From Pseudomonas eutrophicaquae (GTDB taxonomy: Bacteria > Pseudomonadota > Gammaproteobacteria > Pseudomonadales > Pseudomonadaceae), in NCBI RefSeq assembly GCF_023544715.1, contig NZ_JAMJEZ010000005.1:81980-145979 (forward strand): a stretch of 64,000 nucleotides of DNA. Reading direction: 5' to 3'. Positions 1-64,000 of this stretch are shown here, in pieces (position 1 is the first letter of the stretch; each line of letters begins with the position of its first letter). The notes beneath the pieces were generated by a model that was not told the DNA's origin, ran no database searches, and worked only from the letters and a program-made list of their open reading frames with translations. Position numbers and translations under genes: made by a program.

Positions 1-1414
1 TATGCCCGAGGCTGGAGATGGTGAAGCAGGCGCCCTGCATCTCATCGGCAGAGAGCTTCTTGCTACGCGCCTTCTCCGCCAGTTCGGCGGCCTCGGCAGC
101 CAGCTGCAGCAGGCTCTTCTGATCGACATTCTTGATTACCGGCACCAGCAGACCTTCCGGGGTGTCCACGGCAAAGCCGATGTGCACATACTTCTTGCGG
201 ATCAGCGCCTTGCCACTGGGGGCCAGTGAGCTGTTAAAGTCCGGCATCTCGCGCAGCACATGGGCGCAGGCCTTGAGCAGGAACGGCAGCACGGTCAGCT
301 TGACGCCAGCCTTCTCGGCAAATTTCTGCTGCGCCTTGCGGAAGTCCTCCAGCTCGCTGATGTCGGCCGACTCGTGCTGGGTGACGTGCGGCACGTTGAG
401 CCAGCTGCGGTGCAGGTTGGCGGCGCCGACCTGCATCAGGCGGGTCAGTGCCACTTCTTCCACTTCACCGAAGCGGCTGAAGTCGATTTCCGGAATCGGC
501 GGGATGCTGGCTCCAGCCACCGCGCCGGCCGCCGGAGCCGCCTTGGCCTTGTGCATCATCGCCTTGACGTAAGCCTGCACGTCCTCTTTGAGTACCCGGC
601 CCTTGGGGCCAGTCGCCAGGACATCGCTCAGCTCGACGCCAAACTCGCGGGCTAGCATGCGCACCGCAGGACCAGCGTGCACCTTGCCGGCCGGGCGCTT
701 GGGCGCTTCGACCAGCGGGGCAATCGCCGCCAGGGGCGGATCACCGGCGGCCGGGGTCTCCACCGCGGCGGGCGGCGTGCTCGCTGCGGATGCCGGCGCC
801 GCAGCAGGGGCTGCGCTGGGGGCTTCGGCCACGGCCGCGCCGCCACTGACCTTGAGGGTCAGGATCAGCGCGCCAGTGCTCACCTCGTCGTTGAGGGCGA
901 TGGCGAGGCTCTCCACGATGCCGGCCTGCGGGCAGGGGATTTCCATGCTCGCCTTGTCCGACTCCAGCACGATCAGCGACTGATCGGCCTCGACCGTATC
1001 ACCGGCCTTGACCAGCACCTCAATCACCCGTGCCTTGCCGCCGGCGCCGATGTCCGGGACATGGACCTCTTGCAGGCGTTCACCGGCCGGAGCAGCGGCC
1101 ACCGGCGCAGCTGCCGGGACTTCGACAGCGACCGGGGCTGCGGCGGCTGGGGCATCTGTAACCGGGGCCGGGGCGCTGGCGCCTTCGATTTCCAGCTCCA
1201 GCAGTGCGTCACCGGTCTTCAGTGAGTCGCCCAGTTTGACCTTCAGCGCTTTGATGATCCCGGTGGCGGGGGCCGGCACTTCCATGCTGGCCTTGTCGGA
1301 TTCCAGGGTCAGCAGGCTCTGGTCGGCCTCGATACGATCGCCCTCCTTGACGAAGAGTTCGATCACCGTGCCTTCGCCGCTGCCGATGTCGGGTACGCGA
1401 ATCAGTTCAGTCAT
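1..1414 (-). CDS. aceF: Pyruvate dehydrogenase E2, dihydrolipoamide acetyltransferase (3' end outside window)
   Basis: This is the acetyl-transferring core of the pyruvate dehydrogenase complex, which passes the acetyl group from E1 to CoA. The visible 471 codons start at an ATG whose complement is at 1412-1414. Two lipoyl domains are seen, each with an ESDKASME motif (lipoylated Lys41 and Lys154), separated by Ala/Pro-rich linkers. A peripheral subunit-binding domain follows at about residues 246-285, then the start of the catalytic domain. The visible part ends in CFTISSLGH, a conserved E2 stretch, so the C-terminus with the catalytic His lies beyond position 1. The gene starts 10 bases after the aceE stop, so the two are co-transcribed. 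The number of lipoyl domains varies between species; two are seen here. Confidence 0.96.
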   Translation of the reverse strand, partial: MTELIRVPDIGSGEGTVIELFVKEGDRIEADQSLLTLESDKASMEVPAPATGIIKALKVKLGDSLKTGDALLELEIEGASAPAPVTDAPAAAAPVAVEVPAAAPVAAAPAGERLQEVHVPDIGAGGKARVIEVLVKAGDTVEADQSLIVLESDKASMEIPCPQAGIVESLAIALNDEVSTGALILTLKVSGGAAVAEAPSAAPAAAPASAASTPPAAVETPAAGDPPLAAIAPLVEAPKRPAGKVHAGPAVRMLAREFGVELSDVLATGPKGRVLKEDVQAYVKAMMHKAKAAPAAGAVAGASIPPIPEIDFSRFGEVEEVALTRLMQVGAANLHRSWLNVPHVTQHESADISELEDFRKAQQKFAEKAGVKLTVLPFLLKACAHVLREMPDFNSSLAPSGKALIRKKYVHIGFAVDTPEGLLVPVIKNVDQKSLLQLAAEAAELAEKARSKKLSADEMQGACFTISSLGH

Positions 1415-1424
1415 GGCGCGCTCC

Positions 1425-4070
<2,646 letters not shown>

Positions 4071-4209
4071 GGCTTGCTCCATGGCGGAAAGGTCACCAGA
4101 ATCGGTGGCCTGATATTACGTGACCGGTCTTGTGGGCGGGCACGGAGAATGTTGTGTTTTTCGGGCCGTGGCGCCTGTGCGCCGGCGTTGCCGGGGGTCT
4201 CCCGGCTCG

Positions 4210-4274
4210 GTAGTTTTACTACATTAAAACGCGAAAAGCAGCACCCTGAGTGCAGTATTTCGTAGCGAAACTAC
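4210..4274. promoter_or_regulatory. Pair of GTAG-N5-CTAC inverted repeats between aceE and glnE
   Basis: Site 1, GTAGTTTTACTAC, is at 4210-4222. Site 2, GTAGCGAAACTAC, is at 4262-4274. Read on the opposite strand, site 2 is GTAGTTTCGCTAC and matches site 1 at 11 of 13 bases. The starts are 52 bases apart, close to five helical turns. On the minus strand site 1 lies next to TTTAAT, a possible -10 for aceE. The arrangement suggests paired binding of a dimeric repressor controlling aceEF, glnE or both. It does not match the E. coli PdhR operator as I know it. The binding protein is unknown to me. Confidence 0.5.
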
Positions 4275-4331
4275 AGGCTGTTGCGCGGCCCCTGTGCGGC
4301 CTGAGCAGCCCCTTCCAGAAGGATAGATCCT

Positions 4332-7292
4332 GTGAGCCGTCCTGAACCGACTTCTCTGCCGCGTGAGCTGCAGACCCTGGCCGATACCGCGCTGGCTGCG
4401 CTGCACGGCGCACTGGAGACTGACGGTCAGGCCGCGCTCGCCGCCTGGCCGGCACCGCGCCGCGAGGCCTTGCAGCGCGCGCTGGCCGCCAGCGATTTTG
4501 TCGCCGAGCAGTGCCAGCGTGAGCCGGCCATGCTGCTGGCGCTGGCCGAGAGCGGCGAGCTGGAGCGGCGTCTGGCGCCGGGCGAGTTGCGTGCGCAGTT
4601 GAGCGCGCGGCTGGAGGGCTGCGACAGCGAAGACGAGCTGGCGCGCCGGCTGCGCCGCTACCGCAATCGCCAGCAGCTGCGGATCATCTGGCGCGACATT
4701 GCCCAGCAGGCGGATCTGGCCGAGACCTGTCAGGACCTTTCGGATCTGGCCGACGCCTGCATCGATCTCGCCTACCACTGGCTGTATGGGCGCCAGTGCG
4801 CGCAGTCGGGCATGCCGATCGGTGCGCGCAGCGGCGAGCCGCAGCATCTGGTGGTGCTGGGGATGGGCAAGCTCGGCGCCCACGAGCTGAACCTGTCCTC
4901 GGACATCGACCTGATCTTCGCCTACCCCGAGGGCGGCGAGACCGAGGGCGCGCGCCGCTCGCTGGACAATCAGGAGTTCTTCACCCGCCTGGGGCAGAAG
5001 CTGATCAAGGCGCTGGATGCGGTGACCGTCGATGGCTTCGTGTTTCGCGTCGATATGCGCCTGCGCCCCTACGGCTCCAGCGGTCCGCTGGTCTACAGTT
5101 TTAACGCCATGGAGCAGTACTACCAGGATCAGGGCCGCGACTGGGAACGCTACGCGATGATCAAGGCGCGGGTGGTGGCGGGGGATCAGCCGGCCGGTGA
5201 GCGTCTGCAGCAGATGCTGCGGCCGTTCGTCTATCGCCGCTACCTGGACTTCTCGGCGATCGAGGCGCTGCGCAGCATGAAGCAGCTGATCCAGCAGGAG
5301 GTGCGGCGCAAGGGCATGAGTGAGAACATCAAGCTCGGCGCTGGCGGTATCCGCGAGGTGGAGTTCATCGCCCAGGCTTTCCAGCTGATCCACGGCGGGC
5401 GCGATCTGAGCCTGCAGCAGCGCCCGCTGCTCAAGGTGCTCGACACCCTGGCCGGGCAGGGCTATCTGCCGCTACCGGTGGTCGAGGAGCTCAAGGAGGG
5501 CTACTGCTTTCTACGCTATCTGGAACATGCCTTGCAGGCGGTGGCTGACCGGCAGACGCAGATGCTCCCAGATGGCGAGCTGGAGCGCGCGCGGGTGGCG
5601 TTCATCATGGGCTTTGACGGCTGGAATGCGCTGCTCGACCAGCTGGCGCACTGGCGCGCGCGCATCGACTGGCATTTCCGTCAGGTGATCGCCGATCCGG
5701 AAGACGAGGCGGCCGGTGGCCGACAGTCAGTCGGTGAGGAATGGCTGCCGCTCTGGCAGGAGGCGCTGGAGCGCGAGGCGGCCGAGCATCAGCTGGCCGA
5801 GGCGGGCTTCAAGGCGCCGGCCAGCGCCTGGCAGCGTATTCAGGGGCTGCAGCACAGCTCGCCGGTGCGCGCCATGCAGCGCCTTGGGCGCGAGCGGCTG
5901 GACGCCTTCATGCCGCGCCTTTTGAGCGCCACCGTCGAGCGTGACGATCCGGATCTGGTGCTGGAGCGGGTGCTGCCGCTGGTCGAGGCGGTGGCGCGGC
6001 GCTCGGCCTATCTGGTGCTGCTCTCGGAAAACCCCGGCGCCTTGGGCCGCCTGCTGACCCTCTGTGCGGCCAGCCCGTGGATCGCCGGGCAGATTGCCCG
6101 CTATCCGCTGCTGCTCGATGAGCTGCTCAACGAGGGCCGACTGTTCAGCCCGCCCGGCAAGGCACAGCTGGAGGCGGAGCTGCGTGAGCGGCTGACCCGC
6201 ATCCCCGAGGATGATCTGGAACAGCAGATGGAGGCGCTGCGCCACTTCAAGCTGGCCCACGGCCTGCGGGTCGCGGCCTCGGAAATTACCGGCACCCTGC
6301 CGCTGATGAAGGTCTCGGATTACCTGACCTGGCTGGCCGAAGCGATTCTTGAGCAGGTGCTACAGCTGGCCTGGCGTCAGGTCACCCAGAAGCATGGCTT
6401 CCCGCCGGCGGCCGATGGCGCACCGGCCAGCGAGCCGGGTTTCATCATCGTCGGCTATGGCAAGGTCGGTGGTATCGAGCTGGGGCATGGTTCGGACCTG
6501 GATCTGGTGTTCATCCACAACGGCGACACCCTGCAGGAAACCGACGGCGCCAAGCCGATCGATAGCGCGCAGTTCTACACCCGCATGGGCCAGCGGATCA
6601 TCCATATGCTCACCACGCAGACCGCCTCCGGCGCCCTGTACGAGGTGGACATGCGCCTGCGCCCCTCGGGGGTGTCGGGCCTGCTGGCCAGCTCGCTCGC
6701 CGCCTTTGAGCGCTACCAGGAGGCGGAGGCCTGGACTTGGGAGCACCAGGCGCTGGTGCGGGCCCGTAAGCTGGCCGGCTGCGCGGAGGTGGCGCGCCGC
6801 TTCGAGGCGATCCGCGCCGCGGTGCTTGGGCGGGTACGTGAGGGCGAGGCGCTGCGTGCTGAGGTCAGCGAGATGCGCGCCAAGATGCGCAGCAATCTCG
6901 GCACCCCGGCCACCGCCGGCGGCACCGCAGCGGAGGCCTTCGAAGCCGCGGCGCGCTTCGACCTCAAGCACGATGCCGGTGGTATCGTCGATATCGAATT
7001 TATGGTGCAATATGCCGTCCTGGCCTGGTCGCAGCAGTACCCTGAACTGCTGCGTTTCACCGACAACATCCGCATTCTGGAAGGGCTGGAGCAGGCAGGA
7101 CTGCTGCCCGGCTCCGATGTCCGTCTTCTGCAGGAGGCCTACAAGGCCTATCGTGCAGCTGCTCACCGTCTGGCCCTGCAGAAACAGGCCGGGCAGGTCA
7201 GTGGCGATCACTTCCATGAAGAGCGCCGCGGCGTGATGCGGATCTGGCGCGAGCTGGGGCTCGCCTGGATACCGGCCGCAGGGCGCGGCTGA
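4332..7292 (+). CDS. glnE: Bifunctional glutamine synthetase adenylyltransferase/adenylyl-removing enzyme
   Basis: Controls glutamine synthetase by adding or removing AMP on a tyrosine of GlnA in response to PII and glutamine. The 986-residue protein has the two homologous nucleotidyltransferase domains of the family. The N-terminal deadenylylase half carries SSDIDLIF with its metal-binding Asp pair, and the C-terminal adenylyltransferase half carries GSDLDLVF. Both are followed by the DMRLRPxG signature. A GTG start is preceded by AAGGA at a suitable distance. From memory the same aceE-glnE-ilvE order occurs in P. aeruginosa. Length and both active sites look intact. Confidence 0.96.
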   Translation: MSRPEPTSLPRELQTLADTALAALHGALETDGQAALAAWPAPRREALQRALAASDFVAEQCQREPAMLLALAESGELERRLAPGELRAQLSARLEGCDSEDELARRLRRYRNRQQLRIIWRDIAQQADLAETCQDLSDLADACIDLAYHWLYGRQCAQSGMPIGARSGEPQHLVVLGMGKLGAHELNLSSDIDLIFAYPEGGETEGARRSLDNQEFFTRLGQKLIKALDAVTVDGFVFRVDMRLRPYGSSGPLVYSFNAMEQYYQDQGRDWERYAMIKARVVAGDQPAGERLQQMLRPFVYRRYLDFSAIEALRSMKQLIQQEVRRKGMSENIKLGAGGIREVEFIAQAFQLIHGGRDLSLQQRPLLKVLDTLAGQGYLPLPVVEELKEGYCFLRYLEHALQAVADRQTQMLPDGELERARVAFIMGFDGWNALLDQLAHWRARIDWHFRQVIADPEDEAAGGRQSVGEEWLPLWQEALEREAAEHQLAEAGFKAPASAWQRIQGLQHSSPVRAMQRLGRERLDAFMPRLLSATVERDDPDLVLERVLPLVEAVARRSAYLVLLSENPGALGRLLTLCAASPWIAGQIARYPLLLDELLNEGRLFSPPGKAQLEAELRERLTRIPEDDLEQQMEALRHFKLAHGLRVAASEITGTLPLMKVSDYLTWLAEAILEQVLQLAWRQVTQKHGFPPAADGAPASEPGFIIVGYGKVGGIELGHGSDLDLVFIHNGDTLQETDGAKPIDSAQFYTRMGQRIIHMLTTQTASGALYEVDMRLRPSGVSGLLASSLAAFERYQEAEAWTWEHQALVRARKLAGCAEVARRFEAIRAAVLGRVREGEALRAEVSEMRAKMRSNLGTPATAGGTAAEAFEAAARFDLKHDAGGIVDIEFMVQYAVLAWSQQYPELLRFTDNIRILEGLEQAGLLPGSDVRLLQEAYKAYRAAAHRLALQKQAGQVSGDHFHEERRGVMRIWRELGLAWIPAAGRG

Positions 7293-7367
7293 CACGGCGG
7301 ACGCCGCAGGCGTGCGTCCCGGGCTGGTTGATGGCAAATCCGAATTCTTGAATGGAGCTGGCAAAAA

Positions 7368-8291
7368 ATGTCGATGGCCGATCGTGATGGCGTTATCTGG
7401 TATGACGGTAAACTGGTGCCTTGGCGCGAAGCCAACACCCATGTGCTGACCCACAGCCTGCACTACGGCATGGGCGTGTTCGAGGGCGTGCGCGCCTACA
7501 ACACCCCGGACGGCACCGCGATCTTCCGCCTGCAGGCGCACACCGACCGTCTGTTCGACTCCGCCCACATCATGGGCATGAAGATTCCCTACACCAAGGA
7601 AGAGATCAACGAGGCGACCAAGGCGGCGGTGCGCGAGAACGGCCTGGAAAGCGCCTACATCCGTCCGCTGGCCTTCTACGGCTCGGAAGGCATGGGCATC
7701 CGCGCCGACAACCTGAAGGTCCACGTGGTCATCGCCGCCTGGCACTGGGGCGCCTACATGGGCGACGAGGCGCTGGAAACCGGCATCAAGATCCGCACCA
7801 GCTCGTTCACCCGGCACCACGTGAACATCTCGATGACCCGCGCCAAGGCCAGCGGCCACTACATCAACTCGATGCTGGCCCTGCAGGAAGCCGTCTCCGC
7901 CGGTGCCGACGAGGCGCTGCTGCTGGATCCGGAAGGCTACGTGGCCGAAGGTTCGGGCGAGAACATCTTCATCATCAAGGATGGCGTGATCTACACCCCC
8001 GAGGTCACCGCCTGCCTGAACGGCATCACCCGCAGCACCGTGCTGACCCTGGCGCGTGAGCACAACCTTGAGATCGTCGAGAAGCGCATCACCCGTGATG
8101 AGGTGTACATCGCAGACGAGGCCTTCTTCACCGGCACTGCCGCGGAAGTCACCCCGATCCGCGAGCTGGATGGCCGCCTGATCGGCGCCGGCCGCCGTGG
8201 CCCGATCACCGAGAAGCTGCAGAAGGCCTACTTCGATCTGGTCACCGGCCAGACCGACGCCCACGCCGAGTGGCGCACGCTGGTCAAGTAA
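7368..8291 (+). CDS. ilvE: Branched-chain amino acid aminotransferase
   Basis: Pyridoxal-phosphate enzyme for the last step of leucine, isoleucine and valine synthesis and the first step of their breakdown. It has 307 residues, typical of class IV aminotransferases. The catalytic lysine is Lys160 in MTRAKASGHY. HYGMGVFEGVRAY at the N-terminus and EVYIADEAFFTGTAAEV near the C-terminus are family hallmarks. GGAG lies 11 bases before the ATG. It sits 75 bases after glnE and 136 bases before the LPS core operon; a GC-rich inverted repeat at 8305-8338 in that gap lacks a T-run. Confidence 0.96.
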   Translation: MSMADRDGVIWYDGKLVPWREANTHVLTHSLHYGMGVFEGVRAYNTPDGTAIFRLQAHTDRLFDSAHIMGMKIPYTKEEINEATKAAVRENGLESAYIRPLAFYGSEGMGIRADNLKVHVVIAAWHWGAYMGDEALETGIKIRTSSFTRHHVNISMTRAKASGHYINSMLALQEAVSAGADEALLLDPEGYVAEGSGENIFIIKDGVIYTPEVTACLNGITRSTVLTLAREHNLEIVEKRITRDEVYIADEAFFTGTAAEVTPIRELDGRLIGAGRRGPITEKLQKAYFDLVTGQTDAHAEWRTLVK

Positions 8292-8427
8292 GCGGCAGGT
8301 GCGCGGCGGTGGCGTCGTCTTTTGGTGCCGCCATCGCCGCCACCGGCTTGTGGCGAGCGGGCCAGCCACGGTGCTGGTCTGCTTCTGCCTTCGCGGCCAA
8401 CCCGCCCCATGACCTGACGAATTTCCC

Positions 8428-9477
8428 ATGAATATCCTGATCATCGGCCCCAGCTGGGTGGGCGACATGGTGATGGCGCAGACGCTGTTCCAGTGCCTGC
8501 GCCAACGCCACCCCGATTGCCAGATCGATGTGCTGGCCCCCGACTGGAGCCGGCCGATCCTTGAACGGATGCCCGAGGTGCGCCGTGCCCTGAGCTTCCC
8601 GTTCGGCCACGGCGTGCTGGATCTGGCCGGACGCCGGCGCATCGGCCGCTCGCTGGCCGGGCAGTACGATCAGGCGATTCTGCTGCCCAACTCCTTCAAA
8701 TCCGCGCTGGTGCCGTTCTTTGCCGGCATCCCGACCCGCACCGGCTGGCGCGGCGAGCTGCGCTACGGACTGCTCAACGACCTCCGCACGCTGGACAAGC
8801 AGCGCTATCCGCTGATGATCGAGCGCTTCATGGCGCTGGCCTACGCGCCGGGCGCCACGCTGCCCCAGCCCTATCCGCGCCCACAATTGCAGATCGACCC
8901 GCAGAGCCGCGCTGCGGCGCTGGCCAAGTTCGGTCTGGAGCAGGACCGCCCGGTGTTGGCGCTGTGCCCGGGTGCCGAGTTCGGCGAGGCCAAGCGCTGG
9001 CCTTCCGCGCATTACGCCGCGGTGGCCGATGCCAAGATCCGCGCTGGCTGGCAGGTGTGGATCTTTGGCTCGAAAAATGATCACCCGGTGGGTGAGGCGA
9101 TCCGCGAGGAGCTGCTGCCGGGGATTCAGGAAGAGGTGGTCAATCTGGCCGGCGAAACCAGCCTGGCTGAGGCCATCGATCTGCTGTCCTGCGCCGATGC
9201 GGTGCTCAGCAACGACTCCGGGCTGATGCACGTCGCGGCGGCGCTGAATCGCCCGCTGGTGGCGGTGTACGGTTCGACCTCGCCGCAGTTCACCCCGCCG
9301 CTGGCCGAGCAGGTGGAGATCGTGCGCCTCGGCCTCGACTGCAGCCCGTGCTTTGCCCGTACCTGCCGCTTTGGTCACTACAACTGCCTGCATGACCTGA
9401 CCCCGCAGCCGGTCCTCGAGGCCCTGCAGCGCCTGGCGGGTGATCCGCTGGCCGACCCGCTGCCGCAGGTGGACTGA
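8428..9477 (+). CDS. waaF: ADP-heptose:LPS heptosyltransferase II
   Basis: Cytoplasmic GT9 enzyme adding the second L-glycero-D-manno-heptose to the LPS inner core. It has 349 residues with the N-terminal IIGPSWVGDMVMAQ motif, CPGAEFGEAKRWP in the middle and SNDSGLMHVAAAL with the ADP-heptose-binding region towards the C-terminus. It is the first gene of the long core operon, and its TGA directly abuts the GTG of waaC. It matches remembered Pseudomonas WaaF. Confidence 0.95.
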   Translation: MNILIIGPSWVGDMVMAQTLFQCLRQRHPDCQIDVLAPDWSRPILERMPEVRRALSFPFGHGVLDLAGRRRIGRSLAGQYDQAILLPNSFKSALVPFFAGIPTRTGWRGELRYGLLNDLRTLDKQRYPLMIERFMALAYAPGATLPQPYPRPQLQIDPQSRAAALAKFGLEQDRPVLALCPGAEFGEAKRWPSAHYAAVADAKIRAGWQVWIFGSKNDHPVGEAIREELLPGIQEEVVNLAGETSLAEAIDLLSCADAVLSNDSGLMHVAAALNRPLVAVYGSTSPQFTPPLAEQVEIVRLGLDCSPCFARTCRFGHYNCLHDLTPQPVLEALQRLAGDPLADPLPQVD

Positions 9478-10536
9478 GTGCGCGTCCTCCTGATCAAGAC
9501 CTCGTCGCTGGGCGATGTCATCCACAGCCTGCCGGCACTGACCGATGCGCAGCGCGCGATTCCTGGCATCCGTTTTGACTGGGTGGTGGAGGAGGGCTTT
9601 GCCGAGATCCCCAGCTGGCACCCGGCGGTGGATACGGTGATTCCGGTGGCGCTGCGCCGCTGGCGCAAGCACCCCTGGCAGGCTTGGCGCAGCGGCGAAT
9701 GGCAGCGCTTCAAGCAGGCGATCAGTGCTCATCGTTATGACCTGGTGCTCGATGCCCAGGGTCTGCTGAAAAGCGCCTTACTGACCCGCTATGCCCGCGG
9801 CCCGGTGGTCGGGCTGGATCGCGCCAGTGCCCGCGAGCCGCTGGCCAGCCGCTTCTATGCCCGTGGCTGTGCGGTGCCCTGGGGCATCCATGCGGTCGAG
9901 CGGCTGCGTCAGCTGTTCGCCCAGGCGCTCGGCTACTGCCCGCCGCCGGAGATGGGCGACTACGCCCTCGAGCGCAGCCGCCTGAGCGGCGCACCGGTCG
10001 CTGAGCCGTACCTGCTGCTGCTGCATGGCACCACCTGGGCGACCAAGCACTGGCCGGAGCGCTACTGGCGCGAGCTGGCCGAGCAGTTGTCTGCCCAGGG
10101 CTGGGCGATCCGCCTGCCGTGGGGCAATGCCGACGAAAAAGCCCGTGCCGAGCGCATTGCCGTAGATCTTGCCCGGGTGACGGTACTGCCCAAACTCAAC
10201 TTGGCCGGAATCGCCGCCGAGCTGGCCGGTGCGCGCGCCTGTGTGGCGGTGGATACCGGTCTGGGTCATCTGGCCGCGGCGCTGGATGTGCCGACCCTGT
10301 CGCTCTATGGGCCGACCAATCCGGGCTTTACCGGCGCTTACGGGGGCAGCCAGCGGCATCTGGCCAGTGATTTCCCCTGCGCGCCGTGCCTGAAAAAGAC
10401 CTGCAGCCATGCCGCGAGTGCCGAGGAGCGCCAACGCTTTGATCTGGTCACCGAGCAGCCGTTGTGCTTCACCCGTCTGAATCCCGCGCGGGTGGCTGCC
10501 GAGCTGGCGACCCTGCTGCCGTCGAGAATCTGCTGA
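9478..10536 (+). CDS. waaC: ADP-heptose:LPS heptosyltransferase I
   Basis: GT9 enzyme adding the first heptose to Kdo in the LPS inner core. It has 352 residues and starts with VLLIKTSSLGDVIHSLPAL, the WaaC signature; VDTGLGHLAAAL and GPTNPGFTGAYG are the C-terminal sugar-nucleotide motifs. The GTG start follows the waaF stop with no gap, and its TGA overlaps the ATG of waaG by one base, so translation is coupled. Confidence 0.95.
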   Translation: MRVLLIKTSSLGDVIHSLPALTDAQRAIPGIRFDWVVEEGFAEIPSWHPAVDTVIPVALRRWRKHPWQAWRSGEWQRFKQAISAHRYDLVLDAQGLLKSALLTRYARGPVVGLDRASAREPLASRFYARGCAVPWGIHAVERLRQLFAQALGYCPPPEMGDYALERSRLSGAPVAEPYLLLLHGTTWATKHWPERYWRELAEQLSAQGWAIRLPWGNADEKARAERIAVDLARVTVLPKLNLAGIAAELAGARACVAVDTGLGHLAAALDVPTLSLYGPTNPGFTGAYGGSQRHLASDFPCAPCLKKTCSHAASAEERQRFDLVTEQPLCFTRLNPARVAAELATLLPSRIC

Positions 10537-11663
10537 TGCAACTGGCCTTTGTGCTCTACAAATACTTCCCTTACGGCGGGCTGCAGCGCGATTTCATGCG
10601 CATTGCCCTGGAGTGCCAGCGCCGCGGCCACGCGATCCGCGTATACACGCCGATCTGGGAGGGGGAGGTGCCGGCCGGCTTTGATGTACGAGTCGCGAAC
10701 ATCCGCGCCTGGGCCAACCACCGGCGTAACGAGAAGTTCAGCGCCTGGCTGGCGGCAGATCTGGCCCGCGATCCGGTCGAGCGGGTGGTCGGTTTCAACA
10801 AGATGCCGGGCCTGGATGTCTACTACGCGGCCGATGGCTGCTTCGAGGACAAGGCGCAGACCCTGCGCAACCCGCTGTACCGCTTCAGTCGGCGCTACAA
10901 GCACTTTGCCGAGTACGAGCGCGCAGTGTTCGCCCCCGAGGCCAAGACCGAGATCCTGATGATCTCCGAAGTGCAGCAGCCGCTGTTTATCCAGCACTAC
11001 GCCACGCCCCTGGATCGCTTCCACCTGCTGCCACCGGGGATTGCCGCCGATCGCCGCGCCCCGGCGAATGCCGCCGAGATTCGCGCCGAATTTCGCCGTG
11101 AATTTGCGCTGGGGGAGGATGAGCTGCTGGTGGTGCAGATCGGCTCGGGCTTCAAGACCAAGGGGCTGGATCGCAGCCTCAAGGCGCTGGCCGCGCTGCC
11201 GGCCGCGCTGAAGCGGCGCACCCGGCTGATTGCCATCGGTCAGGACGATCCCAAGCCGTTCCTTCTGCAGGTCAAGGCGCTGGGGCTGTCCGATCAGGTG
11301 CAGATCCTCAAGGGGCGCAGCGATATTCCGCGTTTTCTGCTCGGTGCGGATCTGCTGATTCATCCGGCCTATAACGAAAACACCGGCACCGTGTTGCTGG
11401 AGGCGCTGGTCAGTGGCCTGCCGGTGCTGGTCAGTGAGGTCTGCGGCTATGCGCACTACATCCGCGAGGCTGACAGTGGCCGGGTGCTGCCGAGCCCCTT
11501 CGAGCAGGCGGCCCTCAACCGTCAGCTGGCAGAGATGCTGGAAGACAAGGCCGCCCGGGCGCGCTGGAGTGTCAACGGTCTGGCCTTTGCCGAGACGGCC
11601 GATCTCTACTCCATGCCGCAGAAGGCCGCCGATGTGATCCTTGCGGAGCGCCCATGCAGCTGA
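10536..11663 (+). CDS. waaG: LPS core glycosyltransferase WaaG (GT4)
   Basis: GT4 enzyme that adds the first hexose-type residue of the outer core onto heptose II. The ATG at 10536 shares its A with the TGA of waaC and begins MQLAFVLYKYFPYGGLQRDF, the WaaG N-terminus. It has 375 residues. HPAYNENTGTVLLEALVSGLPV is the nucleotide-sugar-binding EX7E region. In Pseudomonas the sugar transferred is thought to be GalN rather than glucose; the sequence alone does not settle this. It overlaps waaP by 10 bases. Confidence 0.94.
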   Translation: MQLAFVLYKYFPYGGLQRDFMRIALECQRRGHAIRVYTPIWEGEVPAGFDVRVANIRAWANHRRNEKFSAWLAADLARDPVERVVGFNKMPGLDVYYAADGCFEDKAQTLRNPLYRFSRRYKHFAEYERAVFAPEAKTEILMISEVQQPLFIQHYATPLDRFHLLPPGIAADRRAPANAAEIRAEFRREFALGEDELLVVQIGSGFKTKGLDRSLKALAALPAALKRRTRLIAIGQDDPKPFLLQVKALGLSDQVQILKGRSDIPRFLLGADLLIHPAYNENTGTVLLEALVSGLPVLVSEVCGYAHYIREADSGRVLPSPFEQAALNRQLAEMLEDKAARARWSVNGLAFAETADLYSMPQKAADVILAERPCS

Positions 11664-12469
11664 TCCTTGCTGAACCCTTCAAGAGCCTCTGGCAGGGCCG
11701 CGATGCCTTTGCCGAGGTCGAGCAGCTCGACGGCCAGGTGTACCGCGCGCTGGAAGGGCGCCGCACCTTACGCACCGAAGTGGCCGGGCGCGGCTACTTT
11801 GTGAAGATTCACCGCGGCATCGGCTGGGGTGAGATCGTCAAGAATTGGCTGACCTTCAAGGCGCCGGTGCTGGGCGCCGGGCAGGAGTGGACGGCGATCC
11901 AGCGCCTGACCGAGGCCGGGGTGCCGACCATGACCGCGGTGGCCTTCGGGGCGCGTGGCGCCAATCCGGCCCGCCAGCATTCCTTCATCATCACCGAGGA
12001 GCTGGCGCCGACCGTCAGCCTTGAGGACTTCAGCCGCGACTGGCGCGAGCAGTCGCCGGCGCCGCGCCTCAAGCGGGCGCTGATCCGCCGGGTCGCAGAG
12101 ATGACCGGTGCCATGCACCGCGCCGGGGTCAATCACCGCGACTGCTACATCTGCCATTTCCTGCTGCACACCGATCAGCCGGTGAGTGCCGAGACCCTGC
12201 GCCTCTCGCTGATCGATCTGCACCGCGCCCAGACCCGCGCGCAGGTACCGCGCCGCTGGCGGAACAAGGATCTGGCCGGGCTGTATTTCTCCGCGTTGGA
12301 CATTGGCCTGACCCGCCGCGATGTGCTGCGCTTTCTGCGCAGCTACTTCCAGCGCCCGCTGCGCGAGATTCTCCGCGAGGAAGCGCCACTGCTGGCCTGG
12401 CTGCAGGCCCGCGCCCAGCGCCTGCAGGCGCGCTACCAGCGTAAATATGCGCCGGGAGCCGGTGCGTGA
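11654..12469 (+). CDS. waaP: LPS core heptose(I) kinase
   Basis: Phosphorylates heptose I of the inner core, a modification essential in P. aeruginosa for LPS export and outer membrane integrity. It has 271 residues. Lys69 (LTFKA) and Asp163 (GVNHRDCYICHF) fall at the numbers remembered as essential in P. aeruginosa WaaP, so the kinase should be active. GGAG precedes the ATG, and the last bases overlap the next gene by four. Confidence 0.95.
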   Translation: MQLILAEPFKSLWQGRDAFAEVEQLDGQVYRALEGRRTLRTEVAGRGYFVKIHRGIGWGEIVKNWLTFKAPVLGAGQEWTAIQRLTEAGVPTMTAVAFGARGANPARQHSFIITEELAPTVSLEDFSRDWREQSPAPRLKRALIRRVAEMTGAMHRAGVNHRDCYICHFLLHTDQPVSAETLRLSLIDLHRAQTRAQVPRRWRNKDLAGLYFSALDIGLTRRDVLRFLRSYFQRPLREILREEAPLLAWLQARAQRLQARYQRKYAPGAGA

Positions 12470-13218
12470 GCCGCTGGCAGCTGGCCCCGGCATTGCCGGT
12501 CGCGGCCCGCGAGGCGTTTGCTGATTTGACGCAGGTGTTTGCCCTGGAGGGTGAGCGGGTGGCCAGCGATCAGGTGTCCGAGGTACTGCGGGTGCGGGTC
12601 GCGGGGCTGGAGTACTACGTCAAGCGCTACTGGGCGGCTGGCAAGGGCCTGCGCCGCTGGCTGGGCACGCCGCGCATCCAGGCCGAGTGGCGCAATCTGC
12701 AGCGCTTTGCGCGCTGGGGAATTGCCAGTGCGCCGATTGCCGCCTGCGGCCTTGAGCGGCGCCGTGGCCTGTTCGTGCGTGGGGCGATGATCACCTGCGC
12801 GCTGGTCGGCACCCGCGATCTGGCAGCGATGGCCAGCCTGGCGGTGCCGTCCCGGCGCGATCCACGCCTCAAGGACCCGCGCTGGGTGCATGGAGTCAGT
12901 GCGCAGATCGCCCGCGCCACCCGCTGCCTGCACGATCACCACTTCACCCATAACGATCTCAAGTGGCGCAACCTTTTGGTTGATGAGGCCGGCAAGGTCT
13001 ATCTGATCGACTGCCCGTCCGGCAGCTTCTGGTGGGGGCCGCTGCTGCAGCGGCGCATCGTCAAGGATCTGGCCTGCCTGGATAAGGTGGGTAAATACGT
13101 GCTGAGCCGCAGCCAGCGCCTGCGCTTTTACCTGCAGTATCGTGAGCGTTCGCGGCTGCTGGCGGCAGACAAGCGCTGCATCCGCCAGATCGTCGGTTAT
13201 TTCGAGGGGCGCGAGTGA
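12466..13218 (+). CDS. LPS core kinase, InaA/RIO-like family (PA5008-like)
   Basis: A 250-residue small kinase of the lipopolysaccharide kinase family. The catalytic loop reads HNDLKWRNLL (Asp and Asn present) and the metal-binding motif is LIDCPSG, so it looks catalytically competent. Its place after waaP matches PA5008 of P. aeruginosa, one of the WapP/WapQ-type kinases thought to phosphorylate heptose II; I am not certain which symbol belongs to it. The GTG start overlaps the TGA of waaP, and its own stop overlaps the next GTG. Confidence 0.88.
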   Translation: MSRWQLAPALPVAAREAFADLTQVFALEGERVASDQVSEVLRVRVAGLEYYVKRYWAAGKGLRRWLGTPRIQAEWRNLQRFARWGIASAPIAACGLERRRGLFVRGAMITCALVGTRDLAAMASLAVPSRRDPRLKDPRWVHGVSAQIARATRCLHDHHFTHNDLKWRNLLVDEAGKVYLIDCPSGSFWWGPLLQRRIVKDLACLDKVGKYVLSRSQRLRFYLQYRERSRLLAADKRCIRQIVGYFEGRE

Positions 13219-13934
13219 GCGACTTTATCGAGCCGCTGGCGCGCCTGAGTCTCGAGGCGCAGGGGCTGACCGACTTTGCCGCGCTGTGGCCCGAGGCTCC
13301 GGCCGGTGGCGAGCTATCGCAGCTGCTCTTTGGCGAAGGCAGCACCTATTACCTACTGCGCCGTAGCGGGCCGCAGCCACGGCGGCTATGGCCACTGCGG
13401 GGCGCGGCGTTGCTCGGCCGCGAGCGGCGGCAGACCCAGCGGGCGCTGGCGCGGCAGGTGCCGGTGCTGCCGGTGCTGCTGCACGCCGAGCGGCAGGTGG
13501 GCTCGGTGCGGTGTGCCGTCCTGCTGCTGCAGGTGCCTGAGGGGCTGCGCCCGCTCAGCGACTGGCTGGCCGAGTGGGCCAGCCTTGAGCCGCGTCGCCA
13601 GCATGCTCTGCTGCGTGCCTGTGGCGAGGCGCTGCGCAGCCTGCACGCGGCGCGTCTGCGTCATGCGGCGCTGAGTCCGGCTACGCTGTTGCTACGCGCT
13701 GAGGGTGCACGTTTTGAGGCGTTTCTCTGCCATCTGCAGCACAGCCGGGCGCTGTGGCGGGGGCGGCGTGATCGTCTGCGTGATCTGCAAGCCCTGCAGC
13801 AGCACAGCGCGCCCTGCTGGGGCGCACGCGAATGGCAGCACCTGCTGGGCTGCTATCTGGATGAATTCGAGCGCCTGGACCGCTGGTTGCAAGCACTCGG
13901 CTGGACGCTGGCGGACACGGGAGCGCGAGGGTGA
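13215..13934 (+). CDS. InaA-like LPS kinase family protein with degenerate active site (PA5007-like)
   Basis: A 239-residue member of the same kinase-like family by position and general pattern. The expected HGDLxxxN loop reads HAALSPATLL, without the catalytic Asp and Asn, and the following beta strand has FLCHLQHSR where the metal-binding Asp would be expected. It is therefore probably a pseudokinase or an allosteric or structural partner of the flanking kinases. The frame is intact and coupled on both sides by four-base overlaps (GTGA type), which argues against simple decay. Confidence 0.8.
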   Translation: MSDFIEPLARLSLEAQGLTDFAALWPEAPAGGELSQLLFGEGSTYYLLRRSGPQPRRLWPLRGAALLGRERRQTQRALARQVPVLPVLLHAERQVGSVRCAVLLLQVPEGLRPLSDWLAEWASLEPRRQHALLRACGEALRSLHAARLRHAALSPATLLLRAEGARFEAFLCHLQHSRALWRGRRDRLRDLQALQQHSAPCWGAREWQHLLGCYLDEFERLDRWLQALGWTLADTGARG

Positions 13935-15373
13935 AACTGCACGAACTCAAGAGCGCCGGCCGCAGTCCGGCTCTGCCGCTGGCGATTGAACTGCCCGGCG
14001 GCACCCTGCGCCTGCACAGCCTGCTGCGCGTGCTGCCCGGCCAGCGCTACGTTGGCGCCGCGGACTGGCAAGGCCGCCGGGTGCTGGCCAAGCTGCTGGT
14101 CGGCGGCAAGGCGGCTCGTGAGTTTGCGCGCGAGACTGCCGGCGCCCGCCTGCTCGCCGAGCAGTGTCTGGATAGCCCGGCCCTGCTGGCCTCCGGGCTG
14201 AGCGAGGAGGGCGGCTGGTTGCTGTTCGAATTTCTCGACGCGGCCGAGAGCCTGGGCAGTGCCTGGCAGGCCTTGGCCGCGGCGCCGGCGGCGGCCCCTG
14301 AGCGCCGCGTACTGCTGGGCCGTGCGCTGCAGGCCATCGGCCAGCTGCATGCGGTCGGTCTCTGGCAGGATGATCTGCATCTCGACAACCTGCTGCGCCA
14401 GGGCGAGCAGCTGTACCTGATCGATGCCGGCAGCATTCGCACCGCGACACCCGGTCAGCCGCTGGCGCGTGCGCAGGCGCTGGAGAATCTGGCGGTGTTC
14501 TTCGCCCAGTTGCCGGCGGAGTTTGAGGCGCTGATCGAGCCGCTGCTGGCCGACTACCGGCGCGGCAATCCGCACGGCGGCGCGCTATCTGCCGCGGATT
14601 TACGCGCACCGATCGCCCGGATGCGCCGCTGGCGCCTCAAGGATTATCTGAAAAAGCTCGGCCGCGACTGCACGTTGTTTGCCGCCCAGCACGACGCCTG
14701 CGGGCTGCGCGTGATGCGCCGCGAGGAGGCGCCACTGCTGGCGCCGCTGCTGGCCGACCCTGATGCCGCCATCGCGGCCGGGCAATCGCTCAAGCTGGGC
14801 GGCAGTGCCACCGTGGCGCGTATCGAGCAGGATGGCCGGCTGCTGGTGATCAAGCGCTATAACCTCAAGAACACCCTGCACTGGCTCAAGCGCTGCTGGC
14901 GGCCGAGCCGCGCCTGGCACAGCTGGGTGGAGGGCAATCGGCTGGCCTTTCTCGGCATTGCCACGCCAAAACCGCTGGCGGTGCGTGAGGAGCGTCGCTT
15001 CGGTCTGCGCGGCCGCGCCTGGCTGATTACCGAGCATGCCGGCACAGAGGATATACTCACCCGCTTTGCCGCCTACCGGCAGGGCACGCCGCCTGAGGCC
15101 GAGCTGCTGGCGCTGGAGCAACTGTTTGCCGCGCTGCAGCGCGAGCGCATCAGCCATGGTGACCTCAAGGGCACCAACTTGCTCTGGCAGGATGGCCAGT
15201 GGGCACTGATCGATCTGGATGCCCTGCGTGCGCACCGCTGCCCGCGCCGCTTTGCCCGGGCGCATGCCCGTGACCGGGCCCGTTTTCTGCGCAACTGGCC
15301 AGCCGACTCGCCGCTGTACCGGTTGCTCGATCAACGCTTACCGCAGGTGCCCGGCACCTGCCCGAAACGATAG
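13931..15373 (+). CDS. Tandem two-domain LPS kinase-like protein (PA5006-like)
   Basis: A 480-residue protein with two kinase-like domains. The first (about 1-235) has DDLHLDNLL followed by LIDAGS. The second (about 255-470) has SHGDLKGTNLLW followed by LIDLDAL. Both retain the Asp/Asn pair and the metal Asp, so both could be active. It corresponds by position to PA5006 of P. aeruginosa. A role in phosphorylating inner-core heptoses is inferred from family and operon. It overlaps its upstream neighbour by four bases. Confidence 0.86.
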   Translation: MKLHELKSAGRSPALPLAIELPGGTLRLHSLLRVLPGQRYVGAADWQGRRVLAKLLVGGKAAREFARETAGARLLAEQCLDSPALLASGLSEEGGWLLFEFLDAAESLGSAWQALAAAPAAAPERRVLLGRALQAIGQLHAVGLWQDDLHLDNLLRQGEQLYLIDAGSIRTATPGQPLARAQALENLAVFFAQLPAEFEALIEPLLADYRRGNPHGGALSAADLRAPIARMRRWRLKDYLKKLGRDCTLFAAQHDACGLRVMRREEAPLLAPLLADPDAAIAAGQSLKLGGSATVARIEQDGRLLVIKRYNLKNTLHWLKRCWRPSRAWHSWVEGNRLAFLGIATPKPLAVREERRFGLRGRAWLITEHAGTEDILTRFAAYRQGTPPEAELLALEQLFAALQRERISHGDLKGTNLLWQDGQWALIDLDALRAHRCPRRFARAHARDRARFLRNWPADSPLYRLLDQRLPQVPGTCPKR

Positions 15374-15385
15374 AGGGACTCTCCT

Positions 15386-17140
15386 GTGGCACTGACCGTA
15401 CTCGGCCTTTCCGGCGCCCTCAGCCATGATCCGTCGGCGGCGCTGTACATCGACGGCAAGCTGATCGCCGCCGTCGAAGAAGAGCGCTTCGTGCGCGACA
15501 AGCACGCCAAGAACCGCATGCCCTACGAGTCGGCCAAGTTCTGCCTGGAGCAGGCCGGTATCAAGCCGAGTGATGTGGATGTGGTGGCGATTCCCTTTGC
15601 GCCGATCAGCATCTTCGACAAGGCGCGCTGGCACTACGCCAAGCGCTACGCCTACGCACCGGATCGTGCGCTGGATGCCATCCTGTTCGGCAACCGCCGC
15701 TACTACCGCTACAAGAAGCGCATCCAGTGGTGCCTGCAGCAGCTCGGTTTCGACCTGAAGAAGGTCAAGATCGAGCCGGTCGAACACCACCTGGCGCACG
15801 CCTCCAGCGCCTACCACTGCTCCGGCTTCAGCGAGAAGACCGCGATCATGGGCATCGACGGCAAGGGCGAGTACGCCACCACCTTCTTCGGCTGGGGCGA
15901 GAACGGCAAGATCCACAAGATCAAGGAGTTCTACGACCCGGATTCGCTCGGTGGCCTGTACGGTGCAATCACCGAATTCCTCGGCTTCGAGATGCTCGAT
16001 GGCGAGTTCAAGGTGATGGGCATGGCGCCCTACGGCGACGCCGCCAAGTACGACTTCTCGCGCCTGGCGAAATTCGAGAACGGCGAGCTGACCATCAACA
16101 CCGACTACGCCAACGTCATCGGCTTCCGCCGCTACAAGGAAAACGGCAAGGGCTACTACTTCTCGCCCAAGCTGATCGAGTGGCTGGGCCCCAAGCGCGA
16201 AGGCGACATCGCCGACGACCCGTACATCCACTACGCCGCCGCCATGCAGGCGCTGTTCGAGAAGCTGGTGCTGGAGATGATGGACTACTACCTGGGCGAC
16301 ATCATCAAGCAGACCGGCAAGATCGCCTTCGCCGGCGGCTGCGCGCTGAACGTCAAGCTCAACCAGAAGATCATCGCCCGTGACGAAGTGAAAGAGCTGT
16401 TCGTCCAGCCGGCGGCCGGTGATGCCGGCACTGCGGTGGGCGCCGCCGCCTACGTGTCGGTGGCCCGCGGCGTGCCGGTGGAGAAGATGGAACACGTCTA
16501 CCTCGGCCCGGCCTACTCCAACGAGGACGTGATCGCCGCCTGCGCCCGTCATCCCAACGCGCCGAAGTGGCAGCGCATCGACAACACGGCCCGGCGCATC
16601 GCCAAGATCATGGCCGATGGCAACCCGGTGGCCTGGTTCCAGGGCCGCATGGAGTTCGGCCCGCGCGCCCTGGGTGGTCGCTCGATCATCGGCTGCCCGA
16701 GCGTGCCGGGCGTCGCCGACCGCATCAACGAGCAGATCAAGTTCCGCGAGCGCTGGCGGCCGTTCTGCCCGTCGATGCTCGATACCGTGGCGCCGCAGAT
16801 GCTCAAGGTCGATCACCCGAGCCCGTTCATGACCTTCACCTTCGAAGTGAATGAAGAGTGGAAGACCCGCGTGCCGGAAGTGGTCCACGAGGACGGCACC
16901 TCGCGCGCCCAGGTGCTGGAGCGCCGGCACAACCCGCGCTGGTACGAGCTGATGCTGGAGCTGGAGAAGCTCACCGGCAATGGCGTGTCGCTGAACACCT
17001 CGCTGAACCGCCGCGGTGAGCCGATGGTCTGCTCGCCCACCGACGCGCTGAACATGTTCTATGGCTCAGATCTGCGCTACCTGATCATGGAAGACGTGCT
17101 GGTGGTGAAGGACGGGATGGACTGGTATGACGCCGTCTGA
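15386..17140 (+). CDS. wapO: O-carbamoyltransferase, NodU/CmcH family, LPS core type
   Basis: Transfers a carbamoyl group from carbamoyl phosphate, in LPS probably to heptose II of the inner core as known in Pseudomonas. It has 584 residues. The N-terminal YrdC/Kae1-like half carries HHLAHASSAY (His134, 135, 138), the metal and carbamoyladenylate site of the family. The C-terminal half carries EFGPRALGGRSI and the LNTSLNRRGEPMV block. The GTG start is 13 bases after the previous stop. The gene overlaps the next by 14 bases. The symbol follows the P. aeruginosa PA5005 naming as I remember it. Confidence 0.9.
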   Translation: MALTVLGLSGALSHDPSAALYIDGKLIAAVEEERFVRDKHAKNRMPYESAKFCLEQAGIKPSDVDVVAIPFAPISIFDKARWHYAKRYAYAPDRALDAILFGNRRYYRYKKRIQWCLQQLGFDLKKVKIEPVEHHLAHASSAYHCSGFSEKTAIMGIDGKGEYATTFFGWGENGKIHKIKEFYDPDSLGGLYGAITEFLGFEMLDGEFKVMGMAPYGDAAKYDFSRLAKFENGELTINTDYANVIGFRRYKENGKGYYFSPKLIEWLGPKREGDIADDPYIHYAAAMQALFEKLVLEMMDYYLGDIIKQTGKIAFAGGCALNVKLNQKIIARDEVKELFVQPAAGDAGTAVGAAAYVSVARGVPVEKMEHVYLGPAYSNEDVIAACARHPNAPKWQRIDNTARRIAKIMADGNPVAWFQGRMEFGPRALGGRSIIGCPSVPGVADRINEQIKFRERWRPFCPSMLDTVAPQMLKVDHPSPFMTFTFEVNEEWKTRVPEVVHEDGTSRAQVLERRHNPRWYELMLELEKLTGNGVSLNTSLNRRGEPMVCSPTDALNMFYGSDLRYLIMEDVLVVKDGMDWYDAV

Positions 17141-18275
17141 GACGCGGACCACCGAACAGCCGTGGGTGCTGCAGTTCTGCCACGGCTACGGCGGCCCGTT
17201 CCTCGATTGCGCGCGGCAGTACGCCGTGCTGTTCAAGGACACGCCGTACAAGGTCTGTACCGTCTACCTGACCGGTGCACCGAGCGTCGAAGCCGAGTGT
17301 GGCTCGGCTTCGGACGAGGTGATCTTCCTCGACTACGACAGCAGGGATATCCGCGGTCTCAAGCTCGGCGCCATGCGCCGGCTGCGCGAGATAGTCGCCG
17401 GTCGTGACTTCCGCTTGTGCATCGCCCACCGCTTCAAGCCGATCTACATCGCCCTGCTGGCCACCCGCTTGCCGGTGGTCGGCGTGCACCATGCCTTTGG
17501 CGTGTACCAGCGGCGCATGCGCCGCTGGTTCATCAATCGTTTCCGCTCCCGCCTGCTGCTGCTTGGCGTTTCCAATGCGGTGCGCGATGAGATGCGTAGT
17601 CATCTGCCGGGCTGGGAGCCTGAGCGCATCGAAACCCTCTACAACCGCATCGACGTGGCGGCGGTGCAGGCCGAACAGGTTGCCCGTGAGCAGGCTCGCG
17701 AGGTGCTGGGGTTGCCGCAGGAGGCCTGGGTGGTCGGCAATGTCGGCCGCCTGCACCCGGACAAGGACCAGGCTACCCTGATCCGCGGTTTTGCCCAGGC
17801 GCTGCCGCAGCTGCCCACCGGCAGCCTGCTGGCGATCATGGGCACTGGCCGCCTGGAATCGTCGCTCAAGGCGCTGGCCGTGGAGCTGGGTGTCAGCGAG
17901 CGGGTGCGCTTTCTCGGCCAGGTGCCGCAGGGCCGCCGCTACTTCAAGGCCTTCGACGTCTTCGCGCTGACCTCCGACCACGAGCCGTTCGGCATGGTGC
18001 TGCTGGAGGCGATGGCCGCGGGTGTGCCGCTGATCGGCTCGGACTGCGGCGGCGGGCGTGAGGTAGTGGAGGGGGCAGGGCAGCTGTTTGCGCTGGGGGA
18101 TGCGGCGGCGCTGGCCAGCGCCCTGACTCATCAGGCCGGCACGGATCCGGCTGCGGTCACCGCCTGGCTGGCAGCGCATTTCAGCGATGCAGCAGCGCGG
18201 CAGGCCTTCTGGCAGCTGGCCTCGGTGCGCGATCTGCCGGCGTTGCCGATGCTGGCCGGCGAGGCGGGGCGATGA
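17127..18275 (+). CDS. wapH: LPS core glycosyltransferase (PA5004/WapH-like, GT4)
   Basis: A 382-residue GT4 enzyme. The acceptor half contains LQFCHGYGGPFLDC and GVHHAFGVYQRR; the donor half has NVGRLHPDKDQ and SDHEPFGMVLLEAMAAGVP, the EX7E motif. In P. aeruginosa the gene after the carbamoyltransferase (PA5004, wapH) is an outer-core glucosyltransferase, and this is the direct counterpart by order. It ends with an ATGA overlap to the next gene. From here to waaL the gene content departs from the PAO1 order I remember. Confidence 0.86.
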   Translation: MTPSETRTTEQPWVLQFCHGYGGPFLDCARQYAVLFKDTPYKVCTVYLTGAPSVEAECGSASDEVIFLDYDSRDIRGLKLGAMRRLREIVAGRDFRLCIAHRFKPIYIALLATRLPVVGVHHAFGVYQRRMRRWFINRFRSRLLLLGVSNAVRDEMRSHLPGWEPERIETLYNRIDVAAVQAEQVAREQAREVLGLPQEAWVVGNVGRLHPDKDQATLIRGFAQALPQLPTGSLLAIMGTGRLESSLKALAVELGVSERVRFLGQVPQGRRYFKAFDVFALTSDHEPFGMVLLEAMAAGVPLIGSDCGGGREVVEGAGQLFALGDAAALASALTHQAGTDPAAVTAWLAAHFSDAAARQAFWQLASVRDLPALPMLAGEAGR

Positions 18276-18982
18276 TCAGCTGGCTGCGTGCCCTGGCATG
18301 TCGGCGCTGGCTGCGCCGGCGTCAGATCAAGCTGTCGCTGGACAGGCGCCGCCTGCCCCGCGGTGCGGAGCTGTGGATGGAGAGCGGTGTATCCATCGGT
18401 GATGTACTGCCAGCGTTCCGCCAGCTGCGGGTGGGGGCGATGACCTATATTCGCAGTGGTTGCGAGCTGATCAATGTGGCGCAGATCGGGCGTTTCTGCT
18501 CGATCGGCAACCAGGTGATCATCGGCCAGGAACGGGCCGGTCATCCGCTGGACTGGGTCAGCTCTCATCCATTCCAGTACACCGGTACGGCGCTGAGCTA
18601 TGAGGGCAGTGGCCCGGCGGCGCAGATCGGGCATGACGTCTGGATCGGTCGCGAGGCGATCATCATGGAAGGCGTGCGCATTGGTACAGGCGCTGTGGTG
18701 GCGGCGCGTGCGGTGGTGACCGCCGATGTCCCGGACTATGGCATCGTGGCCGGCAGTCCGGCCCGCCTGCTGCGCTACCGTCACAGCGAAGCGTTGCGGG
18801 CGGCCCTTCTGGCCAGTGCCTGGTGGGAGCTGCCGCCGGCACAGTTGCAAGGGCTGCCGCTGGATCGCCCGGAGGCGTTTCTGGCGGCCCTGACGGCGCA
18901 GCGTCCGCCGTCCGGACATCGACAAGTGCGGGTCACCCGCGCGCATTACGCGGACTGTACGGGCGAGGAGATGTGGCAGTGA
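18272..18982 (+). CDS. Hexapeptide-repeat acyltransferase, CatB/xenobiotic-acetyltransferase type
   Basis: A 236-residue left-handed beta-helix acyltransferase. Imperfect hexapeptide repeats run from about residue 38 to 165 (for example IGRFCSIGNQVIIG, IGHDVWIGREAIIMEGVRIG). His91 in the AGHPLDWVSSHPF loop is in the catalytic position of the CatB group. The end of the helix is AGSPARLLRYR. It probably O- or N-acetylates a core or O-chain sugar, since it sits inside the core operon; the substrate is not shown by the sequence. The ATG overlaps the previous TGA (ATGA). Confidence 0.86.
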   Translation: MISWLRALACRRWLRRRQIKLSLDRRRLPRGAELWMESGVSIGDVLPAFRQLRVGAMTYIRSGCELINVAQIGRFCSIGNQVIIGQERAGHPLDWVSSHPFQYTGTALSYEGSGPAAQIGHDVWIGREAIIMEGVRIGTGAVVAARAVVTADVPDYGIVAGSPARLLRYRHSEALRAALLASAWWELPPAQLQGLPLDRPEAFLAALTAQRPPSGHRQVRVTRAHYADCTGEEMWQ

Positions 18983-19935
18983 AGGTGCTCTTTCTGGTCC
19001 AGGCCGAGCAGCGGGCGATTCTCGACCGGCTTTATGAGGGAATCGCGCAGCACTGCGACTGCGATATCCGCTGGCTCGATGGCCGCCAGCAGGCCAATCT
19101 GCGGCGTTACTTCCACCAGCATGTGCAGGTCGAGCGCTACGAGCGCATCCTGTTCTTCCTGCGTTTCAAGCAGGAAATCCGTCAGGTGAGCTTCATCCGC
19201 AGCGTGCCGAATCTGGTGATTCTCGAGCACGATGCCTACCAGAACTACATTCCCTGCAAGTACACCGGCAAGTTCAGTGCCCATTACCGGCGCCTGCCCT
19301 GGGCGCGGGTGATCAGTTCGGGCTATCAGGTGGTCCAGCGCCTCAAGGCTGAAGGGGTGGACGCGGTGTTCGTGCCCAAGGGCTATGACCAGGCACTGCT
19401 GCAGAATCTGCAGCTTGAGCGGGACATCGAACTGGCCTTCATCGGCAGCACCAAGAGCGGTGCCTACAGTGCCCGCAAGGCGCTGCTCGATGAGCTGGGC
19501 CGTCAGGAAAACCTGCTGATCACCCGTACCCGTTCAGGGGACGAATACCTGAAGACCCTCAATCGCATCCGCTTCTTCGTCAGTGCCGATGTCGGAATGG
19601 GCGAGTACATGATCAAGAACTTCGAGGCGATGGCCTGCGGCTGTGTGCTGCTGGCGTATGACCAGGGCGAGGCAGAAAACCGCGCGCTGGGCTTTGTCGA
19701 CATGGAAAACCTGCTGCTGTATCGCAGCGTGGATGAGCTGCTGGAAAAACTGGCCCGGTTGCGTGCCGATCCGGCCCTGGCGGCACGCATCGCTGCCAAT
19801 GGACAGGCGCTGGCTACCGAGCGTTACAGCTTTGCCAGACTGGGCGAGGACATCGTCGAGGCGCTGCGCGCACCGCTGCGCCCGGCACCGATACCAGGCT
19901 GGCTGTGCCGCCTGCGCAACCGGCTGGGGATTTGA
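18979..19935 (+). CDS. Probable glycosyltransferase, GT1/GT4-like, LPS core region
   Basis: A 318-residue protein. The GTG start at 18979 overlaps the previous stop and is preceded by GAGGAG. Early residues KVLFLVQAEQRAILDRLY and the C-terminal NFEAMACGCVLLAYDQGEAENRALG resemble glycosyltransferases with the CgeB-type or DUF3880-like C-terminal domain. No classic EX7E motif is seen, but the GEYMIKNFEAMACG segment occupies that place. A role in outer-core assembly is inferred from its position. Confidence 0.74.
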   Translation: MKVLFLVQAEQRAILDRLYEGIAQHCDCDIRWLDGRQQANLRRYFHQHVQVERYERILFFLRFKQEIRQVSFIRSVPNLVILEHDAYQNYIPCKYTGKFSAHYRRLPWARVISSGYQVVQRLKAEGVDAVFVPKGYDQALLQNLQLERDIELAFIGSTKSGAYSARKALLDELGRQENLLITRTRSGDEYLKTLNRIRFFVSADVGMGEYMIKNFEAMACGCVLLAYDQGEAENRALGFVDMENLLLYRSVDELLEKLARLRADPALAARIAANGQALATERYSFARLGEDIVEALRAPLRPAPIPGWLCRLRNRLGI

Positions 19936-19936
19936 G

Positions 19937-20809
19937 ATGCGCGATCCGAAAATCCTCTTTCTGATTCCCTATTTCGGGCGCTGGCCATTCTGGATGCCGT
20001 TCTTTTTGCGCAGTTGCGCGGCCAATCCCGATATCGACTGGCTGTTTTTCACTGACTGCGGCGTACCGCCTGGCGCACCGCAAAATGTGCGCTTTGAGGC
20101 CTGCAGCTTTGCCGACTACTGCCAGCAGGTCTCGTCGCGTCTTGGCATCGACTTCCGGCCGCAGAGCCCCTACAAGCTGTGTGATCTCAAGCCGGCACTG
20201 GGCGAGGTGCATGCCGATCGTCTGGCGGGTTATGACTTCTGGGGATTCAGTGATATCGACCTGATCTACGGTGATCTGCGGGCTTATTTCAGTGCCGAGC
20301 GGCTGGCGCGCGTGGATCTGCTCTCGACCCATGCCCGGCGGATTTCCGGGCACCTGTGCCTGCTGCGCACCAGTGTGCGGATGCGTCAGGCGTTCATGTC
20401 GGTGCCGAACTGGCGCACCCTGCTGGCCGACAATGCCCACAGTGCGTTCGATGAGGGGGCTTTCAGCCGCCTGTTCATCCGTCACAAGGGCTGGCCGGCA
20501 CCGCTGCGGCGCCTGGTGGATGCCTGCAACCCCTGGCGCCGGCGCAGCGAGTTTGTCGAAGCCTTCAGCACGCCTAACGGACGAGTCGCCTGGCATGATG
20601 GCAGCCTGCGCTTTCCCGAGCGCTGGATCTGGCGCTCGGGCCGGCTGTACAACGATCGTGATGCTGAACGCACCTTTCCCTATTTCCACTTCATCGGCTG
20701 GAAGTGCGATGCCTGGCCTGCCCATGATGAAGCGACGCTGCGCGGTGATTCCGGCTTGCCCGCACAGTCGGCCTGGAGCGTGACCGCCCAGGGCTTTCAA
20801 GAGGTTTGA
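19937..20809 (+). CDS. DUF6625-like putative glycosyltransferase
   Basis: A 290-residue protein starting MRDPKILFLIPYFGRWPFW. It carries FFTDCG, the paired YKLCDLKPALGE and a GFSDIDLIYGDL segment with the D-x-D pair expected of a metal-dependent GT-A fold sugar transferase. I recall proteins of this shape grouped as DUF6625; this is recollection, not a search. Its place between two other transferase genes in the LPS operon supports a sugar-transfer role. The start is one base after the previous TGA. Confidence 0.72.
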   Translation: MRDPKILFLIPYFGRWPFWMPFFLRSCAANPDIDWLFFTDCGVPPGAPQNVRFEACSFADYCQQVSSRLGIDFRPQSPYKLCDLKPALGEVHADRLAGYDFWGFSDIDLIYGDLRAYFSAERLARVDLLSTHARRISGHLCLLRTSVRMRQAFMSVPNWRTLLADNAHSAFDEGAFSRLFIRHKGWPAPLRRLVDACNPWRRRSEFVEAFSTPNGRVAWHDGSLRFPERWIWRSGRLYNDRDAERTFPYFHFIGWKCDAWPAHDEATLRGDSGLPAQSAWSVTAQGFQEV

Positions 20810-20812
20810 TCC

Positions 20813-21571
20813 GTGATCTTTTCCAAGGACAGCGATGTCACGCTGGTAGTGACCAGCTGCGGTCGCTTTGATCTGCTCAAGCAGACGCTGGCCAGCTTCG
20901 ATACGTTCAATACGGCCCCGATCCGTGCGGTGCTGATTACCGAAGATTCCGGGGATCCCGCCGTGCAGGCCTGTATCCCCGAGTACTGGCGCGAGCACAC
21001 CACGTTTTTCATCAACCAGCCGCGCCTGGGCCAGCTGCGCTCCATCGATCTGGCCTACGCTCACGTCAAGACGCCGTGGATCTTCCACTGTGAGGATGAC
21101 TGGGCCTTCTATCGCCCGGGCTTCATCGAGGATTCCCGTATTCTGCTGGAGGATGACCCGCAAGCCTTGCAGGTCTGGTTGCGCAGTCTGGCCCATGATC
21201 TGGCGATCCACAGTCCTTATGTGTTTCGTGGCCCGCGCCGCATCGTGCAGGGGGTGGCAGCGTATGAGGTCTGCTCGCAGAAGGCCGACTGGCAGGGCTT
21301 TTCCTTCAACCCCGGGCTGCGCCGACTGGTCGACTATCAGCAGCATGCACCCTATGCCGGGCATGCCAGCGAGAAGGAGCTGTCGCGCTGCTATGCCCAA
21401 GCGCAGCGTCATGCGCTGATCCTTGAAAACGATGCGGTGCTGCATACAGGCTTCGAGGATCATGTCGCCGTACCCGAGGAGCAGCGCAAGAAGGCCAGGC
21501 GGCGCCGGCAGGAGCGTCTGCGTCTGCTGCTGGCCCTGGCAGTGGGGGTGCTGTGCGGATGGCTGTTGTGA
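20813..21571 (+). CDS. GT2-like glycosyltransferase with C-terminal membrane anchor
   Basis: A 252-residue protein. The N-terminal LVVTSCGRFDLLKQTLASF and CEDDWAFY (the D-x-D equivalent) mark a GT-A/GT2-type sugar transferase. The C-terminus is a run of Arg/Lys (about 225-237) followed by a hydrophobic segment LLLALAVGVLCGWLL, a likely tail anchor in the inner membrane. The GTG start is three bases after the previous stop. It overlaps the waaL start, so the anchor-coding part is shared with the next gene's first codons. Confidence 0.76.
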   Translation: MIFSKDSDVTLVVTSCGRFDLLKQTLASFDTFNTAPIRAVLITEDSGDPAVQACIPEYWREHTTFFINQPRLGQLRSIDLAYAHVKTPWIFHCEDDWAFYRPGFIEDSRILLEDDPQALQVWLRSLAHDLAIHSPYVFRGPRRIVQGVAAYEVCSQKADWQGFSFNPGLRRLVDYQQHAPYAGHASEKELSRCYAQAQRHALILENDAVLHTGFEDHVAVPEEQRKKARRRRQERLRLLLALAVGVLCGWLL

Positions 21572-22722
21572 GCCTGCTGGTTCGAGTGCGTCAGGCGCTG
21601 CCCGGGGAGCGCTATTTCGGGCTGGCTGTGCTGGTCTTCATCGCCAGCTACCTGCTGCTGCCGACCAGCAAGATGGTCAACAACACCTTCTATGCCTTGA
21701 TTGCTCTGCCGGCCCTGCTGGTGATGCTGTTCTCGGCCCGTCAGCGGATCGTGCCCGGCGTGGCGCTGCTGGGCTGGGCGCTGCTGCTGGGCTGGCTGCT
21801 GGGGCTGGCGATCCGTGTGGAGGATGGCCAGTCCGCCAAGCATGTGTTGTATGTCGCACTCTTCCTGCTGGCGGTCAGTCAGCTGGTCGATCTGCAGCGG
21901 CTGCGCCAGCGCACGGTGGTTCGTACGCTGTTCTGGGCGCTGGGTTTGTATGTGCTGCTGTCGGCGCTGTGGTACTGGGCGAGTGGTCGCTATGGCGTGG
22001 GCGAGCGGGTGTTATGGCTGCCCGGGCGCATGACCGGGCCGATCTTTACCAGCATGTGGCTGGTGTGCTGCCTGGCGTTGGTCATGCCGCTGTGGTGGCG
22101 TGAGCGGCATCTGGGAGAAATGCTGGCCGGCAATCTGCTGGTGCTGTTTTGCATCAGCTATGTGTTGCAGAGTCGCTCCGGGCTGGTGGGTCTGGCGATC
22201 TTGTGGGGCCTTCTGCTCGGTGCCGTGCTGCTGCGGCATCGCCAGCTGCTGCTGCCAGCGCTGGCCGGGCTGACGGTGCTGGCGGGCGTGTGTGCCTGGG
22301 GGGTCATGCAACTGCCGGAAATGGCCAGCCTGTGGCAGCGTGCCGACTCCGGGCGCCTTGAAATCTGGGGCAAGCTGCTGGATGAGTGGCGCAGCTGTGG
22401 CGTGATGACGGGCTGTGGTATTGATCATGTGATTGCCTCGACCTACAGGGACGGAGCCTTCATCCAGCACCCCCACAACCTCTATCTCTCCCTGGGGCTC
22501 TACAGCGGTCTGCCGGCCCTGCTGCTGTTCCTGACGCTGTTGCTTCTGGCGCTGCATACCGCTTGGCAGCGGCGTGATGCCTGGGGGCTTTATCTGCTGC
22601 TGGCAGCGGTGATGCTCAACTTCGATGGCAGCCGTCTGGTGGGCAATCCCGATGAAATCTGGCTGCTGATCCTGCTGCCGATGGCGCTGCTGATGCAGCG
22701 ACCGGCCGACATGCCACGCTGA
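21559..22722 (+). CDS. waaL: O-antigen ligase WaaL-like integral membrane protein
   Basis: Periplasm-facing polytopic membrane enzyme that joins undecaprenyl-linked O-polysaccharide to lipid A-core. About 387 residues with roughly ten to twelve hydrophobic segments, a long periplasmic loop in the C-terminal half and the HPHNLYLSLGLYSG motif with the conserved ligase His. It occupies the PA4999 (waaL) position before the PA4998-like gene and msbA. Three starts are possible: GTG 21553, ATG 21559 and GTG 21568, the last overlapping the previous TGA in the style of this operon. ATG 21559 was chosen. Confidence 0.86.
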   Translation: MAVVSLLVRVRQALPGERYFGLAVLVFIASYLLLPTSKMVNNTFYALIALPALLVMLFSARQRIVPGVALLGWALLLGWLLGLAIRVEDGQSAKHVLYVALFLLAVSQLVDLQRLRQRTVVRTLFWALGLYVLLSALWYWASGRYGVGERVLWLPGRMTGPIFTSMWLVCCLALVMPLWWRERHLGEMLAGNLLVLFCISYVLQSRSGLVGLAILWGLLLGAVLLRHRQLLLPALAGLTVLAGVCAWGVMQLPEMASLWQRADSGRLEIWGKLLDEWRSCGVMTGCGIDHVIASTYRDGAFIQHPHNLYLSLGLYSGLPALLLFLTLLLLALHTAWQRRDAWGLYLLLAAVMLNFDGSRLVGNPDEIWLLILLPMALLMQRPADMPR

Positions 22723-22744
22723 GTGCCGCCAAGGCGGGCAGGCC

Positions 22745-23347
22745 TCACGCCTGCTCGCAGAGTGCCCAGAGTGCCGCGCTGTCGAAAGGCAGCCCCTCTT
22801 TGCGCAGGTACTTTTCAAAGTGCTCGCGATTGCGTCGGCGCAGCAGCGCGCCGAGGGCGCGACGACGGACCTGCATGTCGGCAATATCGATCAGACCAAA
22901 CTCGCCTTGCGGGGTCAGAACGATGTTGCCGGGATGCAGCGAGCGAAAATACACCCCGCTGGCATGCAGATGGCGGATGAAGGCTGCCAGATCCGGCAGC
23001 AGGGCATTCCAGGCCCCCGGGTCGCGGCGCAGGCGCTGACTCAGGGTTTCACCGGGCAGCGGCTGGTAGCGCACCGCCGTCCAGGCCGGGTCATCCAGCT
23101 GGTAGAGGGTATCGGGTTGCAGCGTGGGGATGCCCAGGCGCTTCAACCCCTCTGCGTTCCGCCAGAAACGTATGGCATGGGGCCGCCACAAGGCCGAAGA
23201 GAGCAGGCGTTTGCGACGAAACAGCTTGAGGATATCGCCACTGGGCAATCGGTATACCTTGGGGCCGAAGCCGTCCTCCTCGAGGATGGTGGCCCCCTGG
23301 ATCAGCCGGTTCAGTTCGGCGCGAGGCAGGGGAGTGTAGTTGGGCAC
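22745..23347 (-). CDS. Kinase-like protein, toluene-tolerance/PA4998-like
   Basis: A 200-residue small kinase-fold protein between waaL and msbA, as PA4998 is in P. aeruginosa. The loop that should read HGDLHPGN is FRSLHPGNIVL, so the catalytic Asp is replaced by Ser, while Asn and the metal-binding motif LIDIADM are kept. It may be a pseudokinase or use altered chemistry. It is convergent with waaL, with 22 bases between stops containing a short CCGCC-AA-GGCGG hairpin (22726-22737), and divergent from msbA. Confidence 0.82.
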   Translation of the reverse strand: MPNYTPLPRAELNRLIQGATILEEDGFGPKVYRLPSGDILKLFRRKRLLSSALWRPHAIRFWRNAEGLKRLGIPTLQPDTLYQLDDPAWTAVRYQPLPGETLSQRLRRDPGAWNALLPDLAAFIRHLHASGVYFRSLHPGNIVLTPQGEFGLIDIADMQVRRRALGALLRRRNREHFEKYLRKEGLPFDSAALWALCEQA

Positions 23348-23482
23348 GGGCAGCTCTCGATGAATCAGGCGGGCATGATGCCCGGATGGTCATGGCGCTG
23401 TCATCCGCCTGCGGTGCGCACCGCCGGGCAGCAGGCGGCAGTGATACTATAGCGCCCTCCCTTGGTGACCCCGAGAGCCGTG

Positions 23483-25282
23483 ATGAGCGAGCCCGTCAGG
23501 CAGGCGAATGCCTCCAGCCTCAAGATCTACCTGCGCCTGCTGGCCTATGTGAAGCCCTATATCGGCTATTTTCTGGTCAGCATCCTTGGCTATGTGATCT
23601 TCGCGTCGACCCAGCCGATGCTGGCCGGCATTCTCAAGTACTTTGTCGATGGGCTGGCCAATCCGGATGCCGCCCTGTTTCCGCAGGTGCCCTGGCTGGC
23701 CGAGTTGCCGCTGCTGCACGCGGTACCGCTGCTGATCGTGCTGATCGCCGCCTGGCAGGGGTTTGGCTCGTTCCTGGGCAACTACTACCTGGCCCGCGTC
23801 TCGCTCGGGCTGGTACATGACCTGCGCGTGGCGCTGTTCAACAGCCTGCTGAGCCTGCCCAACCGCTATTACGATGCACACAACTCCGGGCACCTGATCT
23901 CGCGGATTACCTTCAACGTCACCATGGTCACCGGCGCGGCCACCGATGCCATCAAGGTGGTGATCCGCGAAGGGCTGACGGTGGTGTTCCTGTTCGCCTA
24001 CCTGCTGTGGATGAACTGGCAGTTGACCCTGGTGATGATTGCTATCCTGCCGGTCATTGCTCTGGTGGTGAGCAGTGCCAGCAAGAAGTTTCGCAAGCAG
24101 AGCAAGAAGATCCAGGTGGCGATGGGTGATGTCACCCATGTCGCCTCGGAAACCATCCAGGGGTATCGGGTCGTGCGCAGCTTTGGCGGCGAGGCCTACG
24201 AACAGCAGCGCTTTCTGGCTGCCAGCGAGGACAACACCCGCAAACAGCTGCGCATGGTCAAGACCGGTGCGGTCTATACCCCGACCCTGCAGCTGCTGAT
24301 CTACAGCGCGATGGCGGTGCTGATGTTCCTGGTCCTGCTGCTGCGCGGTGATGCCACCGCTGGTGACCTGGTGGCCTACATCACCGCCGCCGGCCTGCTG
24401 CCCAAGCCGATCCGCCAGCTCTCCGAGGTCAGTGCCAATATCCAGAAGGGCCTGGCGGCGGCCGACAGCATCTTCGAGCAGCTCGATGAAGCCCCGGAAA
24501 CTGACGCCGGTACGGTCGAGCGCGAGCGCATCGATGGACGACTGGAGGTGAAGAACCTCAGCTTTGCCTACCCCGGCAGCGAGCGCCGTGTACTGCAGGA
24601 CATCAGCTTCAGCGTCGAGCCCGGGCAGATGGTGGCGCTGGTCGGGCGTTCCGGCAGTGGCAAGTCGACGCTGGCCAGTCTGATTCCAAGGTTCTACCAG
24701 CACGCGGATGGGCAGATCCTCCTTGATGGGGTGGAGGTGGCCGATTATCGCCTGAGCAACCTGCGCCGGCACATCGCGCTGGTCACCCAGCAGGTCACCC
24801 TGTTCAACGACAGCGTGGCCAGCAACATCGCCTATGGCGATCTGGCCGGCGCCCCGCGCGAGGCGATCGAGCAGGCGGTGACCGATGCCTATGCCCGCGA
24901 GTTCATCGACAAGCTGCCCCGGGGGCTGGATACCGAAGTGGGCGAGAACGGCGTGCTGCTCTCCGGCGGCCAGCGCCAGCGCCTGGCGATTGCCCGCGCA
25001 TTGCTCAAGGATGCGCCGCTGCTGATCCTCGACGAAGCCACCTCGGCGCTGGACACCGAGTCCGAGCGGCACATCCAGGCGGCGCTGGACCGGGTCATGC
25101 AGGGGCGCACCACCCTGGTGATTGCCCACCGCCTGTCCACCATCGAGAAGGCCGATCTGATCCTGGTGATGGATCAGGGTGAGATCATCGAGCGCGGCAG
25201 CCACGCCGAGCTGCTGGCCCGGGGCGGTTTCTATGCCCGTCTGCACGCCATGGGGCTGGATGAGCAGCCGGCCACACTCTGA
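23483..25282 (+). CDS. msbA: Lipid A-core flippase, ABC exporter
   Basis: Homodimeric ABC exporter flipping lipid A-core across the inner membrane. It has 599 residues from the ATG at 23483 (MSEPVRQANASSLKIYLRLL), aligning with the remembered Pseudomonas MsbA start; a GTG 21 bases earlier is less likely. The membrane domain covers about 1-330. In the nucleotide-binding domain, Walker A GRSGSGKST is near residue 388, and the signature LSGGQRQRLAIARAL and Walker B LLILDEATSALD follow. A TGATACTATAG sequence at 23442-23452 could hold its -10 promoter box. Confidence 0.95.
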   Translation: MSEPVRQANASSLKIYLRLLAYVKPYIGYFLVSILGYVIFASTQPMLAGILKYFVDGLANPDAALFPQVPWLAELPLLHAVPLLIVLIAAWQGFGSFLGNYYLARVSLGLVHDLRVALFNSLLSLPNRYYDAHNSGHLISRITFNVTMVTGAATDAIKVVIREGLTVVFLFAYLLWMNWQLTLVMIAILPVIALVVSSASKKFRKQSKKIQVAMGDVTHVASETIQGYRVVRSFGGEAYEQQRFLAASEDNTRKQLRMVKTGAVYTPTLQLLIYSAMAVLMFLVLLLRGDATAGDLVAYITAAGLLPKPIRQLSEVSANIQKGLAAADSIFEQLDEAPETDAGTVERERIDGRLEVKNLSFAYPGSERRVLQDISFSVEPGQMVALVGRSGSGKSTLASLIPRFYQHADGQILLDGVEVADYRLSNLRRHIALVTQQVTLFNDSVASNIAYGDLAGAPREAIEQAVTDAYAREFIDKLPRGLDTEVGENGVLLSGGQRQRLAIARALLKDAPLLILDEATSALDTESERHIQAALDRVMQGRTTLVIAHRLSTIEKADLILVMDQGEIIERGSHAELLARGGFYARLHAMGLDEQPATL

Positions 25283-25309
25283 GCAAACACCCGCACCAAG
25301 GAAGCACAA

Positions 25310-27253
25310 ATGGCAGCAAGCAATATGTTCCGTGCCGATATCAATGGACTACGCGCCTGGGCAGTCGCTGCGGTGGTGCTCTATCACTTCGGCGTACCAG
25401 GGCTTGGCGGTGGCTTTGCCGGGGTCGATGTCTTCTTTGTGATCTCAGGCTTCCTGATGGCCGGCATCGTCGAGCGTGGCCTGGCACAGGGTAATTTCTC
25501 GCTGGCGCGCTTTTATGCCGCGCGTGCTGCGCGCATCTGGCCGGCACTGCTGGTGGTCTGCCTGTCAGTGCTGGCACTGGGCTGGTTCCTGCTGGTCGAC
25601 TCCGAATACAACCGACTCGGCAAGCATGTACGGGACAGCCTGCTGTTTTCCTCCAACCTGCGCTATGCCGATGAAGCGGGGTATTTCGATAGTGCCTCTC
25701 ACGGTAAATGGCTGCTGCATACCTGGTCATTGTCGGTCGAGTGGCAGTTCTATCTGGTGTTCCCGCTGGCCTACCTGCTGCTGCGCCGCCTGCTGGGTGT
25801 TGAGCGCCTGAAGCGGCTGTTGCCCCTGCTGACACTTGCACTGCTGCTGGTTTCGGTGTGGATGGTGCAGCGCATGCCGACCGAGGCATTCTTCACCCTG
25901 CAGTCGCGGGCCTGGGAGATGCTGGTCGGCGCGCTGGTGTTTCTGTATGTCCCCCGGATGGCATGGCGTACGGGCGTGGCTCGACTTCTGCACTACGCAG
26001 GCTTTGTGCTGATTGCCGTCTCCTTCGCACTGGTCGATGAGCTGGCTCAGTGGCCCGGCTGGCCGGCGCTGCTGCCGGTACTGGGTGCGGCGCTGGTGAT
26101 CGCAGCGGCGCAGCCTGGTGTGCTGGTCAGTGGCCGGCTCTGGCAGTGGCTGGGCGACAAGTCCTACTCGATCTATCTCTGGCACTGGCCGGTGATGGTG
26201 CTGCTGCATTTCTTCGAGCGTGCCGGCCAGGGATTATGGGTGCTGGGCGGGATTGCGTTGTCGCTGCTGCTGGGTGGGCTGTCCTATCGCCTCATCGAGC
26301 AGCCGGCGCGCCGCTGGCTGTCGGCACTGCCGCCCTGGCGGGTGCTGCTTGTCTGCCTGCTGGTGATCGGGTTGGCCGCCGGCCTTGCCCAGTATGTACG
26401 CAAGCACACCTTCACGTCCCGTCTGCCGGCCCAGGCCGAGCACTATGCCCGCCAGGCTGATAACCATGATCCGCGCCTGTTCGAATGTCTTCGAGACAAG
26501 GAGGCATGTCGTTATGGCGAGGGACCAACCGATCTGCTGGTGCTGGGTGACAGCCATGCCGCTTCAGTGATCACTGCTGTGGCGGCCAGTCGCGAGGCGG
26601 GGCGCAGTGTGCTGCTGCGGGCGCGTTCAGCGTGTCTGATGGTCTTTGGTGCACAACGCAGCGGCAGCAGCGCTGCAGCCTGTGCTGCACTGCAGGGCTG
26701 GGCAATGAACGAGCTGTCCACGCTCGATCCGCAGATACCGCTGCTGCTGGTCAACCGCACCAGCAGTTACGCCTTCGGCGGCATGCCGGGGGAGGCGGGG
26801 GAGCCGGCTGGTCGGCCAACCTTCTTCTTCTCGCGCCCCTACCGTACGCCGGAGCCGGCCTATCTGCAGGAGTTTCGCAGGCATTACCTGGATACCCTTT
26901 GCACGCTGGCCCGCCAGCGCCCGGTCTATGTGCTGCAGCCCATGCCGGAGATGCTGCTCAATGTCCCCGAAGCGATGGCTCGCGATGCGATCATCGGTCG
27001 TCAGCGTGAACTCTTTTTGCCGCTGGATGCCTACCAGCAGCGACATGCCTTTATCCGCGACCTGCAGCAGGAAGCCGCCAGACAGTGCGGCATAAAGCTG
27101 CTCGATCCGCTGCCTTATCTGTGTCCCGAAGGTCGTTGTCTCGCGGTCCAGGAGGGTCGTGCGCTCTATTACGATGACGACCACCTGAGTGAGTTCGGCA
27201 ACCGCCTGCTGGTGCCGCTGTTTCGCAGCATCCCGACCGGTATACCGCACTGA
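25310..27253 (+). CDS. OafA/YrhL-type membrane O-acyltransferase with C-terminal SGNH domain
   Basis: A 647-residue acyltransferase family 3 protein. The N-terminal [21 protein letters not shown] carries the family's Arg and His motif. About ten membrane segments run to near residue 375. A periplasmic SGNH-like domain follows, with GDSHAAS (Ser415) as nucleophile block and [10 protein letters not shown] near the C-terminus with the Asp/His pair. Such fused proteins acetylate O-antigen or other surface polysaccharides. It lies between msbA and hldE, 27 bases after msbA, so a role in LPS acetylation is likely but inferred. Confidence 0.9.
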
Positions 27254-27291
27254 GTACGTCTCTTTTCTTTCAGTCAACATCGGAGCCTTTC

Positions 27292-28710
27292 ATGCCGCTG
27301 TCCATGCCCCGTTTCGATCAGGCCCCCGTGCTGGTGGTCGGTGATGTCATGCTCGACCGCTACTGGTACGGCGCGACCAGCCGCATCTCACCGGAGGCGC
27401 CGGTGCCGGTGGTCAAGGTCGAGCAGAGCGAGGATCGCCCGGGGGGAGCCGCCAACGTCGCACTGAACATCGCCGCGCTCGGCGCGCCGGCCTGGCTGGT
27501 CGGGGTGACCGGTACCGACGAGGCGGCCGACAGCCTGACCGCGCGCCTGACCGCCGCCGGGGTCGATGCGCGCTTTCAGCGCATCCAGGGGCAGCCGACC
27601 ATCGTCAAGCTGCGGGTGATGAGCCGCCATCAACAGCTGCTGCGCATGGATTTCGAGGAGCCCTTCGCGACCGATGAAGCGGCACTGCTGGCCGAGGTCG
27701 AGGCGCTGCTCAATCAGGTGCGGGTGCTGATCCTCTCCGATTACGGCAAGGGTGCGCTGAAGAATCACCAGGCGCTGATCCGCGCCGCCCGAGCGCGCGG
27801 GGTGCCGGTGCTGGCCGATCCCAAGGGCCGTGACTTTGCCATCTACCGCGGTGCGACCTTGATCACCCCCAACCTCAGCGAGTTCGAGGCGGTAGTCGGG
27901 CGCTGCGCGGATGAGGCGGAGCTGGTCAGCAAAGGCCTGGCGCTGCTGGCCGATCTTGAGCTTGAGGCCCTGCTGATCACCCGCGGTGAGCACGGCATGA
28001 CCTTGCTGCGCGCCTGCCAGCCTGAGCTGCACCTGCCGGCCCGTGCCCGCGAGGTGTTCGATGTCACAGGGGCCGGCGATACGGTGATTTCTACCCTGGC
28101 CAGCGCGCTGGCGGCCGGCGAGCCGCTGCCCCAGGCCGTGGCGCTGGCCAACCTGGCCGCCAGTATCGTGGTCGGCAAGCTGGGCACCGCCACGGTCAGC
28201 GCGCCGGAGCTGCGCCGCGCTGCGGCGCGCGAGCAGGGCGCCGGGCGTGGGGTGATGACCCTCGATCAGTTGCTGCCGGCCATCGAGGATGCCCGTGCCC
28301 ATGGCGAGCGCATCGTGTTCACCAACGGCTGCTTCGACATCCTGCATGCCGGCCATGTCACTTACCTGGAGCAGGCCCGCGCCCAAGGCGATCGGCTGGT
28401 GGTGGCCATCAATGACGATGCCTCGGTGACCCGCCTCAAGGGACCAGGCCGGCCGATCAACAGCGTCGATCGGCGCATGGCGGTGCTGGCCGGACTCGGC
28501 GCTGTGGACTGGGTGATCAGCTTCAGCGAAGACACCCCAGAAAGCCTGCTTGAGCGCATCTGCCCCGAGGTGCTGGTCAAGGGCGGAGACTATGGCCTGG
28601 ACGGCGTGGTCGGCGCGCCGATCGTGCTGGGCTATGGTGGCGAGGTGAAGGTGCTGAGCTTCGTCGACAGCTGCTCGACCACCGCCATCGTCGAGAAGAT
28701 CCGCGGCTGA
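27292..28710 (+). CDS. hldE: Bifunctional heptose-7-phosphate kinase/heptose-1-phosphate adenylyltransferase
   Basis: Makes ADP-heptose precursor for the WaaC and WaaF enzymes upstream. It has 472 residues: an N-terminal ribokinase-like domain (about 1-315) with GGAANVALN and the anion-hole motif [11 protein letters not shown], and a C-terminal nucleotidyltransferase domain (about 340-472) with [13 protein letters not shown]. Both active sites look complete. GGAG lies six bases before the ATG. An extended hairpin follows the gene at 28724-28758. Confidence 0.96.
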
Positions 28711-28723
28711 GGGCCGGTGCCAC

Positions 28724-28758
28724 TGCCGGCAGGTGCCCGCTGTGCGGGCTGGCCGGCA
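28724..28758 (+). terminator. Extended hairpin after hldE, possible terminator
   Basis: TGCCGGC at 28724-28730 pairs with GCCGGCA at 28752-28758, and inside it GCCCGC at 28735-28740 pairs with GCGGGC at 28744-28749 around a TGT loop. There is no clean T-run, only CTCTTTC and CTTTT further on. It separates hldE from the type I secretion genes and could act as a weak terminator or an RNA-stability element. Confidence 0.45.
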
Positions 28759-28831
28759 AACTGCTCTTTCAGTCTTTTGCCTGTGTTATTCTCCGGCGCT
28801 TGATTTCCCGGCCGGCCCCTGAGTCTTATCT

Positions 28832-30550
28832 ATGAAACCTACCCCCAAATCGGATCTTGAACAGGCCTTGCTGGCCTGCAAGGGCAGCTTCCTCGCGGTC
28901 GGCTTCTTCAGCCTGTTCGTGAACTTCCTGATGCTGGTGCCCTCCTTTTACATGCTGCAGGTCTACGATCGGGTCATCGCCTCGGGGAGCACCTCGACGC
29001 TGGTGATGCTGACGCTGATCCTGGTGCTGCTGCTGGCCACCATGGGCTCGCTGGAGTGGGTGCGCTCGCGGATCATGGTGCGCATCAGTACCAAGCTGGA
29101 CACCATTCTGGGCGGTCGGCTGTACAAGGCCAGCTTCAAGCAGGCGCTCTACAGCGGCGGGATGAACGCCTCGGCACAGCCCTTGAACGATCTGACCGGC
29201 CTGCGCCAGTTCCTCACCGGCAATGGCCTGTTCGCCTTCTTCGACGCGCCCTGGCTGCCGGTCTATCTGGCCGTGATGTTCATGTTCCACCCGTGGTTCG
29301 GCTGGTTCGCCGTGATCTGTGCGGCTGTGCTGATCTTCCTCGCCTGGGCCAACGAGCGCCTGACCGGCCAGGCCCTCAAGGAAGCCAACAAGGAAAACCT
29401 CTCCGCTACCAGCTTTACCACCAAGAATCTGCGCAACGCCGAGGTGGTCGAGTCGATGGGCATGCTGCCGCAGCTGCTGCGCCGCTGGCAGGAGAAGAAC
29501 AACCGCGTGCTGGAACTGCAAGGCATGGCCAGCGATCGCGCCGGGACCATCACGGCGCTGTCCAAGACCACCCGCATGCTGGTGCAGTCGCTGATCCTGG
29601 GCATCGGTGCCTATCTGGCCCTGCAGCAGGAAATCAGCCCCGGCCTGATGATCGCCGGCTCCATCCTGCTTGGTCGCGCCCTGGCGCCGATCGACCTGAT
29701 GATCGGCTCCTGGAAAGGCTTCACCGCGGCGCGCGGCCAGTATGAGCGCCTCAATGAGCTGCTGGTGCAGATTGCCGCCGAGCCTGAGCGCATGTCGCTG
29801 CCTGCCCCGCAAGGCGCGGTCACGGCCGAAGCGCTGATGGTCACCCCGCCGGGCGCCAAGCAGCCGGTGGTCAAGGGGGTCAGCTTCCAGGTGGCGCCGG
29901 GCGAGTCGGTGGGCATCATCGGCCCGAGCGGTGCCGGCAAGTCGACCCTGGCCCGCGCCCTGCTGGGCATCTGGCCTGCGGCCCACGGCAAGGTGCGTCT
30001 GGATGGCGCTGATGTCTTCACCTGGAAGCGTGACGAGCTGGGGCCGCACATCGGTTACCTGCCGCAGGACATCGAACTGTTCGAGGGCAGCATCGGCGAG
30101 AACATCGCCCGTTTCGGTCCGGTGGATGCGGCGGCGGTGGTCGAGGCGGCGCGTATCGCCGGCGTCCACGAGCTGATCCTGCAGTTCCCGCAGGGTTATG
30201 ACACCGTGATCGGTGCCAGCGGCGGCGGCCTCTCCGGTGGCCAGCGCCAGCGCATCGGCCTGGCGCGTGCCGTGTACGGCAAGCCGCGGCTGATCGTGCT
30301 CGATGAGCCCAACTCCAACCTGGATGATCAGGGCGAACGGGCACTGGCCCAGGCCATGGCACAGCTCAAGGCGAGTGGCACCACCTTGTTCGTCATCACC
30401 CATCGCACCAGCGTGCTGTCGTCGGTGGACAAGCTGATGGTGCTGCGCGATGGCGCGCTGGCCATGTTCGGCCCGCGTGATCAGGTCCTGGGTGAACTGC
30501 AAAAGGCCCAGCAGAGTGCTGCCGTGCAGCGCCCGGTCGGCAACACATAA
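28832..30550 (+). CDS. Type I secretion ABC exporter (PrtD/AprD type)
   Basis: Inner-membrane ATPase-permease of a type I secretion system. It has 572 residues, with a membrane domain at about 20-300 and no N-terminal C39 peptidase domain, as in the protease/lipase/S-layer exporter group. Walker A GPSGAGKST is near residue 364, with signature LSGGQRQRIGLARAV and Walker B LIVLDEPNSNLD. It is the first gene of a three-gene secretion operon. The likely substrates are the RTX protein at 53981-58048 and possibly the repeat protein starting at 63198; no RTX-type gene lies next to it, so this pairing is inferred. Confidence 0.93.
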   Translation: MKPTPKSDLEQALLACKGSFLAVGFFSLFVNFLMLVPSFYMLQVYDRVIASGSTSTLVMLTLILVLLLATMGSLEWVRSRIMVRISTKLDTILGGRLYKASFKQALYSGGMNASAQPLNDLTGLRQFLTGNGLFAFFDAPWLPVYLAVMFMFHPWFGWFAVICAAVLIFLAWANERLTGQALKEANKENLSATSFTTKNLRNAEVVESMGMLPQLLRRWQEKNNRVLELQGMASDRAGTITALSKTTRMLVQSLILGIGAYLALQQEISPGLMIAGSILLGRALAPIDLMIGSWKGFTAARGQYERLNELLVQIAAEPERMSLPAPQGAVTAEALMVTPPGAKQPVVKGVSFQVAPGESVGIIGPSGAGKSTLARALLGIWPAAHGKVRLDGADVFTWKRDELGPHIGYLPQDIELFEGSIGENIARFGPVDAAAVVEAARIAGVHELILQFPQGYDTVIGASGGGLSGGQRQRIGLARAVYGKPRLIVLDEPNSNLDDQGERALAQAMAQLKASGTTLFVITHRTSVLSSVDKLMVLRDGALAMFGPRDQVLGELQKAQQSAAVQRPVGNT

Positions 30551-30563
30551 ACGGATCGACAGA

Positions 30564-31904
30564 ATGGAAAGCCCCGTGGACAAGTCCAAACAGCAATCTG
30601 ACGCCGTCAGCCTGCCGGCGCAGCCGCAGACCAACGACCTTTCGGTACGCCGTATCGGCTACCTGATCCTCTTTCTGACCTTCGGTCTGTTCGGCTCCTG
30701 GGCCGTGCTGGCACCGCTGGACAGCGCCGCACTGGCCCCGGGCGTGGTCACGGTCAAGAGCTACCGCAAGACCGTGCAGCACCTTGAAGGCGGCATCGTC
30801 AAGACCCTGCATGTGCGCGATGGCGATGTGGTGCAGGCCGGCGATGTGCTGATCGAGCTGGACGGCACCCAGACCCTGGCCGAGCTTGAAATGGTCCGTA
30901 GCCAGCTGATCGCCGCCCGTGCCATGGAAAATCGCCTGATGGCCGAGCGTGATGACCTGGAGCGCGTCAACTTCGCCATGACCCCGGAGGGCAACGACCC
31001 GCGGGTGCTCGAAGCCCAGCAGAACGAGGAGCGCATCTTCAACGCCCGGCGCAGTGCCCGCTTGGGCGAGATCGATGTGCTGAAGAAGCGCGCCGTGCAG
31101 CTCAACGAGCAGATTCGCGGCTTCCAGGAAGTGATCGTCAGCAAGCAGGAGCTGGCCCGCTCCTACGAGAGCGAGGTAGGCGAGCTGCGCACCCTGCTCA
31201 AGGAAGGCTTTGTCGACAAGCAGCGCATGCTCGAGCAGGAGCGCAGTGTGACCCGCCTGCGCTCGGAAGTGGCCGATCTGCGCTCCTCGATTGCCCAGGC
31301 GCGCCTGCAGATCGGCGAGACCGAACTGCAGATCGCCCAGCTGCAGAAGAACTTCGTCGCCGAGGTGGTCAACCAGCTGGCCGAAGTGCAGACCCAGGTG
31401 TTTGATCTCAGCGAGCGCTTTGCCGCGGTGCAGGATCGCGCCCGGCGCATCCAGATCCGTGCCCCCGAGGCCGGCATGGTGCTAGGCATGAAGGTGCACA
31501 CCGTCGGCGGGGTGGTAGGACCGGGCACGCCACTGCTGGACATCGTGCCCTCCAGCGAAGACCTGATCGTCGAGGTGCAGATCTCGCCGGTGGACATCGA
31601 CCGGATTGCCCCCGGCAAGCTGGCCGACATCCGCTTCAGCGCCTTCAACAGCGCCACCACGCCGGTGATCGAGGGCACGCTGACCCAGGTGTCGGCCGAC
31701 CGGCTGATCAACGAGCAGACCGGCATGCCTTATTACCTGGGCCGCGTCGAGCTGACCGACAAGGGCCGCCAGGATCTGGCCGAGCTGGTGCTGGTGCCCG
31801 GCATGCCTGCCGAGGTGCTGCTCAATACCGGCTCGCGCACCCTGTTCAACTATCTGGTGCAGCCGGCAACCAATGCGTTTGCCCGCTCGCTGATCGAGGA
31901 CTGA
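30564..31904 (+). CDS. Type I secretion membrane fusion protein (HlyD/AprE family)
   Basis: Periplasmic adaptor linking the ABC exporter to the outer membrane channel. It has 446 residues from the ATG at 30564, 13 bases after the exporter stop; a GTG at 30576 is an alternative. A single N-terminal membrane segment (YLILFLTFGLFGSWAVLAPL) is followed by a lipoyl-like half motif (VQHLEGGIVKTLHVRDGDVV), a long alpha-helical coiled region (about 105-295) and the beta-barrel part with the family motif APEAGMVLGMKVHTVGGVV. Confidence 0.92.
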   Translation: MESPVDKSKQQSDAVSLPAQPQTNDLSVRRIGYLILFLTFGLFGSWAVLAPLDSAALAPGVVTVKSYRKTVQHLEGGIVKTLHVRDGDVVQAGDVLIELDGTQTLAELEMVRSQLIAARAMENRLMAERDDLERVNFAMTPEGNDPRVLEAQQNEERIFNARRSARLGEIDVLKKRAVQLNEQIRGFQEVIVSKQELARSYESEVGELRTLLKEGFVDKQRMLEQERSVTRLRSEVADLRSSIAQARLQIGETELQIAQLQKNFVAEVVNQLAEVQTQVFDLSERFAAVQDRARRIQIRAPEAGMVLGMKVHTVGGVVGPGTPLLDIVPSSEDLIVEVQISPVDIDRIAPGKLADIRFSAFNSATTPVIEGTLTQVSADRLINEQTGMPYYLGRVELTDKGRQDLAELVLVPGMPAEVLLNTGSRTLFNYLVQPATNAFARSLIED

Positions 31905-31908
31905 CGCC

Positions 31909-33465
31909 ATGGCTCATCGCAAGGCTCACCTGAAGACGGCCGTCTGCACGGCCACCCTGATCGCCGCACTGGGCAGTGCCTGGCCGCTATGGGCGCAGCC
32001 TGCCACGGGCGCAGATCCGGACACCCGCACGGCCAGCACCGCGCCGGCGGCGCCTGGCGAGGCGGCGATGCTCGAGACGGTGGCCAGCGAGGCAGCCGCC
32101 GACACCGGGGCGATCGATCAGGTTGCCCGTGTGGTAGAGCGCGCTGCCGCGGCCGAAGATGCGGCCCGCCAGGACGCCGCCGCGGCCGAGGCCGGTCTTG
32201 AGGATCTGTGGTCGCTGTTCCAGGAAGCGGTGATCGATGATCCACGCATCCTGGCGGCCGCCGCACGCCGCGAGGGGGGCAGTGGTCGCGAGCGCGAAGC
32301 CTTCGGCCAGTTGCTGCCGCAGATCAGCGCCAGCGCCAGCGCCAGCCGCACGCTCTACAAGGTCGAGGACCGCGACATCCGCGAGCTGTACAACGGTGAG
32401 CGCTATGCGCTGGGGGTCACCCAGGTCATCTACGATCCGGAGACCTGGTACAACTACCGCCGCTACAGCGAGCTGGCGCGCCGTCTGGCGGCCGAATACG
32501 ACGCAACCCTCGAGGAGGCCACCGTCGATCTGGTCGAGCGCTATTTCATGGCGCTGGCGGCCGAGGATGAACTGGAGCTGGTCAAGGCCGAGCGCCGTGC
32601 CACCCAGCGCAACCTCGACCGCGTGCAGTCGCTGTTCGATCGCCAGCTGGCGCGCATCACCGACGTGCTGGAAATCTCCGCGCGGGTCGATGCGCTGGTG
32701 GCCACCGAGATTGAGGCCCGCAACAAGGTCGAGGTCAGCCGCGAGGCGCTCTCGGAGCTGGTAGGCCGTCAGGTCAGCGGTCGTCTCAAGCGCATCGGCA
32801 GCCAGGCGAGCTTCACGTTGCCGGTACAGGGCCGCGACTACTGGGTCGACCTGGCCCTTGAATCCAATCCGGCCCTCAAGGCCCGGCAGAGTGCGGTGGA
32901 TGCCGCGCTGGCGGGGCTGCGCCAGGCTCGCGCCGGCCATCTGCCCTCGGTCAGCGCCAACCTCACGGCCCAGCGCAGCGACATCGGCTACGAGAACAGC
33001 GCCTCGCCACGGACCGACACCTACGTGGCGGGCCTCGGTCTGCGCGTGCCGATCTACAGCGGCGGCTCGACCAGTGCGCGGGTCTACGCCACCCAGCAGG
33101 ACCTGATGACCGCCGAGCACGAGCTGGAGGCGGTACGCCGTCAGGTGATCCGCGAGACCCGCACCGCATTCTACAGTGTGGAAGCCGGGATCAGCCGCAT
33201 CAATGCCTCGCGCAAGGCGCTGGATTCAGCGGAGAAGGCGCGCATTGCCACCGAGCGCTCGTTCGGCTTCGGGGTGACCAATGCGGTGGACGTGCTCAAC
33301 ACTGTCAAGGAAGAGTACGCGGCCCGGCGCGACCTGCTGCGCTCGCAGTACGACTACATCATGAGCCTGATGGTGCTGCGCCGCTGGAGCGGTACCCTGG
33401 CCGAAGAGGATGTGCGCAAGACCAACGAATGGCTGGTCGCGCCGGATGTGGCGCAGCGTCCATAA
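31909..33465 (+). CDS. TolC-family outer membrane channel for type I secretion
   Basis: Outer membrane efflux protein of 518 residues, four bases after the adaptor gene. A signal peptide ends near AWPLWA. A low-complexity Ala/Asp/Glu-rich stretch (about 30-95) comes before the first TolC repeat and is longer than usual. Two homologous halves with helical and beta parts follow (LGVTQVIYDPETWYNYR in the first, LGLRVPIYSGGSTSARV in the second). It completes the secretion system with the two upstream genes. Confidence 0.91.
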   Translation: MAHRKAHLKTAVCTATLIAALGSAWPLWAQPATGADPDTRTASTAPAAPGEAAMLETVASEAAADTGAIDQVARVVERAAAAEDAARQDAAAAEAGLEDLWSLFQEAVIDDPRILAAAARREGGSGREREAFGQLLPQISASASASRTLYKVEDRDIRELYNGERYALGVTQVIYDPETWYNYRRYSELARRLAAEYDATLEEATVDLVERYFMALAAEDELELVKAERRATQRNLDRVQSLFDRQLARITDVLEISARVDALVATEIEARNKVEVSREALSELVGRQVSGRLKRIGSQASFTLPVQGRDYWVDLALESNPALKARQSAVDAALAGLRQARAGHLPSVSANLTAQRSDIGYENSASPRTDTYVAGLGLRVPIYSGGSTSARVYATQQDLMTAEHELEAVRRQVIRETRTAFYSVEAGISRINASRKALDSAEKARIATERSFGFGVTNAVDVLNTVKEEYAARRDLLRSQYDYIMSLMVLRRWSGTLAEEDVRKTNEWLVAPDVAQRP

Positions 33466-33480
33466 TGGGCTCAGACGGCG

Positions 33481-33505
33481 CGGTCACAGCCTGACGATGT
33501 GACCG
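33481..33505. repeat. 8-base inverted repeat after the secretion operon
   Basis: CGGTCACA at 33481-33488 and TGTGACCG at 33498-33505 form a perfect inverted repeat with a nine-base spacer, 16 bases after the TolC-like stop. It has no T-run, so it is either an RNA hairpin or a protein-binding site ahead of the ketoacyl synthase gene. Confidence 0.5.
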
Positions 33506-33538
33506 GGCTTCCGCCATGGCAGTCAACTGAGGCTGAGC

Positions 33539-33559
33539 GGTGCCCGTGCAGCGGGCACC
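33539..33559. repeat. 8-base hairpin upstream of the ketoacyl-ACP synthase gene
   Basis: GGTGCCCG at 33539-33546 pairs perfectly with CGGGCACC at 33552-33559 across TGCAG. It lies 26 bases before the start codon of the next gene, close enough to influence ribosome access or to be an operator. No T-run follows. Confidence 0.45.
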
Positions 33560-33585
33560 CGGTTCCAATTCAGGGTCCAGTACAG

Positions 33586-34512
33586 ATGATCGGAATAAAA
33601 AGTATCGCCAGCTACATCCCGGCCGGGCGCATCGACAATATCGCCCAAGCCGCCGCCTTCGAGCGGGATGAGGCGTTCGTGCTGTCGAAGATCGGCACCA
33701 CTACGCTGTCCGTCAAGGACCCGGCCGAGGAGACGTCCGATCTCTGCGCGGCGGCGGTGCGCAATCTGCTGGACAAGAATCCTGCGCTGCGCCTGGAGGA
33801 TGTCCAGGCGCTGATCGTGGTCACCCAGAACGGTGATGGCGAGGGCCTGCCCCATACCTCGGCGATTGCCCAGCACAAGATCGGTCTGCCCACCCAGGTG
33901 GCCTGCTTCGATGTCTCGCTCGGCTGCTCGGGCTTCGTCTACGGGCTCTATGCCATCAAGGGCTTCATGGAGGCGACCGGGCTGAAGAATGGCATCCTGG
34001 TCACCGCCGACCCCTACTCGAAGATCATGGACCGCAGCGACCGCATGACCAGCCTGCTGTTCGGCGATGCGGCCACCGCCACCTGGATCGGCGAGGATCC
34101 GGTCTGGACCCTCGGCCCGGCCCGCTTCGGTACCGATGGCAGCGGGGCCGAGCATCTGATCGTGCGTAACGGGTGCTTCCATATGAACGGCCGCCAAGTG
34201 TTCAACTTTGCCAGCCTGAAGATCATCCCGCACATGCAGGAGGTGCTCGAGGAGGCCGGTCTGACCCTCGACAGCGTCGATGCCTATTGTCTGCACCAGG
34301 GCAGCGGGGCGATCGTCGATGCGATTGCCAAGAGGTTAGGCGCCAATGGTGACAGGGTGATTAAAGACCTGTTCGGCGCTGGCAATACGGTGTCCTCGAC
34401 CATTCCGCTGCTGCTGGAGCGTTACGCCTTCGACTCGGCATGGCGCAACCTGGTGATGAGCGGCTTTGGCGTCGGGCTGTCTTGGGGTTCGGCGGTGCTG
34501 CTGCGCCGTTGA
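33586..34512 (+). CDS. 3-ketoacyl-ACP synthase III-like (FabH family) enzyme
   Basis: A 308-residue thiolase-fold condensing enzyme. The catalytic triad is visible as Cys114 (SLGCSGF), His237 (CLHQGS) and Asn267 (GAGNTVSS). The HQAN-type motif is altered to HQGS, as seen in FabH-like enzymes outside core fatty acid synthesis. It is placed between a secretion operon and LPS genes, so it may make a short acyl or 3-hydroxyacyl group for decorating a surface sugar; this is inference. The start at 33586 gives the canonical MIGIKSIASYIP N-terminus, with only a weak AGGGT upstream. Confidence 0.87.
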   Translation: MIGIKSIASYIPAGRIDNIAQAAAFERDEAFVLSKIGTTTLSVKDPAEETSDLCAAAVRNLLDKNPALRLEDVQALIVVTQNGDGEGLPHTSAIAQHKIGLPTQVACFDVSLGCSGFVYGLYAIKGFMEATGLKNGILVTADPYSKIMDRSDRMTSLLFGDAATATWIGEDPVWTLGPARFGTDGSGAEHLIVRNGCFHMNGRQVFNFASLKIIPHMQEVLEEAGLTLDSVDAYCLHQGSGAIVDAIAKRLGANGDRVIKDLFGAGNTVSSTIPLLLERYAFDSAWRNLVMSGFGVGLSWGSAVLLRR

Positions 34513-34667
34513 TCGTGCAGGGCCTAGAAGAGTGTGATGTCCTTGGCATTCTTGCCGAGGAGAAGGGTGCCGTGTCGCCCCGTCAGCCAGTGGCTGGCGT
34601 ATAAAGCGTGCCGCGGTGGCGGGCAGGGCGCCCGCCTTCCTTTCCCTGATGCACGATGGATGATTTC

Positions 34668-34979
34668 ATGCCTTCCAGAGACAAGAAGAAACTGCCGTTC
34701 GATAGCGAAGATGCCCTGCTGTTCGTCCCCAGCAGCGCCCTGCTGGCCGATCTGGGCAAGGGGCTGGGCCAGGTGGCCGCACGCCTGCCGTCGATCAGCG
34801 AGCTGCTGGCCCTGTTCGAGTCGGGTGCGGCAGGTGTCGATGAGCCCATCGGCTTTGAAACCGGCCATCCGATCGGCCATGAGCCCGGCCAGCTGCGCCA
34901 TGAGCTGCCGACGGTGATTGGTGTGGTGGGCAATCAGCGCAGCGAGCGCCTGGGTGCGCTGGACTTCGACGGAGTCTGA
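34668..34979 (+). CDS. Small protein of unknown function
   Basis: A 103-residue protein beginning MPSRDKKKLPFDSEDALLFV; an ATG 12 bases upstream (34656) is also possible. I do not recognise the family. It has no membrane segment or signal peptide, a basic first ten residues, an amphipathic middle (LLADLGKGLGQVAARL) and an acidic, Gly-rich C-terminal half. Third codon positions are strongly G/C like neighbouring genes, supporting a real gene. It follows the ketoacyl synthase after 155 bases and converges with the aldo/keto reductase. Confidence 0.6.
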   Translation: MPSRDKKKLPFDSEDALLFVPSSALLADLGKGLGQVAARLPSISELLALFESGAAGVDEPIGFETGHPIGHEPGQLRHELPTVIGVVGNQRSERLGALDFDGV

Positions 34980-34980
34980 C

Positions 34981-35007
34981 CCGGCACCCTGCCGCCTGGC
35001 GTGCCGG
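34981..35007. terminator. Hairpin between convergent genes
   Basis: CCGGCAC (34981-34987) pairs with GTGCCGG (35001-35007), with a further GCC/GGC pair inside. It fills the 30-base gap between a plus-strand stop and a minus-strand stop, the usual place for a two-way terminator, but lacks T-runs on either side. Confidence 0.4.
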
Positions 35008-35009
35008 CT

Positions 35010-35852
35010 TCAGCGCCGCTGCTGCGCCAGCACCTCGACGGCGCAGGTCACGTTGTCCTGCAGGTGCTGCGGGTTGATGGTGCCGACGATCACGCTGCCC
35101 ACCGCCTGGTGGGCGAAGATCAGCTCGAAGCTGGCCCGGACCGGATCCTTTGATGCGGCTGCCGGCTGATCGCCCTCGGCCGGCAGGCGGCAGAGATGGC
35201 CACTGGCCAGTGCTTTCTTGATCAGGATGCCCTTGTGCTGCGCGGCGGCGTGATCCAGCACGGCACGCTCGCCCTGTTCGGCCAGGTTGTAGGTGACCAT
35301 CGCGCAGTCGCCGTCTGCCAGTGCGGCAATGCCGCCCTCCACCGTCTTGCCGGAGAAGCCGAAGGCGCGGATCAGCCCGGCCTGTCGCAGTCTGGCCAGC
35401 TCGGCGTACACCCCCTCATGCTGCAGGATCGCCAGATCGTTGCCATCGGAGTGCACCAGCACCAGATCGAGGTAGTCGGTGTGCAGGCGGCGCAGGCTGC
35501 GCTCCACCGAGTAGCGGGTGTGGGCAGCGCTGAAGTCGAAGTGCGAGCGGCCCTGCTCGAACTCCTCGCCGACCTTGCTGCACAGCACCCAGTCATGCCG
35601 CTGGCCGCGCAGCAGCGGGCCCAGACGCTGCTCGCTGACACCATAGGCCGGCGCGGTATCCAGCAGGTTGATGCCAAGATCGCGGGCCAGGGCCAGCAGA
35701 TTGGCGGCGCTGCGCTCATCGGGAATCTGGAAGCCATCCGGATACTTGACCCCCTGGTCGCGGCCGAGCTTGACCGTCCCCAGGCCCAGCGGCGAGATCT
35801 GCAGGTCCGTGCTGCCCAGCGGGCGCCAGCAGTCATGCAAGGACACGCGCAT
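35010..35852 (-). CDS. Aldo/keto reductase (PA4992-like)
   Basis: NADPH-dependent oxidoreductase of the AKR superfamily, 280 residues. The catalytic tetrad is visible as Asp65, Tyr70 (DTAPAYG), Lys93 (CSKVG) and His134 (VHSDG). The start ATG shares its A with the TGA of the upstream FAD oxidoreductase gene, so the pair is translationally coupled. From memory P. aeruginosa has the same pair (PA4992/PA4991) near waaA. The substrate is not known. Confidence 0.88.
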   Translation of the reverse strand: MRVSLHDCWRPLGSTDLQISPLGLGTVKLGRDQGVKYPDGFQIPDERSAANLLALARDLGINLLDTAPAYGVSEQRLGPLLRGQRHDWVLCSKVGEEFEQGRSHFDFSAAHTRYSVERSLRRLHTDYLDLVLVHSDGNDLAILQHEGVYAELARLRQAGLIRAFGFSGKTVEGGIAALADGDCAMVTYNLAEQGERAVLDHAAAQHKGILIKKALASGHLCRLPAEGDQPAAASKDPVRASFELIFAHQAVGSVIVGTINPQHLQDNVTCAVEVLAQQRR

Positions 35853-37030
35853 CAGAACAGCTCCTGCCAGGGTGCCAGACCCAGTGCCGGTTGCGGCAGG
35901 GCGGGGCGTGGTGCATGGGAGGGCGAGGGTTCGATGCCCTCGGCCCGCAGGCTGGCCAGCACCCGATCGCTCAGGTCCGGCGCCAGTGCCAGCTTGGTCG
36001 GCCAGCCGACCAGCAGCCGGCCCTGACGGGTGAGGAAGGCATTGTCCGGGCGTACCAGTCCCGATTGTGCCGGCTCGGCGCGGTCGATGCGCAGGGTGCG
36101 CCACTGCGCATCACGCAGGTCGATCCACGGCAGCAGTTCGGCCAGCTCGCGCTGCGCCGCCTTGATCTGCGCGGCCTCATCGCGGGCCACGCCCTCGGCT
36201 TCGGCCAGATGACCGCCCAGATACCAGACCCACTGGCCATCGTCGGCCGGATGGGTGGTGATGGTCAGACGCGGCTTGGTGCCCGCGCCGAGGCAATGGG
36301 CGTACAGCGGGCGCAGGCTGGCCGACTTGACCAGCACCATGTGCAGCGCGCGCAGCTGCTGCGCCGGCTCCGCCAGCCCGCAGCGCGCCAGAAGCCCGGC
36401 ATTGCCGGCACCGGCGCACAGCACCACGCGGCGTGCCTCGATGGGGCGGCCATCGACCTGCAGCCCGCACAGCTCGCCCTGGGCATCGTGCAGCGGCTCG
36501 ACCTGCTTGCCCGCCAGCAGGCTGTCGCCGGCCAGCACCTGCAGGCGCCGGATCAGGCTGGGCACATCCAGCACCAGCTCGGCCAGCCGATAGACCTTGC
36601 CGCGAAACCGTTCATCCTGCAGCGCCGCCGGCAGGGCCTCGCCCTTGACCTGATCGACCCGTCCGCGCATCGCCTTGCTGGCGAAAAAGCCGGTGAGGTT
36701 GCCGGCCAGCGTGCCGGGCGACCACAGATAATGGGCCTCGCAGAGCAGGTGCACCCCCGCAAGGTCCAGCTCGCCATGGCCGGCCAGCGCCTCGCGCCAG
36801 CGGCGCGGCATGTCGGCAATCGCCTCGGAGGAGCCGGTCAGGCTGCCCCCCAAGGCGTACTTGGTGCCGCCATGGATGATGCCTTGCGACTTGAGACTCT
36901 GCCCGCCGCCCAGCGCCTCGTGCTCGACCAGCAGCGTCGAATAGCCGAGGCGGCGCAGGCGGGCATTGAGCCACAGCCCGGCAATGCCACCGCCGGCGAT
37001 GAGGATGTCGGTGCTCAGGGTCGAAGACAT
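35852..37030 (-). CDS. FAD-dependent oxidoreductase, DAO type (PA4991-like)
   Basis: A 392-residue flavoprotein. The dinucleotide-binding motif GGGIAGLW is at 13-20. SLKSQGIIHGGTKYAL resembles glycerol-3-phosphate or D-amino-acid oxidase-type enzymes, and RPDNAFLTRQGRLLVGWPTKLAL near the C-terminus completes the FAD site. It is divergent from waaA with 75 bases between the starts, and coupled to the downstream aldo/keto reductase. The substrate cannot be told from sequence. Confidence 0.88.
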   Translation of the reverse strand: MSSTLSTDILIAGGGIAGLWLNARLRRLGYSTLLVEHEALGGGQSLKSQGIIHGGTKYALGGSLTGSSEAIADMPRRWREALAGHGELDLAGVHLLCEAHYLWSPGTLAGNLTGFFASKAMRGRVDQVKGEALPAALQDERFRGKVYRLAELVLDVPSLIRRLQVLAGDSLLAGKQVEPLHDAQGELCGLQVDGRPIEARRVVLCAGAGNAGLLARCGLAEPAQQLRALHMVLVKSASLRPLYAHCLGAGTKPRLTITTHPADDGQWVWYLGGHLAEAEGVARDEAAQIKAAQRELAELLPWIDLRDAQWRTLRIDRAEPAQSGLVRPDNAFLTRQGRLLVGWPTKLALAPDLSDRVLASLRAEGIEPSPSHAPRPALPQPALGLAPWQELF

Positions 37031-37105
37031 GGACGCGGCCTTGCAAAAAAGAAGGCGCCGAGTATAGCGCAGCCGCAGATCTCTGTTCTGGTATGCTCCG
37101 GCGCC
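37031..37105. promoter_or_regulatory. Divergent promoter region, oxidoreductase pair and waaA
   Basis: This 75-base gap separates two divergent starts, so both promoters must lie in or near it. On the minus strand a TATACT box can be read around 37053-37058, just outside the oxidoreductase leader; on the plus strand TATGCT is at 37092-37097, only nine bases before the waaA ATG and so possibly too close. No convincing -35 box was seen for either. Confidence 0.4.
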
Positions 37106-38392
37106 ATGAACCGGACCCTCTACAGCCTGCTCCTGCACCTGGCCTTGCCCTTCATCCTGCTGCGTCTGTGGCGGCGTGGTCGGCAGACGCCGGCCTATCG
37201 CCAGCGCATCGCCGAGCGTCTGGCGCTGCGCTTGCCGGCACCGCCTGCCGGCGGCATCTGGCTGCATGCAGTGTCGCTGGGCGAGAGCATCGCCGCCGCG
37301 CCCCTGATCCGTGCCTTGCTGAGCCGTTATCCGCAGCAGGTGGTCACCGTCACCAACATGACCCCCACAGGCTCGGCACGCATCGCCAGCCTGTTCGCCG
37401 CCGAGATCGCCGCCGGGCGCCTGCAGCAGGGCTATCTGCCCTACGACCTGCCCTGGGCGGCGGCGCGCTTTCTGGATCGTGTGCAGCCGCGGCTGGCCAT
37501 CATCATGGAAACCGAGCTGTGGCCCAACTTCGTGGCGGCCTGCCGCGCGCGCGCGATTGCCGTGGTGCTGGCCAATGCGCGCCTGTCGGAAAAATCCGCG
37601 CGGGGCTATGCGCGGTTTGCCCGGCTGACCCGGCCGATGCTGGCCAGTCTGACGCTGATCGCCGTGCAGACCGAAGCCGAGGCCGAGCGCTTTCGCCGCC
37701 TCGGTGCGCGCCCGTCTGCCGTGCAGGTCACCGGCTCGATCAAGTTCGACCTGCAGGTTGATGCCGAGCTGCTGCCCAAGGCCCGCGCCCTGCGCCGCAC
37801 CTGGCAGGCCGCGACGCGGCCGGTGTGGATCGCCGCCAGCACCCATGCCGGTGAGGATGAAATCATCCTCGCCGCCCATCGCCAGCTGCTGGCCACACAG
37901 CCGGCGGCGCTGCTGATTCTGGTGCCGCGCCACCCCGAGCGCTTTGCTGCGGTGCATGACTTATGCCTGCGCGAAGGCTTTAGCTGCGTGCGCCGCTCCC
38001 TGAACGAGGCACCGGATGCGGCAACCCAGGTGCTGCTGGGCGATACCCTCGGCGAGCTGCTGTTTCTCTATGCGCTGGCCGATCTCGCCTTTGTCGGCGG
38101 AAGCCTGGTGGCCAATGGCGGCCATAACCTGCTGGAGCCGGCGGCCCTCGGCCGCCCTGTACTGAGCGGCCCGCACTGGTTCAACTTCCTCGAGATTGCC
38201 GCCCAGCTCGAGGCGGCCGGCGCCCTGTGCAGCGTCCATGACGCGGACAGCCTGGCGGCGACCCTGCAGGATCTGCTCGCCAAGCCCGAGCGCCGCGCGG
38301 CGATGGGGGTGGCAGCACTGGGCGTGCTGCAGGCCAACCAAGGCGCGCTGGCGCGCCTCCTGGCGCTGCTGCCCGGCCCTGAGCGCGCGTGA
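37106..38392 (+). CDS. waaA: 3-deoxy-D-manno-octulosonic acid (Kdo) transferase
   Basis: Inner-membrane-associated GT30 enzyme adding Kdo to lipid IVA, the first step of LPS core assembly. It has 428 residues. An N-terminal hydrophobic stretch is followed by WLHAVSLGESIAAAPL with the catalytic Glu of the family, METELWPN in the middle and FVGGSLVANGGHNLLEPAALG in the donor-binding half. The start at 37106 gives MNRTLYSLLLHLALP; the earlier ATG at 37093 is in another frame. Confidence 0.94.
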   Translation: MNRTLYSLLLHLALPFILLRLWRRGRQTPAYRQRIAERLALRLPAPPAGGIWLHAVSLGESIAAAPLIRALLSRYPQQVVTVTNMTPTGSARIASLFAAEIAAGRLQQGYLPYDLPWAAARFLDRVQPRLAIIMETELWPNFVAACRARAIAVVLANARLSEKSARGYARFARLTRPMLASLTLIAVQTEAEAERFRRLGARPSAVQVTGSIKFDLQVDAELLPKARALRRTWQAATRPVWIAASTHAGEDEIILAAHRQLLATQPAALLILVPRHPERFAAVHDLCLREGFSCVRRSLNEAPDAATQVLLGDTLGELLFLYALADLAFVGGSLVANGGHNLLEPAALGRPVLSGPHWFNFLEIAAQLEAAGALCSVHDADSLAATLQDLLAKPERRAAMGVAALGVLQANQGALARLLALLPGPERA

Positions 38393-38505
38393 GGCCCGGC
38401 GCGCCGCCCGGCAAGGCTTGCTAAGATACGCCCCCTGAACAGATCACCCGCCGATCGGGCGGTCGATCGCGACGACGGCTCCAGCCCGCAAGGATCGAAC
38501 ACACC

Positions 38506-39948
38506 ATGAAGCTCATTCCGGTCATCATGTCCGGCGGCGTCGGGAGCCGTCTGTGGCCTGTTTCCCGAGAAACCCACCCCAAGCCGTTCATGACACTGCC
38601 CGATGGCCAGACCCTGCTGGGCAAGACCTTCCGGCGCGCTGCTGCGCTTGAGGGGGTGGTGGAAATCATGACCGTCACCAACCGCGAGCTGTTCTTCAAG
38701 ACCGAAGACGAGTACCGCCTGTGCGGAAGTCCCGATCTGCCGCGCCGCTTCATTCTCGAGCCCTTCGGGCGCAACACCGCCGCGGCCGTCGCCTGTGCGG
38801 CACTGCAGCTGCGGGCTGTGCATGGCCCGGATGCGCTGATGCTGGTACTGGCGGCCGATCACCTGATCCGTGACGAGGCCGCCTTCGCCGACGCCGTGGC
38901 GCAGGCCAGCCGGCTGGCGGCGGCAGGGTGGCTGGTAACCTTCGGCATCCGTCCTGAATACCCGGAAACCGGCTTTGGCTATATCGAGATCGATCCTGCC
39001 GGGGTGCTGGATGGCGGCTTCAAGGTCAGCCGCTTTGTCGAGAAGCCGGATCTGGCCACCGCCCGCCGCTACCTGGCCGAAGGCCACTACCTGTGGAATT
39101 CCGGGATGTTCTGCCTGCAGGTCGGCAGCGTGCTGGAGCAGTTCGCCCAGCACGCCCCCGATGTGCTGAACGCGGCGCAAGCTGCGCTTGATGCCGCCGA
39201 TGCCGGTCAGCTGCGCACGCAGCAGACCCTGACGCTGGAGCGCGAGAGCTTTGCGGCGGTGCCGGACATCTCGATTGACTACGCCCTGATGGAGCGCTCG
39301 GCGCAGGTGGCCAGCGTGCCCTGCGAGATCGGCTGGAGCGATATCGGCTCCTGGTCGGCGATCAGCGCGCTGACCGAGGCTGACCCGGCAGGCAACCGCT
39401 GCGAGGGCGAGGTGCTGCTGCATGAGGCCCGCCACAATTACGTGCAGAGCCCGGAGCGCCTGACGGCACTGGTCGGTGTCGAGGATCTGATCGTGGTCGA
39501 TACCCCCGATGCGATCCTGGTCGCCCACAAGGAGCGCGCCCAGGACGTCAAGCACATCGTCAGCCAGCTGAAGAAGCGCGGCCATGCGGCCCATCTGCTG
39601 CACCGCACCGTCAACCGTCCATGGGGTACCTACACCACCCTCGAAGAGGGCGAGCGCTTCAAGATCAAGCGCATCGTGGTCAAGCCGGGCGCCTCGCTGT
39701 CCCTGCAGATGCACCACCACCGCAGCGAGCACTGGGTGGTAGTCAGCGGCACGGCCCGTGTGGTCAATGATGCGCAGGACCTGCTGCTGCACACCAACGA
39801 GTCGACCTTCATCCGTGCCGGCCACCGGCATCGTCTGGAGAATCCCGGCGTCATCGATCTGGTGCTGATCGAGGTGCAAAGTGGTGACTACCTCGGCGAG
39901 GACGATATCGTCCGCTTCGAGGATGTCTACGGGCGTGCCGGGCAGTGA
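38506..39948 (+). CDS. manC: Mannose-1-phosphate guanylyltransferase/mannose-6-phosphate isomerase
   Basis: Bifunctional type II enzyme (AlgA/WbpW/PslB class) giving GDP-mannose, the precursor for GDP-D-rhamnose. It has 480 residues. The N-terminal pyrophosphorylase signature GGVGSRLWPVSR is at about 10-21, and FVEKPD is in the middle. The C-terminal cupin isomerase carries MHHHRSEHW with metal-binding His. Presence with gmd and an rmd-like gene in the same region fits a common-antigen (A-band) locus, where it is called wbpW. A TAAGAT box at 38422-38427 may be its -10. Confidence 0.93.
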   Translation: MKLIPVIMSGGVGSRLWPVSRETHPKPFMTLPDGQTLLGKTFRRAAALEGVVEIMTVTNRELFFKTEDEYRLCGSPDLPRRFILEPFGRNTAAAVACAALQLRAVHGPDALMLVLAADHLIRDEAAFADAVAQASRLAAAGWLVTFGIRPEYPETGFGYIEIDPAGVLDGGFKVSRFVEKPDLATARRYLAEGHYLWNSGMFCLQVGSVLEQFAQHAPDVLNAAQAALDAADAGQLRTQQTLTLERESFAAVPDISIDYALMERSAQVASVPCEIGWSDIGSWSAISALTEADPAGNRCEGEVLLHEARHNYVQSPERLTALVGVEDLIVVDTPDAILVAHKERAQDVKHIVSQLKKRGHAAHLLHRTVNRPWGTYTTLEEGERFKIKRIVVKPGASLSLQMHHHRSEHWVVVSGTARVVNDAQDLLLHTNESTFIRAGHRHRLENPGVIDLVLIEVQSGDYLGEDDIVRFEDVYGRAGQ

Positions 39949-39965
39949 AGGGCAGGGCAGAGACG

Positions 39966-40862
39966 ATGACAAGCGCCCCGCGTGCACTGATCACCGGCAT
40001 CCACGGCTTTACTGGACGCTACATGGCCGCCGAGCTGCAGCGGGCCGGCTATCAGGTGTTTGGTCTGGGCAGCCGGCCGGGCAGCGACCCTGACTACCGC
40101 CAGGCGGATCTGGGGGATGCCGCAGCGCTGCGCCGGGTGCTGGCTGAACTGCAGCCTGACTATGTGGTGCACCTGGCAGCGCTGGCCTTTGTCGGCCATG
40201 GCGAGGCCAACGACTTCTACCGCGTCAACCTGATCGGCACTCGCAATCTGCTGGAGGCCATCGCTGCCTGTGGCCATCCGCCGGCGTGCGTGCTGCTGGC
40301 CAGCAGCGCCAATGTCTACGGCAACGCCTCGGCCGGGCGGCTGGATGAAACCACGCTGCCGATGCCGGCCAACGACTATGCGGTCAGCAAGTGGGCGATG
40401 GAGCAGATGGCGCGCCTGTGGAGCGATCGCCTGCCACTGGTGATCGCTAGGCCGTTCAACTACACCGGCGTCGGTCAGGGCGAGCAGTTCCTGCTGCCCA
40501 AGATCGTCAGCCACTTTCGCCGGCGCGCGCCGCGTATCGAGCTGGGCAACCTGGATGTCTGGCGCGATTTCAGTGACGTGCGCGCGCTGGTACGCGCCTA
40601 CCGCGGCCTGCTCGAAACCCGCCCGCTCGGGCAGACCTTCAATGTCGGCTCGGGCCAGGCCCATTCGCTGCGCGAGGTTCTGGACCTGTGCAGCGCGCTG
40701 AGCGGCCATCACCTTGAGGTGGCGGTCAACCCGGCCTTCGTGCGGGCCGGCGAGGTCCGCACCCTGTGCGCCGATGCCAGTGCGCTACACCGGCTGCTGC
40801 CGGACTGGCAGACCCCGCCGCTGCGCGAGACCCTGGCCTGGATGCTGGCGGAGCCGGTGTGA
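39966..40862 (+). CDS. rmd: GDP-6-deoxy-4-keto-D-mannose reductase-like SDR (Rmd type)
   Basis: NAD(P)-binding short-chain dehydrogenase of 298 residues with TGIHGFTGRYMA at the N-terminus, HLAALAFVGHGEAND, SSANVYG and catalytic Tyr/Lys in YAVSK. Most likely it reduces the Gmd product to GDP-D-rhamnose; a 6-deoxy-D-talose reductase is the main alternative, as the two are hard to separate by eye. The ATG at 39966 was preferred to a GTG at 39945 that overlaps the manC end. It overlaps the following glycosyltransferase by four bases. Confidence 0.75.
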   Translation: MTSAPRALITGIHGFTGRYMAAELQRAGYQVFGLGSRPGSDPDYRQADLGDAAALRRVLAELQPDYVVHLAALAFVGHGEANDFYRVNLIGTRNLLEAIAACGHPPACVLLASSANVYGNASAGRLDETTLPMPANDYAVSKWAMEQMARLWSDRLPLVIARPFNYTGVGQGEQFLLPKIVSHFRRRAPRIELGNLDVWRDFSDVRALVRAYRGLLETRPLGQTFNVGSGQAHSLREVLDLCSALSGHHLEVAVNPAFVRAGEVRTLCADASALHRLLPDWQTPPLRETLAWMLAEPV

Positions 40863-42007
40863 AGGTCATCCTGCCGGTCGATCTGATCCGCTACCCGCTC
40901 ACCGGCATCGGTCGCTATGTGTTCGAGCTGGCCCGTGCCCTGGGTGGCCACGAGCAGATCGAGCAGCTGCGCCTGCTATCAGGGCGGCGGCTGGTCGAGG
41001 CGCTGCCCGGCGCCGACAGCCGTCCGGGTGCCAGCCACCGGCTCAAGCGCCTGGCCCAGCAGAGCCGGCTGCTGATCGAGCTGTATGCCCGCATCGATCC
41101 GTGGCTGCGCAGCCGCACGCTGCGTGGGCTGGAAGATCACCTCTACCACGGGCCGAACTTCTTTTTGCCGCGCTTTGCCGGGCCGTGTGTGGCGACCTTC
41201 CATGACCTGTCGGCCTTCTACTGGCCGCAGTGCCATGACCCGCGGCGCATCGGCTATCTGCAGCGGGAAATGCGCGCCAGTCTCGGGCGCGCTTCGGCGC
41301 TGATCACCGACTCCGAATTCACCCGCCGTGAGCTGATCGCCTTCACGGGGCTTCCGGCCGAGCGTGTGCAGGCGGTCGCGCTGGCCTGCTCGGAGGATTT
41401 TCGGGTGCGCGAGGCGGAAAGCCTGCGCGGCGTACTGGCCCGCCATGGCCTGCAGCCGGGCGGCTACAGCCTGTATGTCGGCACCATCGAGCCGCGCAAG
41501 AACCTCGAACGCCTGCTGGCGGCCTATGGCCGGCTGCCGCTGGCGCTGCGCCAGCGCTGGCCGCTGGTGCTGTCTGGCTATCGGGGCTGGTGCAGCGAGG
41601 CGATCCATGCCCGCATCGCGCGTGCCGAGCGGGAGGGTTGGGCACGCTACCTGGGCTTTGTCCCCGGCGCCGAGCTGCCGCTGCTGTTTGCAGGTGCCCG
41701 GCTGTTCGCCTTCCCCTCGTTGTATGAGGGCTTTGGTCTACCCGTCCTTGAGGCCATGGCCAGCGGCGTGCCGGTGGTCTGCTCGGACAGCGCTTCGCTG
41801 CCGGAAGTGGCTGGCGAGGCCGCCCTGATGTGCGCCGCCGAGGACGATACACAGCTGACCCGCAACCTGCAGCGCGCCCTTGAGGATGCGGACTGGCGCC
41901 GCCGTGCGGTGGTGCGCGGTCTGGCCCAGGCGGCCAGATTCTCCTGGCAGCGCAGCGCCGAACAGACCGTAGCGGTCTACCGGCAGGTGCTGGAGGGAGC
42001 GCACTGA
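40859..42007 (+). CDS. wbpY: GT4 glycosyltransferase, WbpY-like
   Basis: A 382-residue GT4 enzyme. GTG at 40859, preceded by GGAG, starts VKVILPVDLIRYPLTGIGRYVFELARAL, the N-terminus typical of mannosyl/rhamnosyltransferases of the WbpY type. YVGTIEPRKNLERLLAAY and FPSLYEGFGLPVLEAMASGVPV are the donor-binding motifs. It sits directly after the rmd-like gene. The WbpY name is by resemblance and gene company; rhamnose transfer is inferred. Confidence 0.72.
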   Translation: MKVILPVDLIRYPLTGIGRYVFELARALGGHEQIEQLRLLSGRRLVEALPGADSRPGASHRLKRLAQQSRLLIELYARIDPWLRSRTLRGLEDHLYHGPNFFLPRFAGPCVATFHDLSAFYWPQCHDPRRIGYLQREMRASLGRASALITDSEFTRRELIAFTGLPAERVQAVALACSEDFRVREAESLRGVLARHGLQPGGYSLYVGTIEPRKNLERLLAAYGRLPLALRQRWPLVLSGYRGWCSEAIHARIARAEREGWARYLGFVPGAELPLLFAGARLFAFPSLYEGFGLPVLEAMASGVPVVCSDSASLPEVAGEAALMCAAEDDTQLTRNLQRALEDADWRRRAVVRGLAQAARFSWQRSAEQTVAVYRQVLEGAH

Positions 42008-42981
42008 TGAGCCGCGCGCAACACTTGCCCCATGTGCTGATCACCGGCGCCAGTGGCTTTGTCGGCCGCGCCCTGCTGGCGGCGCTGCACGGGCAGGGGT
42101 ATCCGCTCACGGCCGCCAGCCGTCAGGCACCGCCACAGCAGGGGGCCAGCCTGCGGTACTGGCCGGTGCAGCGTCTGGATGGGCATAGCGACTGGCGTGG
42201 GGCACTGCAGGGCGTCGATGTGGTAGTGCACTGCGCCGCCCGCGTGCATGTCATGAACGAGCGTGGCGCTGATCCGCTCGCCGCCTTCCGGCAGTCCAAT
42301 GTCGAGGCAACGCTGGCCCTGGCCCGTCAGGCGCAGGCGGCTGGCGTGCGCCGCTTCATCTTCCTGAGCTCGATCAAGGCCCATGGCGAGGCCTCGCGCC
42401 CCGGCCGGCCCCTGCGTGCCGATGACCCGCCCGCCCCATGTGATCCCTACGGACAATCCAAGCTGGAAGCCGAATGGGCGCTGCAGGCACTGGCCGCCGA
42501 GACCGGGCTGGAGCTGGTGATCATCCGTCCGGTGCTGGTCTACGGGCCGGGGGTTCGGGCCAATTTCCGTAGCCTGCTGCGGGCCGTGGCCCGCGGCTGG
42601 CCGCTGCCGCTGGGCGCGCTGGGCAACCGGCGCAGCCTGCTGGCGCTGGATAACCTGGTCGACCTGATCCGTGTCTGCCTGACCCATCCGGCAGCAGCCG
42701 GTGCCACACTGCTGGCCAGCGACGGCGAAGACCTCTCGCCGCGCGAACTGGTACGGCGCCTGGCCCGTGCGCTGGAGCGCCCGCCGCGCCTGCTGCCGGT
42801 GCCGGCCGGGCTGCTGACGGCACTCCTTGTGCTGCTGGGACGGCGTGGCGTGGCAGAGCGGCTGTGCGGCACACTGCAGGTCGATATCAGCGCGACCTGC
42901 CGGCGCCTGAACTGGCAGCCCCCGGTGACGGTCGATACCGCCTTGCAACGCACCGTCCGCGATTACCTGGAACATTCCTGA
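42007..42981 (+). CDS. wbpV: WbpV-like UDP-4-keto-6-deoxy-HexNAc reductase/epimerase
   Basis: Extended SDR protein of 324 residues with ITGASGFVGRALLAAL, SSIKAHGE and catalytic YGQSK. A gene of this type directly before wbpL and wbpM is known from P. aeruginosa O6, where WbpV reduces the WbpM product to UDP-D-QuiNAc. A UDP-sugar 4-epimerase is the alternative. The ATG overlaps the previous TGA, and wbpL starts one base after its stop. Confidence 0.78.
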   Translation: MSRAQHLPHVLITGASGFVGRALLAALHGQGYPLTAASRQAPPQQGASLRYWPVQRLDGHSDWRGALQGVDVVVHCAARVHVMNERGADPLAAFRQSNVEATLALARQAQAAGVRRFIFLSSIKAHGEASRPGRPLRADDPPAPCDPYGQSKLEAEWALQALAAETGLELVIIRPVLVYGPGVRANFRSLLRAVARGWPLPLGALGNRRSLLALDNLVDLIRVCLTHPAAAGATLLASDGEDLSPRELVRRLARALERPPRLLPVPAGLLTALLVLLGRRGVAERLCGTLQVDISATCRRLNWQPPVTVDTALQRTVRDYLEHS

Positions 42982-42982
42982 G

Positions 42983-44002
42983 TTGAATACCCTCTGGCTT
43001 TTGCTGCCCGCTGTGGCCTTGCTGTCTGTGCTGCTCACCGGCCTTCTGCGTCGTTACGCACTGCGTCACCTGCTCGATCTGCCCAGCGCGCGCAGCTCGC
43101 ACAGCGTACCGACGCCCCGCGGTGGCGGAGTGGCCATCGTGCTGGCCTTCTTCAGCGGCCTGCCGCCCGTGTGGGCAGCAGGCTTGATCGACAGCGCGCT
43201 GCTGCTGGCGCTGCTCGGCGCGGGGGGCAGCATGGCCCTGCTCGGCTTTGTCGACGACCACCGTCCGCTGCCGGCGCGCGTGCGCCTGGTCGGTCATGGG
43301 CTGGCCGCCCTGTGGGTGCTGTACTGCCTGGGAGGGCTGCCGCCGCTGCTGCTGTGGGGCATGTCACTGGAACTGGGCGCCGCCGGCTGGGTACTGGGTC
43401 TGCTGTACCTGGTCTGGCTGCTCAACCTGTACAACTTCATGGATGGCATCGATGGCATCGCCAGCCTCGAGGCGCTGAGCGTGTGTCTGGGGGGCGTGCT
43501 GCTGCTGATGCTGGTCGGCGGTGAGGGCAGTGCGGTGCTGTTGCTGCTGGCGGCGGCGGTGGCGGGCTTTCTGTACTGGAACCTGCCGCCGGCGCGGATC
43601 TTCATGGGCGATGCCGGCAGCTGCTTTCTGGGGATCAGCCTGGGCGTATTGTCCCTGCATGCCGCCGCCCAGCAGCCCGTGCTGCTGTGGAGCTGGCTGA
43701 TCCTGCTGGGGGTGTTCATCGTCGATGCCAGCTGGACCCTGCTGCGCCGCCTGCTGCGAGGCGAGGTGCTTTATAAAGCACATTGCAGTCATGCCTATCA
43801 GCGCGCGGCGCGGCGCTGGGGCAGCCATCGCCGGGTGAGCATCGCGGTGACACTGATCAACCTGCTCTGGCTGTTGCCGCTGGCTCTGCTGGTGGCCACG
43901 GGCTGGCTCGAGGGGTTATCTGGTCTGCTGTTAGCTTGGTTGCCACTACTTTTTCTGGCCATTTTGTTGGGTGCTGGACGCATGGAGGACCGTGAATGTT
44001 GA
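42983..44002 (+). CDS. wbpL: WbpL-like undecaprenyl-phosphate sugar-1-phosphate transferase
   Basis: Polytopic inner-membrane enzyme of the WecA/WbpL family that starts O-polysaccharide synthesis on undecaprenyl phosphate. It has 339 residues with about ten membrane segments. Cytoplasmic motifs GFVDDHRPLPARVR, LYNFMDGIDGIAS and IFMGDAGSCFLG carry the catalytic Asp residues. HCSHAYQRAARRWGSHRRVS is the basic C-terminal loop. It uses a TTG start with weak ribosome binding site and overlaps wbpM by seven bases. Its sugar is probably QuiNAc-1-P or FucNAc-1-P, given the neighbours. Confidence 0.9.
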   Translation: MNTLWLLLPAVALLSVLLTGLLRRYALRHLLDLPSARSSHSVPTPRGGGVAIVLAFFSGLPPVWAAGLIDSALLLALLGAGGSMALLGFVDDHRPLPARVRLVGHGLAALWVLYCLGGLPPLLLWGMSLELGAAGWVLGLLYLVWLLNLYNFMDGIDGIASLEALSVCLGGVLLLMLVGGEGSAVLLLLAAAVAGFLYWNLPPARIFMGDAGSCFLGISLGVLSLHAAAQQPVLLWSWLILLGVFIVDASWTLLRRLLRGEVLYKAHCSHAYQRAARRWGSHRRVSIAVTLINLLWLLPLALLVATGWLEGLSGLLLAWLPLLFLAILLGAGRMEDREC

Positions 44003-46026
44003 ATCGTCTGGAGGCCCTGCGCAGCCATCTGCTGGCCCTGCCACGCAGCCGCAAGCGCCTGCTGCAGGTGGTCGTCGACCTGCTGCTGGTCTGGCTGGCG
44101 CTGTGGCTGGCCTTCGTGCTGCGCCTTGGCGGCAGCGAGGGGGTTGAACCGCTGGGCGGGCATGCCTGGCTGTTCGTGCTGGCGCCGCTGCTGGCCATCC
44201 CGCTGTACATCCGCAGCGGCCTGTACCGGGCGGTGCTGCGCTATGTAGGCAACGACGCCCTGTGGACCCTGCTGCGCACCATCAGCCTCTCGGCGCTGCT
44301 GCTGGCCCTGGCCATTTACTGGTATCAGGATGCGCCCGCCTTCGTGCCGCGCTCGCTGGTGTTCAACTACTGGTGGCTGAGCCTGTGCCTGGTGGGCGGG
44401 CTGCGCCTGCTGATGCGCCAGTTCTTTCTCGGCAACTGGCTGGATGCCGGTCTCGGTCTGGTGAGCCGTACCGCGCGCCAGCATCCTTTGCCGCGGGTGG
44501 CCATCTATGGCGCTGGCGCTGCCGGCAATCAGCTGGTGGCGGCGCTGCGCCTTGGGCGCGCCATGCAGCCGGTGGCCTTCATCGATGACAATCCGGGCAT
44601 CCAGCATCAGCTGATTGCCGGCCTCAGGGTCTACGCCCCGGCGCAGATCACCGAGCTGCTGGAGGATCTGCAGCCGGCCGAAATCCTCCTCGCCATCCCC
44701 TCGGCCAGCCGTGCCCGGCGCCGGGAAGTGCTCAATGCCCTGGAGCGCTACGCGGTGCCGGTGCGCTCGATGCCAGGCTTCATGGACCTGGCCAGTGGCC
44801 GGGTCAAGGTCGATGACCTGCAGGAGGTCGACATCGCCGACCTGCTCGGCCGTGATGCCGTCGCCCCCGATGCCGGACTGCTGGCGCGCTGCATCCGCGA
44901 TCAGGCGGTGCTGGTCACCGGCGCTGGCGGTTCGATCGGCAGCGAACTGTGCCGGCAGATCATCACCCAGGCGCCGCGCCGGCTGGTGCTGCTGGAGCAC
45001 AGCGAATACGCCCTCTACGCCATTCACCAGGAGCTGCAGCGTCTGGCGCCGGGGCTTGAGGTGGTGCCGATCCTCGGCTCGATTCGCAACCACAGCCGCC
45101 TGCTGGATGTGCTGCGCCATTGGCGCATCGACACCCTCTATCACGCGGCCGCCTACAAGCATGTGCCGATGGTCGAGCACAACATCGCCGAGGGCATCCA
45201 CAACAACGTGCTGGGTACCCTCAATGCCGCCCAGGCGGCGATCATCGCCGGCGTGCGGCACTTTGTGCTGATCTCCACCGACAAGGCGGTGCGTCCGACC
45301 AATGTGATGGGCTGCAGCAAGCGGCTGGCCGAGATGGTGCTGCAGGCGCTGGCCAGCGAGGCGCAGCCGGTGCTGTACGGGCGCGAGGAGCCGGCGCCGG
45401 TCAATCGCACCCGCTTTGCCATGGTGCGCTTTGGCAACGTGCTGGGCTCATCGGGCTCGGTGATTCCACTGTTTCGAGAACAGATCCGCCGGGGCGGGCC
45501 GGTCACCGTCACCCATCCGCAGATCAACCGCTACTTCATGACCATCCCCGAGGCGGCGCAGCTGGTGATCCAGGCCGGCGCCATGGACGGGCAGGGCGGT
45601 GACGTCTATGTGCTGGACATGGGCGAGCCGGTGCGCATTGCCGAGTTGGCCGAGCGGATGATCCACCTCTCGGGCCTGAGCGTGCGCAGCGACACCCACC
45701 CGCTGGGCGATATCGCCATCGCCTACACCGGCCTGCGCCCCGGCGAGAAGCTCTACGAGGAGCTGCTGATCGGCGACAACGTCACCGCCACCGATCATCC
45801 GATGATCTGCCGTGCCCGCGAGCAATACCTGGACTGGGCGGCGCTGCGCGAGCTACTGGCCAGCTTGCAAGCGGCGCTGCGCGCCGATGACTTTGTCACG
45901 GTGCGCGCCCTGCTGCTGGCGCATGTCGATGGCTACCGTCCCGAGGGTGACATCGTCGACTGGTTGTATGATCGGCCGGCGAATACCTCCCTGCCTGAGA
46001 CAGCGCCAGACTGCGTTACAGGTTAG
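43996..46026 (+). CDS. wbpM: UDP-GlcNAc C4,C6-dehydratase, WbpM/CapD family
   Basis: Membrane-anchored dehydratase making UDP-4-keto-6-deoxy-GlcNAc. It has 676 residues: four N-terminal membrane segments (to about 145), a CoA-binding-like domain (VAIYGAGAAGNQLVAAL) and the catalytic SDR domain (VTGAGGSIGSELCRQI). The family's unusual Ser-Met-Lys triad is seen, with Met438 and the Lys in NVMGCSKRLAE replacing the normal Tyr. The next gene is 119 bases away. With wbpV and wbpL it forms a primer-synthesis cassette. Confidence 0.94.
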   Translation: MLNRLEALRSHLLALPRSRKRLLQVVVDLLLVWLALWLAFVLRLGGSEGVEPLGGHAWLFVLAPLLAIPLYIRSGLYRAVLRYVGNDALWTLLRTISLSALLLALAIYWYQDAPAFVPRSLVFNYWWLSLCLVGGLRLLMRQFFLGNWLDAGLGLVSRTARQHPLPRVAIYGAGAAGNQLVAALRLGRAMQPVAFIDDNPGIQHQLIAGLRVYAPAQITELLEDLQPAEILLAIPSASRARRREVLNALERYAVPVRSMPGFMDLASGRVKVDDLQEVDIADLLGRDAVAPDAGLLARCIRDQAVLVTGAGGSIGSELCRQIITQAPRRLVLLEHSEYALYAIHQELQRLAPGLEVVPILGSIRNHSRLLDVLRHWRIDTLYHAAAYKHVPMVEHNIAEGIHNNVLGTLNAAQAAIIAGVRHFVLISTDKAVRPTNVMGCSKRLAEMVLQALASEAQPVLYGREEPAPVNRTRFAMVRFGNVLGSSGSVIPLFREQIRRGGPVTVTHPQINRYFMTIPEAAQLVIQAGAMDGQGGDVYVLDMGEPVRIAELAERMIHLSGLSVRSDTHPLGDIAIAYTGLRPGEKLYEELLIGDNVTATDHPMICRAREQYLDWAALRELLASLQAALRADDFVTVRALLLAHVDGYRPEGDIVDWLYDRPANTSLPETAPDCVTG

Positions 46027-46145
46027 AATCCCGACCCCCACCATGATTGGGGCAGAAGCGGATACCTGCTGGCTACCGAACAGCGGTGCGACGGGTGATG
46101 CTTCTGCTCTGGCTATCTGCATGTGATCACCAAAGGAGAGACTGT

Positions 46146-46406
46146 ATGTCCGAAGTGCCCAGCATTACCCTCAATGGCAAGACGTATGCCTTGGCCGATC
46201 TGAACGAAGCGGCGCGCAATCAGCTTGCCAACATTCGAGTCGTCGATGCCGAGATTGTCCGCCTTCAGCAGCAACTGGCGATAACCCAGACCGCCCGTAA
46301 TGCCTATGTGGCGGCCTTGACGGGTGTTGTCGAACAGGCTCCGGAAGAGGCCCCGGTCATGAGCAAAACCAAGACCGCGGTCAAGGCAGGCAGCAAGAAG
46401 GCTTGA
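46146..46406 (+). CDS. Small DUF6447-like protein
   Basis: An 86-residue protein with a strong AGGAG eight bases before its ATG. It begins MSEVPSITLNGKTYALADL, continues with a predicted helix (about 24-60, VVDAEIVRLQQQLAITQTARNAY) and ends in a Lys/Ala-rich tail. I recall similar small proteins in Pseudomonas as DUF6447; function unknown. It lies between wbpM and the convergent wbpZ-like gene, with six bases between the stops. Confidence 0.8.
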   Translation: MSEVPSITLNGKTYALADLNEAARNQLANIRVVDAEIVRLQQQLAITQTARNAYVAALTGVVEQAPEEAPVMSKTKTAVKAGSKKA

Positions 46407-46412
46407 TCGCTC

Positions 46413-47528
46413 TCAGCGCCCCTCCAGCACCTCGCGGTACACCGCCAGCGTCTCGGTACACATGCGCTCGGCACGAAACAGCGTCTCAAAGCGCTGCCGG
46501 GCCTGGCGGCCCAGCGCGGCGGTGCGCTCCGGCTCGGTGCGCAGGCGCTGCAGGGCCGAGCGCAGGGCCAGCGGGTCTGCCGGCGGCACCGTGTAACCCG
46601 TCTCGCCATCAAGATTGACAAAGGTCGTGCCGGTGCCGATCTCGCAGGAGAGCATCGGCTTGCCGCACATCGCTGCCTCCAGCAGGGAAATGCCGAACGC
46701 CTCCGAGCGCAGGTGCGAAGGGAAGACCAGCGCCTGGCACAGCTGCAGCAGGCACATCTTGTCCGCATCGTCGAGCCGGCCAAGAAACTGCACATGGCCA
46801 AGCCCCAGCCGCGCCGCCTGGGCTTTCAATTCATCCTCCATCGGCCCGCTGCCAACGATCACCAGCGGCCAGTCGGTGCCGGCCAGCGCATCCAGCAGAT
46901 GGTGCAGCCCCTTGTAATAGCGCAGCACCCCGACAAACAGGAAGAACCCCTCGCCGCAGCGCGTGCGCCAGTGTTCCAGACGGGCAGGGTCTGGGCGGGG
47001 ATAGGCCGCCTCGTCCAGTCCGAACGGCACCACCGTACAGCGCTCACGCAAGGGCTCAAGCTCGGGGCTGCTCTGCAGGTAATTGGGCGAGGAGACCAGA
47101 ATCCGCCCCATGCGGGCCAGAAAGCGCCGCATCAGCGGCCGATACAGCTGCAGCAGCGCCCGCTGCTTGACGATGTCCGAGTGATAGCTGAGCACCGCTG
47201 GCGTGCCATGGCGGGTGGCAAAGTGCACCACATCCATGAATGGCCAGGGGAAGTGAAAGTGGATCAGGTCCACCTCGCGGCTCATCCGGGCAAAGCAGCC
47301 GAAGGCCTCGCGGGAGAAGCCGGTGGAGGCCAGGTTGAAATCCTCGCGAATCCGCGTCACCCGGTGGCTGCCGACCGTGAGCTGGCGCGGTACTGGCGCA
47401 GGGCTCAGGGTCAGTACCTCGGCATCGACCCCAAGTGCGCGGGTGCCCTCGCAGAGCTGGAAGATCACCTGCTCGACACCGCCGGTGGTGTCCGGCAGGT
47501 AAGTCTTGAAAAAGTGCAGAACGCGCAT
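46413..47528 (-). CDS. wbpZ: GT4 rhamnosyltransferase, WbpZ-like
   Basis: A 371-residue GT4 enzyme starting MRVLHFFKTYLPDTTGGVEQ, very like the remembered WbpZ start, which adds the first D-rhamnose onto the primer in common antigen synthesis. FVGVLRYYKGLHHLLDAL and FPSHLRSEAFGISLLEAAMCGKPM form the donor site. It is on the opposite strand to the rest of the region and divergent from the WbpX-like gene, with 226 bases between starts. Confidence 0.8.
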   Translation of the reverse strand: MRVLHFFKTYLPDTTGGVEQVIFQLCEGTRALGVDAEVLTLSPAPVPRQLTVGSHRVTRIREDFNLASTGFSREAFGCFARMSREVDLIHFHFPWPFMDVVHFATRHGTPAVLSYHSDIVKQRALLQLYRPLMRRFLARMGRILVSSPNYLQSSPELEPLRERCTVVPFGLDEAAYPRPDPARLEHWRTRCGEGFFLFVGVLRYYKGLHHLLDALAGTDWPLVIVGSGPMEDELKAQAARLGLGHVQFLGRLDDADKMCLLQLCQALVFPSHLRSEAFGISLLEAAMCGKPMLSCEIGTGTTFVNLDGETGYTVPPADPLALRSALQRLRTEPERTAALGRQARQRFETLFRAERMCTETLAVYREVLEGR

Positions 47529-47661
47529 GGAAGGGTTGCCTGAGTCAGAGCCGCGGGGGGCTTACTCTATCATCGTTGCAACGCCGTCCAGAAATGCAGG
47601 GCATCACCGTGCAGCGAGGCTTGAGCGGGTCGACAGGAAAGGGGCGCCTTGTGCGGTGCGG

Positions 47662-47691
47662 CTGGAGTCTGCCGGCGTTTGTCGCTAGTCT
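47662..47691 (+). promoter_or_regulatory. Promoter-like element, copy A, before the WbpX-like gene
   Basis: CTGGAGTCTGCCGG at 47662-47675, then GTTT and GCTAGTCT. Read as a promoter it is TGGAGT (47663-47668), 17 bases, TAGTCT (47686-47691), ending 63 bases before the GTG. A closely matching copy precedes gmd with the same 17-base spacing, which supports a shared regulatory role. Confidence 0.5.
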
Positions 47692-47754
47692 CGCCAGCCA
47701 TCATCGGGCTGGCTGGCCTGCTTCCTGCAATCTGCGACCCATCAAGGCGGTAGC

Positions 47755-50275
<2,521 letters not shown>

Positions 50276-50304
50276 GCTGGTCACGCCCGCTGATCTGCCC
50301 GGAA

Positions 50305-50329
50305 GGGGCCGCCTGTGCGGCCCCTTTTT
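50305..50329 (+). terminator. Intrinsic terminator after gmd
   Basis: GGGGCCGC (50305-50312), loop CTGT, GCGGCCCC (50317-50324), then TTTTT: a perfect eight-base GC stem with T-run. It ends only 23 bases before the start of the next gene, leaving no room for a separate promoter between them. Confidence 0.9.
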
Positions 50330-50352
50330 CCATCCCCCCTCCGGACCTTGTC

Positions 50353-53300
50353 ATGCCCCGATCGACCCTGCCTGTGATCCACCAGTTCGCCATCGACATC
50401 ACCCCAGGCGATGGCATCAGCAACGGCATGCTGCTGACCCGCAAGCTGCTGCGCCTGGCCGGCCTCACCTCCGAGATCTACTGCGCCGACATCCCCGCCG
50501 CCCTGCAGGGCGATATCCTGCCGATGAGCGAATACCGCCCCGGCAGCGCGGATGCCCTGCTGGTGCATCACGGCATCGGCAACCCCCATGAGGACTGGCT
50601 GCGCGCACTGCCTGAGCGCAAGTTCATGGTGTTCCATAACATCACCCCCGCCAGCCTGTTTCCTGCCGGGCACCCGATCCTGCCGATGCTGGCCCACGGC
50701 TGGCAACAGGTGGACACCTGGAAGGACTGGCTGGCCGGCAGCATCGCCGACTCGCGGCAAAACCTCGAGGAGCTGCGCAAGCATGGCCATGATCCGGCGC
50801 AGCTGGCCGAGATCCCCCTGCTGGTCGATCTGGAGCGCCTCGCGCCGCTGGCCGGCGCCCGCAGCGATTACCCGCGGCCCTTTACCCTGCTGTTCGTCGG
50901 CCGGGTGATGCCGCACAAGAACCAGCAAGCACTGATCGAAGCCTTCGCCTGTCTGGTGCGCCAGGTGGGCGTGCCGCTGCAGCTCAACCTGGTGGGCGGC
51001 TTCACCGTGCCGGAGTACCGCGACCAGCTGCAGGCGCGGATTGCCGAACTGGGGCTTGAGGGCTGCGTCTGCCTGACCGGCAAGGTTGACGAGGCCCGCC
51101 TGGCCGCCCACTACCGCAACAGCGACCTGTTTGTCTGCCTGAGCCGCCACGAGGGCTTTGGCATGCCGCTGATCGAGGCCATGGCCCACGATCTGCCCGT
51201 GCTGGCCTACAACGCCCCGGCCAGCAACATCCAACACACCCTGGCAGGTGCCGGGCTGATCCTGGACAGCGACGAGCCCCACGAGGTCGCCGCCGCCATC
51301 GCCCAGCTGATGGAAAACCCCGCCCTGCGCCAGTACCTGCGCCGCCAGGGCCGCGCCCGGCTCGCCGAGTTCGCCTACCAGCCACTCTATGAGCGCCTGC
51401 GCGACTACCTGGCCGGCTTTGCCATCGCCCTGCCGGCCCACACCTTTGCGCCGCAGCCCGCCGCCGGGCACGCTGCCGTCGAGCCGGTGGACGAGCGTAT
51501 CGAAGGGCCGTTCGACAGCAGCTACAGCCTGGCGCTGGTCAACCGCGAGCTGGCCCGCGCACTGGCCGAGGAGTGCCGCCGCGTCGCCCTGCGCGCGACC
51601 GAAGGGCCGGGGCCGATTGCCGTCGATGGCGGTTTTCTGCGCGACAACCCCGACTGCGCCGACCTATGTAAGAGAGGGGAGGAGCCTGCCCGCCACGTGC
51701 TGCGCCTGCTCTATCCGCCGCGGGTCACCGGCATGGGCGGCGAGCTGAACGTGCTGTCCTGCTATGGCTGGGAAGAATCCGCACTGCCGCAGGCCTTCTG
51801 CCGCGACTTCAACCAGCACCTGCAGCTGATCACCAGCATGTCCTCCTGGGTGACCCGCACCCTGCAGGACAACGGCATCACCACGCCGATCGTCACCGTA
51901 GGCCTTGGCGCCGACCACATCCTGCGGGCTGCGCCTGATGCCAGCCGGCTGCCGGCACTGAGCGCGGCGGCCGGACGCCTGACCCTGCTGCACGTCTCCT
52001 CCTGCTTCCCGCGCAAGGGCGTGGACGTGCTGCTGGCGGCCTATGGTGCCGCCTTCAGCGCGGCTGACCCGGTGCGGCTGATCATCAAGACCTTCCCCAA
52101 TCCGCACCACGACATCGCCGCCGAGCTGGCCGCCTGGCGTGCCGCACACCCGAATCCGCCCGCGGTGGAGCTGATCAACCAGGACCTGCCGGACAATGCC
52201 CTGCGCGCGCTCTACCAGCTGGCCGATGTACTGGTCGCGCCCTCGCGTGGCGAGGGCTTTGGCCTGCCGCTGGCCGAGGCCATGCTGCACCGCCTGCCGG
52301 TGATCACCACGGCCCGCGGCGGACAGACAGACTTCTGCACCGCCGAAACCGCCTGGCTGATCGATGCTCAGCCGGTGCGCGCGCGCAGCCACCTGCAAGC
52401 CGCCGCCTCGCTGTGGTTCGAGCCCTGTGCGGAACATCTCAAGTCAATCCTGCGTGAATTTGCTGACGCTTTTGTGACAGGCCAGCTGGCGCAGATGACC
52501 GGTGCGCGGACCGAGGCCGCCCTGCAACTGATCAGCCAGCGCTACACCTGGCGGGCGGTCGCCCGCGCCACCGTGCAGGCCATCGAGACCGCCAGCCGCC
52601 AGCCGCTGCTCAAGCCCGCGCCGCGCCTTGGCTGCATCACCACCTGGAACAGCGCCTGCGGCATCGCCACCTACAGCCAGCACCTGCTGGGCAGTGGCCT
52701 TGCCGAGGCCTGCACCCTCCTGGCCAACGACAACGCCGAGCCCATCCGCATCGATGGCGACAACGTGCGGCGCGTCTGGAGTGCCGGGGAGGGGGACGAC
52801 CTGCAACGCCTGCGCGAGGCGATTGCCGAAGGCGCCATCGATTGCCTGCTGATCCAGTTCAATTTCTCCTTTTTTGCCCTGAGCGCCTTTGCCGCGCTGC
52901 TCGAATGGGCGCATGCCCGCGGCATCGTCACCCTGGTGATCTTCCATTCCACCGCCGACGTACAGCACGGCGAAACCCTCAAGAGCCTGCGTGATCTGCG
53001 CGACACGCTCAGACACTGCAACCGCCTGCTGGTTCACAGCGTGGCCGATATTCACCGCCTCGAAGCCATGGGCCTGCGCGACAACCTGCTGTTGTTCCCG
53101 CATGGCGTGCTGCAGCCGCCGGCGATCACCCCGGGTGCCGCTCAGCGGACGGCTGGGCTGGCCGGGCGCACCGTGCTGGCCAGTTACGGCTTCCTGCTGC
53201 CCCACAAGGGCATTGGCGAGCTGATCGAGGCCTTCGCCGGGCTGGCGGCCGAGCGTGCCGACCTGCACCTGCTGCTGGTCACCGCCTGCTACCCGATTGC

Positions 53301-53718
53301 TGAGTCGAGCGCACTGGCCGAGCGCTACCGCCAGCGCATCGCCGCGGCTGATCTGGCCGGTCGGGTGACGCTGATCACCGACTACCTGAGCGATAAGGAG
53401 TCGCTGGCCTGGCTGGCGCAGGCCGATGGCATCGTCTTCCCCTACCAGCACACCCAGGAGTCCTCCAGTGCGGCCGTACGCTGGGGGCTGTGCACCGGCA
53501 AGCCGGTGCTCTGCACCCCGCTGGAGATCTTCGAGGACGTGGCCGAGGCGGTGACCTTCCTGCCCGGCTGCGATGTGGCGGCGCTGCAGGCGGGCCTGCG
53601 TCAAGCACTCGACCATGGTCTGCAAGTGCGCCAGAAAAACTGGTTGAATACGCATTCCTGGCCAATAATCTCAGTGAGGTTGCGAAATATACTGGCGGCG
53701 CTGATGACAAGATATTGA
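50353..53718 (+). CDS. Three-domain GT4 glycosyltransferase
   Basis: A 1121-residue cytoplasmic protein built of three GT4-type units. Unit 1 (about 1-360) has GDGISNGMLL, FHNITPASLFPAGH and HEGFGMPLIEAM (Glu267). Unit 2 (about 380-745) has HVSSCFPRKGVDVLLAAYG and GEGFGLPLAEAM (Glu634). Unit 3 (about 750-1115) has NSACGIATYSQHL and SYGFLLPHKGIGELIEAF but ends in HTQESSSAAVRWGL without an EGFG motif, as in some mannosyl/rhamnosyl polymerising enzymes. It may build a repeating unit with several linkages. Unit 1 is clearly paralogous to the gene at 61950. Its extreme C-terminus (HSWPIISVRLRNIL) looks natural, not frameshifted. Confidence 0.88.
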   Translation: MPRSTLPVIHQFAIDITPGDGISNGMLLTRKLLRLAGLTSEIYCADIPAALQGDILPMSEYRPGSADALLVHHGIGNPHEDWLRALPERKFMVFHNITPASLFPAGHPILPMLAHGWQQVDTWKDWLAGSIADSRQNLEELRKHGHDPAQLAEIPLLVDLERLAPLAGARSDYPRPFTLLFVGRVMPHKNQQALIEAFACLVRQVGVPLQLNLVGGFTVPEYRDQLQARIAELGLEGCVCLTGKVDEARLAAHYRNSDLFVCLSRHEGFGMPLIEAMAHDLPVLAYNAPASNIQHTLAGAGLILDSDEPHEVAAAIAQLMENPALRQYLRRQGRARLAEFAYQPLYERLRDYLAGFAIALPAHTFAPQPAAGHAAVEPVDERIEGPFDSSYSLALVNRELARALAEECRRVALRATEGPGPIAVDGGFLRDNPDCADLCKRGEEPARHVLRLLYPPRVTGMGGELNVLSCYGWEESALPQAFCRDFNQHLQLITSMSSWVTRTLQDNGITTPIVTVGLGADHILRAAPDASRLPALSAAAGRLTLLHVSSCFPRKGVDVLLAAYGAAFSAADPVRLIIKTFPNPHHDIAAELAAWRAAHPNPPAVELINQDLPDNALRALYQLADVLVAPSRGEGFGLPLAEAMLHRLPVITTARGGQTDFCTAETAWLIDAQPVRARSHLQAAASLWFEPCAEHLKSILREFADAFVTGQLAQMTGARTEAALQLISQRYTWRAVARATVQAIETASRQPLLKPAPRLGCITTWNSACGIATYSQHLLGSGLAEACTLLANDNAEPIRIDGDNVRRVWSAGEGDDLQRLREAIAEGAIDCLLIQFNFSFFALSAFAALLEWAHARGIVTLVIFHSTADVQHGETLKSLRDLRDTLRHCNRLLVHSVADIHRLEAMGLRDNLLLFPHGVLQPPAITPGAAQRTAGLAGRTVLASYGFLLPHKGIGELIEAFAGLAAERADLHLLLVTACYPIAESSALAERYRQRIAAADLAGRVTLITDYLSDKESLAWLAQADGIVFPYQHTQESSSAAVRWGLCTGKPVLCTPLEIFEDVAEAVTFLPGCDVAALQAGLRQALDHGLQVRQKNWLNTHSWPIISVRLRNILAALMTRY

Positions 53719-53729
53719 CGTCAGTCAAT
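53714..53729. promoter_or_regulatory. Perfect inverted repeat upstream of the RTX protein gene
   Basis: ATTGAC (53714-53719), GTCA, GTCAAT (53724-53729). It overlaps the stop codon of the three-domain glycosyltransferase and lies at the upstream edge of the AT-richer gap before the RTX gene. A protein-binding operator is the simplest reading; no clear -35/-10 pair was identified, though TATACT is at 53688-53693. Confidence 0.4.
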
Positions 53730-53810
53730 AGCTGGTTTGATGGGTTGCTTGTGTGGCTACGCGCAAAACGGGTAGCATTCCGGCCGATGGTCAGCTCATC
53801 AGTTATGTGA

Positions 53811-53938
53811 CTTGCAAACGCAAGCCAGCTCGGTAAGCTGCCTGCGGCCGGCGCAAGCCGACCTTCCCTTGTACGGGGGCTATGCCCCGTTGGGGCATGG
53901 CAACAGGCTGGGGCCGACGGGTCTCGTTCCGCAAGGAA
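53811..53938 (+). promoter_or_regulatory. Structured 5' leader of the RTX protein gene
   Basis: A series of short hairpins lies in the 262-base gap before the RTX gene. They are CTTGC/GCAAG around AAAC (53811-53824), CAGCT/AGCTG (53826-53840), CGGC/GCCG closing a GCAA tetraloop (53849-53860), ATGCCCC/GGGGCAT around GTT (53882-53898) and TTCC/GGAA with another GCAA loop (53927-53938). No open reading frame makes sense here. Stable leaders of this kind are known to lengthen mRNA life of abundant surface proteins. The transcription start is unknown, so some hairpins may lie outside the mRNA. Confidence 0.5.
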
Positions 53939-53980
53939 AGCCTGCATGTCGATTCGACTTATCACGGAGATACAAAAGTA

Positions 53981-56900
53981 ATGGCTATTACCTCTGCACA
54001 AGTGCAACAGCTGTATGTCGGCTACCTGGGTCGCGCTGCTGACCAGGCTGGTCTCGACTACTGGCTGGCCGAGCTGAACAATCCGGCCTCCGGCCTGACC
54101 CTGGAAAACCTGCGCGCCAACTTCGTCAACGAGCAGCCGGAATACGCCAACACCTATGCGGGTCTGACCGTCACCCAGACCGTTGCCAAGATCTACGAGA
54201 ACCTGTTCGAGCGTGCTGCCGAGCCGGCTGGTCTGGCTTACTGGGTCGGTGAAGTGGAAGCGGGTCGCGTGCCGGTCGATCAACTGATCGTTGCCTTCCT
54301 CAACAGCGCCTCTGCCGCTGACCGTCTGGTTGTCGACAACAAGGTGCAGGTTGCCCAGTCCTATACCACCACGGCGGGTGCCAACTTCACCGCCGCTGCA
54401 GCGGCTGATGCCATCGCAGCTGTGGATGCTACTTCCCAGTCCGTACAGGCCGCCCTGGCCAATATTCAGGCTGGCAGCATCACTGGTAACGTTTATGTCC
54501 TGGATGCGAACGTCAACAGCCTGCAGGGTACTGCCGGTAACGATACTTTCCTGGCCAACGCTGCTTCCCTGCAGTTTGCCGACAGCATCAATGGCGGTGC
54601 CGGTAACGACACCCTCAAGCTGACCGTCAGCAACGCCGACTACACTGCCAGCGAAATCACCGCCGGCTTCAAGCTGATCGAGCCGCGCACCACCAGCGTT
54701 GAAGTGCTGGAAGTCACCGCGCGTACCTCGCTCAGCCAAAATGCCGTGGCCGATACCCTGGCTGACGGCATCAACGGTGGCAACAACGCCTTCACCGATC
54801 CGGCTGCAACTTCTGGTGGCAACCGTGATTCCGACACCGTCGACACCATCATTACCCTGAGCTCCGCTCCGGACCTCAAGGTCATCGCTTCCATCGACAG
54901 CGAGCTGAGCGGTTCTGCGCTGACTTTCAACGATATCCAGACCATCGACGGCACGCGCATTCGTATCATTGATACCAACAGCGCTCACAACTTCCTGTTC
55001 GATGACGAAGCAGCGACTGCCGGCAACGACAAGGTCACTCTTGACCTGGCCGAAGCACGTGGCCTGACCATCAACTTCGGCGAGACTCCGGCCACTGGTG
55101 TGTCCGTCAATCAGCTGCCGACCAGCACCACCTTCGCCAATGCTGCCAACCCGGCTCTGGTGGGCGAGGCGAATGCACTGGGTATCAGCAACAACGATGG
55201 CCAAGGCCGTCAGGGCGTCAGCACTTCGCTGCCGACCGGTTTCTACGGTCAGGACGCTGCCAGCCAGTCCGAGATCAACACCCTGACCATCAACTCCTTC
55301 GTTCAGGAGCCGGCAGGTGCCTCGCGCAACTACCGTAACGAGGTGGTTGACCTGAACATTGGCAATGTGGTCGACACCCTGAACATCACTGGCGATGCCC
55401 AGCTGAAGATCGGTCTGGCCTTCCAGCAGGAACAAGAAGTCCTGGCGAGCAACACCCGCATCTCTACAGTCAATGTTGTACAGCAGCTGGCTGTGGCCGA
55501 TACCACCGGCGAGGGTTACGACTACGGTGTGGTTCCGGCACTCGACGTGCTTGACCTGAGCAACAGCGTGCTGCGTGACTTCGCCCTGAGCAGCGCTTCC
55601 TACGCGCTGGATGCCAGCATCCGTACCGTCAATGCCGGTGCACACTTTGCCGGTGTTGATCAGGCCCAGGCTGCTTACGCCGCCCTGCCGACGGCTGACC
55701 TGACCCTGGACATCAGCAACGGCGTCTTCGATGCCGCAGGCCAGGTGTTCAATTACATTGGCTCGCAGGGTGACGACAGCGTCAACTTTGGTGTGCGTAC
55801 CATCAACAAGATCATTGACCTCGGCACTGGCAACGACACCGTCGTCGCAGGTCGTGGCAACGACCTGATCCGTGGTGGCGCAGGTGATGATGTCATCAAG
55901 CACAACAACACCGAGAACAGCTTCCGCACCCTTGGTCAGGCCGACAGCCTGAACGATGGCTACGGCTTTGCTGCTGGCCAGGAAGTCACCGTCTACGGTG
56001 GCGAGGGTAACGATCAGGTGGTCATCGCCGGCCAGGTTGAAGCCAACATGATCTCCCTGGTGGATCTGGGTAACGGCGACGATACCCTGTACGTCGAAGA
56101 CTCCGCCGATGGCGATCTGAATGATGCGGGCGACGCGGGCGTAGCCAACAACCGCATTGCCGGTGGTCTGGGTCAGGACACCATCATTGTCACCACCGCA
56201 GGCAACCGTCTGCCGACAGACACCGTGCTGGATCTGGTCATCTACGGTGACAACGCTGTGACTGGCGAGCACCTGGTCGAGGACCTGAACGCGCCGGCAC
56301 TGCGTGGCGTGCGTGGTGAAGAAGTCACTCGTGCTGCCCGTGACGTCAATGCCAACTTCGTGGCTGACAGCTACTTCGCCAATGCCGCTCTGGCAGGCAC
56401 TGCTGCCGACAGCGACCGCATCTACGTCAACGACATCAACAACACCTACGCCAACCTTGGCAACGGTGACAACGTGTTCGTGCAGCGTGGCCTGAACGGT
56501 AACGGCGTGCTGGATGCCATCGAAGGTGCCGCTGCTGCTGCCGCTGTTCTGCCGGCCAGCGATGTCACTGTCGATGCAGGTAACGGCAACGATACCGTGG
56601 CCATCTACACCAACGGCATCAAGCAGGTGAACACCCGCGGCGGCAACGATGTCATCGACCTGGTCGGTACTGGCAACGTGACTGTACTGGCAGGCGAGGG
56701 TGACGACCGTGTTGTCGTGAGCAGCGTCAGCACTGCGCCGATCGCTAACGCTCCGGCCAACTACATCGACCTGGGCGCTGGCGACGATACCCTGACCGTC
56801 ACCACCAAGGGCGTCGTGAACGGCGTGACCGAGATCTACGGCCGCACTGGTCGTGATGTGGTCAGCATCCTCAATGCCGACACCACCGTTGACACCGATC

Positions 56901-58048
56901 ACACCCTGCACGTCGAGCTGGGTGCCGATGCTGACGTCATGCTGATGCGTGCTCGTGATCTGAAGAACGATGACACCATCTCTGGCGGTAACGATGGCTC
57001 CATCGACCAGTTCATCCTGGTCAGCAATGATGCCGGCCGCACTCAAGAGGCTGTGACCTTCTCTGACAGCAGCCGTGTCGAAGGCTTCGAGCTGTTCGAT
57101 CTGCGTGGTGCCGGTGCAGGGACTGCTGTTGCAGCCACTACTGCCGAGCTGCGTCAGTTCACCAACGGTGGCGTGAACTTCACCCTGACCGAGAACCTGA
57201 TCGCTCGTATGGATCAGAACGTCAGCGTCGGTGATGTGACCAACTACGTGTACGGTGCTGCTCTGCCGGTTGATGGTGCTGCTCAGGGTACTGACGGCAA
57301 CAATGATGGCCTGTTCACCGCTGGCGTGCTGGGCAACATGAATGCCTACAACACCACTGGTGTGCTGACCGTCACTACCGTCGAGCATGGTGTCAATGAC
57401 GACGACATCATCATCGAGTCCAACAACGCCCTGAACCTGACCCAGACTCTGGATCTGCGTGCCCTGGGTGATGTGCTCAACAGCCCGACCAGCGTTCTGT
57501 CTGCCGATCGTTCCTTCGTGAACTTCCTCGGTGGTACCGCGCGTGACGTGGTGGTCGTTGACGAGCGCTCGTTCAACAGCTTCAGCAACCTGCGCTTCGA
57601 CGAGTTCGACCTCGCTGCTGCCAACCTGATCGATGAAGACAACAGCACCCAGGATACCCTCCTGGTGGTTGCCAACACTGTCCGTAACGAAGTGACCGAT
57701 ATCTCCTTCGGTGACTACCGTAACGTGCAGGGTCTGGATGCTGTTGCTCTCGTTGACCAGTCCGCTACCGTCAACAGCACCTTCCGCCTCGAGGCTTCCG
57801 AGTTCCTGGCCAACCAGGCGACCTCCTCGCTGGTGCCGGGCGCCCTGAACGCCGCCGGTGGCGCGCAGGCTGGTCTGCTGGTGACCATCGAGACTGCTGA
57901 CGCTGTCGAGATCTACGGTGCTGCAGGCGCAAGCGTCACCTTCACAGGTGGTGTTGCTCTGGCGGCCCCGGTCACCCTGGACACCGTCGACGGTCAAGTC
58001 CAGCTGGTCGGCGTTGACGCCAACAGCTTCCTGATCACTGCTGTCTAA
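53981..58048 (+). CDS. RTX/DUF4214-type secreted surface protein, candidate S-layer protein
   Basis: A 1355-residue acidic protein, without any cysteine that I can find and with few Met. Residues 1-115 are a DUF4214 pair (LYVGYLGRAADQAGLDYW and IYENLFERAAEPAGLAYW). Calcium-binding nonapeptide motifs occur at about 183-212 (GTAGNDTF, GGAGNDTL), around 615-640 (GTGNDTVV, GGAGDDVI) and scattered later (GGEGNDQV, GNGNDTVA, GAGDDTLT). There is no N-terminal signal peptide and the end is hydrophobic (NSFLITAV), both fitting type I secretion. GGAG precedes the ATG. Codons favour GCT, GGT and CGT, unlike neighbours, which suggests very high expression. An S-layer role is inferred; a large adhesin is the alternative. 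Confidence 0.85.
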   Translation: MAITSAQVQQLYVGYLGRAADQAGLDYWLAELNNPASGLTLENLRANFVNEQPEYANTYAGLTVTQTVAKIYENLFERAAEPAGLAYWVGEVEAGRVPVDQLIVAFLNSASAADRLVVDNKVQVAQSYTTTAGANFTAAAAADAIAAVDATSQSVQAALANIQAGSITGNVYVLDANVNSLQGTAGNDTFLANAASLQFADSINGGAGNDTLKLTVSNADYTASEITAGFKLIEPRTTSVEVLEVTARTSLSQNAVADTLADGINGGNNAFTDPAATSGGNRDSDTVDTIITLSSAPDLKVIASIDSELSGSALTFNDIQTIDGTRIRIIDTNSAHNFLFDDEAATAGNDKVTLDLAEARGLTINFGETPATGVSVNQLPTSTTFANAANPALVGEANALGISNNDGQGRQGVSTSLPTGFYGQDAASQSEINTLTINSFVQEPAGASRNYRNEVVDLNIGNVVDTLNITGDAQLKIGLAFQQEQEVLASNTRISTVNVVQQLAVADTTGEGYDYGVVPALDVLDLSNSVLRDFALSSASYALDASIRTVNAGAHFAGVDQAQAAYAALPTADLTLDISNGVFDAAGQVFNYIGSQGDDSVNFGVRTINKIIDLGTGNDTVVAGRGNDLIRGGAGDDVIKHNNTENSFRTLGQADSLNDGYGFAAGQEVTVYGGEGNDQVVIAGQVEANMISLVDLGNGDDTLYVEDSADGDLNDAGDAGVANNRIAGGLGQDTIIVTTAGNRLPTDTVLDLVIYGDNAVTGEHLVEDLNAPALRGVRGEEVTRAARDVNANFVADSYFANAALAGTAADSDRIYVNDINNTYANLGNGDNVFVQRGLNGNGVLDAIEGAAAAAAVLPASDVTVDAGNGNDTVAIYTNGIKQVNTRGGNDVIDLVGTGNVTVLAGEGDDRVVVSSVSTAPIANAPANYIDLGAGDDTLTVTTKGVVNGVTEIYGRTGRDVVSILNADTTVDTDHTLHVELGADADVMLMRARDLKNDDTISGGNDGSIDQFILVSNDAGRTQEAVTFSDSSRVEGFELFDLRGAGAGTAVAATTAELRQFTNGGVNFTLTENLIARMDQNVSVGDVTNYVYGAALPVDGAAQGTDGNNDGLFTAGVLGNMNAYNTTGVLTVTTVEHGVNDDDIIIESNNALNLTQTLDLRALGDVLNSPTSVLSADRSFVNFLGGTARDVVVVDERSFNSFSNLRFDEFDLAAANLIDEDNSTQDTLLVVANTVRNEVTDISFGDYRNVQGLDAVALVDQSATVNSTFRLEASEFLANQATSSLVPGALNAAGGAQAGLLVTIETADAVEIYGAAGASVTFTGGVALAAPVTLDTVDGQVQLVGVDANSFLITAV

Positions 58049-58068
58049 GCACTGATTTAGGTAACATA

Positions 58069-58100
58069 GGCCCCTCACCCAGGTGAGGGGCCTTTTTTTT
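58069..58100 (+). terminator. Strong intrinsic terminator after the RTX protein gene
   Basis: GGCCCCTCAC pairs with GTGAGGGGCC (58069-58078 with 58083-58092) around CCAG, followed by eight T. The T-run contains the first two bases of the TTG start codon of the next gene, and the 3' arm holds its only candidate ribosome binding site (GAGGGG). Confidence 0.95.
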
Positions 58101-59388
58101 GACTCTGCAAATCCTCTTTATCCATCAGAACTTCCCGGGGCAGTTCCTGCACCTGGCGCCCGTCCTGGCGGCCGCGGGTCATCAGGTGACGGCCCTGTGC
58201 CTGCAGCCCCTGGATCGGCGTTCATCCGCCCAGCAGGAGGCGCCGACCGCTGAGACGAACTGGCAGGGCGTACGCGTCCTTACCTACCAGGTTGCCCGCA
58301 ACAGCTCGCGTGAGGTGCATCCCTGGATTGCTGATCTCGAGGCCAAGACCATCCGTGCCCAGGCCTGTCTGAATGCCTGTCTGGCCTTGCAGCGTCAGGG
58401 CTACACGCCGGATGTGGTGATCGCCCATCCTGGCTGGGGCGAACCGCTGTTCATCCGCGAGGTCTGGCCCGCCGTACGCCTTGGTCTGTACGCCGAGTTC
58501 TACTACCACGCCCGCGGGGCGGACACCGGCTTTGACCCCGAATTCCCCGCAGCCGACCCGGTGGCGGATGCCTGTCGCCTGCGCTTGAAGAACCTCAACA
58601 ACGACCTGCAATACCCGCAGGCTGATGCGGTGATCTCACCGACCCACTGGCAAGCCAGTACCTTTCCCGAGGCGATTCGCCGCAAGATCAGCGTCATTCA
58701 TGATGGCATCGATACTCGTCTGGTGGCGCCTGATCCTGGTGTGCGCCTGCGGCTGCAGACGGCCCGCGGCCCCTTGCAGCTGACCCGCGCTGACGAGGTC
58801 ATCACCTTCGTCAACCGCAACCTTGAGCCTTATCGCGGCTATCACACCTTCATGCGGGCCCTGCCAATGCTGCTGGCGCAGCGTCCGCAGGCGCGTGTGC
58901 TGATCGTGGGTGGCGAGGAGGTGAGTTATGGTGCCCGCCCTGCTGATGGGCGCAGCTGGAAAGAGATATTCATCCGCGAGGTTCGTCCACAGATCAGCGA
59001 TGCCGACTGGGCGCGCGTGCATTTTCTCGGCCAGATCGCCTATCAGCACTTCATACCGCTGCTGCAGCTCTCCCGCGTACACGTCTACCTCACCTACCCG
59101 TTTGTCCTCTCCTGGAGCCTGCTGGAGGCAATGAGCGCCGGTTGCGCGATCGTTGCCAGCGACACCCAGCCGCTGCACGAGGCCATCCGCCACGATGAGA
59201 CCGGCCGGCTGGTGAGCTTCTTCGATCCGCACGCCCTGGCTGGGGAGATCTGCACACTGCTCGACGACCCCGAAGCCCGGCAGCGCCTCGGGCATCATGC
59301 GCGCACCTTCGCCCAGACCCACTACGACCTGCAGCGCGTCTGCCTGCCCCATCAGCTGGCCTGGGTGATGCAGCTGGCGAGCGGGTAG
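58099..59388 (+). CDS. GT4 glycosyltransferase starting within a terminator
   Basis: A 429-residue GT4 protein. The N-terminus LQILFIHQNFPGQFLHLAPVLAAAGH is typical of a GT4 subgroup and shows that translation must begin at or very near TTG 58099; no ATG or GTG gives this N-terminus. The donor half has FVNRNLEPYRGYHTFMRAL and YPFVLSWSLLEAMSAGCAIVAS. As the start sits in the T-run of the preceding terminator, it should be expressed only from read-through transcripts. It probably belongs to polysaccharide assembly; the sugar is unknown. Confidence 0.85.
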   Translation: MTLQILFIHQNFPGQFLHLAPVLAAAGHQVTALCLQPLDRRSSAQQEAPTAETNWQGVRVLTYQVARNSSREVHPWIADLEAKTIRAQACLNACLALQRQGYTPDVVIAHPGWGEPLFIREVWPAVRLGLYAEFYYHARGADTGFDPEFPAADPVADACRLRLKNLNNDLQYPQADAVISPTHWQASTFPEAIRRKISVIHDGIDTRLVAPDPGVRLRLQTARGPLQLTRADEVITFVNRNLEPYRGYHTFMRALPMLLAQRPQARVLIVGGEEVSYGARPADGRSWKEIFIREVRPQISDADWARVHFLGQIAYQHFIPLLQLSRVHVYLTYPFVLSWSLLEAMSAGCAIVASDTQPLHEAIRHDETGRLVSFFDPHALAGEICTLLDDPEARQRLGHHARTFAQTHYDLQRVCLPHQLAWVMQLASG

Positions 59389-59442
59389 AGCCCCCGCTTC
59401 CCTGCTAGAATCCGCCCCCTCCCAACCATTGCGAGTCGCTGC

Positions 59443-60666
59443 ATGCTGCAAGTGGATAACGTCTGCAAGGAGTTCAAGCTCTACAGCAGACCCTGGCACC
59501 GCCTGAAGGAAATCGTCCTGCGCCGCAGTTTCCATCGCCGCCATCGTGCGCTGGATCATCTGTCGTTCAGCGTGGCCAGCGGCGAGACCCTGGGCATTCT
59601 CGGTCGCAACGGTGCCGGCAAGTCGACCCTGCTCAAGCTGCTCAACGGGGTGCTGCTGCCCGACCACGGGCAGATTCGCGTCAATGGCCGGGTCACCGGC
59701 CTGCTGGAGCTGGGTACAGGCTTTGACCCCAACCTCAGCGGTGCGCAGAACATCGTCGGCAACGGCTTGCTGCTGGGCATGACCCGCGAGCAGATCGAGG
59801 CGCGCCGCGAGGCGATCATCGCCTTCTCGGAGCTGGGCCCGTTCATCGAGGAGCCGATCCGTACCTACTCCTCGGGCATGACCATGCGCCTGGCCTTTGC
59901 CATCGCCATTCATGCCGACCCGGATATCTTCCTGATCGATGAGGCGCTGTCGGTCGGTGATGGCCACTTCCAGCAGAAGTGCATGCGCCGCATCAAGGAG
60001 TTTCGCGCCCGTGGCGGCTCGATCATCTTCGTCTCCCACGACCTCAACGCGGTGAAGATGATCTGCGATCGCGCGATCGTCCTGAGCGAGGGGCGGATCG
60101 TCGCCGATGACGTGCCGGAGAATGCCGTCAACCTCTACAACCAGCTGCTGGCCGGTGAGGACGAGGGGGGCGGCGAGCGGCCGGTCAGCGAAGGCTACGG
60201 CACCCTGGAGGCGCGCATCGAGCAGATCACCTTTGCCGGAGAAGGCTCGGGCAGTGCCATCCTGGCCAGTGGCGACACCGCGCAGCTGGATGTCGACATC
60301 AGCGCCCGGGTGGCGCTGGAGGATGTCTCCCTGGGCCTGATGATTCGTGACCGCTTCGGCCAGGACATCTACGGGACCAACAGTCATTACCTGGGCTACC
60401 CGCTGGCACTGGCCGCGGGTGAACGTCGTCGTTTGCGCTACCGCTTCCCGATGCGCCTGGCGCCCGGCAAGTACACCCTGACTCTGGCGCTGCACGATGG
60501 TGCCGACCACACTCGCCGCTGCTTCCACTGGCGCGACAATGCCCTGAGCTTCGAGGTGGCCGGCATCCAGCGCGGCTTCTTTGGCGGAGTGTGCGACCTG
60601 TCAGCCACCCTGGAGGACCTCGACCTCTGCAGCACCTCTGTTCGCCAGCAGGAGCCGATATGCTGA
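59443..60666 (+). CDS. wzt: ABC transporter ATPase Wzt with C-terminal glycan-binding domain
   Basis: ATPase of an O-polysaccharide ABC exporter, 407 residues. Residues 1-230 are the nucleotide-binding domain, with Walker A GRNGAGKS at 54-61, signature YSSGMTMRLAFAIA and Walker B IFLIDEALSVGD. Residues about 235-400 form the beta-rich Wzt C-terminal domain that in E. coli O9a recognises the finished, capped chain end. A TAGAAT box lies upstream in the 54-base gap. The membrane partner Wzm is not in this window. Confidence 0.9.
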   Translation: MLQVDNVCKEFKLYSRPWHRLKEIVLRRSFHRRHRALDHLSFSVASGETLGILGRNGAGKSTLLKLLNGVLLPDHGQIRVNGRVTGLLELGTGFDPNLSGAQNIVGNGLLLGMTREQIEARREAIIAFSELGPFIEEPIRTYSSGMTMRLAFAIAIHADPDIFLIDEALSVGDGHFQQKCMRRIKEFRARGGSIIFVSHDLNAVKMICDRAIVLSEGRIVADDVPENAVNLYNQLLAGEDEGGGERPVSEGYGTLEARIEQITFAGEGSGSAILASGDTAQLDVDISARVALEDVSLGLMIRDRFGQDIYGTNSHYLGYPLALAAGERRRLRYRFPMRLAPGKYTLTLALHDGADHTRRCFHWRDNALSFEVAGIQRGFFGGVCDLSATLEDLDLCSTSVRQQEPIC

Positions 60667-61946
60667 TCCCCAACAACCCCGAGATCGACTTTGCCGAGCT
60701 GAACCGGCGCATCGCCGAGGAGGCTGCCCGTTACCGGGCCAGCCCCGCCCGTGCCGCGCCGTTGCCGGTGTTTGCCCCCAGCAGTGCGCCGCCTCCCACG
60801 CTGCCAGACAGCTGGGAAGCGCTGATTGTGCTGGAGGATGAAGCGCTGGTCAGCGGTGCTTACAGCTATCTGCTGGGCCGTCTGGCCACGGCCGAGGAGT
60901 TGCAGCAGGGGCTGGCGCAGCTCTGGGGCGGACTGGACAAGTTCGAATGGCTCGCCGCGCTGCGCTACAGTGCCGAGGGCCTGGCCCACGGGGCCGCGGT
61001 GCATGGCTTGCGCCGGGCACGCCTCAAGGTACGCCTGCGCGCCATTCCGCTGCTCGGCCGGCTGCTGCTCAGTGCCTATGCCAGCCTGAATGCCGAGGCG
61101 CGCGAGCGGCATTACCGGGCGCGCTTCACCCTGCAGCAGCGCCAGCAGGCCCAGTTGCAGGCCCAGGTGGCTCAGCTGCAACACCTGCTGGAGCAGCAGG
61201 TGCAGCAGCTGGCCAGCCTGCAGGCCCTGCAGGCTCCGCAGGTGGTCACGCCGGTCAGCCCCCCTGCGGTGCCGGCGGCGCTGGCGGCTATCCCTGAGAG
61301 TTTCTATCGAGCCTTCGAAGACCGCTTTCGCGGTGACGAGGCGACCCTGCGCGAGCGGCTTGCCTACTACCTGCCGCTGCTTGCCGAGGTGGCGCCGCTG
61401 CAGCAGGGCCTGCCGCTGGTGGATATCGGTTGCGGGCGTGGTGAGTGGCTACAGATGCTGCCGGCCGGCTGTGCGCGCATCGGCATCGACCTCAATGCCC
61501 TGAATGTGGCCGCCTGCCACGAACGCGGCCTGGCCGCTGAGCAGGCCGATGCCCTGTACTGGCTGGCCGCTCAGGCGCCGGGCAGCGTGGCGGTGATCAG
61601 CGCCTTCCATGTGATCGAGCACCTGAGCTTTGCCCAGCTCAACACCCTGCTCGATGAGTGCCTGCGGGTGCTGGCCCCGGGGGGGCTGCTGATCTTTGAG
61701 ACGCCCAACCCTGAAAACCTCATCACCGCGGCCACCCACTTCTACACCGACCCGACACACCGGCACCCGCTGCCGCCGGCCTTGACCGAGTTTCTGGTGC
61801 AGTTCAAGGGCTTTGCCGAGGTGACCCTCCATCGCCTCAATCCGATCCCCCGCGAGTACGCGCTGGATGAGGACAGCGAAGTCGCCCGGCGCTGTGATGC
61901 GCTGTTCTACGGCCCGCAGGACTACGCCGTCACTGCTCGCAGGTAA
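60660..61946 (+). CDS. Coiled-coil SAM methyltransferase, candidate chain-terminating enzyme
   Basis: A 428-residue protein with AGGAG six bases before the ATG, overlapping the wzt end by seven bases. A DUF4214-like segment is at about 55-110 (YSYLLGRLATAEELQQGL, LRYSAEGL). A Gln-rich coiled coil follows at about 145-192. The C-terminal class I methyltransferase has FYRAFEDRFRG before motif I VDIGCGRGEW (254-263), then FHVIEHL and ETPNPEN. Together with a binding-domain Wzt it recalls WbdD, which caps the O9a chain and uses a coiled coil as a length ruler; WbdD's kinase domain is absent. The capping role is inferred. Confidence 0.85.
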   Translation: MLIPNNPEIDFAELNRRIAEEAARYRASPARAAPLPVFAPSSAPPPTLPDSWEALIVLEDEALVSGAYSYLLGRLATAEELQQGLAQLWGGLDKFEWLAALRYSAEGLAHGAAVHGLRRARLKVRLRAIPLLGRLLLSAYASLNAEARERHYRARFTLQQRQQAQLQAQVAQLQHLLEQQVQQLASLQALQAPQVVTPVSPPAVPAALAAIPESFYRAFEDRFRGDEATLRERLAYYLPLLAEVAPLQQGLPLVDIGCGRGEWLQMLPAGCARIGIDLNALNVAACHERGLAAEQADALYWLAAQAPGSVAVISAFHVIEHLSFAQLNTLLDECLRVLAPGGLLIFETPNPENLITAATHFYTDPTHRHPLPPALTEFLVQFKGFAEVTLHRLNPIPREYALDEDSEVARRCDALFYGPQDYAVTARR

Positions 61947-61949
61947 GCC

Positions 61950-63050
61950 ATGAACGCTCGAATCGATCAGTTCGCCCCCACAGTGGCCGTGGGGGATGGC
62001 GTGACCAACAGCCTGCTGTTCATCCGCAGCCTGCTGCGCGAACTGGGTTATGCCTCCGACATCTACAGCTTCAGCCGCCCGCCCGAGCTGCAGGGCGAGG
62101 TGCACGACGCCCAGCAGCTCGATGCCACCCGCACTGACCTGCTGCTCTACCACCACTCCATGGGCCACGAACATGGCGACTGGCTGCTGGCGCTGCCATG
62201 TCCCTGTGCGCTGGTCTACCACAACATCACCCCGGCGGCGTTCTTCCCGGCGGGCAGCGTGCTGCATCACTACGCGCAGCAGGGTCGCCTGCAGCTGCAG
62301 GCCTGGCGCAGCCGTTTTGTGGCGGCCCTGGCGGTCTCGGCCCTCAATGCCACCGAGCTGAGTGCGGCGGGTTACACGGCGGTGGCGCAGCTGCCGCTGC
62401 TGGTTGATCTGGCGCGCCTGGGCGGCGTGCAGCAGCGTCCGGCCTTTCTTGCTGCGCAGCCGCCGCAGGCCGAGTACTACCTGGCCATCGGGCGGCTGGC
62501 CGAGAACAAGCGCCAGCACCTGCTGATCGAGGCCTTTTATCATTTGTGCCAGCAGCATGGCGCCGAGTTTGCCCGCCGCGCCCGCCTGTTGCTGGTCGGC
62601 GGCACCACCAGTGAGGCGTATGCCCACGGCCTGCATCAGCACACAGCCCAGCTGGGCCTGCTCGGCCGGGTGCTGCTCCCAGGCAAATGCAACGACGCCG
62701 AGCTGCGCTGGTTGTACGCCCATGCCCGCCAGTACTGGTGCGCCAGCGCCCACGAGGGCTTCTGCATGCCGCTGATCGAGGCGGCGCAGGCCGGTTTGCC
62801 GATGTTGGCACTGGCCACCTCCAACATTCCCGATACCCTGGGCGAGGGCGGACTGCTGCTGGAGGGGGAAGACCCGTTGCACCTTGCCCTGGCCAGTGCC
62901 TTGCTCGAGCAGCAGCCTGATCTGCGCGCCCGGGTACTGGCCGGAGCGCAGCGCAACCTGCAGCGTTACGGGCGGGCGGTGCTGGCCGAGCAGCTCGGGC
63001 GCTGGTGCCAGGAGCAGCTGGGCTGTCAGCCTGGCATGTTGGACGGTTGA
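61950..63050 (+). CDS. GT4 glycosyltransferase, paralogue of unit 1 of the three-domain enzyme
   Basis: A 366-residue GT4 protein, three bases after the methyltransferase. Its early part (VGDGVTNSLLFIRSLLRELGYASDIY, YHNITPAAFFPAGS) matches the start of the 1121-residue enzyme at 50353 segment by segment. The donor half has LAIGRLAENKRQHLLIEAF and SAHEGFCMPLIEAAQAGLPM. It probably adds sugars to the same polysaccharide as the Wzt and methyltransferase genes it is grouped with. Confidence 0.86.
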   Translation: MNARIDQFAPTVAVGDGVTNSLLFIRSLLRELGYASDIYSFSRPPELQGEVHDAQQLDATRTDLLLYHHSMGHEHGDWLLALPCPCALVYHNITPAAFFPAGSVLHHYAQQGRLQLQAWRSRFVAALAVSALNATELSAAGYTAVAQLPLLVDLARLGGVQQRPAFLAAQPPQAEYYLAIGRLAENKRQHLLIEAFYHLCQQHGAEFARRARLLLVGGTTSEAYAHGLHQHTAQLGLLGRVLLPGKCNDAELRWLYAHARQYWCASAHEGFCMPLIEAAQAGLPMLALATSNIPDTLGEGGLLLEGEDPLHLALASALLEQQPDLRARVLAGAQRNLQRYGRAVLAEQLGRWCQEQLGCQPGMLDG

Positions 63051-63197
63051 GGATTTTTTGGCTATTGTTTAGTGATGGTTGTTCGTTACGCCTGTTGCAG
63101 CCTTCGCTGACCAGGCCGATACGGCTATCCACCTCTCAGTTGGTCAAGCTGCTGTGCTTGGTTTACTGGCACCACTACTTTTACGGATGACGAGAAT

Positions 63198-64000
63198 ATG
63201 GCGTTGAATACTGAAACGTTCCTCCTGCCGGGCTGGAATGAAGCCTACTACCTATCCAATAACCCCGATGTAGCAGCCGTCGTTGCGCGCGGTGAACTCA
63301 CCAGTGGCCTGCAGCACTTCGAGCTGTTTGGTGTCAGAGAGAACCGCCCGTTTGCTGGCTTCAATGAGGCGGAGTATCTGCGCCTCAACGCTGATGTAGC
63401 GGCTGCCGTAGAGGCGGGCGAGCTGGCCTCGGGCCTTGCCCACTACCTGCAGTTTGGTCAGGCTGAAGGCCGCAACTACGGCTTTGCCAACCAGTACGCC
63501 GACTTTGATGAGCAGGCTTATCTTGATGCCAACCCCGACGTAGCCGCTGCCGTGATTTCCGGCGATGTGGCCTCGGGCCTTGAGCACTACGCCCTGTTCG
63601 GCAAGGCCGAAGGCCGTGCCGCCTTCATCGATGCCAGCAAGTATGCAGGCTTCGATGCGCAGGCCTACCTGGTTGCCTACCCTGACGTAGCCGCTGCCGT
63701 GCAGGCGGGTGATCTGCAATCGGCCCTGCAGCACTTTGTCCTGTTTGGTGCGGCTGAAGGCCGTGTCCAGGAGAGCTTCTTCGCTGCTGAGCCGGCACCG
63801 AACAACGCCCCGGTTGCCGAAGCCGCTACCGCTGCTGTCGCGGAAGACGCCGCCCTGCTGGAAGGCCAGCTGGTCGCTACCGACGTCGATACCGGCGCCG
63901 AGCTGACCTTCGCCCTGGTGGGCGAAGCCGTTGCCGGCCTGACCATCAACGCCGACGGCAGCTACACCTTCGACGCTGCCAACGCGGCCTACCAGTCGCT
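63198..64000 (+). CDS. Large repeat-containing surface protein, VCBS/cadherin-like (3' end outside window)
   Basis: The first 267 codons of a longer protein. There is no signal peptide. Four repeats of about 37-40 residues occupy 13-49, 54-92, 102-140 and 151-189, each with YLxxNPDVAAAV, SGLxHY, LFG and EGR-type motifs (the first is less regular). A linker PNNAPVAEAA leads into a VCBS/cadherin-like domain (ATDVDTGAELTFAL, LTINADGSYTFDAANAAY) that runs off the window. Such proteins are usually large type I-secreted adhesins. The start has only GACGAGA before it. A 147-base gap separates it from the preceding gene; no clear promoter was found there. Confidence 0.82.
   Translation, partial: MALNTETFLLPGWNEAYYLSNNPDVAAVVARGELTSGLQHFELFGVRENRPFAGFNEAEYLRLNADVAAAVEAGELASGLAHYLQFGQAEGRNYGFANQYADFDEQAYLDANPDVAAAVISGDVASGLEHYALFGKAEGRAAFIDASKYAGFDAQAYLVAYPDVAAAVQAGDLQSALQHFVLFGAAEGRVQESFFAAEPAPNNAPVAEAATAAVAEDAALLEGQLVATDVDTGAELTFALVGEAVAGLTINADGSYTFDAANAAYQS

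What the first reader, a model, noticed from the sequence alone, without database searches (positions are those of the whole stretch)
28832..58048. Candidate LPS-anchored S-layer-like coat in a Pseudomonas-type genome
The window combines a complete type I secretion system (28832-33465), a 1355-residue cysteine-free RTX/DUF4214 protein with high-expression codon use and no signal peptide (53981-58048), and a rhamnan-type polysaccharide locus around it. In Caulobacter, RsaA is an RTX S-layer protein exported by a type I system and held on the cell by the O-polysaccharide. Pseudomonads are not known to me for such S-layers. The function is inference; the gene content is seen.
Basis: partly seen in the sequence, partly recalled or inferred. 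Interest (0 to 1): 0.8.

Follow-up and report, generated by a model that had tools for sequence, protein, structure and literature searches.

The report
RsaA-like protein coat on rhamnan LPS
A Pseudomonas relative carries genes for a large calcium-binding protein, an exporter and a rhamnose-type surface sugar that together look like a Caulobacter-type protein coat, and related gene sets sit on Pseudomonas plasmids.

Summary
The gene content is confirmed. The window (RpoB 91-92% to three named Pseudomonas genomes) holds a complete PrtD/RsaD-class type I exporter and a 1355-aa, Cys-free, pI 4.05 DUF4214/RTX protein with ribosomal-like codon use, in a D-rhamnan-type O-polysaccharide locus. The exporter ABC is the only PrtD-class one found in the genome. 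New here: (1) the protein's N-terminal domain recurs on Pseudomonas plasmids and contigs in a block T1SS-gmd-giant GT-DUF4214-Wzm (7 of 13 close loci); (2) around the domain in 10 other genomes (5 genera), Wzt lies in the same 11-20-kb stretch in 8; (3) residues ~165-260 carry a module whose family profile hits RsaA in the PDB (E 2e-9). A 2025 paper finds a T1SS in the P. syringae D-rhamnan locus and calls its function unknown (PMC12608077). Against: the N-terminal domain's likeness to RsaA's LPS-binding domain is sub-threshold, P0001 alone does not hit RsaA, the core could not be modelled, other RTX proteins exist, no lattice is shown. Best reading: a T1SS-exported, O-polysaccharide-anchored coat protein, probably S-layer-like; a new variant of a known kind.

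The parts
28832..30550 (+). Type I exporter ABC permease/ATPase (PrtD/RsaD class)
   Evidence: TIGR01842 774.6 bits, cut-off 510; only hit over the cut-off in the genome
30558..31904 (+). HlyD-type membrane-fusion subunit
   Evidence: TIGR01843 380 bits
31909..33465 (+). TolC-type outer-membrane channel
   Evidence: TIGR01844 269 bits
38506..39948 (+). ManC/WbpW-type GDP-mannose synthesis
   Evidence: TIGR01479 578.6 bits, over cut-off
39945..40862 (+). Rmd-like GDP-4-keto-6-deoxymannose reductase (name inferred; Pfam gives GDP_Man_Dehyd/Epimerase)
   Evidence: Pfam
42983..44002 (+). WbpL-like polyprenyl-phosphate glycosyltransferase (name recalled)
   Evidence: PF00953
43996..46026 (+). WbpM-like polysaccharide biosynthesis protein (name recalled)
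   Evidence: PF02719 394 bits
47755..49152 (+). GT4 glycosyltransferase
   Evidence: Pfam
49229..50275 (+). Gmd, GDP-mannose 4,6-dehydratase
   Evidence: TIGR01472 488.5 bits, over cut-off; 83-85% identical in the 7 complete cassettes
50353..53718 (+). Giant glycosyltransferase GT1121 (1121 aa, three Glycos_transf_1 stretches), directly upstream of the coat gene as in the cassettes
   Evidence: not found at E<=1e-100 in the 56 other relatives searched
53981..58048 (+). DUF4214/RTX coat protein P0001, 1355 aa
53981..54475 (+). N-terminal helical domain of P0001 (residues 1-165, DUF4214 x2), proposed anchor
   Evidence: AF2 block pLDDT 85-97; recurs in cassettes
54476..54760 (+). RsaA-like calcium-binding module (residues ~166-260)
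   Evidence: family profile hits to RsaA; 30.7 bits against a relatives-only profile
55823..56800 (+). Region with most RTX-type GxGx[DN] motifs (residues ~615-940)
58068..58100 (+). Strong intrinsic terminator after the coat gene
   Evidence: 11-bp stem, -24.1 kcal/mol, z -4.2
58099..59388 (+). GT4 glycosyltransferase (ORF start touches the terminator; true start probably downstream)
   Evidence: PF12000 200.9 bits
59443..60666 (+). Wzt, ATPase of O-polysaccharide exporter with Wzt_C domain
   Evidence: PF14524 113.8 bits; no Wzt_C match in the 8 genus siblings searched
60591..61946 (+). Methyltransferase, candidate chain-capping enzyme (role inferred)
   Evidence: Pfam Methyltransf_23
61950..63050 (+). 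GT4 glycosyltransferase

Best explanation
P0001 is a secreted surface-coat protein built like Caulobacter RsaA. An N-terminal all-helical DUF4214 domain holds it to the cell's own ABC-exported, D-rhamnan-type O-polysaccharide. A calcium-binding RsaA-like module and an RTX-containing body follow, and the C-terminus is the export signal. The window's T1SS exports it without a signal peptide; outside, Ca2+ folds the RTX part and copies assemble on the sugar chains, probably as an S-layer. Shown: gene content, the single PrtD-class exporter found, high-expression codons, a terminator after the gene, the RsaA-like module by family profile, and the recurring linkage to gmd/Wzm/Wzt in Pseudomonas and near kin. 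Inferred: export by this T1SS, binding to the rhamnan, and assembly as a lattice.
For: Only one ABC over the PrtD cut-off in a 99.85%-complete genome; the next hit has 222 bits, cut-off 510. Contiguous T1SS-gmd-GT1121-DUF4214 in 7 of 13 close loci (L043-L055), three more cut by contig ends with GT1121 upstream, three without. Of 10 other genomes (5 genera) with the domain at E<=1e-20, Wzt lies in the fetched 11-20-kb stretch in 8 and a related methyltransferase in the other 2; 0 of 6 fetched loci of related exporters from genomes without the domain show either. In 3 of the 4 relatives with weaker domain matches (G013, G017, G029, not G033), one lies within 5 kb of a related exporter ABC. P0001, GT1121 and Wzt_C were all not found in the 8 genus siblings searched. 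The family profile's best PDB hits are RsaA (1.9e-9), also with P0001 left out (2.4e-9; next a lipase at 0.07). P0001 scores 30.7 bits against a relatives-only profile, two generic RTX controls at most 15. Acidic, Cys-free, abundant and two-part build are printed hallmarks of RTX S-layer proteins (PMC3034196, passages).
Against: N-terminal domain vs RsaA's O-antigen-binding domain is not significant: 8.5 bits, E 0.12, rank 1 of 1001 with shuffles; hhalign rank 2 of 61; Foldseek's best is the phycobilisome linker fold, no match at E<=0.001 and no RsaA in the 50 of 125 rows shown. P0001 alone finds no PDB match at E<=1, and its module alone finds only generic RTX proteins. The relatives-only profile came from an alignment made with P0001 in it. 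The body beyond residue 170 has no match at E<=1e-10 in 389 other genomes of the order, and its model is useless (pLDDT 30). Other RTX ORFs exist in the genome, one of >=1512 aa with similar CAI 0.758. Exporter relatives at 77-85% occur in 3 genus siblings without P0001. In G033, Wzt_C lies 4.4 kb from an exporter ABC on a contig without a domain match, against the 0-of-6 control. In the 68 more distant loci L056-L123 only 3 show Wzm/Wzt/MT, and only 1 of the 10 loci has a T1SS in the stretch fetched.
Confidence: 0.55

Rival explanations
1. A T1SS-secreted, surface-held biofilm or adhesion protein that uses the same anchor but never forms an ordered layer; the giant GT and Gmd make its sugar receptor.
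For: The 13 close Pseudomonas relatives are 586-634 aa proteins with at most one RTX-like motif and the same anchor, so the anchor carries very different bodies. The genome also has a large RTX protein with repeated VCBS-like segments (name recalled). DUF4214 also sits on a 5'-nucleotidase-like protein on C57, so it may be a general surface tag.
Against: The RsaA-like module, very low Lys and size fit S-layer proteins; Pfam finds only DUF4214 and RTX in P0001 up to E 1.
Confidence: 0.27
2. The protein is an S-layer or adhesin glycoprotein: the giant GT next to it, with Gmd-derived sugar, glycosylates it in the cytoplasm before export, and it is not held by LPS.
For: GT1121 is directly upstream of the DUF4214 gene in 10 of 13 close loci, and Gmd comes with it in 7. 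Giant rhamnosyltransferases modify flagellin in some Pseudomonas (recalled, not checked).
Against: The domain also lies by Wzt loci without a close GT1121 homologue; GT1121 has three Glycos_transf_1 stretches, which suits a polymer-making enzyme (inference).
Confidence: 0.12
3. An unrelated RTX exoprotein or enzyme that merely sits in an LPS island; the exporter serves other substrates.
For: 20.5 kb apart; other RTX ORFs in the genome.
Against: No catalytic domain found by Pfam in 1355 aa; recurrent linkage in other genomes.
Confidence: 0.06

Closest known systems
RsaA / RsaDEF S-layer of Caulobacter crescentus
   Same: T1SS export class, acidic Cys-free RTX protein, RsaA-like Ca module, helical N-terminal domain; LPS genes near the exporter in Caulobacter are recalled
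   Different: N-terminal domain is DUF4214, only marginally alignable; RsaA's O-antigen is N-acetyl-perosamine/mannose with 3-O-methyl-glucose (PMC6978808, passages), here D-rhamnan-type is predicted; exporter 20 kb away; body has no homologue found
Methanotroph 'hauberk' S-layer protein MEALZ_0971 (PMC11784148, passages)
   Same: Gammaproteobacterial, T1SS genes upstream, homology to the RsaA Ca-binding region, highly expressed
   Different: That paper reports no homology to the RsaA LPS-binding part and predicts a transmembrane segment; no rhamnan locus in the passages seen
Pseudomonas common polysaccharide antigen (D-rhamnan) locus, P. syringae class A form (PMC12608077, passages and section 17)
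   Same: gmd, rmd, algA, wzm; a PrsD/PrsE/TolC-like T1SS in the locus (13, 13 and 14 of 17 class A strains, 0 of 20 class B); it describes a plasmid with gmd and T1SS genes in strain CC1524, the strain of my L044 (pCC1524)
   Different: The paper calls the T1SS function unknown; DUF and RTX do not occur in its main text, S-layer 0 times in the listing
Halo4214, a DUF4214 protein of Halomonas (PMC11970703, passages)
   Same: DUF4214 region (S16-V104) aligned by SWISS-MODEL to the Caulobacter S-layer protein; 1038 aa
   Different: Read there as an anchored lipase-like enzyme; mutated in 7 of 8 evolved populations; no locus context in the passages seen
NpdA S-layer family (PMC10765051, passages) and Azotobacter vinelandii S-layer (PMC4465626, passages)
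   Same: Proteobacterial S-layers, the latter in the same family (recalled)
   Different: Linked to type II secretion genes, not T1SS

Membership tests
RTX S-layer proteins (RsaA type) | Acidic, cysteine-free, large, RTX motifs | tested here: met
   pI 4.05, 0 Cys, 140 kDa, 4 GGxGxD and 12 looser motifs
RTX S-layer proteins (RsaA type) | Ca-binding module as in RsaA (about residues 247-363) | tested here: met
   By family profile: RsaA best; P0001 30.7 vs <=15 bits for two RTX controls. P0001 alone is not significant
RTX S-layer proteins (RsaA type) | N-terminal LPS-binding domain homologous to RsaA 1-249 | tested here: inconclusive
   8.5 bits, E 0.12, rank 1 of 1001; hhalign rank 2 of 61; no RsaA in the 50 of 125 Foldseek rows shown
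RTX S-layer proteins (RsaA type) | Exported by a linked T1SS with an uncleaved C-terminal signal | tested here: inconclusive
   Only PrtD-class ABC found in the genome, contiguous in 7 of 13 close loci, but 20.5 kb away here and other RTX proteins exist; export not assayed
RTX S-layer proteins (RsaA type) | Very abundant protein | tested here: inconclusive
   Codon proxy only: CAI 0.762
RTX S-layer proteins (RsaA type) | Two-dimensional lattice on cells | not testable with these tools
   core model pLDDT 30
Pseudomonas D-rhamnan (CPA) locus | gmd, rmd, GDP-mannose synthesis, Wzt/Wzm, rhamnosyltransferases | tested here: met
   Wzm homologue on contig C57, 76% to cassette Wzm. Sugar identity and GT specificities are inferred
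LapA-type giant adhesins | LapB/LssB-class exporter in the genome | tested here: inconclusive
   By proxy: the PrtD model finds no second ABC above 222 bits, while the window's ABC scores 382 on the LssB model; the LssB model itself was not searched in the genome
LapA-type giant adhesins | LapG cleavage site and LapD/LapG partners | not tested
   no search run

The most novel reading that the evidence does not exclude
A horizontally moving coat module spread over Pseudomonas: exporter, Gmd, a giant glycosyltransferase and a coat protein whose DUF4214 anchor fits the D-rhamnan made by the same locus. The bodies are interchangeable (about 600 aa and RTX-poor in the 13 close relatives, a 1355-aa RsaA-like RTX body here). 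It would explain the unexplained T1SS in the P. syringae rhamnan locus and would let a plasmid swap the O-polysaccharide and the protein shield over it in one step, changing tailocin and phage access.
Probability: 0.3. Interest if true: 0.78.

Novelty: new variant of a known kind. Interest (0 to 1): 0.6.

Why it matters
It proposes a substrate and purpose for type I exporters that lie in Pseudomonas D-rhamnan loci and are called of unknown function in print (PMC12608077, section 17). It gives DUF4214 a testable role as a surface anchor tied to ABC-exported O-polysaccharide. If right, work on tailocin and phage access to Pseudomonas LPS has been missing a protein layer, and an RsaA-like coat could be studied in tractable pseudomonads.

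Tried and rejected
Core structure: single-sequence AF2 of residues 161-1355 gave pLDDT 30.2, so no fold search was made with it. Homologues of the core: tblastn on session loci at E<=1e-8 showed none in the loci printed (own-genome loci were left out of the print); phmmer on 42 relatives none; 389 other genomes of the order none at E<=1e-10; only short weak BLASTP pieces, best 6e-5.

PDB: phmmer of P0001 gave none at E<=1; the profile of the N-terminal domain alone gave only two phycobilisome proteins at E 0.02. I dropped the claim that the domain is a proven homologue of RsaA's anchor.

Dedicated exporter: weakened, because genus siblings carry the exporter at 77-85% with other neighbours: a repeat protein in G004 and RTX proteins in G002. 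Exporter loci of G005-G008, G012, G013, G015, G018, G029, G033, G034 and G044 were not fetched.

The promoter scan found no sigma-70-like site in 53650-58200. NCBIfam named only ManC over its cut-off among the 10 sugar-locus and neighbouring proteins given, at E<=1e-60. A CAI value of 0.149 for one C57 ORF came from a wrong reading frame of mine and is disregarded. Literature searches; DUF4214 occurs in 4 held papers.
Full report
Observation. The three exporter genes (28832-33465) pass the NCBIfam cut-offs for a PrtD-class type I system. The RTX gene encodes 1355 residues without cysteine, pI 4.05, with two DUF4214 stretches at the N-terminus and a modest number of RTX motifs. Its codon adaptation index against 27 genes of the same genome, taken by eye as ribosomal and other highly expressed genes, is 0.762, third of 24 window genes measured after a carbamoyltransferase and gmd. 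The same protein encoded with the codon habits of 21 window genes reaches at most 0.691 in 1000 draws. A strong terminator follows the stop codon. The surrounding genes include GDP-mannose synthesis, Rmd-like and Gmd enzymes, Wzt with its chain-recognition domain, a methyltransferase and several glycosyltransferases: a D-rhamnan-type O-polysaccharide locus. The sugar itself is inferred.

Organism. The genome is 2.55 Mb in 57 contigs, 99.85% complete, and unnamed. Its RpoB is 91% identical to that of P. baetica, 92% to those of P. fluorescens PS918 and Pseudomonas sp. UBA1879, 80% to a Halomonas and 79% to a Pontibacterium genome. I take it as Pseudomonadaceae.

Exporter and substrate. The window's ABC protein is the only hit over the PrtD cut-off in the genome; the next scores 222 bits. 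If P0001 leaves by a type I system, it is very likely this one. P0001 is not the only candidate: other RTX ORFs lie on contigs C35 and C57, one of at least 1512 residues with similar codon adaptation (0.758). C57 also holds a 207-residue protein with the same N-terminal domain (73% identical over residues 1-164), a 5'-nucleotidase-like protein with DUF4214 at its end, and a protein with four DUF4214 stretches.

The cassette. Residues 1-169 of P0001 (1-128 in the third) are 54-62% identical to the start of DUF4214 proteins on three Pseudomonas plasmids. There the order is T1SS (3 genes), gmd, a giant glycosyltransferase of about 1120 aa, the DUF4214 gene, an ABC permease. The genome scan gave 78 loci. 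In the 13 close loci L043-L055 (3 plasmids, 10 Pseudomonas contigs) the giant glycosyltransferase is present in 10, T1SS in 7, gmd in 7, any of Wzm/Wzt/MT in 9; three (L047, L051, L052) have none of these, and three (L048, L050, L055) are cut by contig ends. The gmd-glycosyltransferase-coat order of the window (49229-58048) is that of the cassette; the exporter is separate, and the cassette's permease has its 76% homologue on C57, beside the 207-residue protein. The body of P0001 differs: the 13 close relatives are 586-634 aa with at most one RTX-like motif.

Link to the O-polysaccharide exporter. Searches of 249 family and 369 class genomes gave 10 genomes other than this one, in 5 genera, with a match at E<=1e-20. 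I fetched 11-20 kb around each: Wzt is present in 8 of 10 (4 of 5 genera) and a related methyltransferase, a weaker marker, in the remaining 2; T1SS in 1 of 10. As a control, six fetched loci of related exporters from genomes without the domain (L143, L145, L148, L152, L153, L154) show no Wzt or methyltransferase beyond the cross-match of the exporter ATPase itself. Two further facts from the tables cut both ways. In three of the four relatives with weaker domain matches (G013, G017, G029) a DUF4214 ORF lies within 5 kb of a related exporter ABC, and in G017 Wzm/Wzt are near too. In the fourth, G033, Wzt_C lies 4.4 kb from an exporter on a contig without a domain match, so the control is not clean. 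Wzt_C genes are scarce: 21 matches in 16 of 57 genomes, this one included, none in the 8 genus siblings. Those siblings also show no P0001 (E<=1e-3) and no giant glycosyltransferase (E<=1e-100). In the more distant loci L056-L123 (two of them Pseudomonas) the link is weak, 3 of 68.

RsaA likeness. Residues 1-300 aligned with nine relatives give a profile whose PDB hits up to E 1 are four RsaA sequences, best E 1.9e-9, and one phycobilisome protein at 0.32; the RsaA match is mainly to the module after the N-terminal domain, about residues 247-363. Four relatives alone also find RsaA first (2.4e-9), then lipases at 0.07 and an adhesin at 0.14. A profile of the nine relatives without P0001 (but from the alignment made with it) scores P0001 at 30.7 bits, 25.3 with four relatives; two generic RTX proteins of a sibling reach at most 15. 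P0001 by itself is not significant. The model of residues 1-300 is good for the helical domain (block pLDDT 85-97) and fair for the strands 171-250. For the helical domain the relation to RsaA's O-antigen-binding domain is suggestive only: first of 1001 against shuffles but E 0.12; second of 61 by hhalign; Foldseek prefers phycobilisome linkers, without significance. The passages seen in PMC11970703 report an independent SWISS-MODEL alignment of a Halomonas DUF4214 protein to the Caulobacter S-layer protein.

Mechanism. I infer: cytoplasmic synthesis, export through 28832-33465, Ca2+-driven folding of the RTX part outside, attachment by the DUF4214 domain to the rhamnan exported by Wzm/Wzt, and side-by-side assembly. 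The RsaA precedent for Ca-dependent O-antigen binding is PMC6978808 (passages). Only the gene content, the linkage and the module are shown.

Place in what is known. A T1SS-linked RsaA-like S-layer protein is reported in gammaproteobacterial methanotrophs (PMC11784148, passages); layers linked to type II secretion genes are reported for NpdA bearers and suggested for Azotobacter vinelandii (PMC10765051, PMC4465626, passages). What I did not find in print, in the searches, is a DUF4214 coat tied to the Pseudomonas rhamnan locus. PMC12608077 finds the exporter genes in that locus in P. syringae class A strains (13, 13 and 14 of 17; 0 of 20 in class B) and describes a CC1524 plasmid with gmd and T1SS genes, but calls the exporter's function unknown (passages and section 17). 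The library holds open-licence papers only, so absence is weak evidence.

Verdict.

Noticed in passing
L039:10377-11000 (own contig C57): A 207-aa protein made mostly of the P0001 N-terminal domain (73% identical over residues 1-164) plus a short tail, divergent from a Wzm permease that is 76% identical to the cassette Wzm.
   Followed up: partly
L039:18620-19954 (own contig C57, - strand): A DUF4214 protein that holds a long unit (about 225 residues) twice in tandem, nearly identical.
   Followed up: no
L179 (own contig C35, 5677 bases) and L155:1-963 (start of C57): An RTX protein of at least 1512 aa with repeated VCBS-like segments (name recalled), open at the contig start; the last ORF of C35 ends in residues nearly repeated at the start of C57, so the contigs may adjoin or share a repeat.
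   Followed up: partly
L143:9434-11218 (G004, same genus): Next to an exporter 85% identical to the window's, a Cys-free acidic protein of simple TTAQIAAL-type repeats running to the contig end.
   Followed up: no
window 15386-17140: A carbamoyltransferase gene with the highest codon adaptation (0.815) of the 24 window genes measured.
   Followed up: no
G000 (whole genome): The genome is 2.55 Mb at 99.85% completeness, while the 8 same-genus genomes searched are 3.2-4.7 Mb; possible genome reduction.
   Followed up: no
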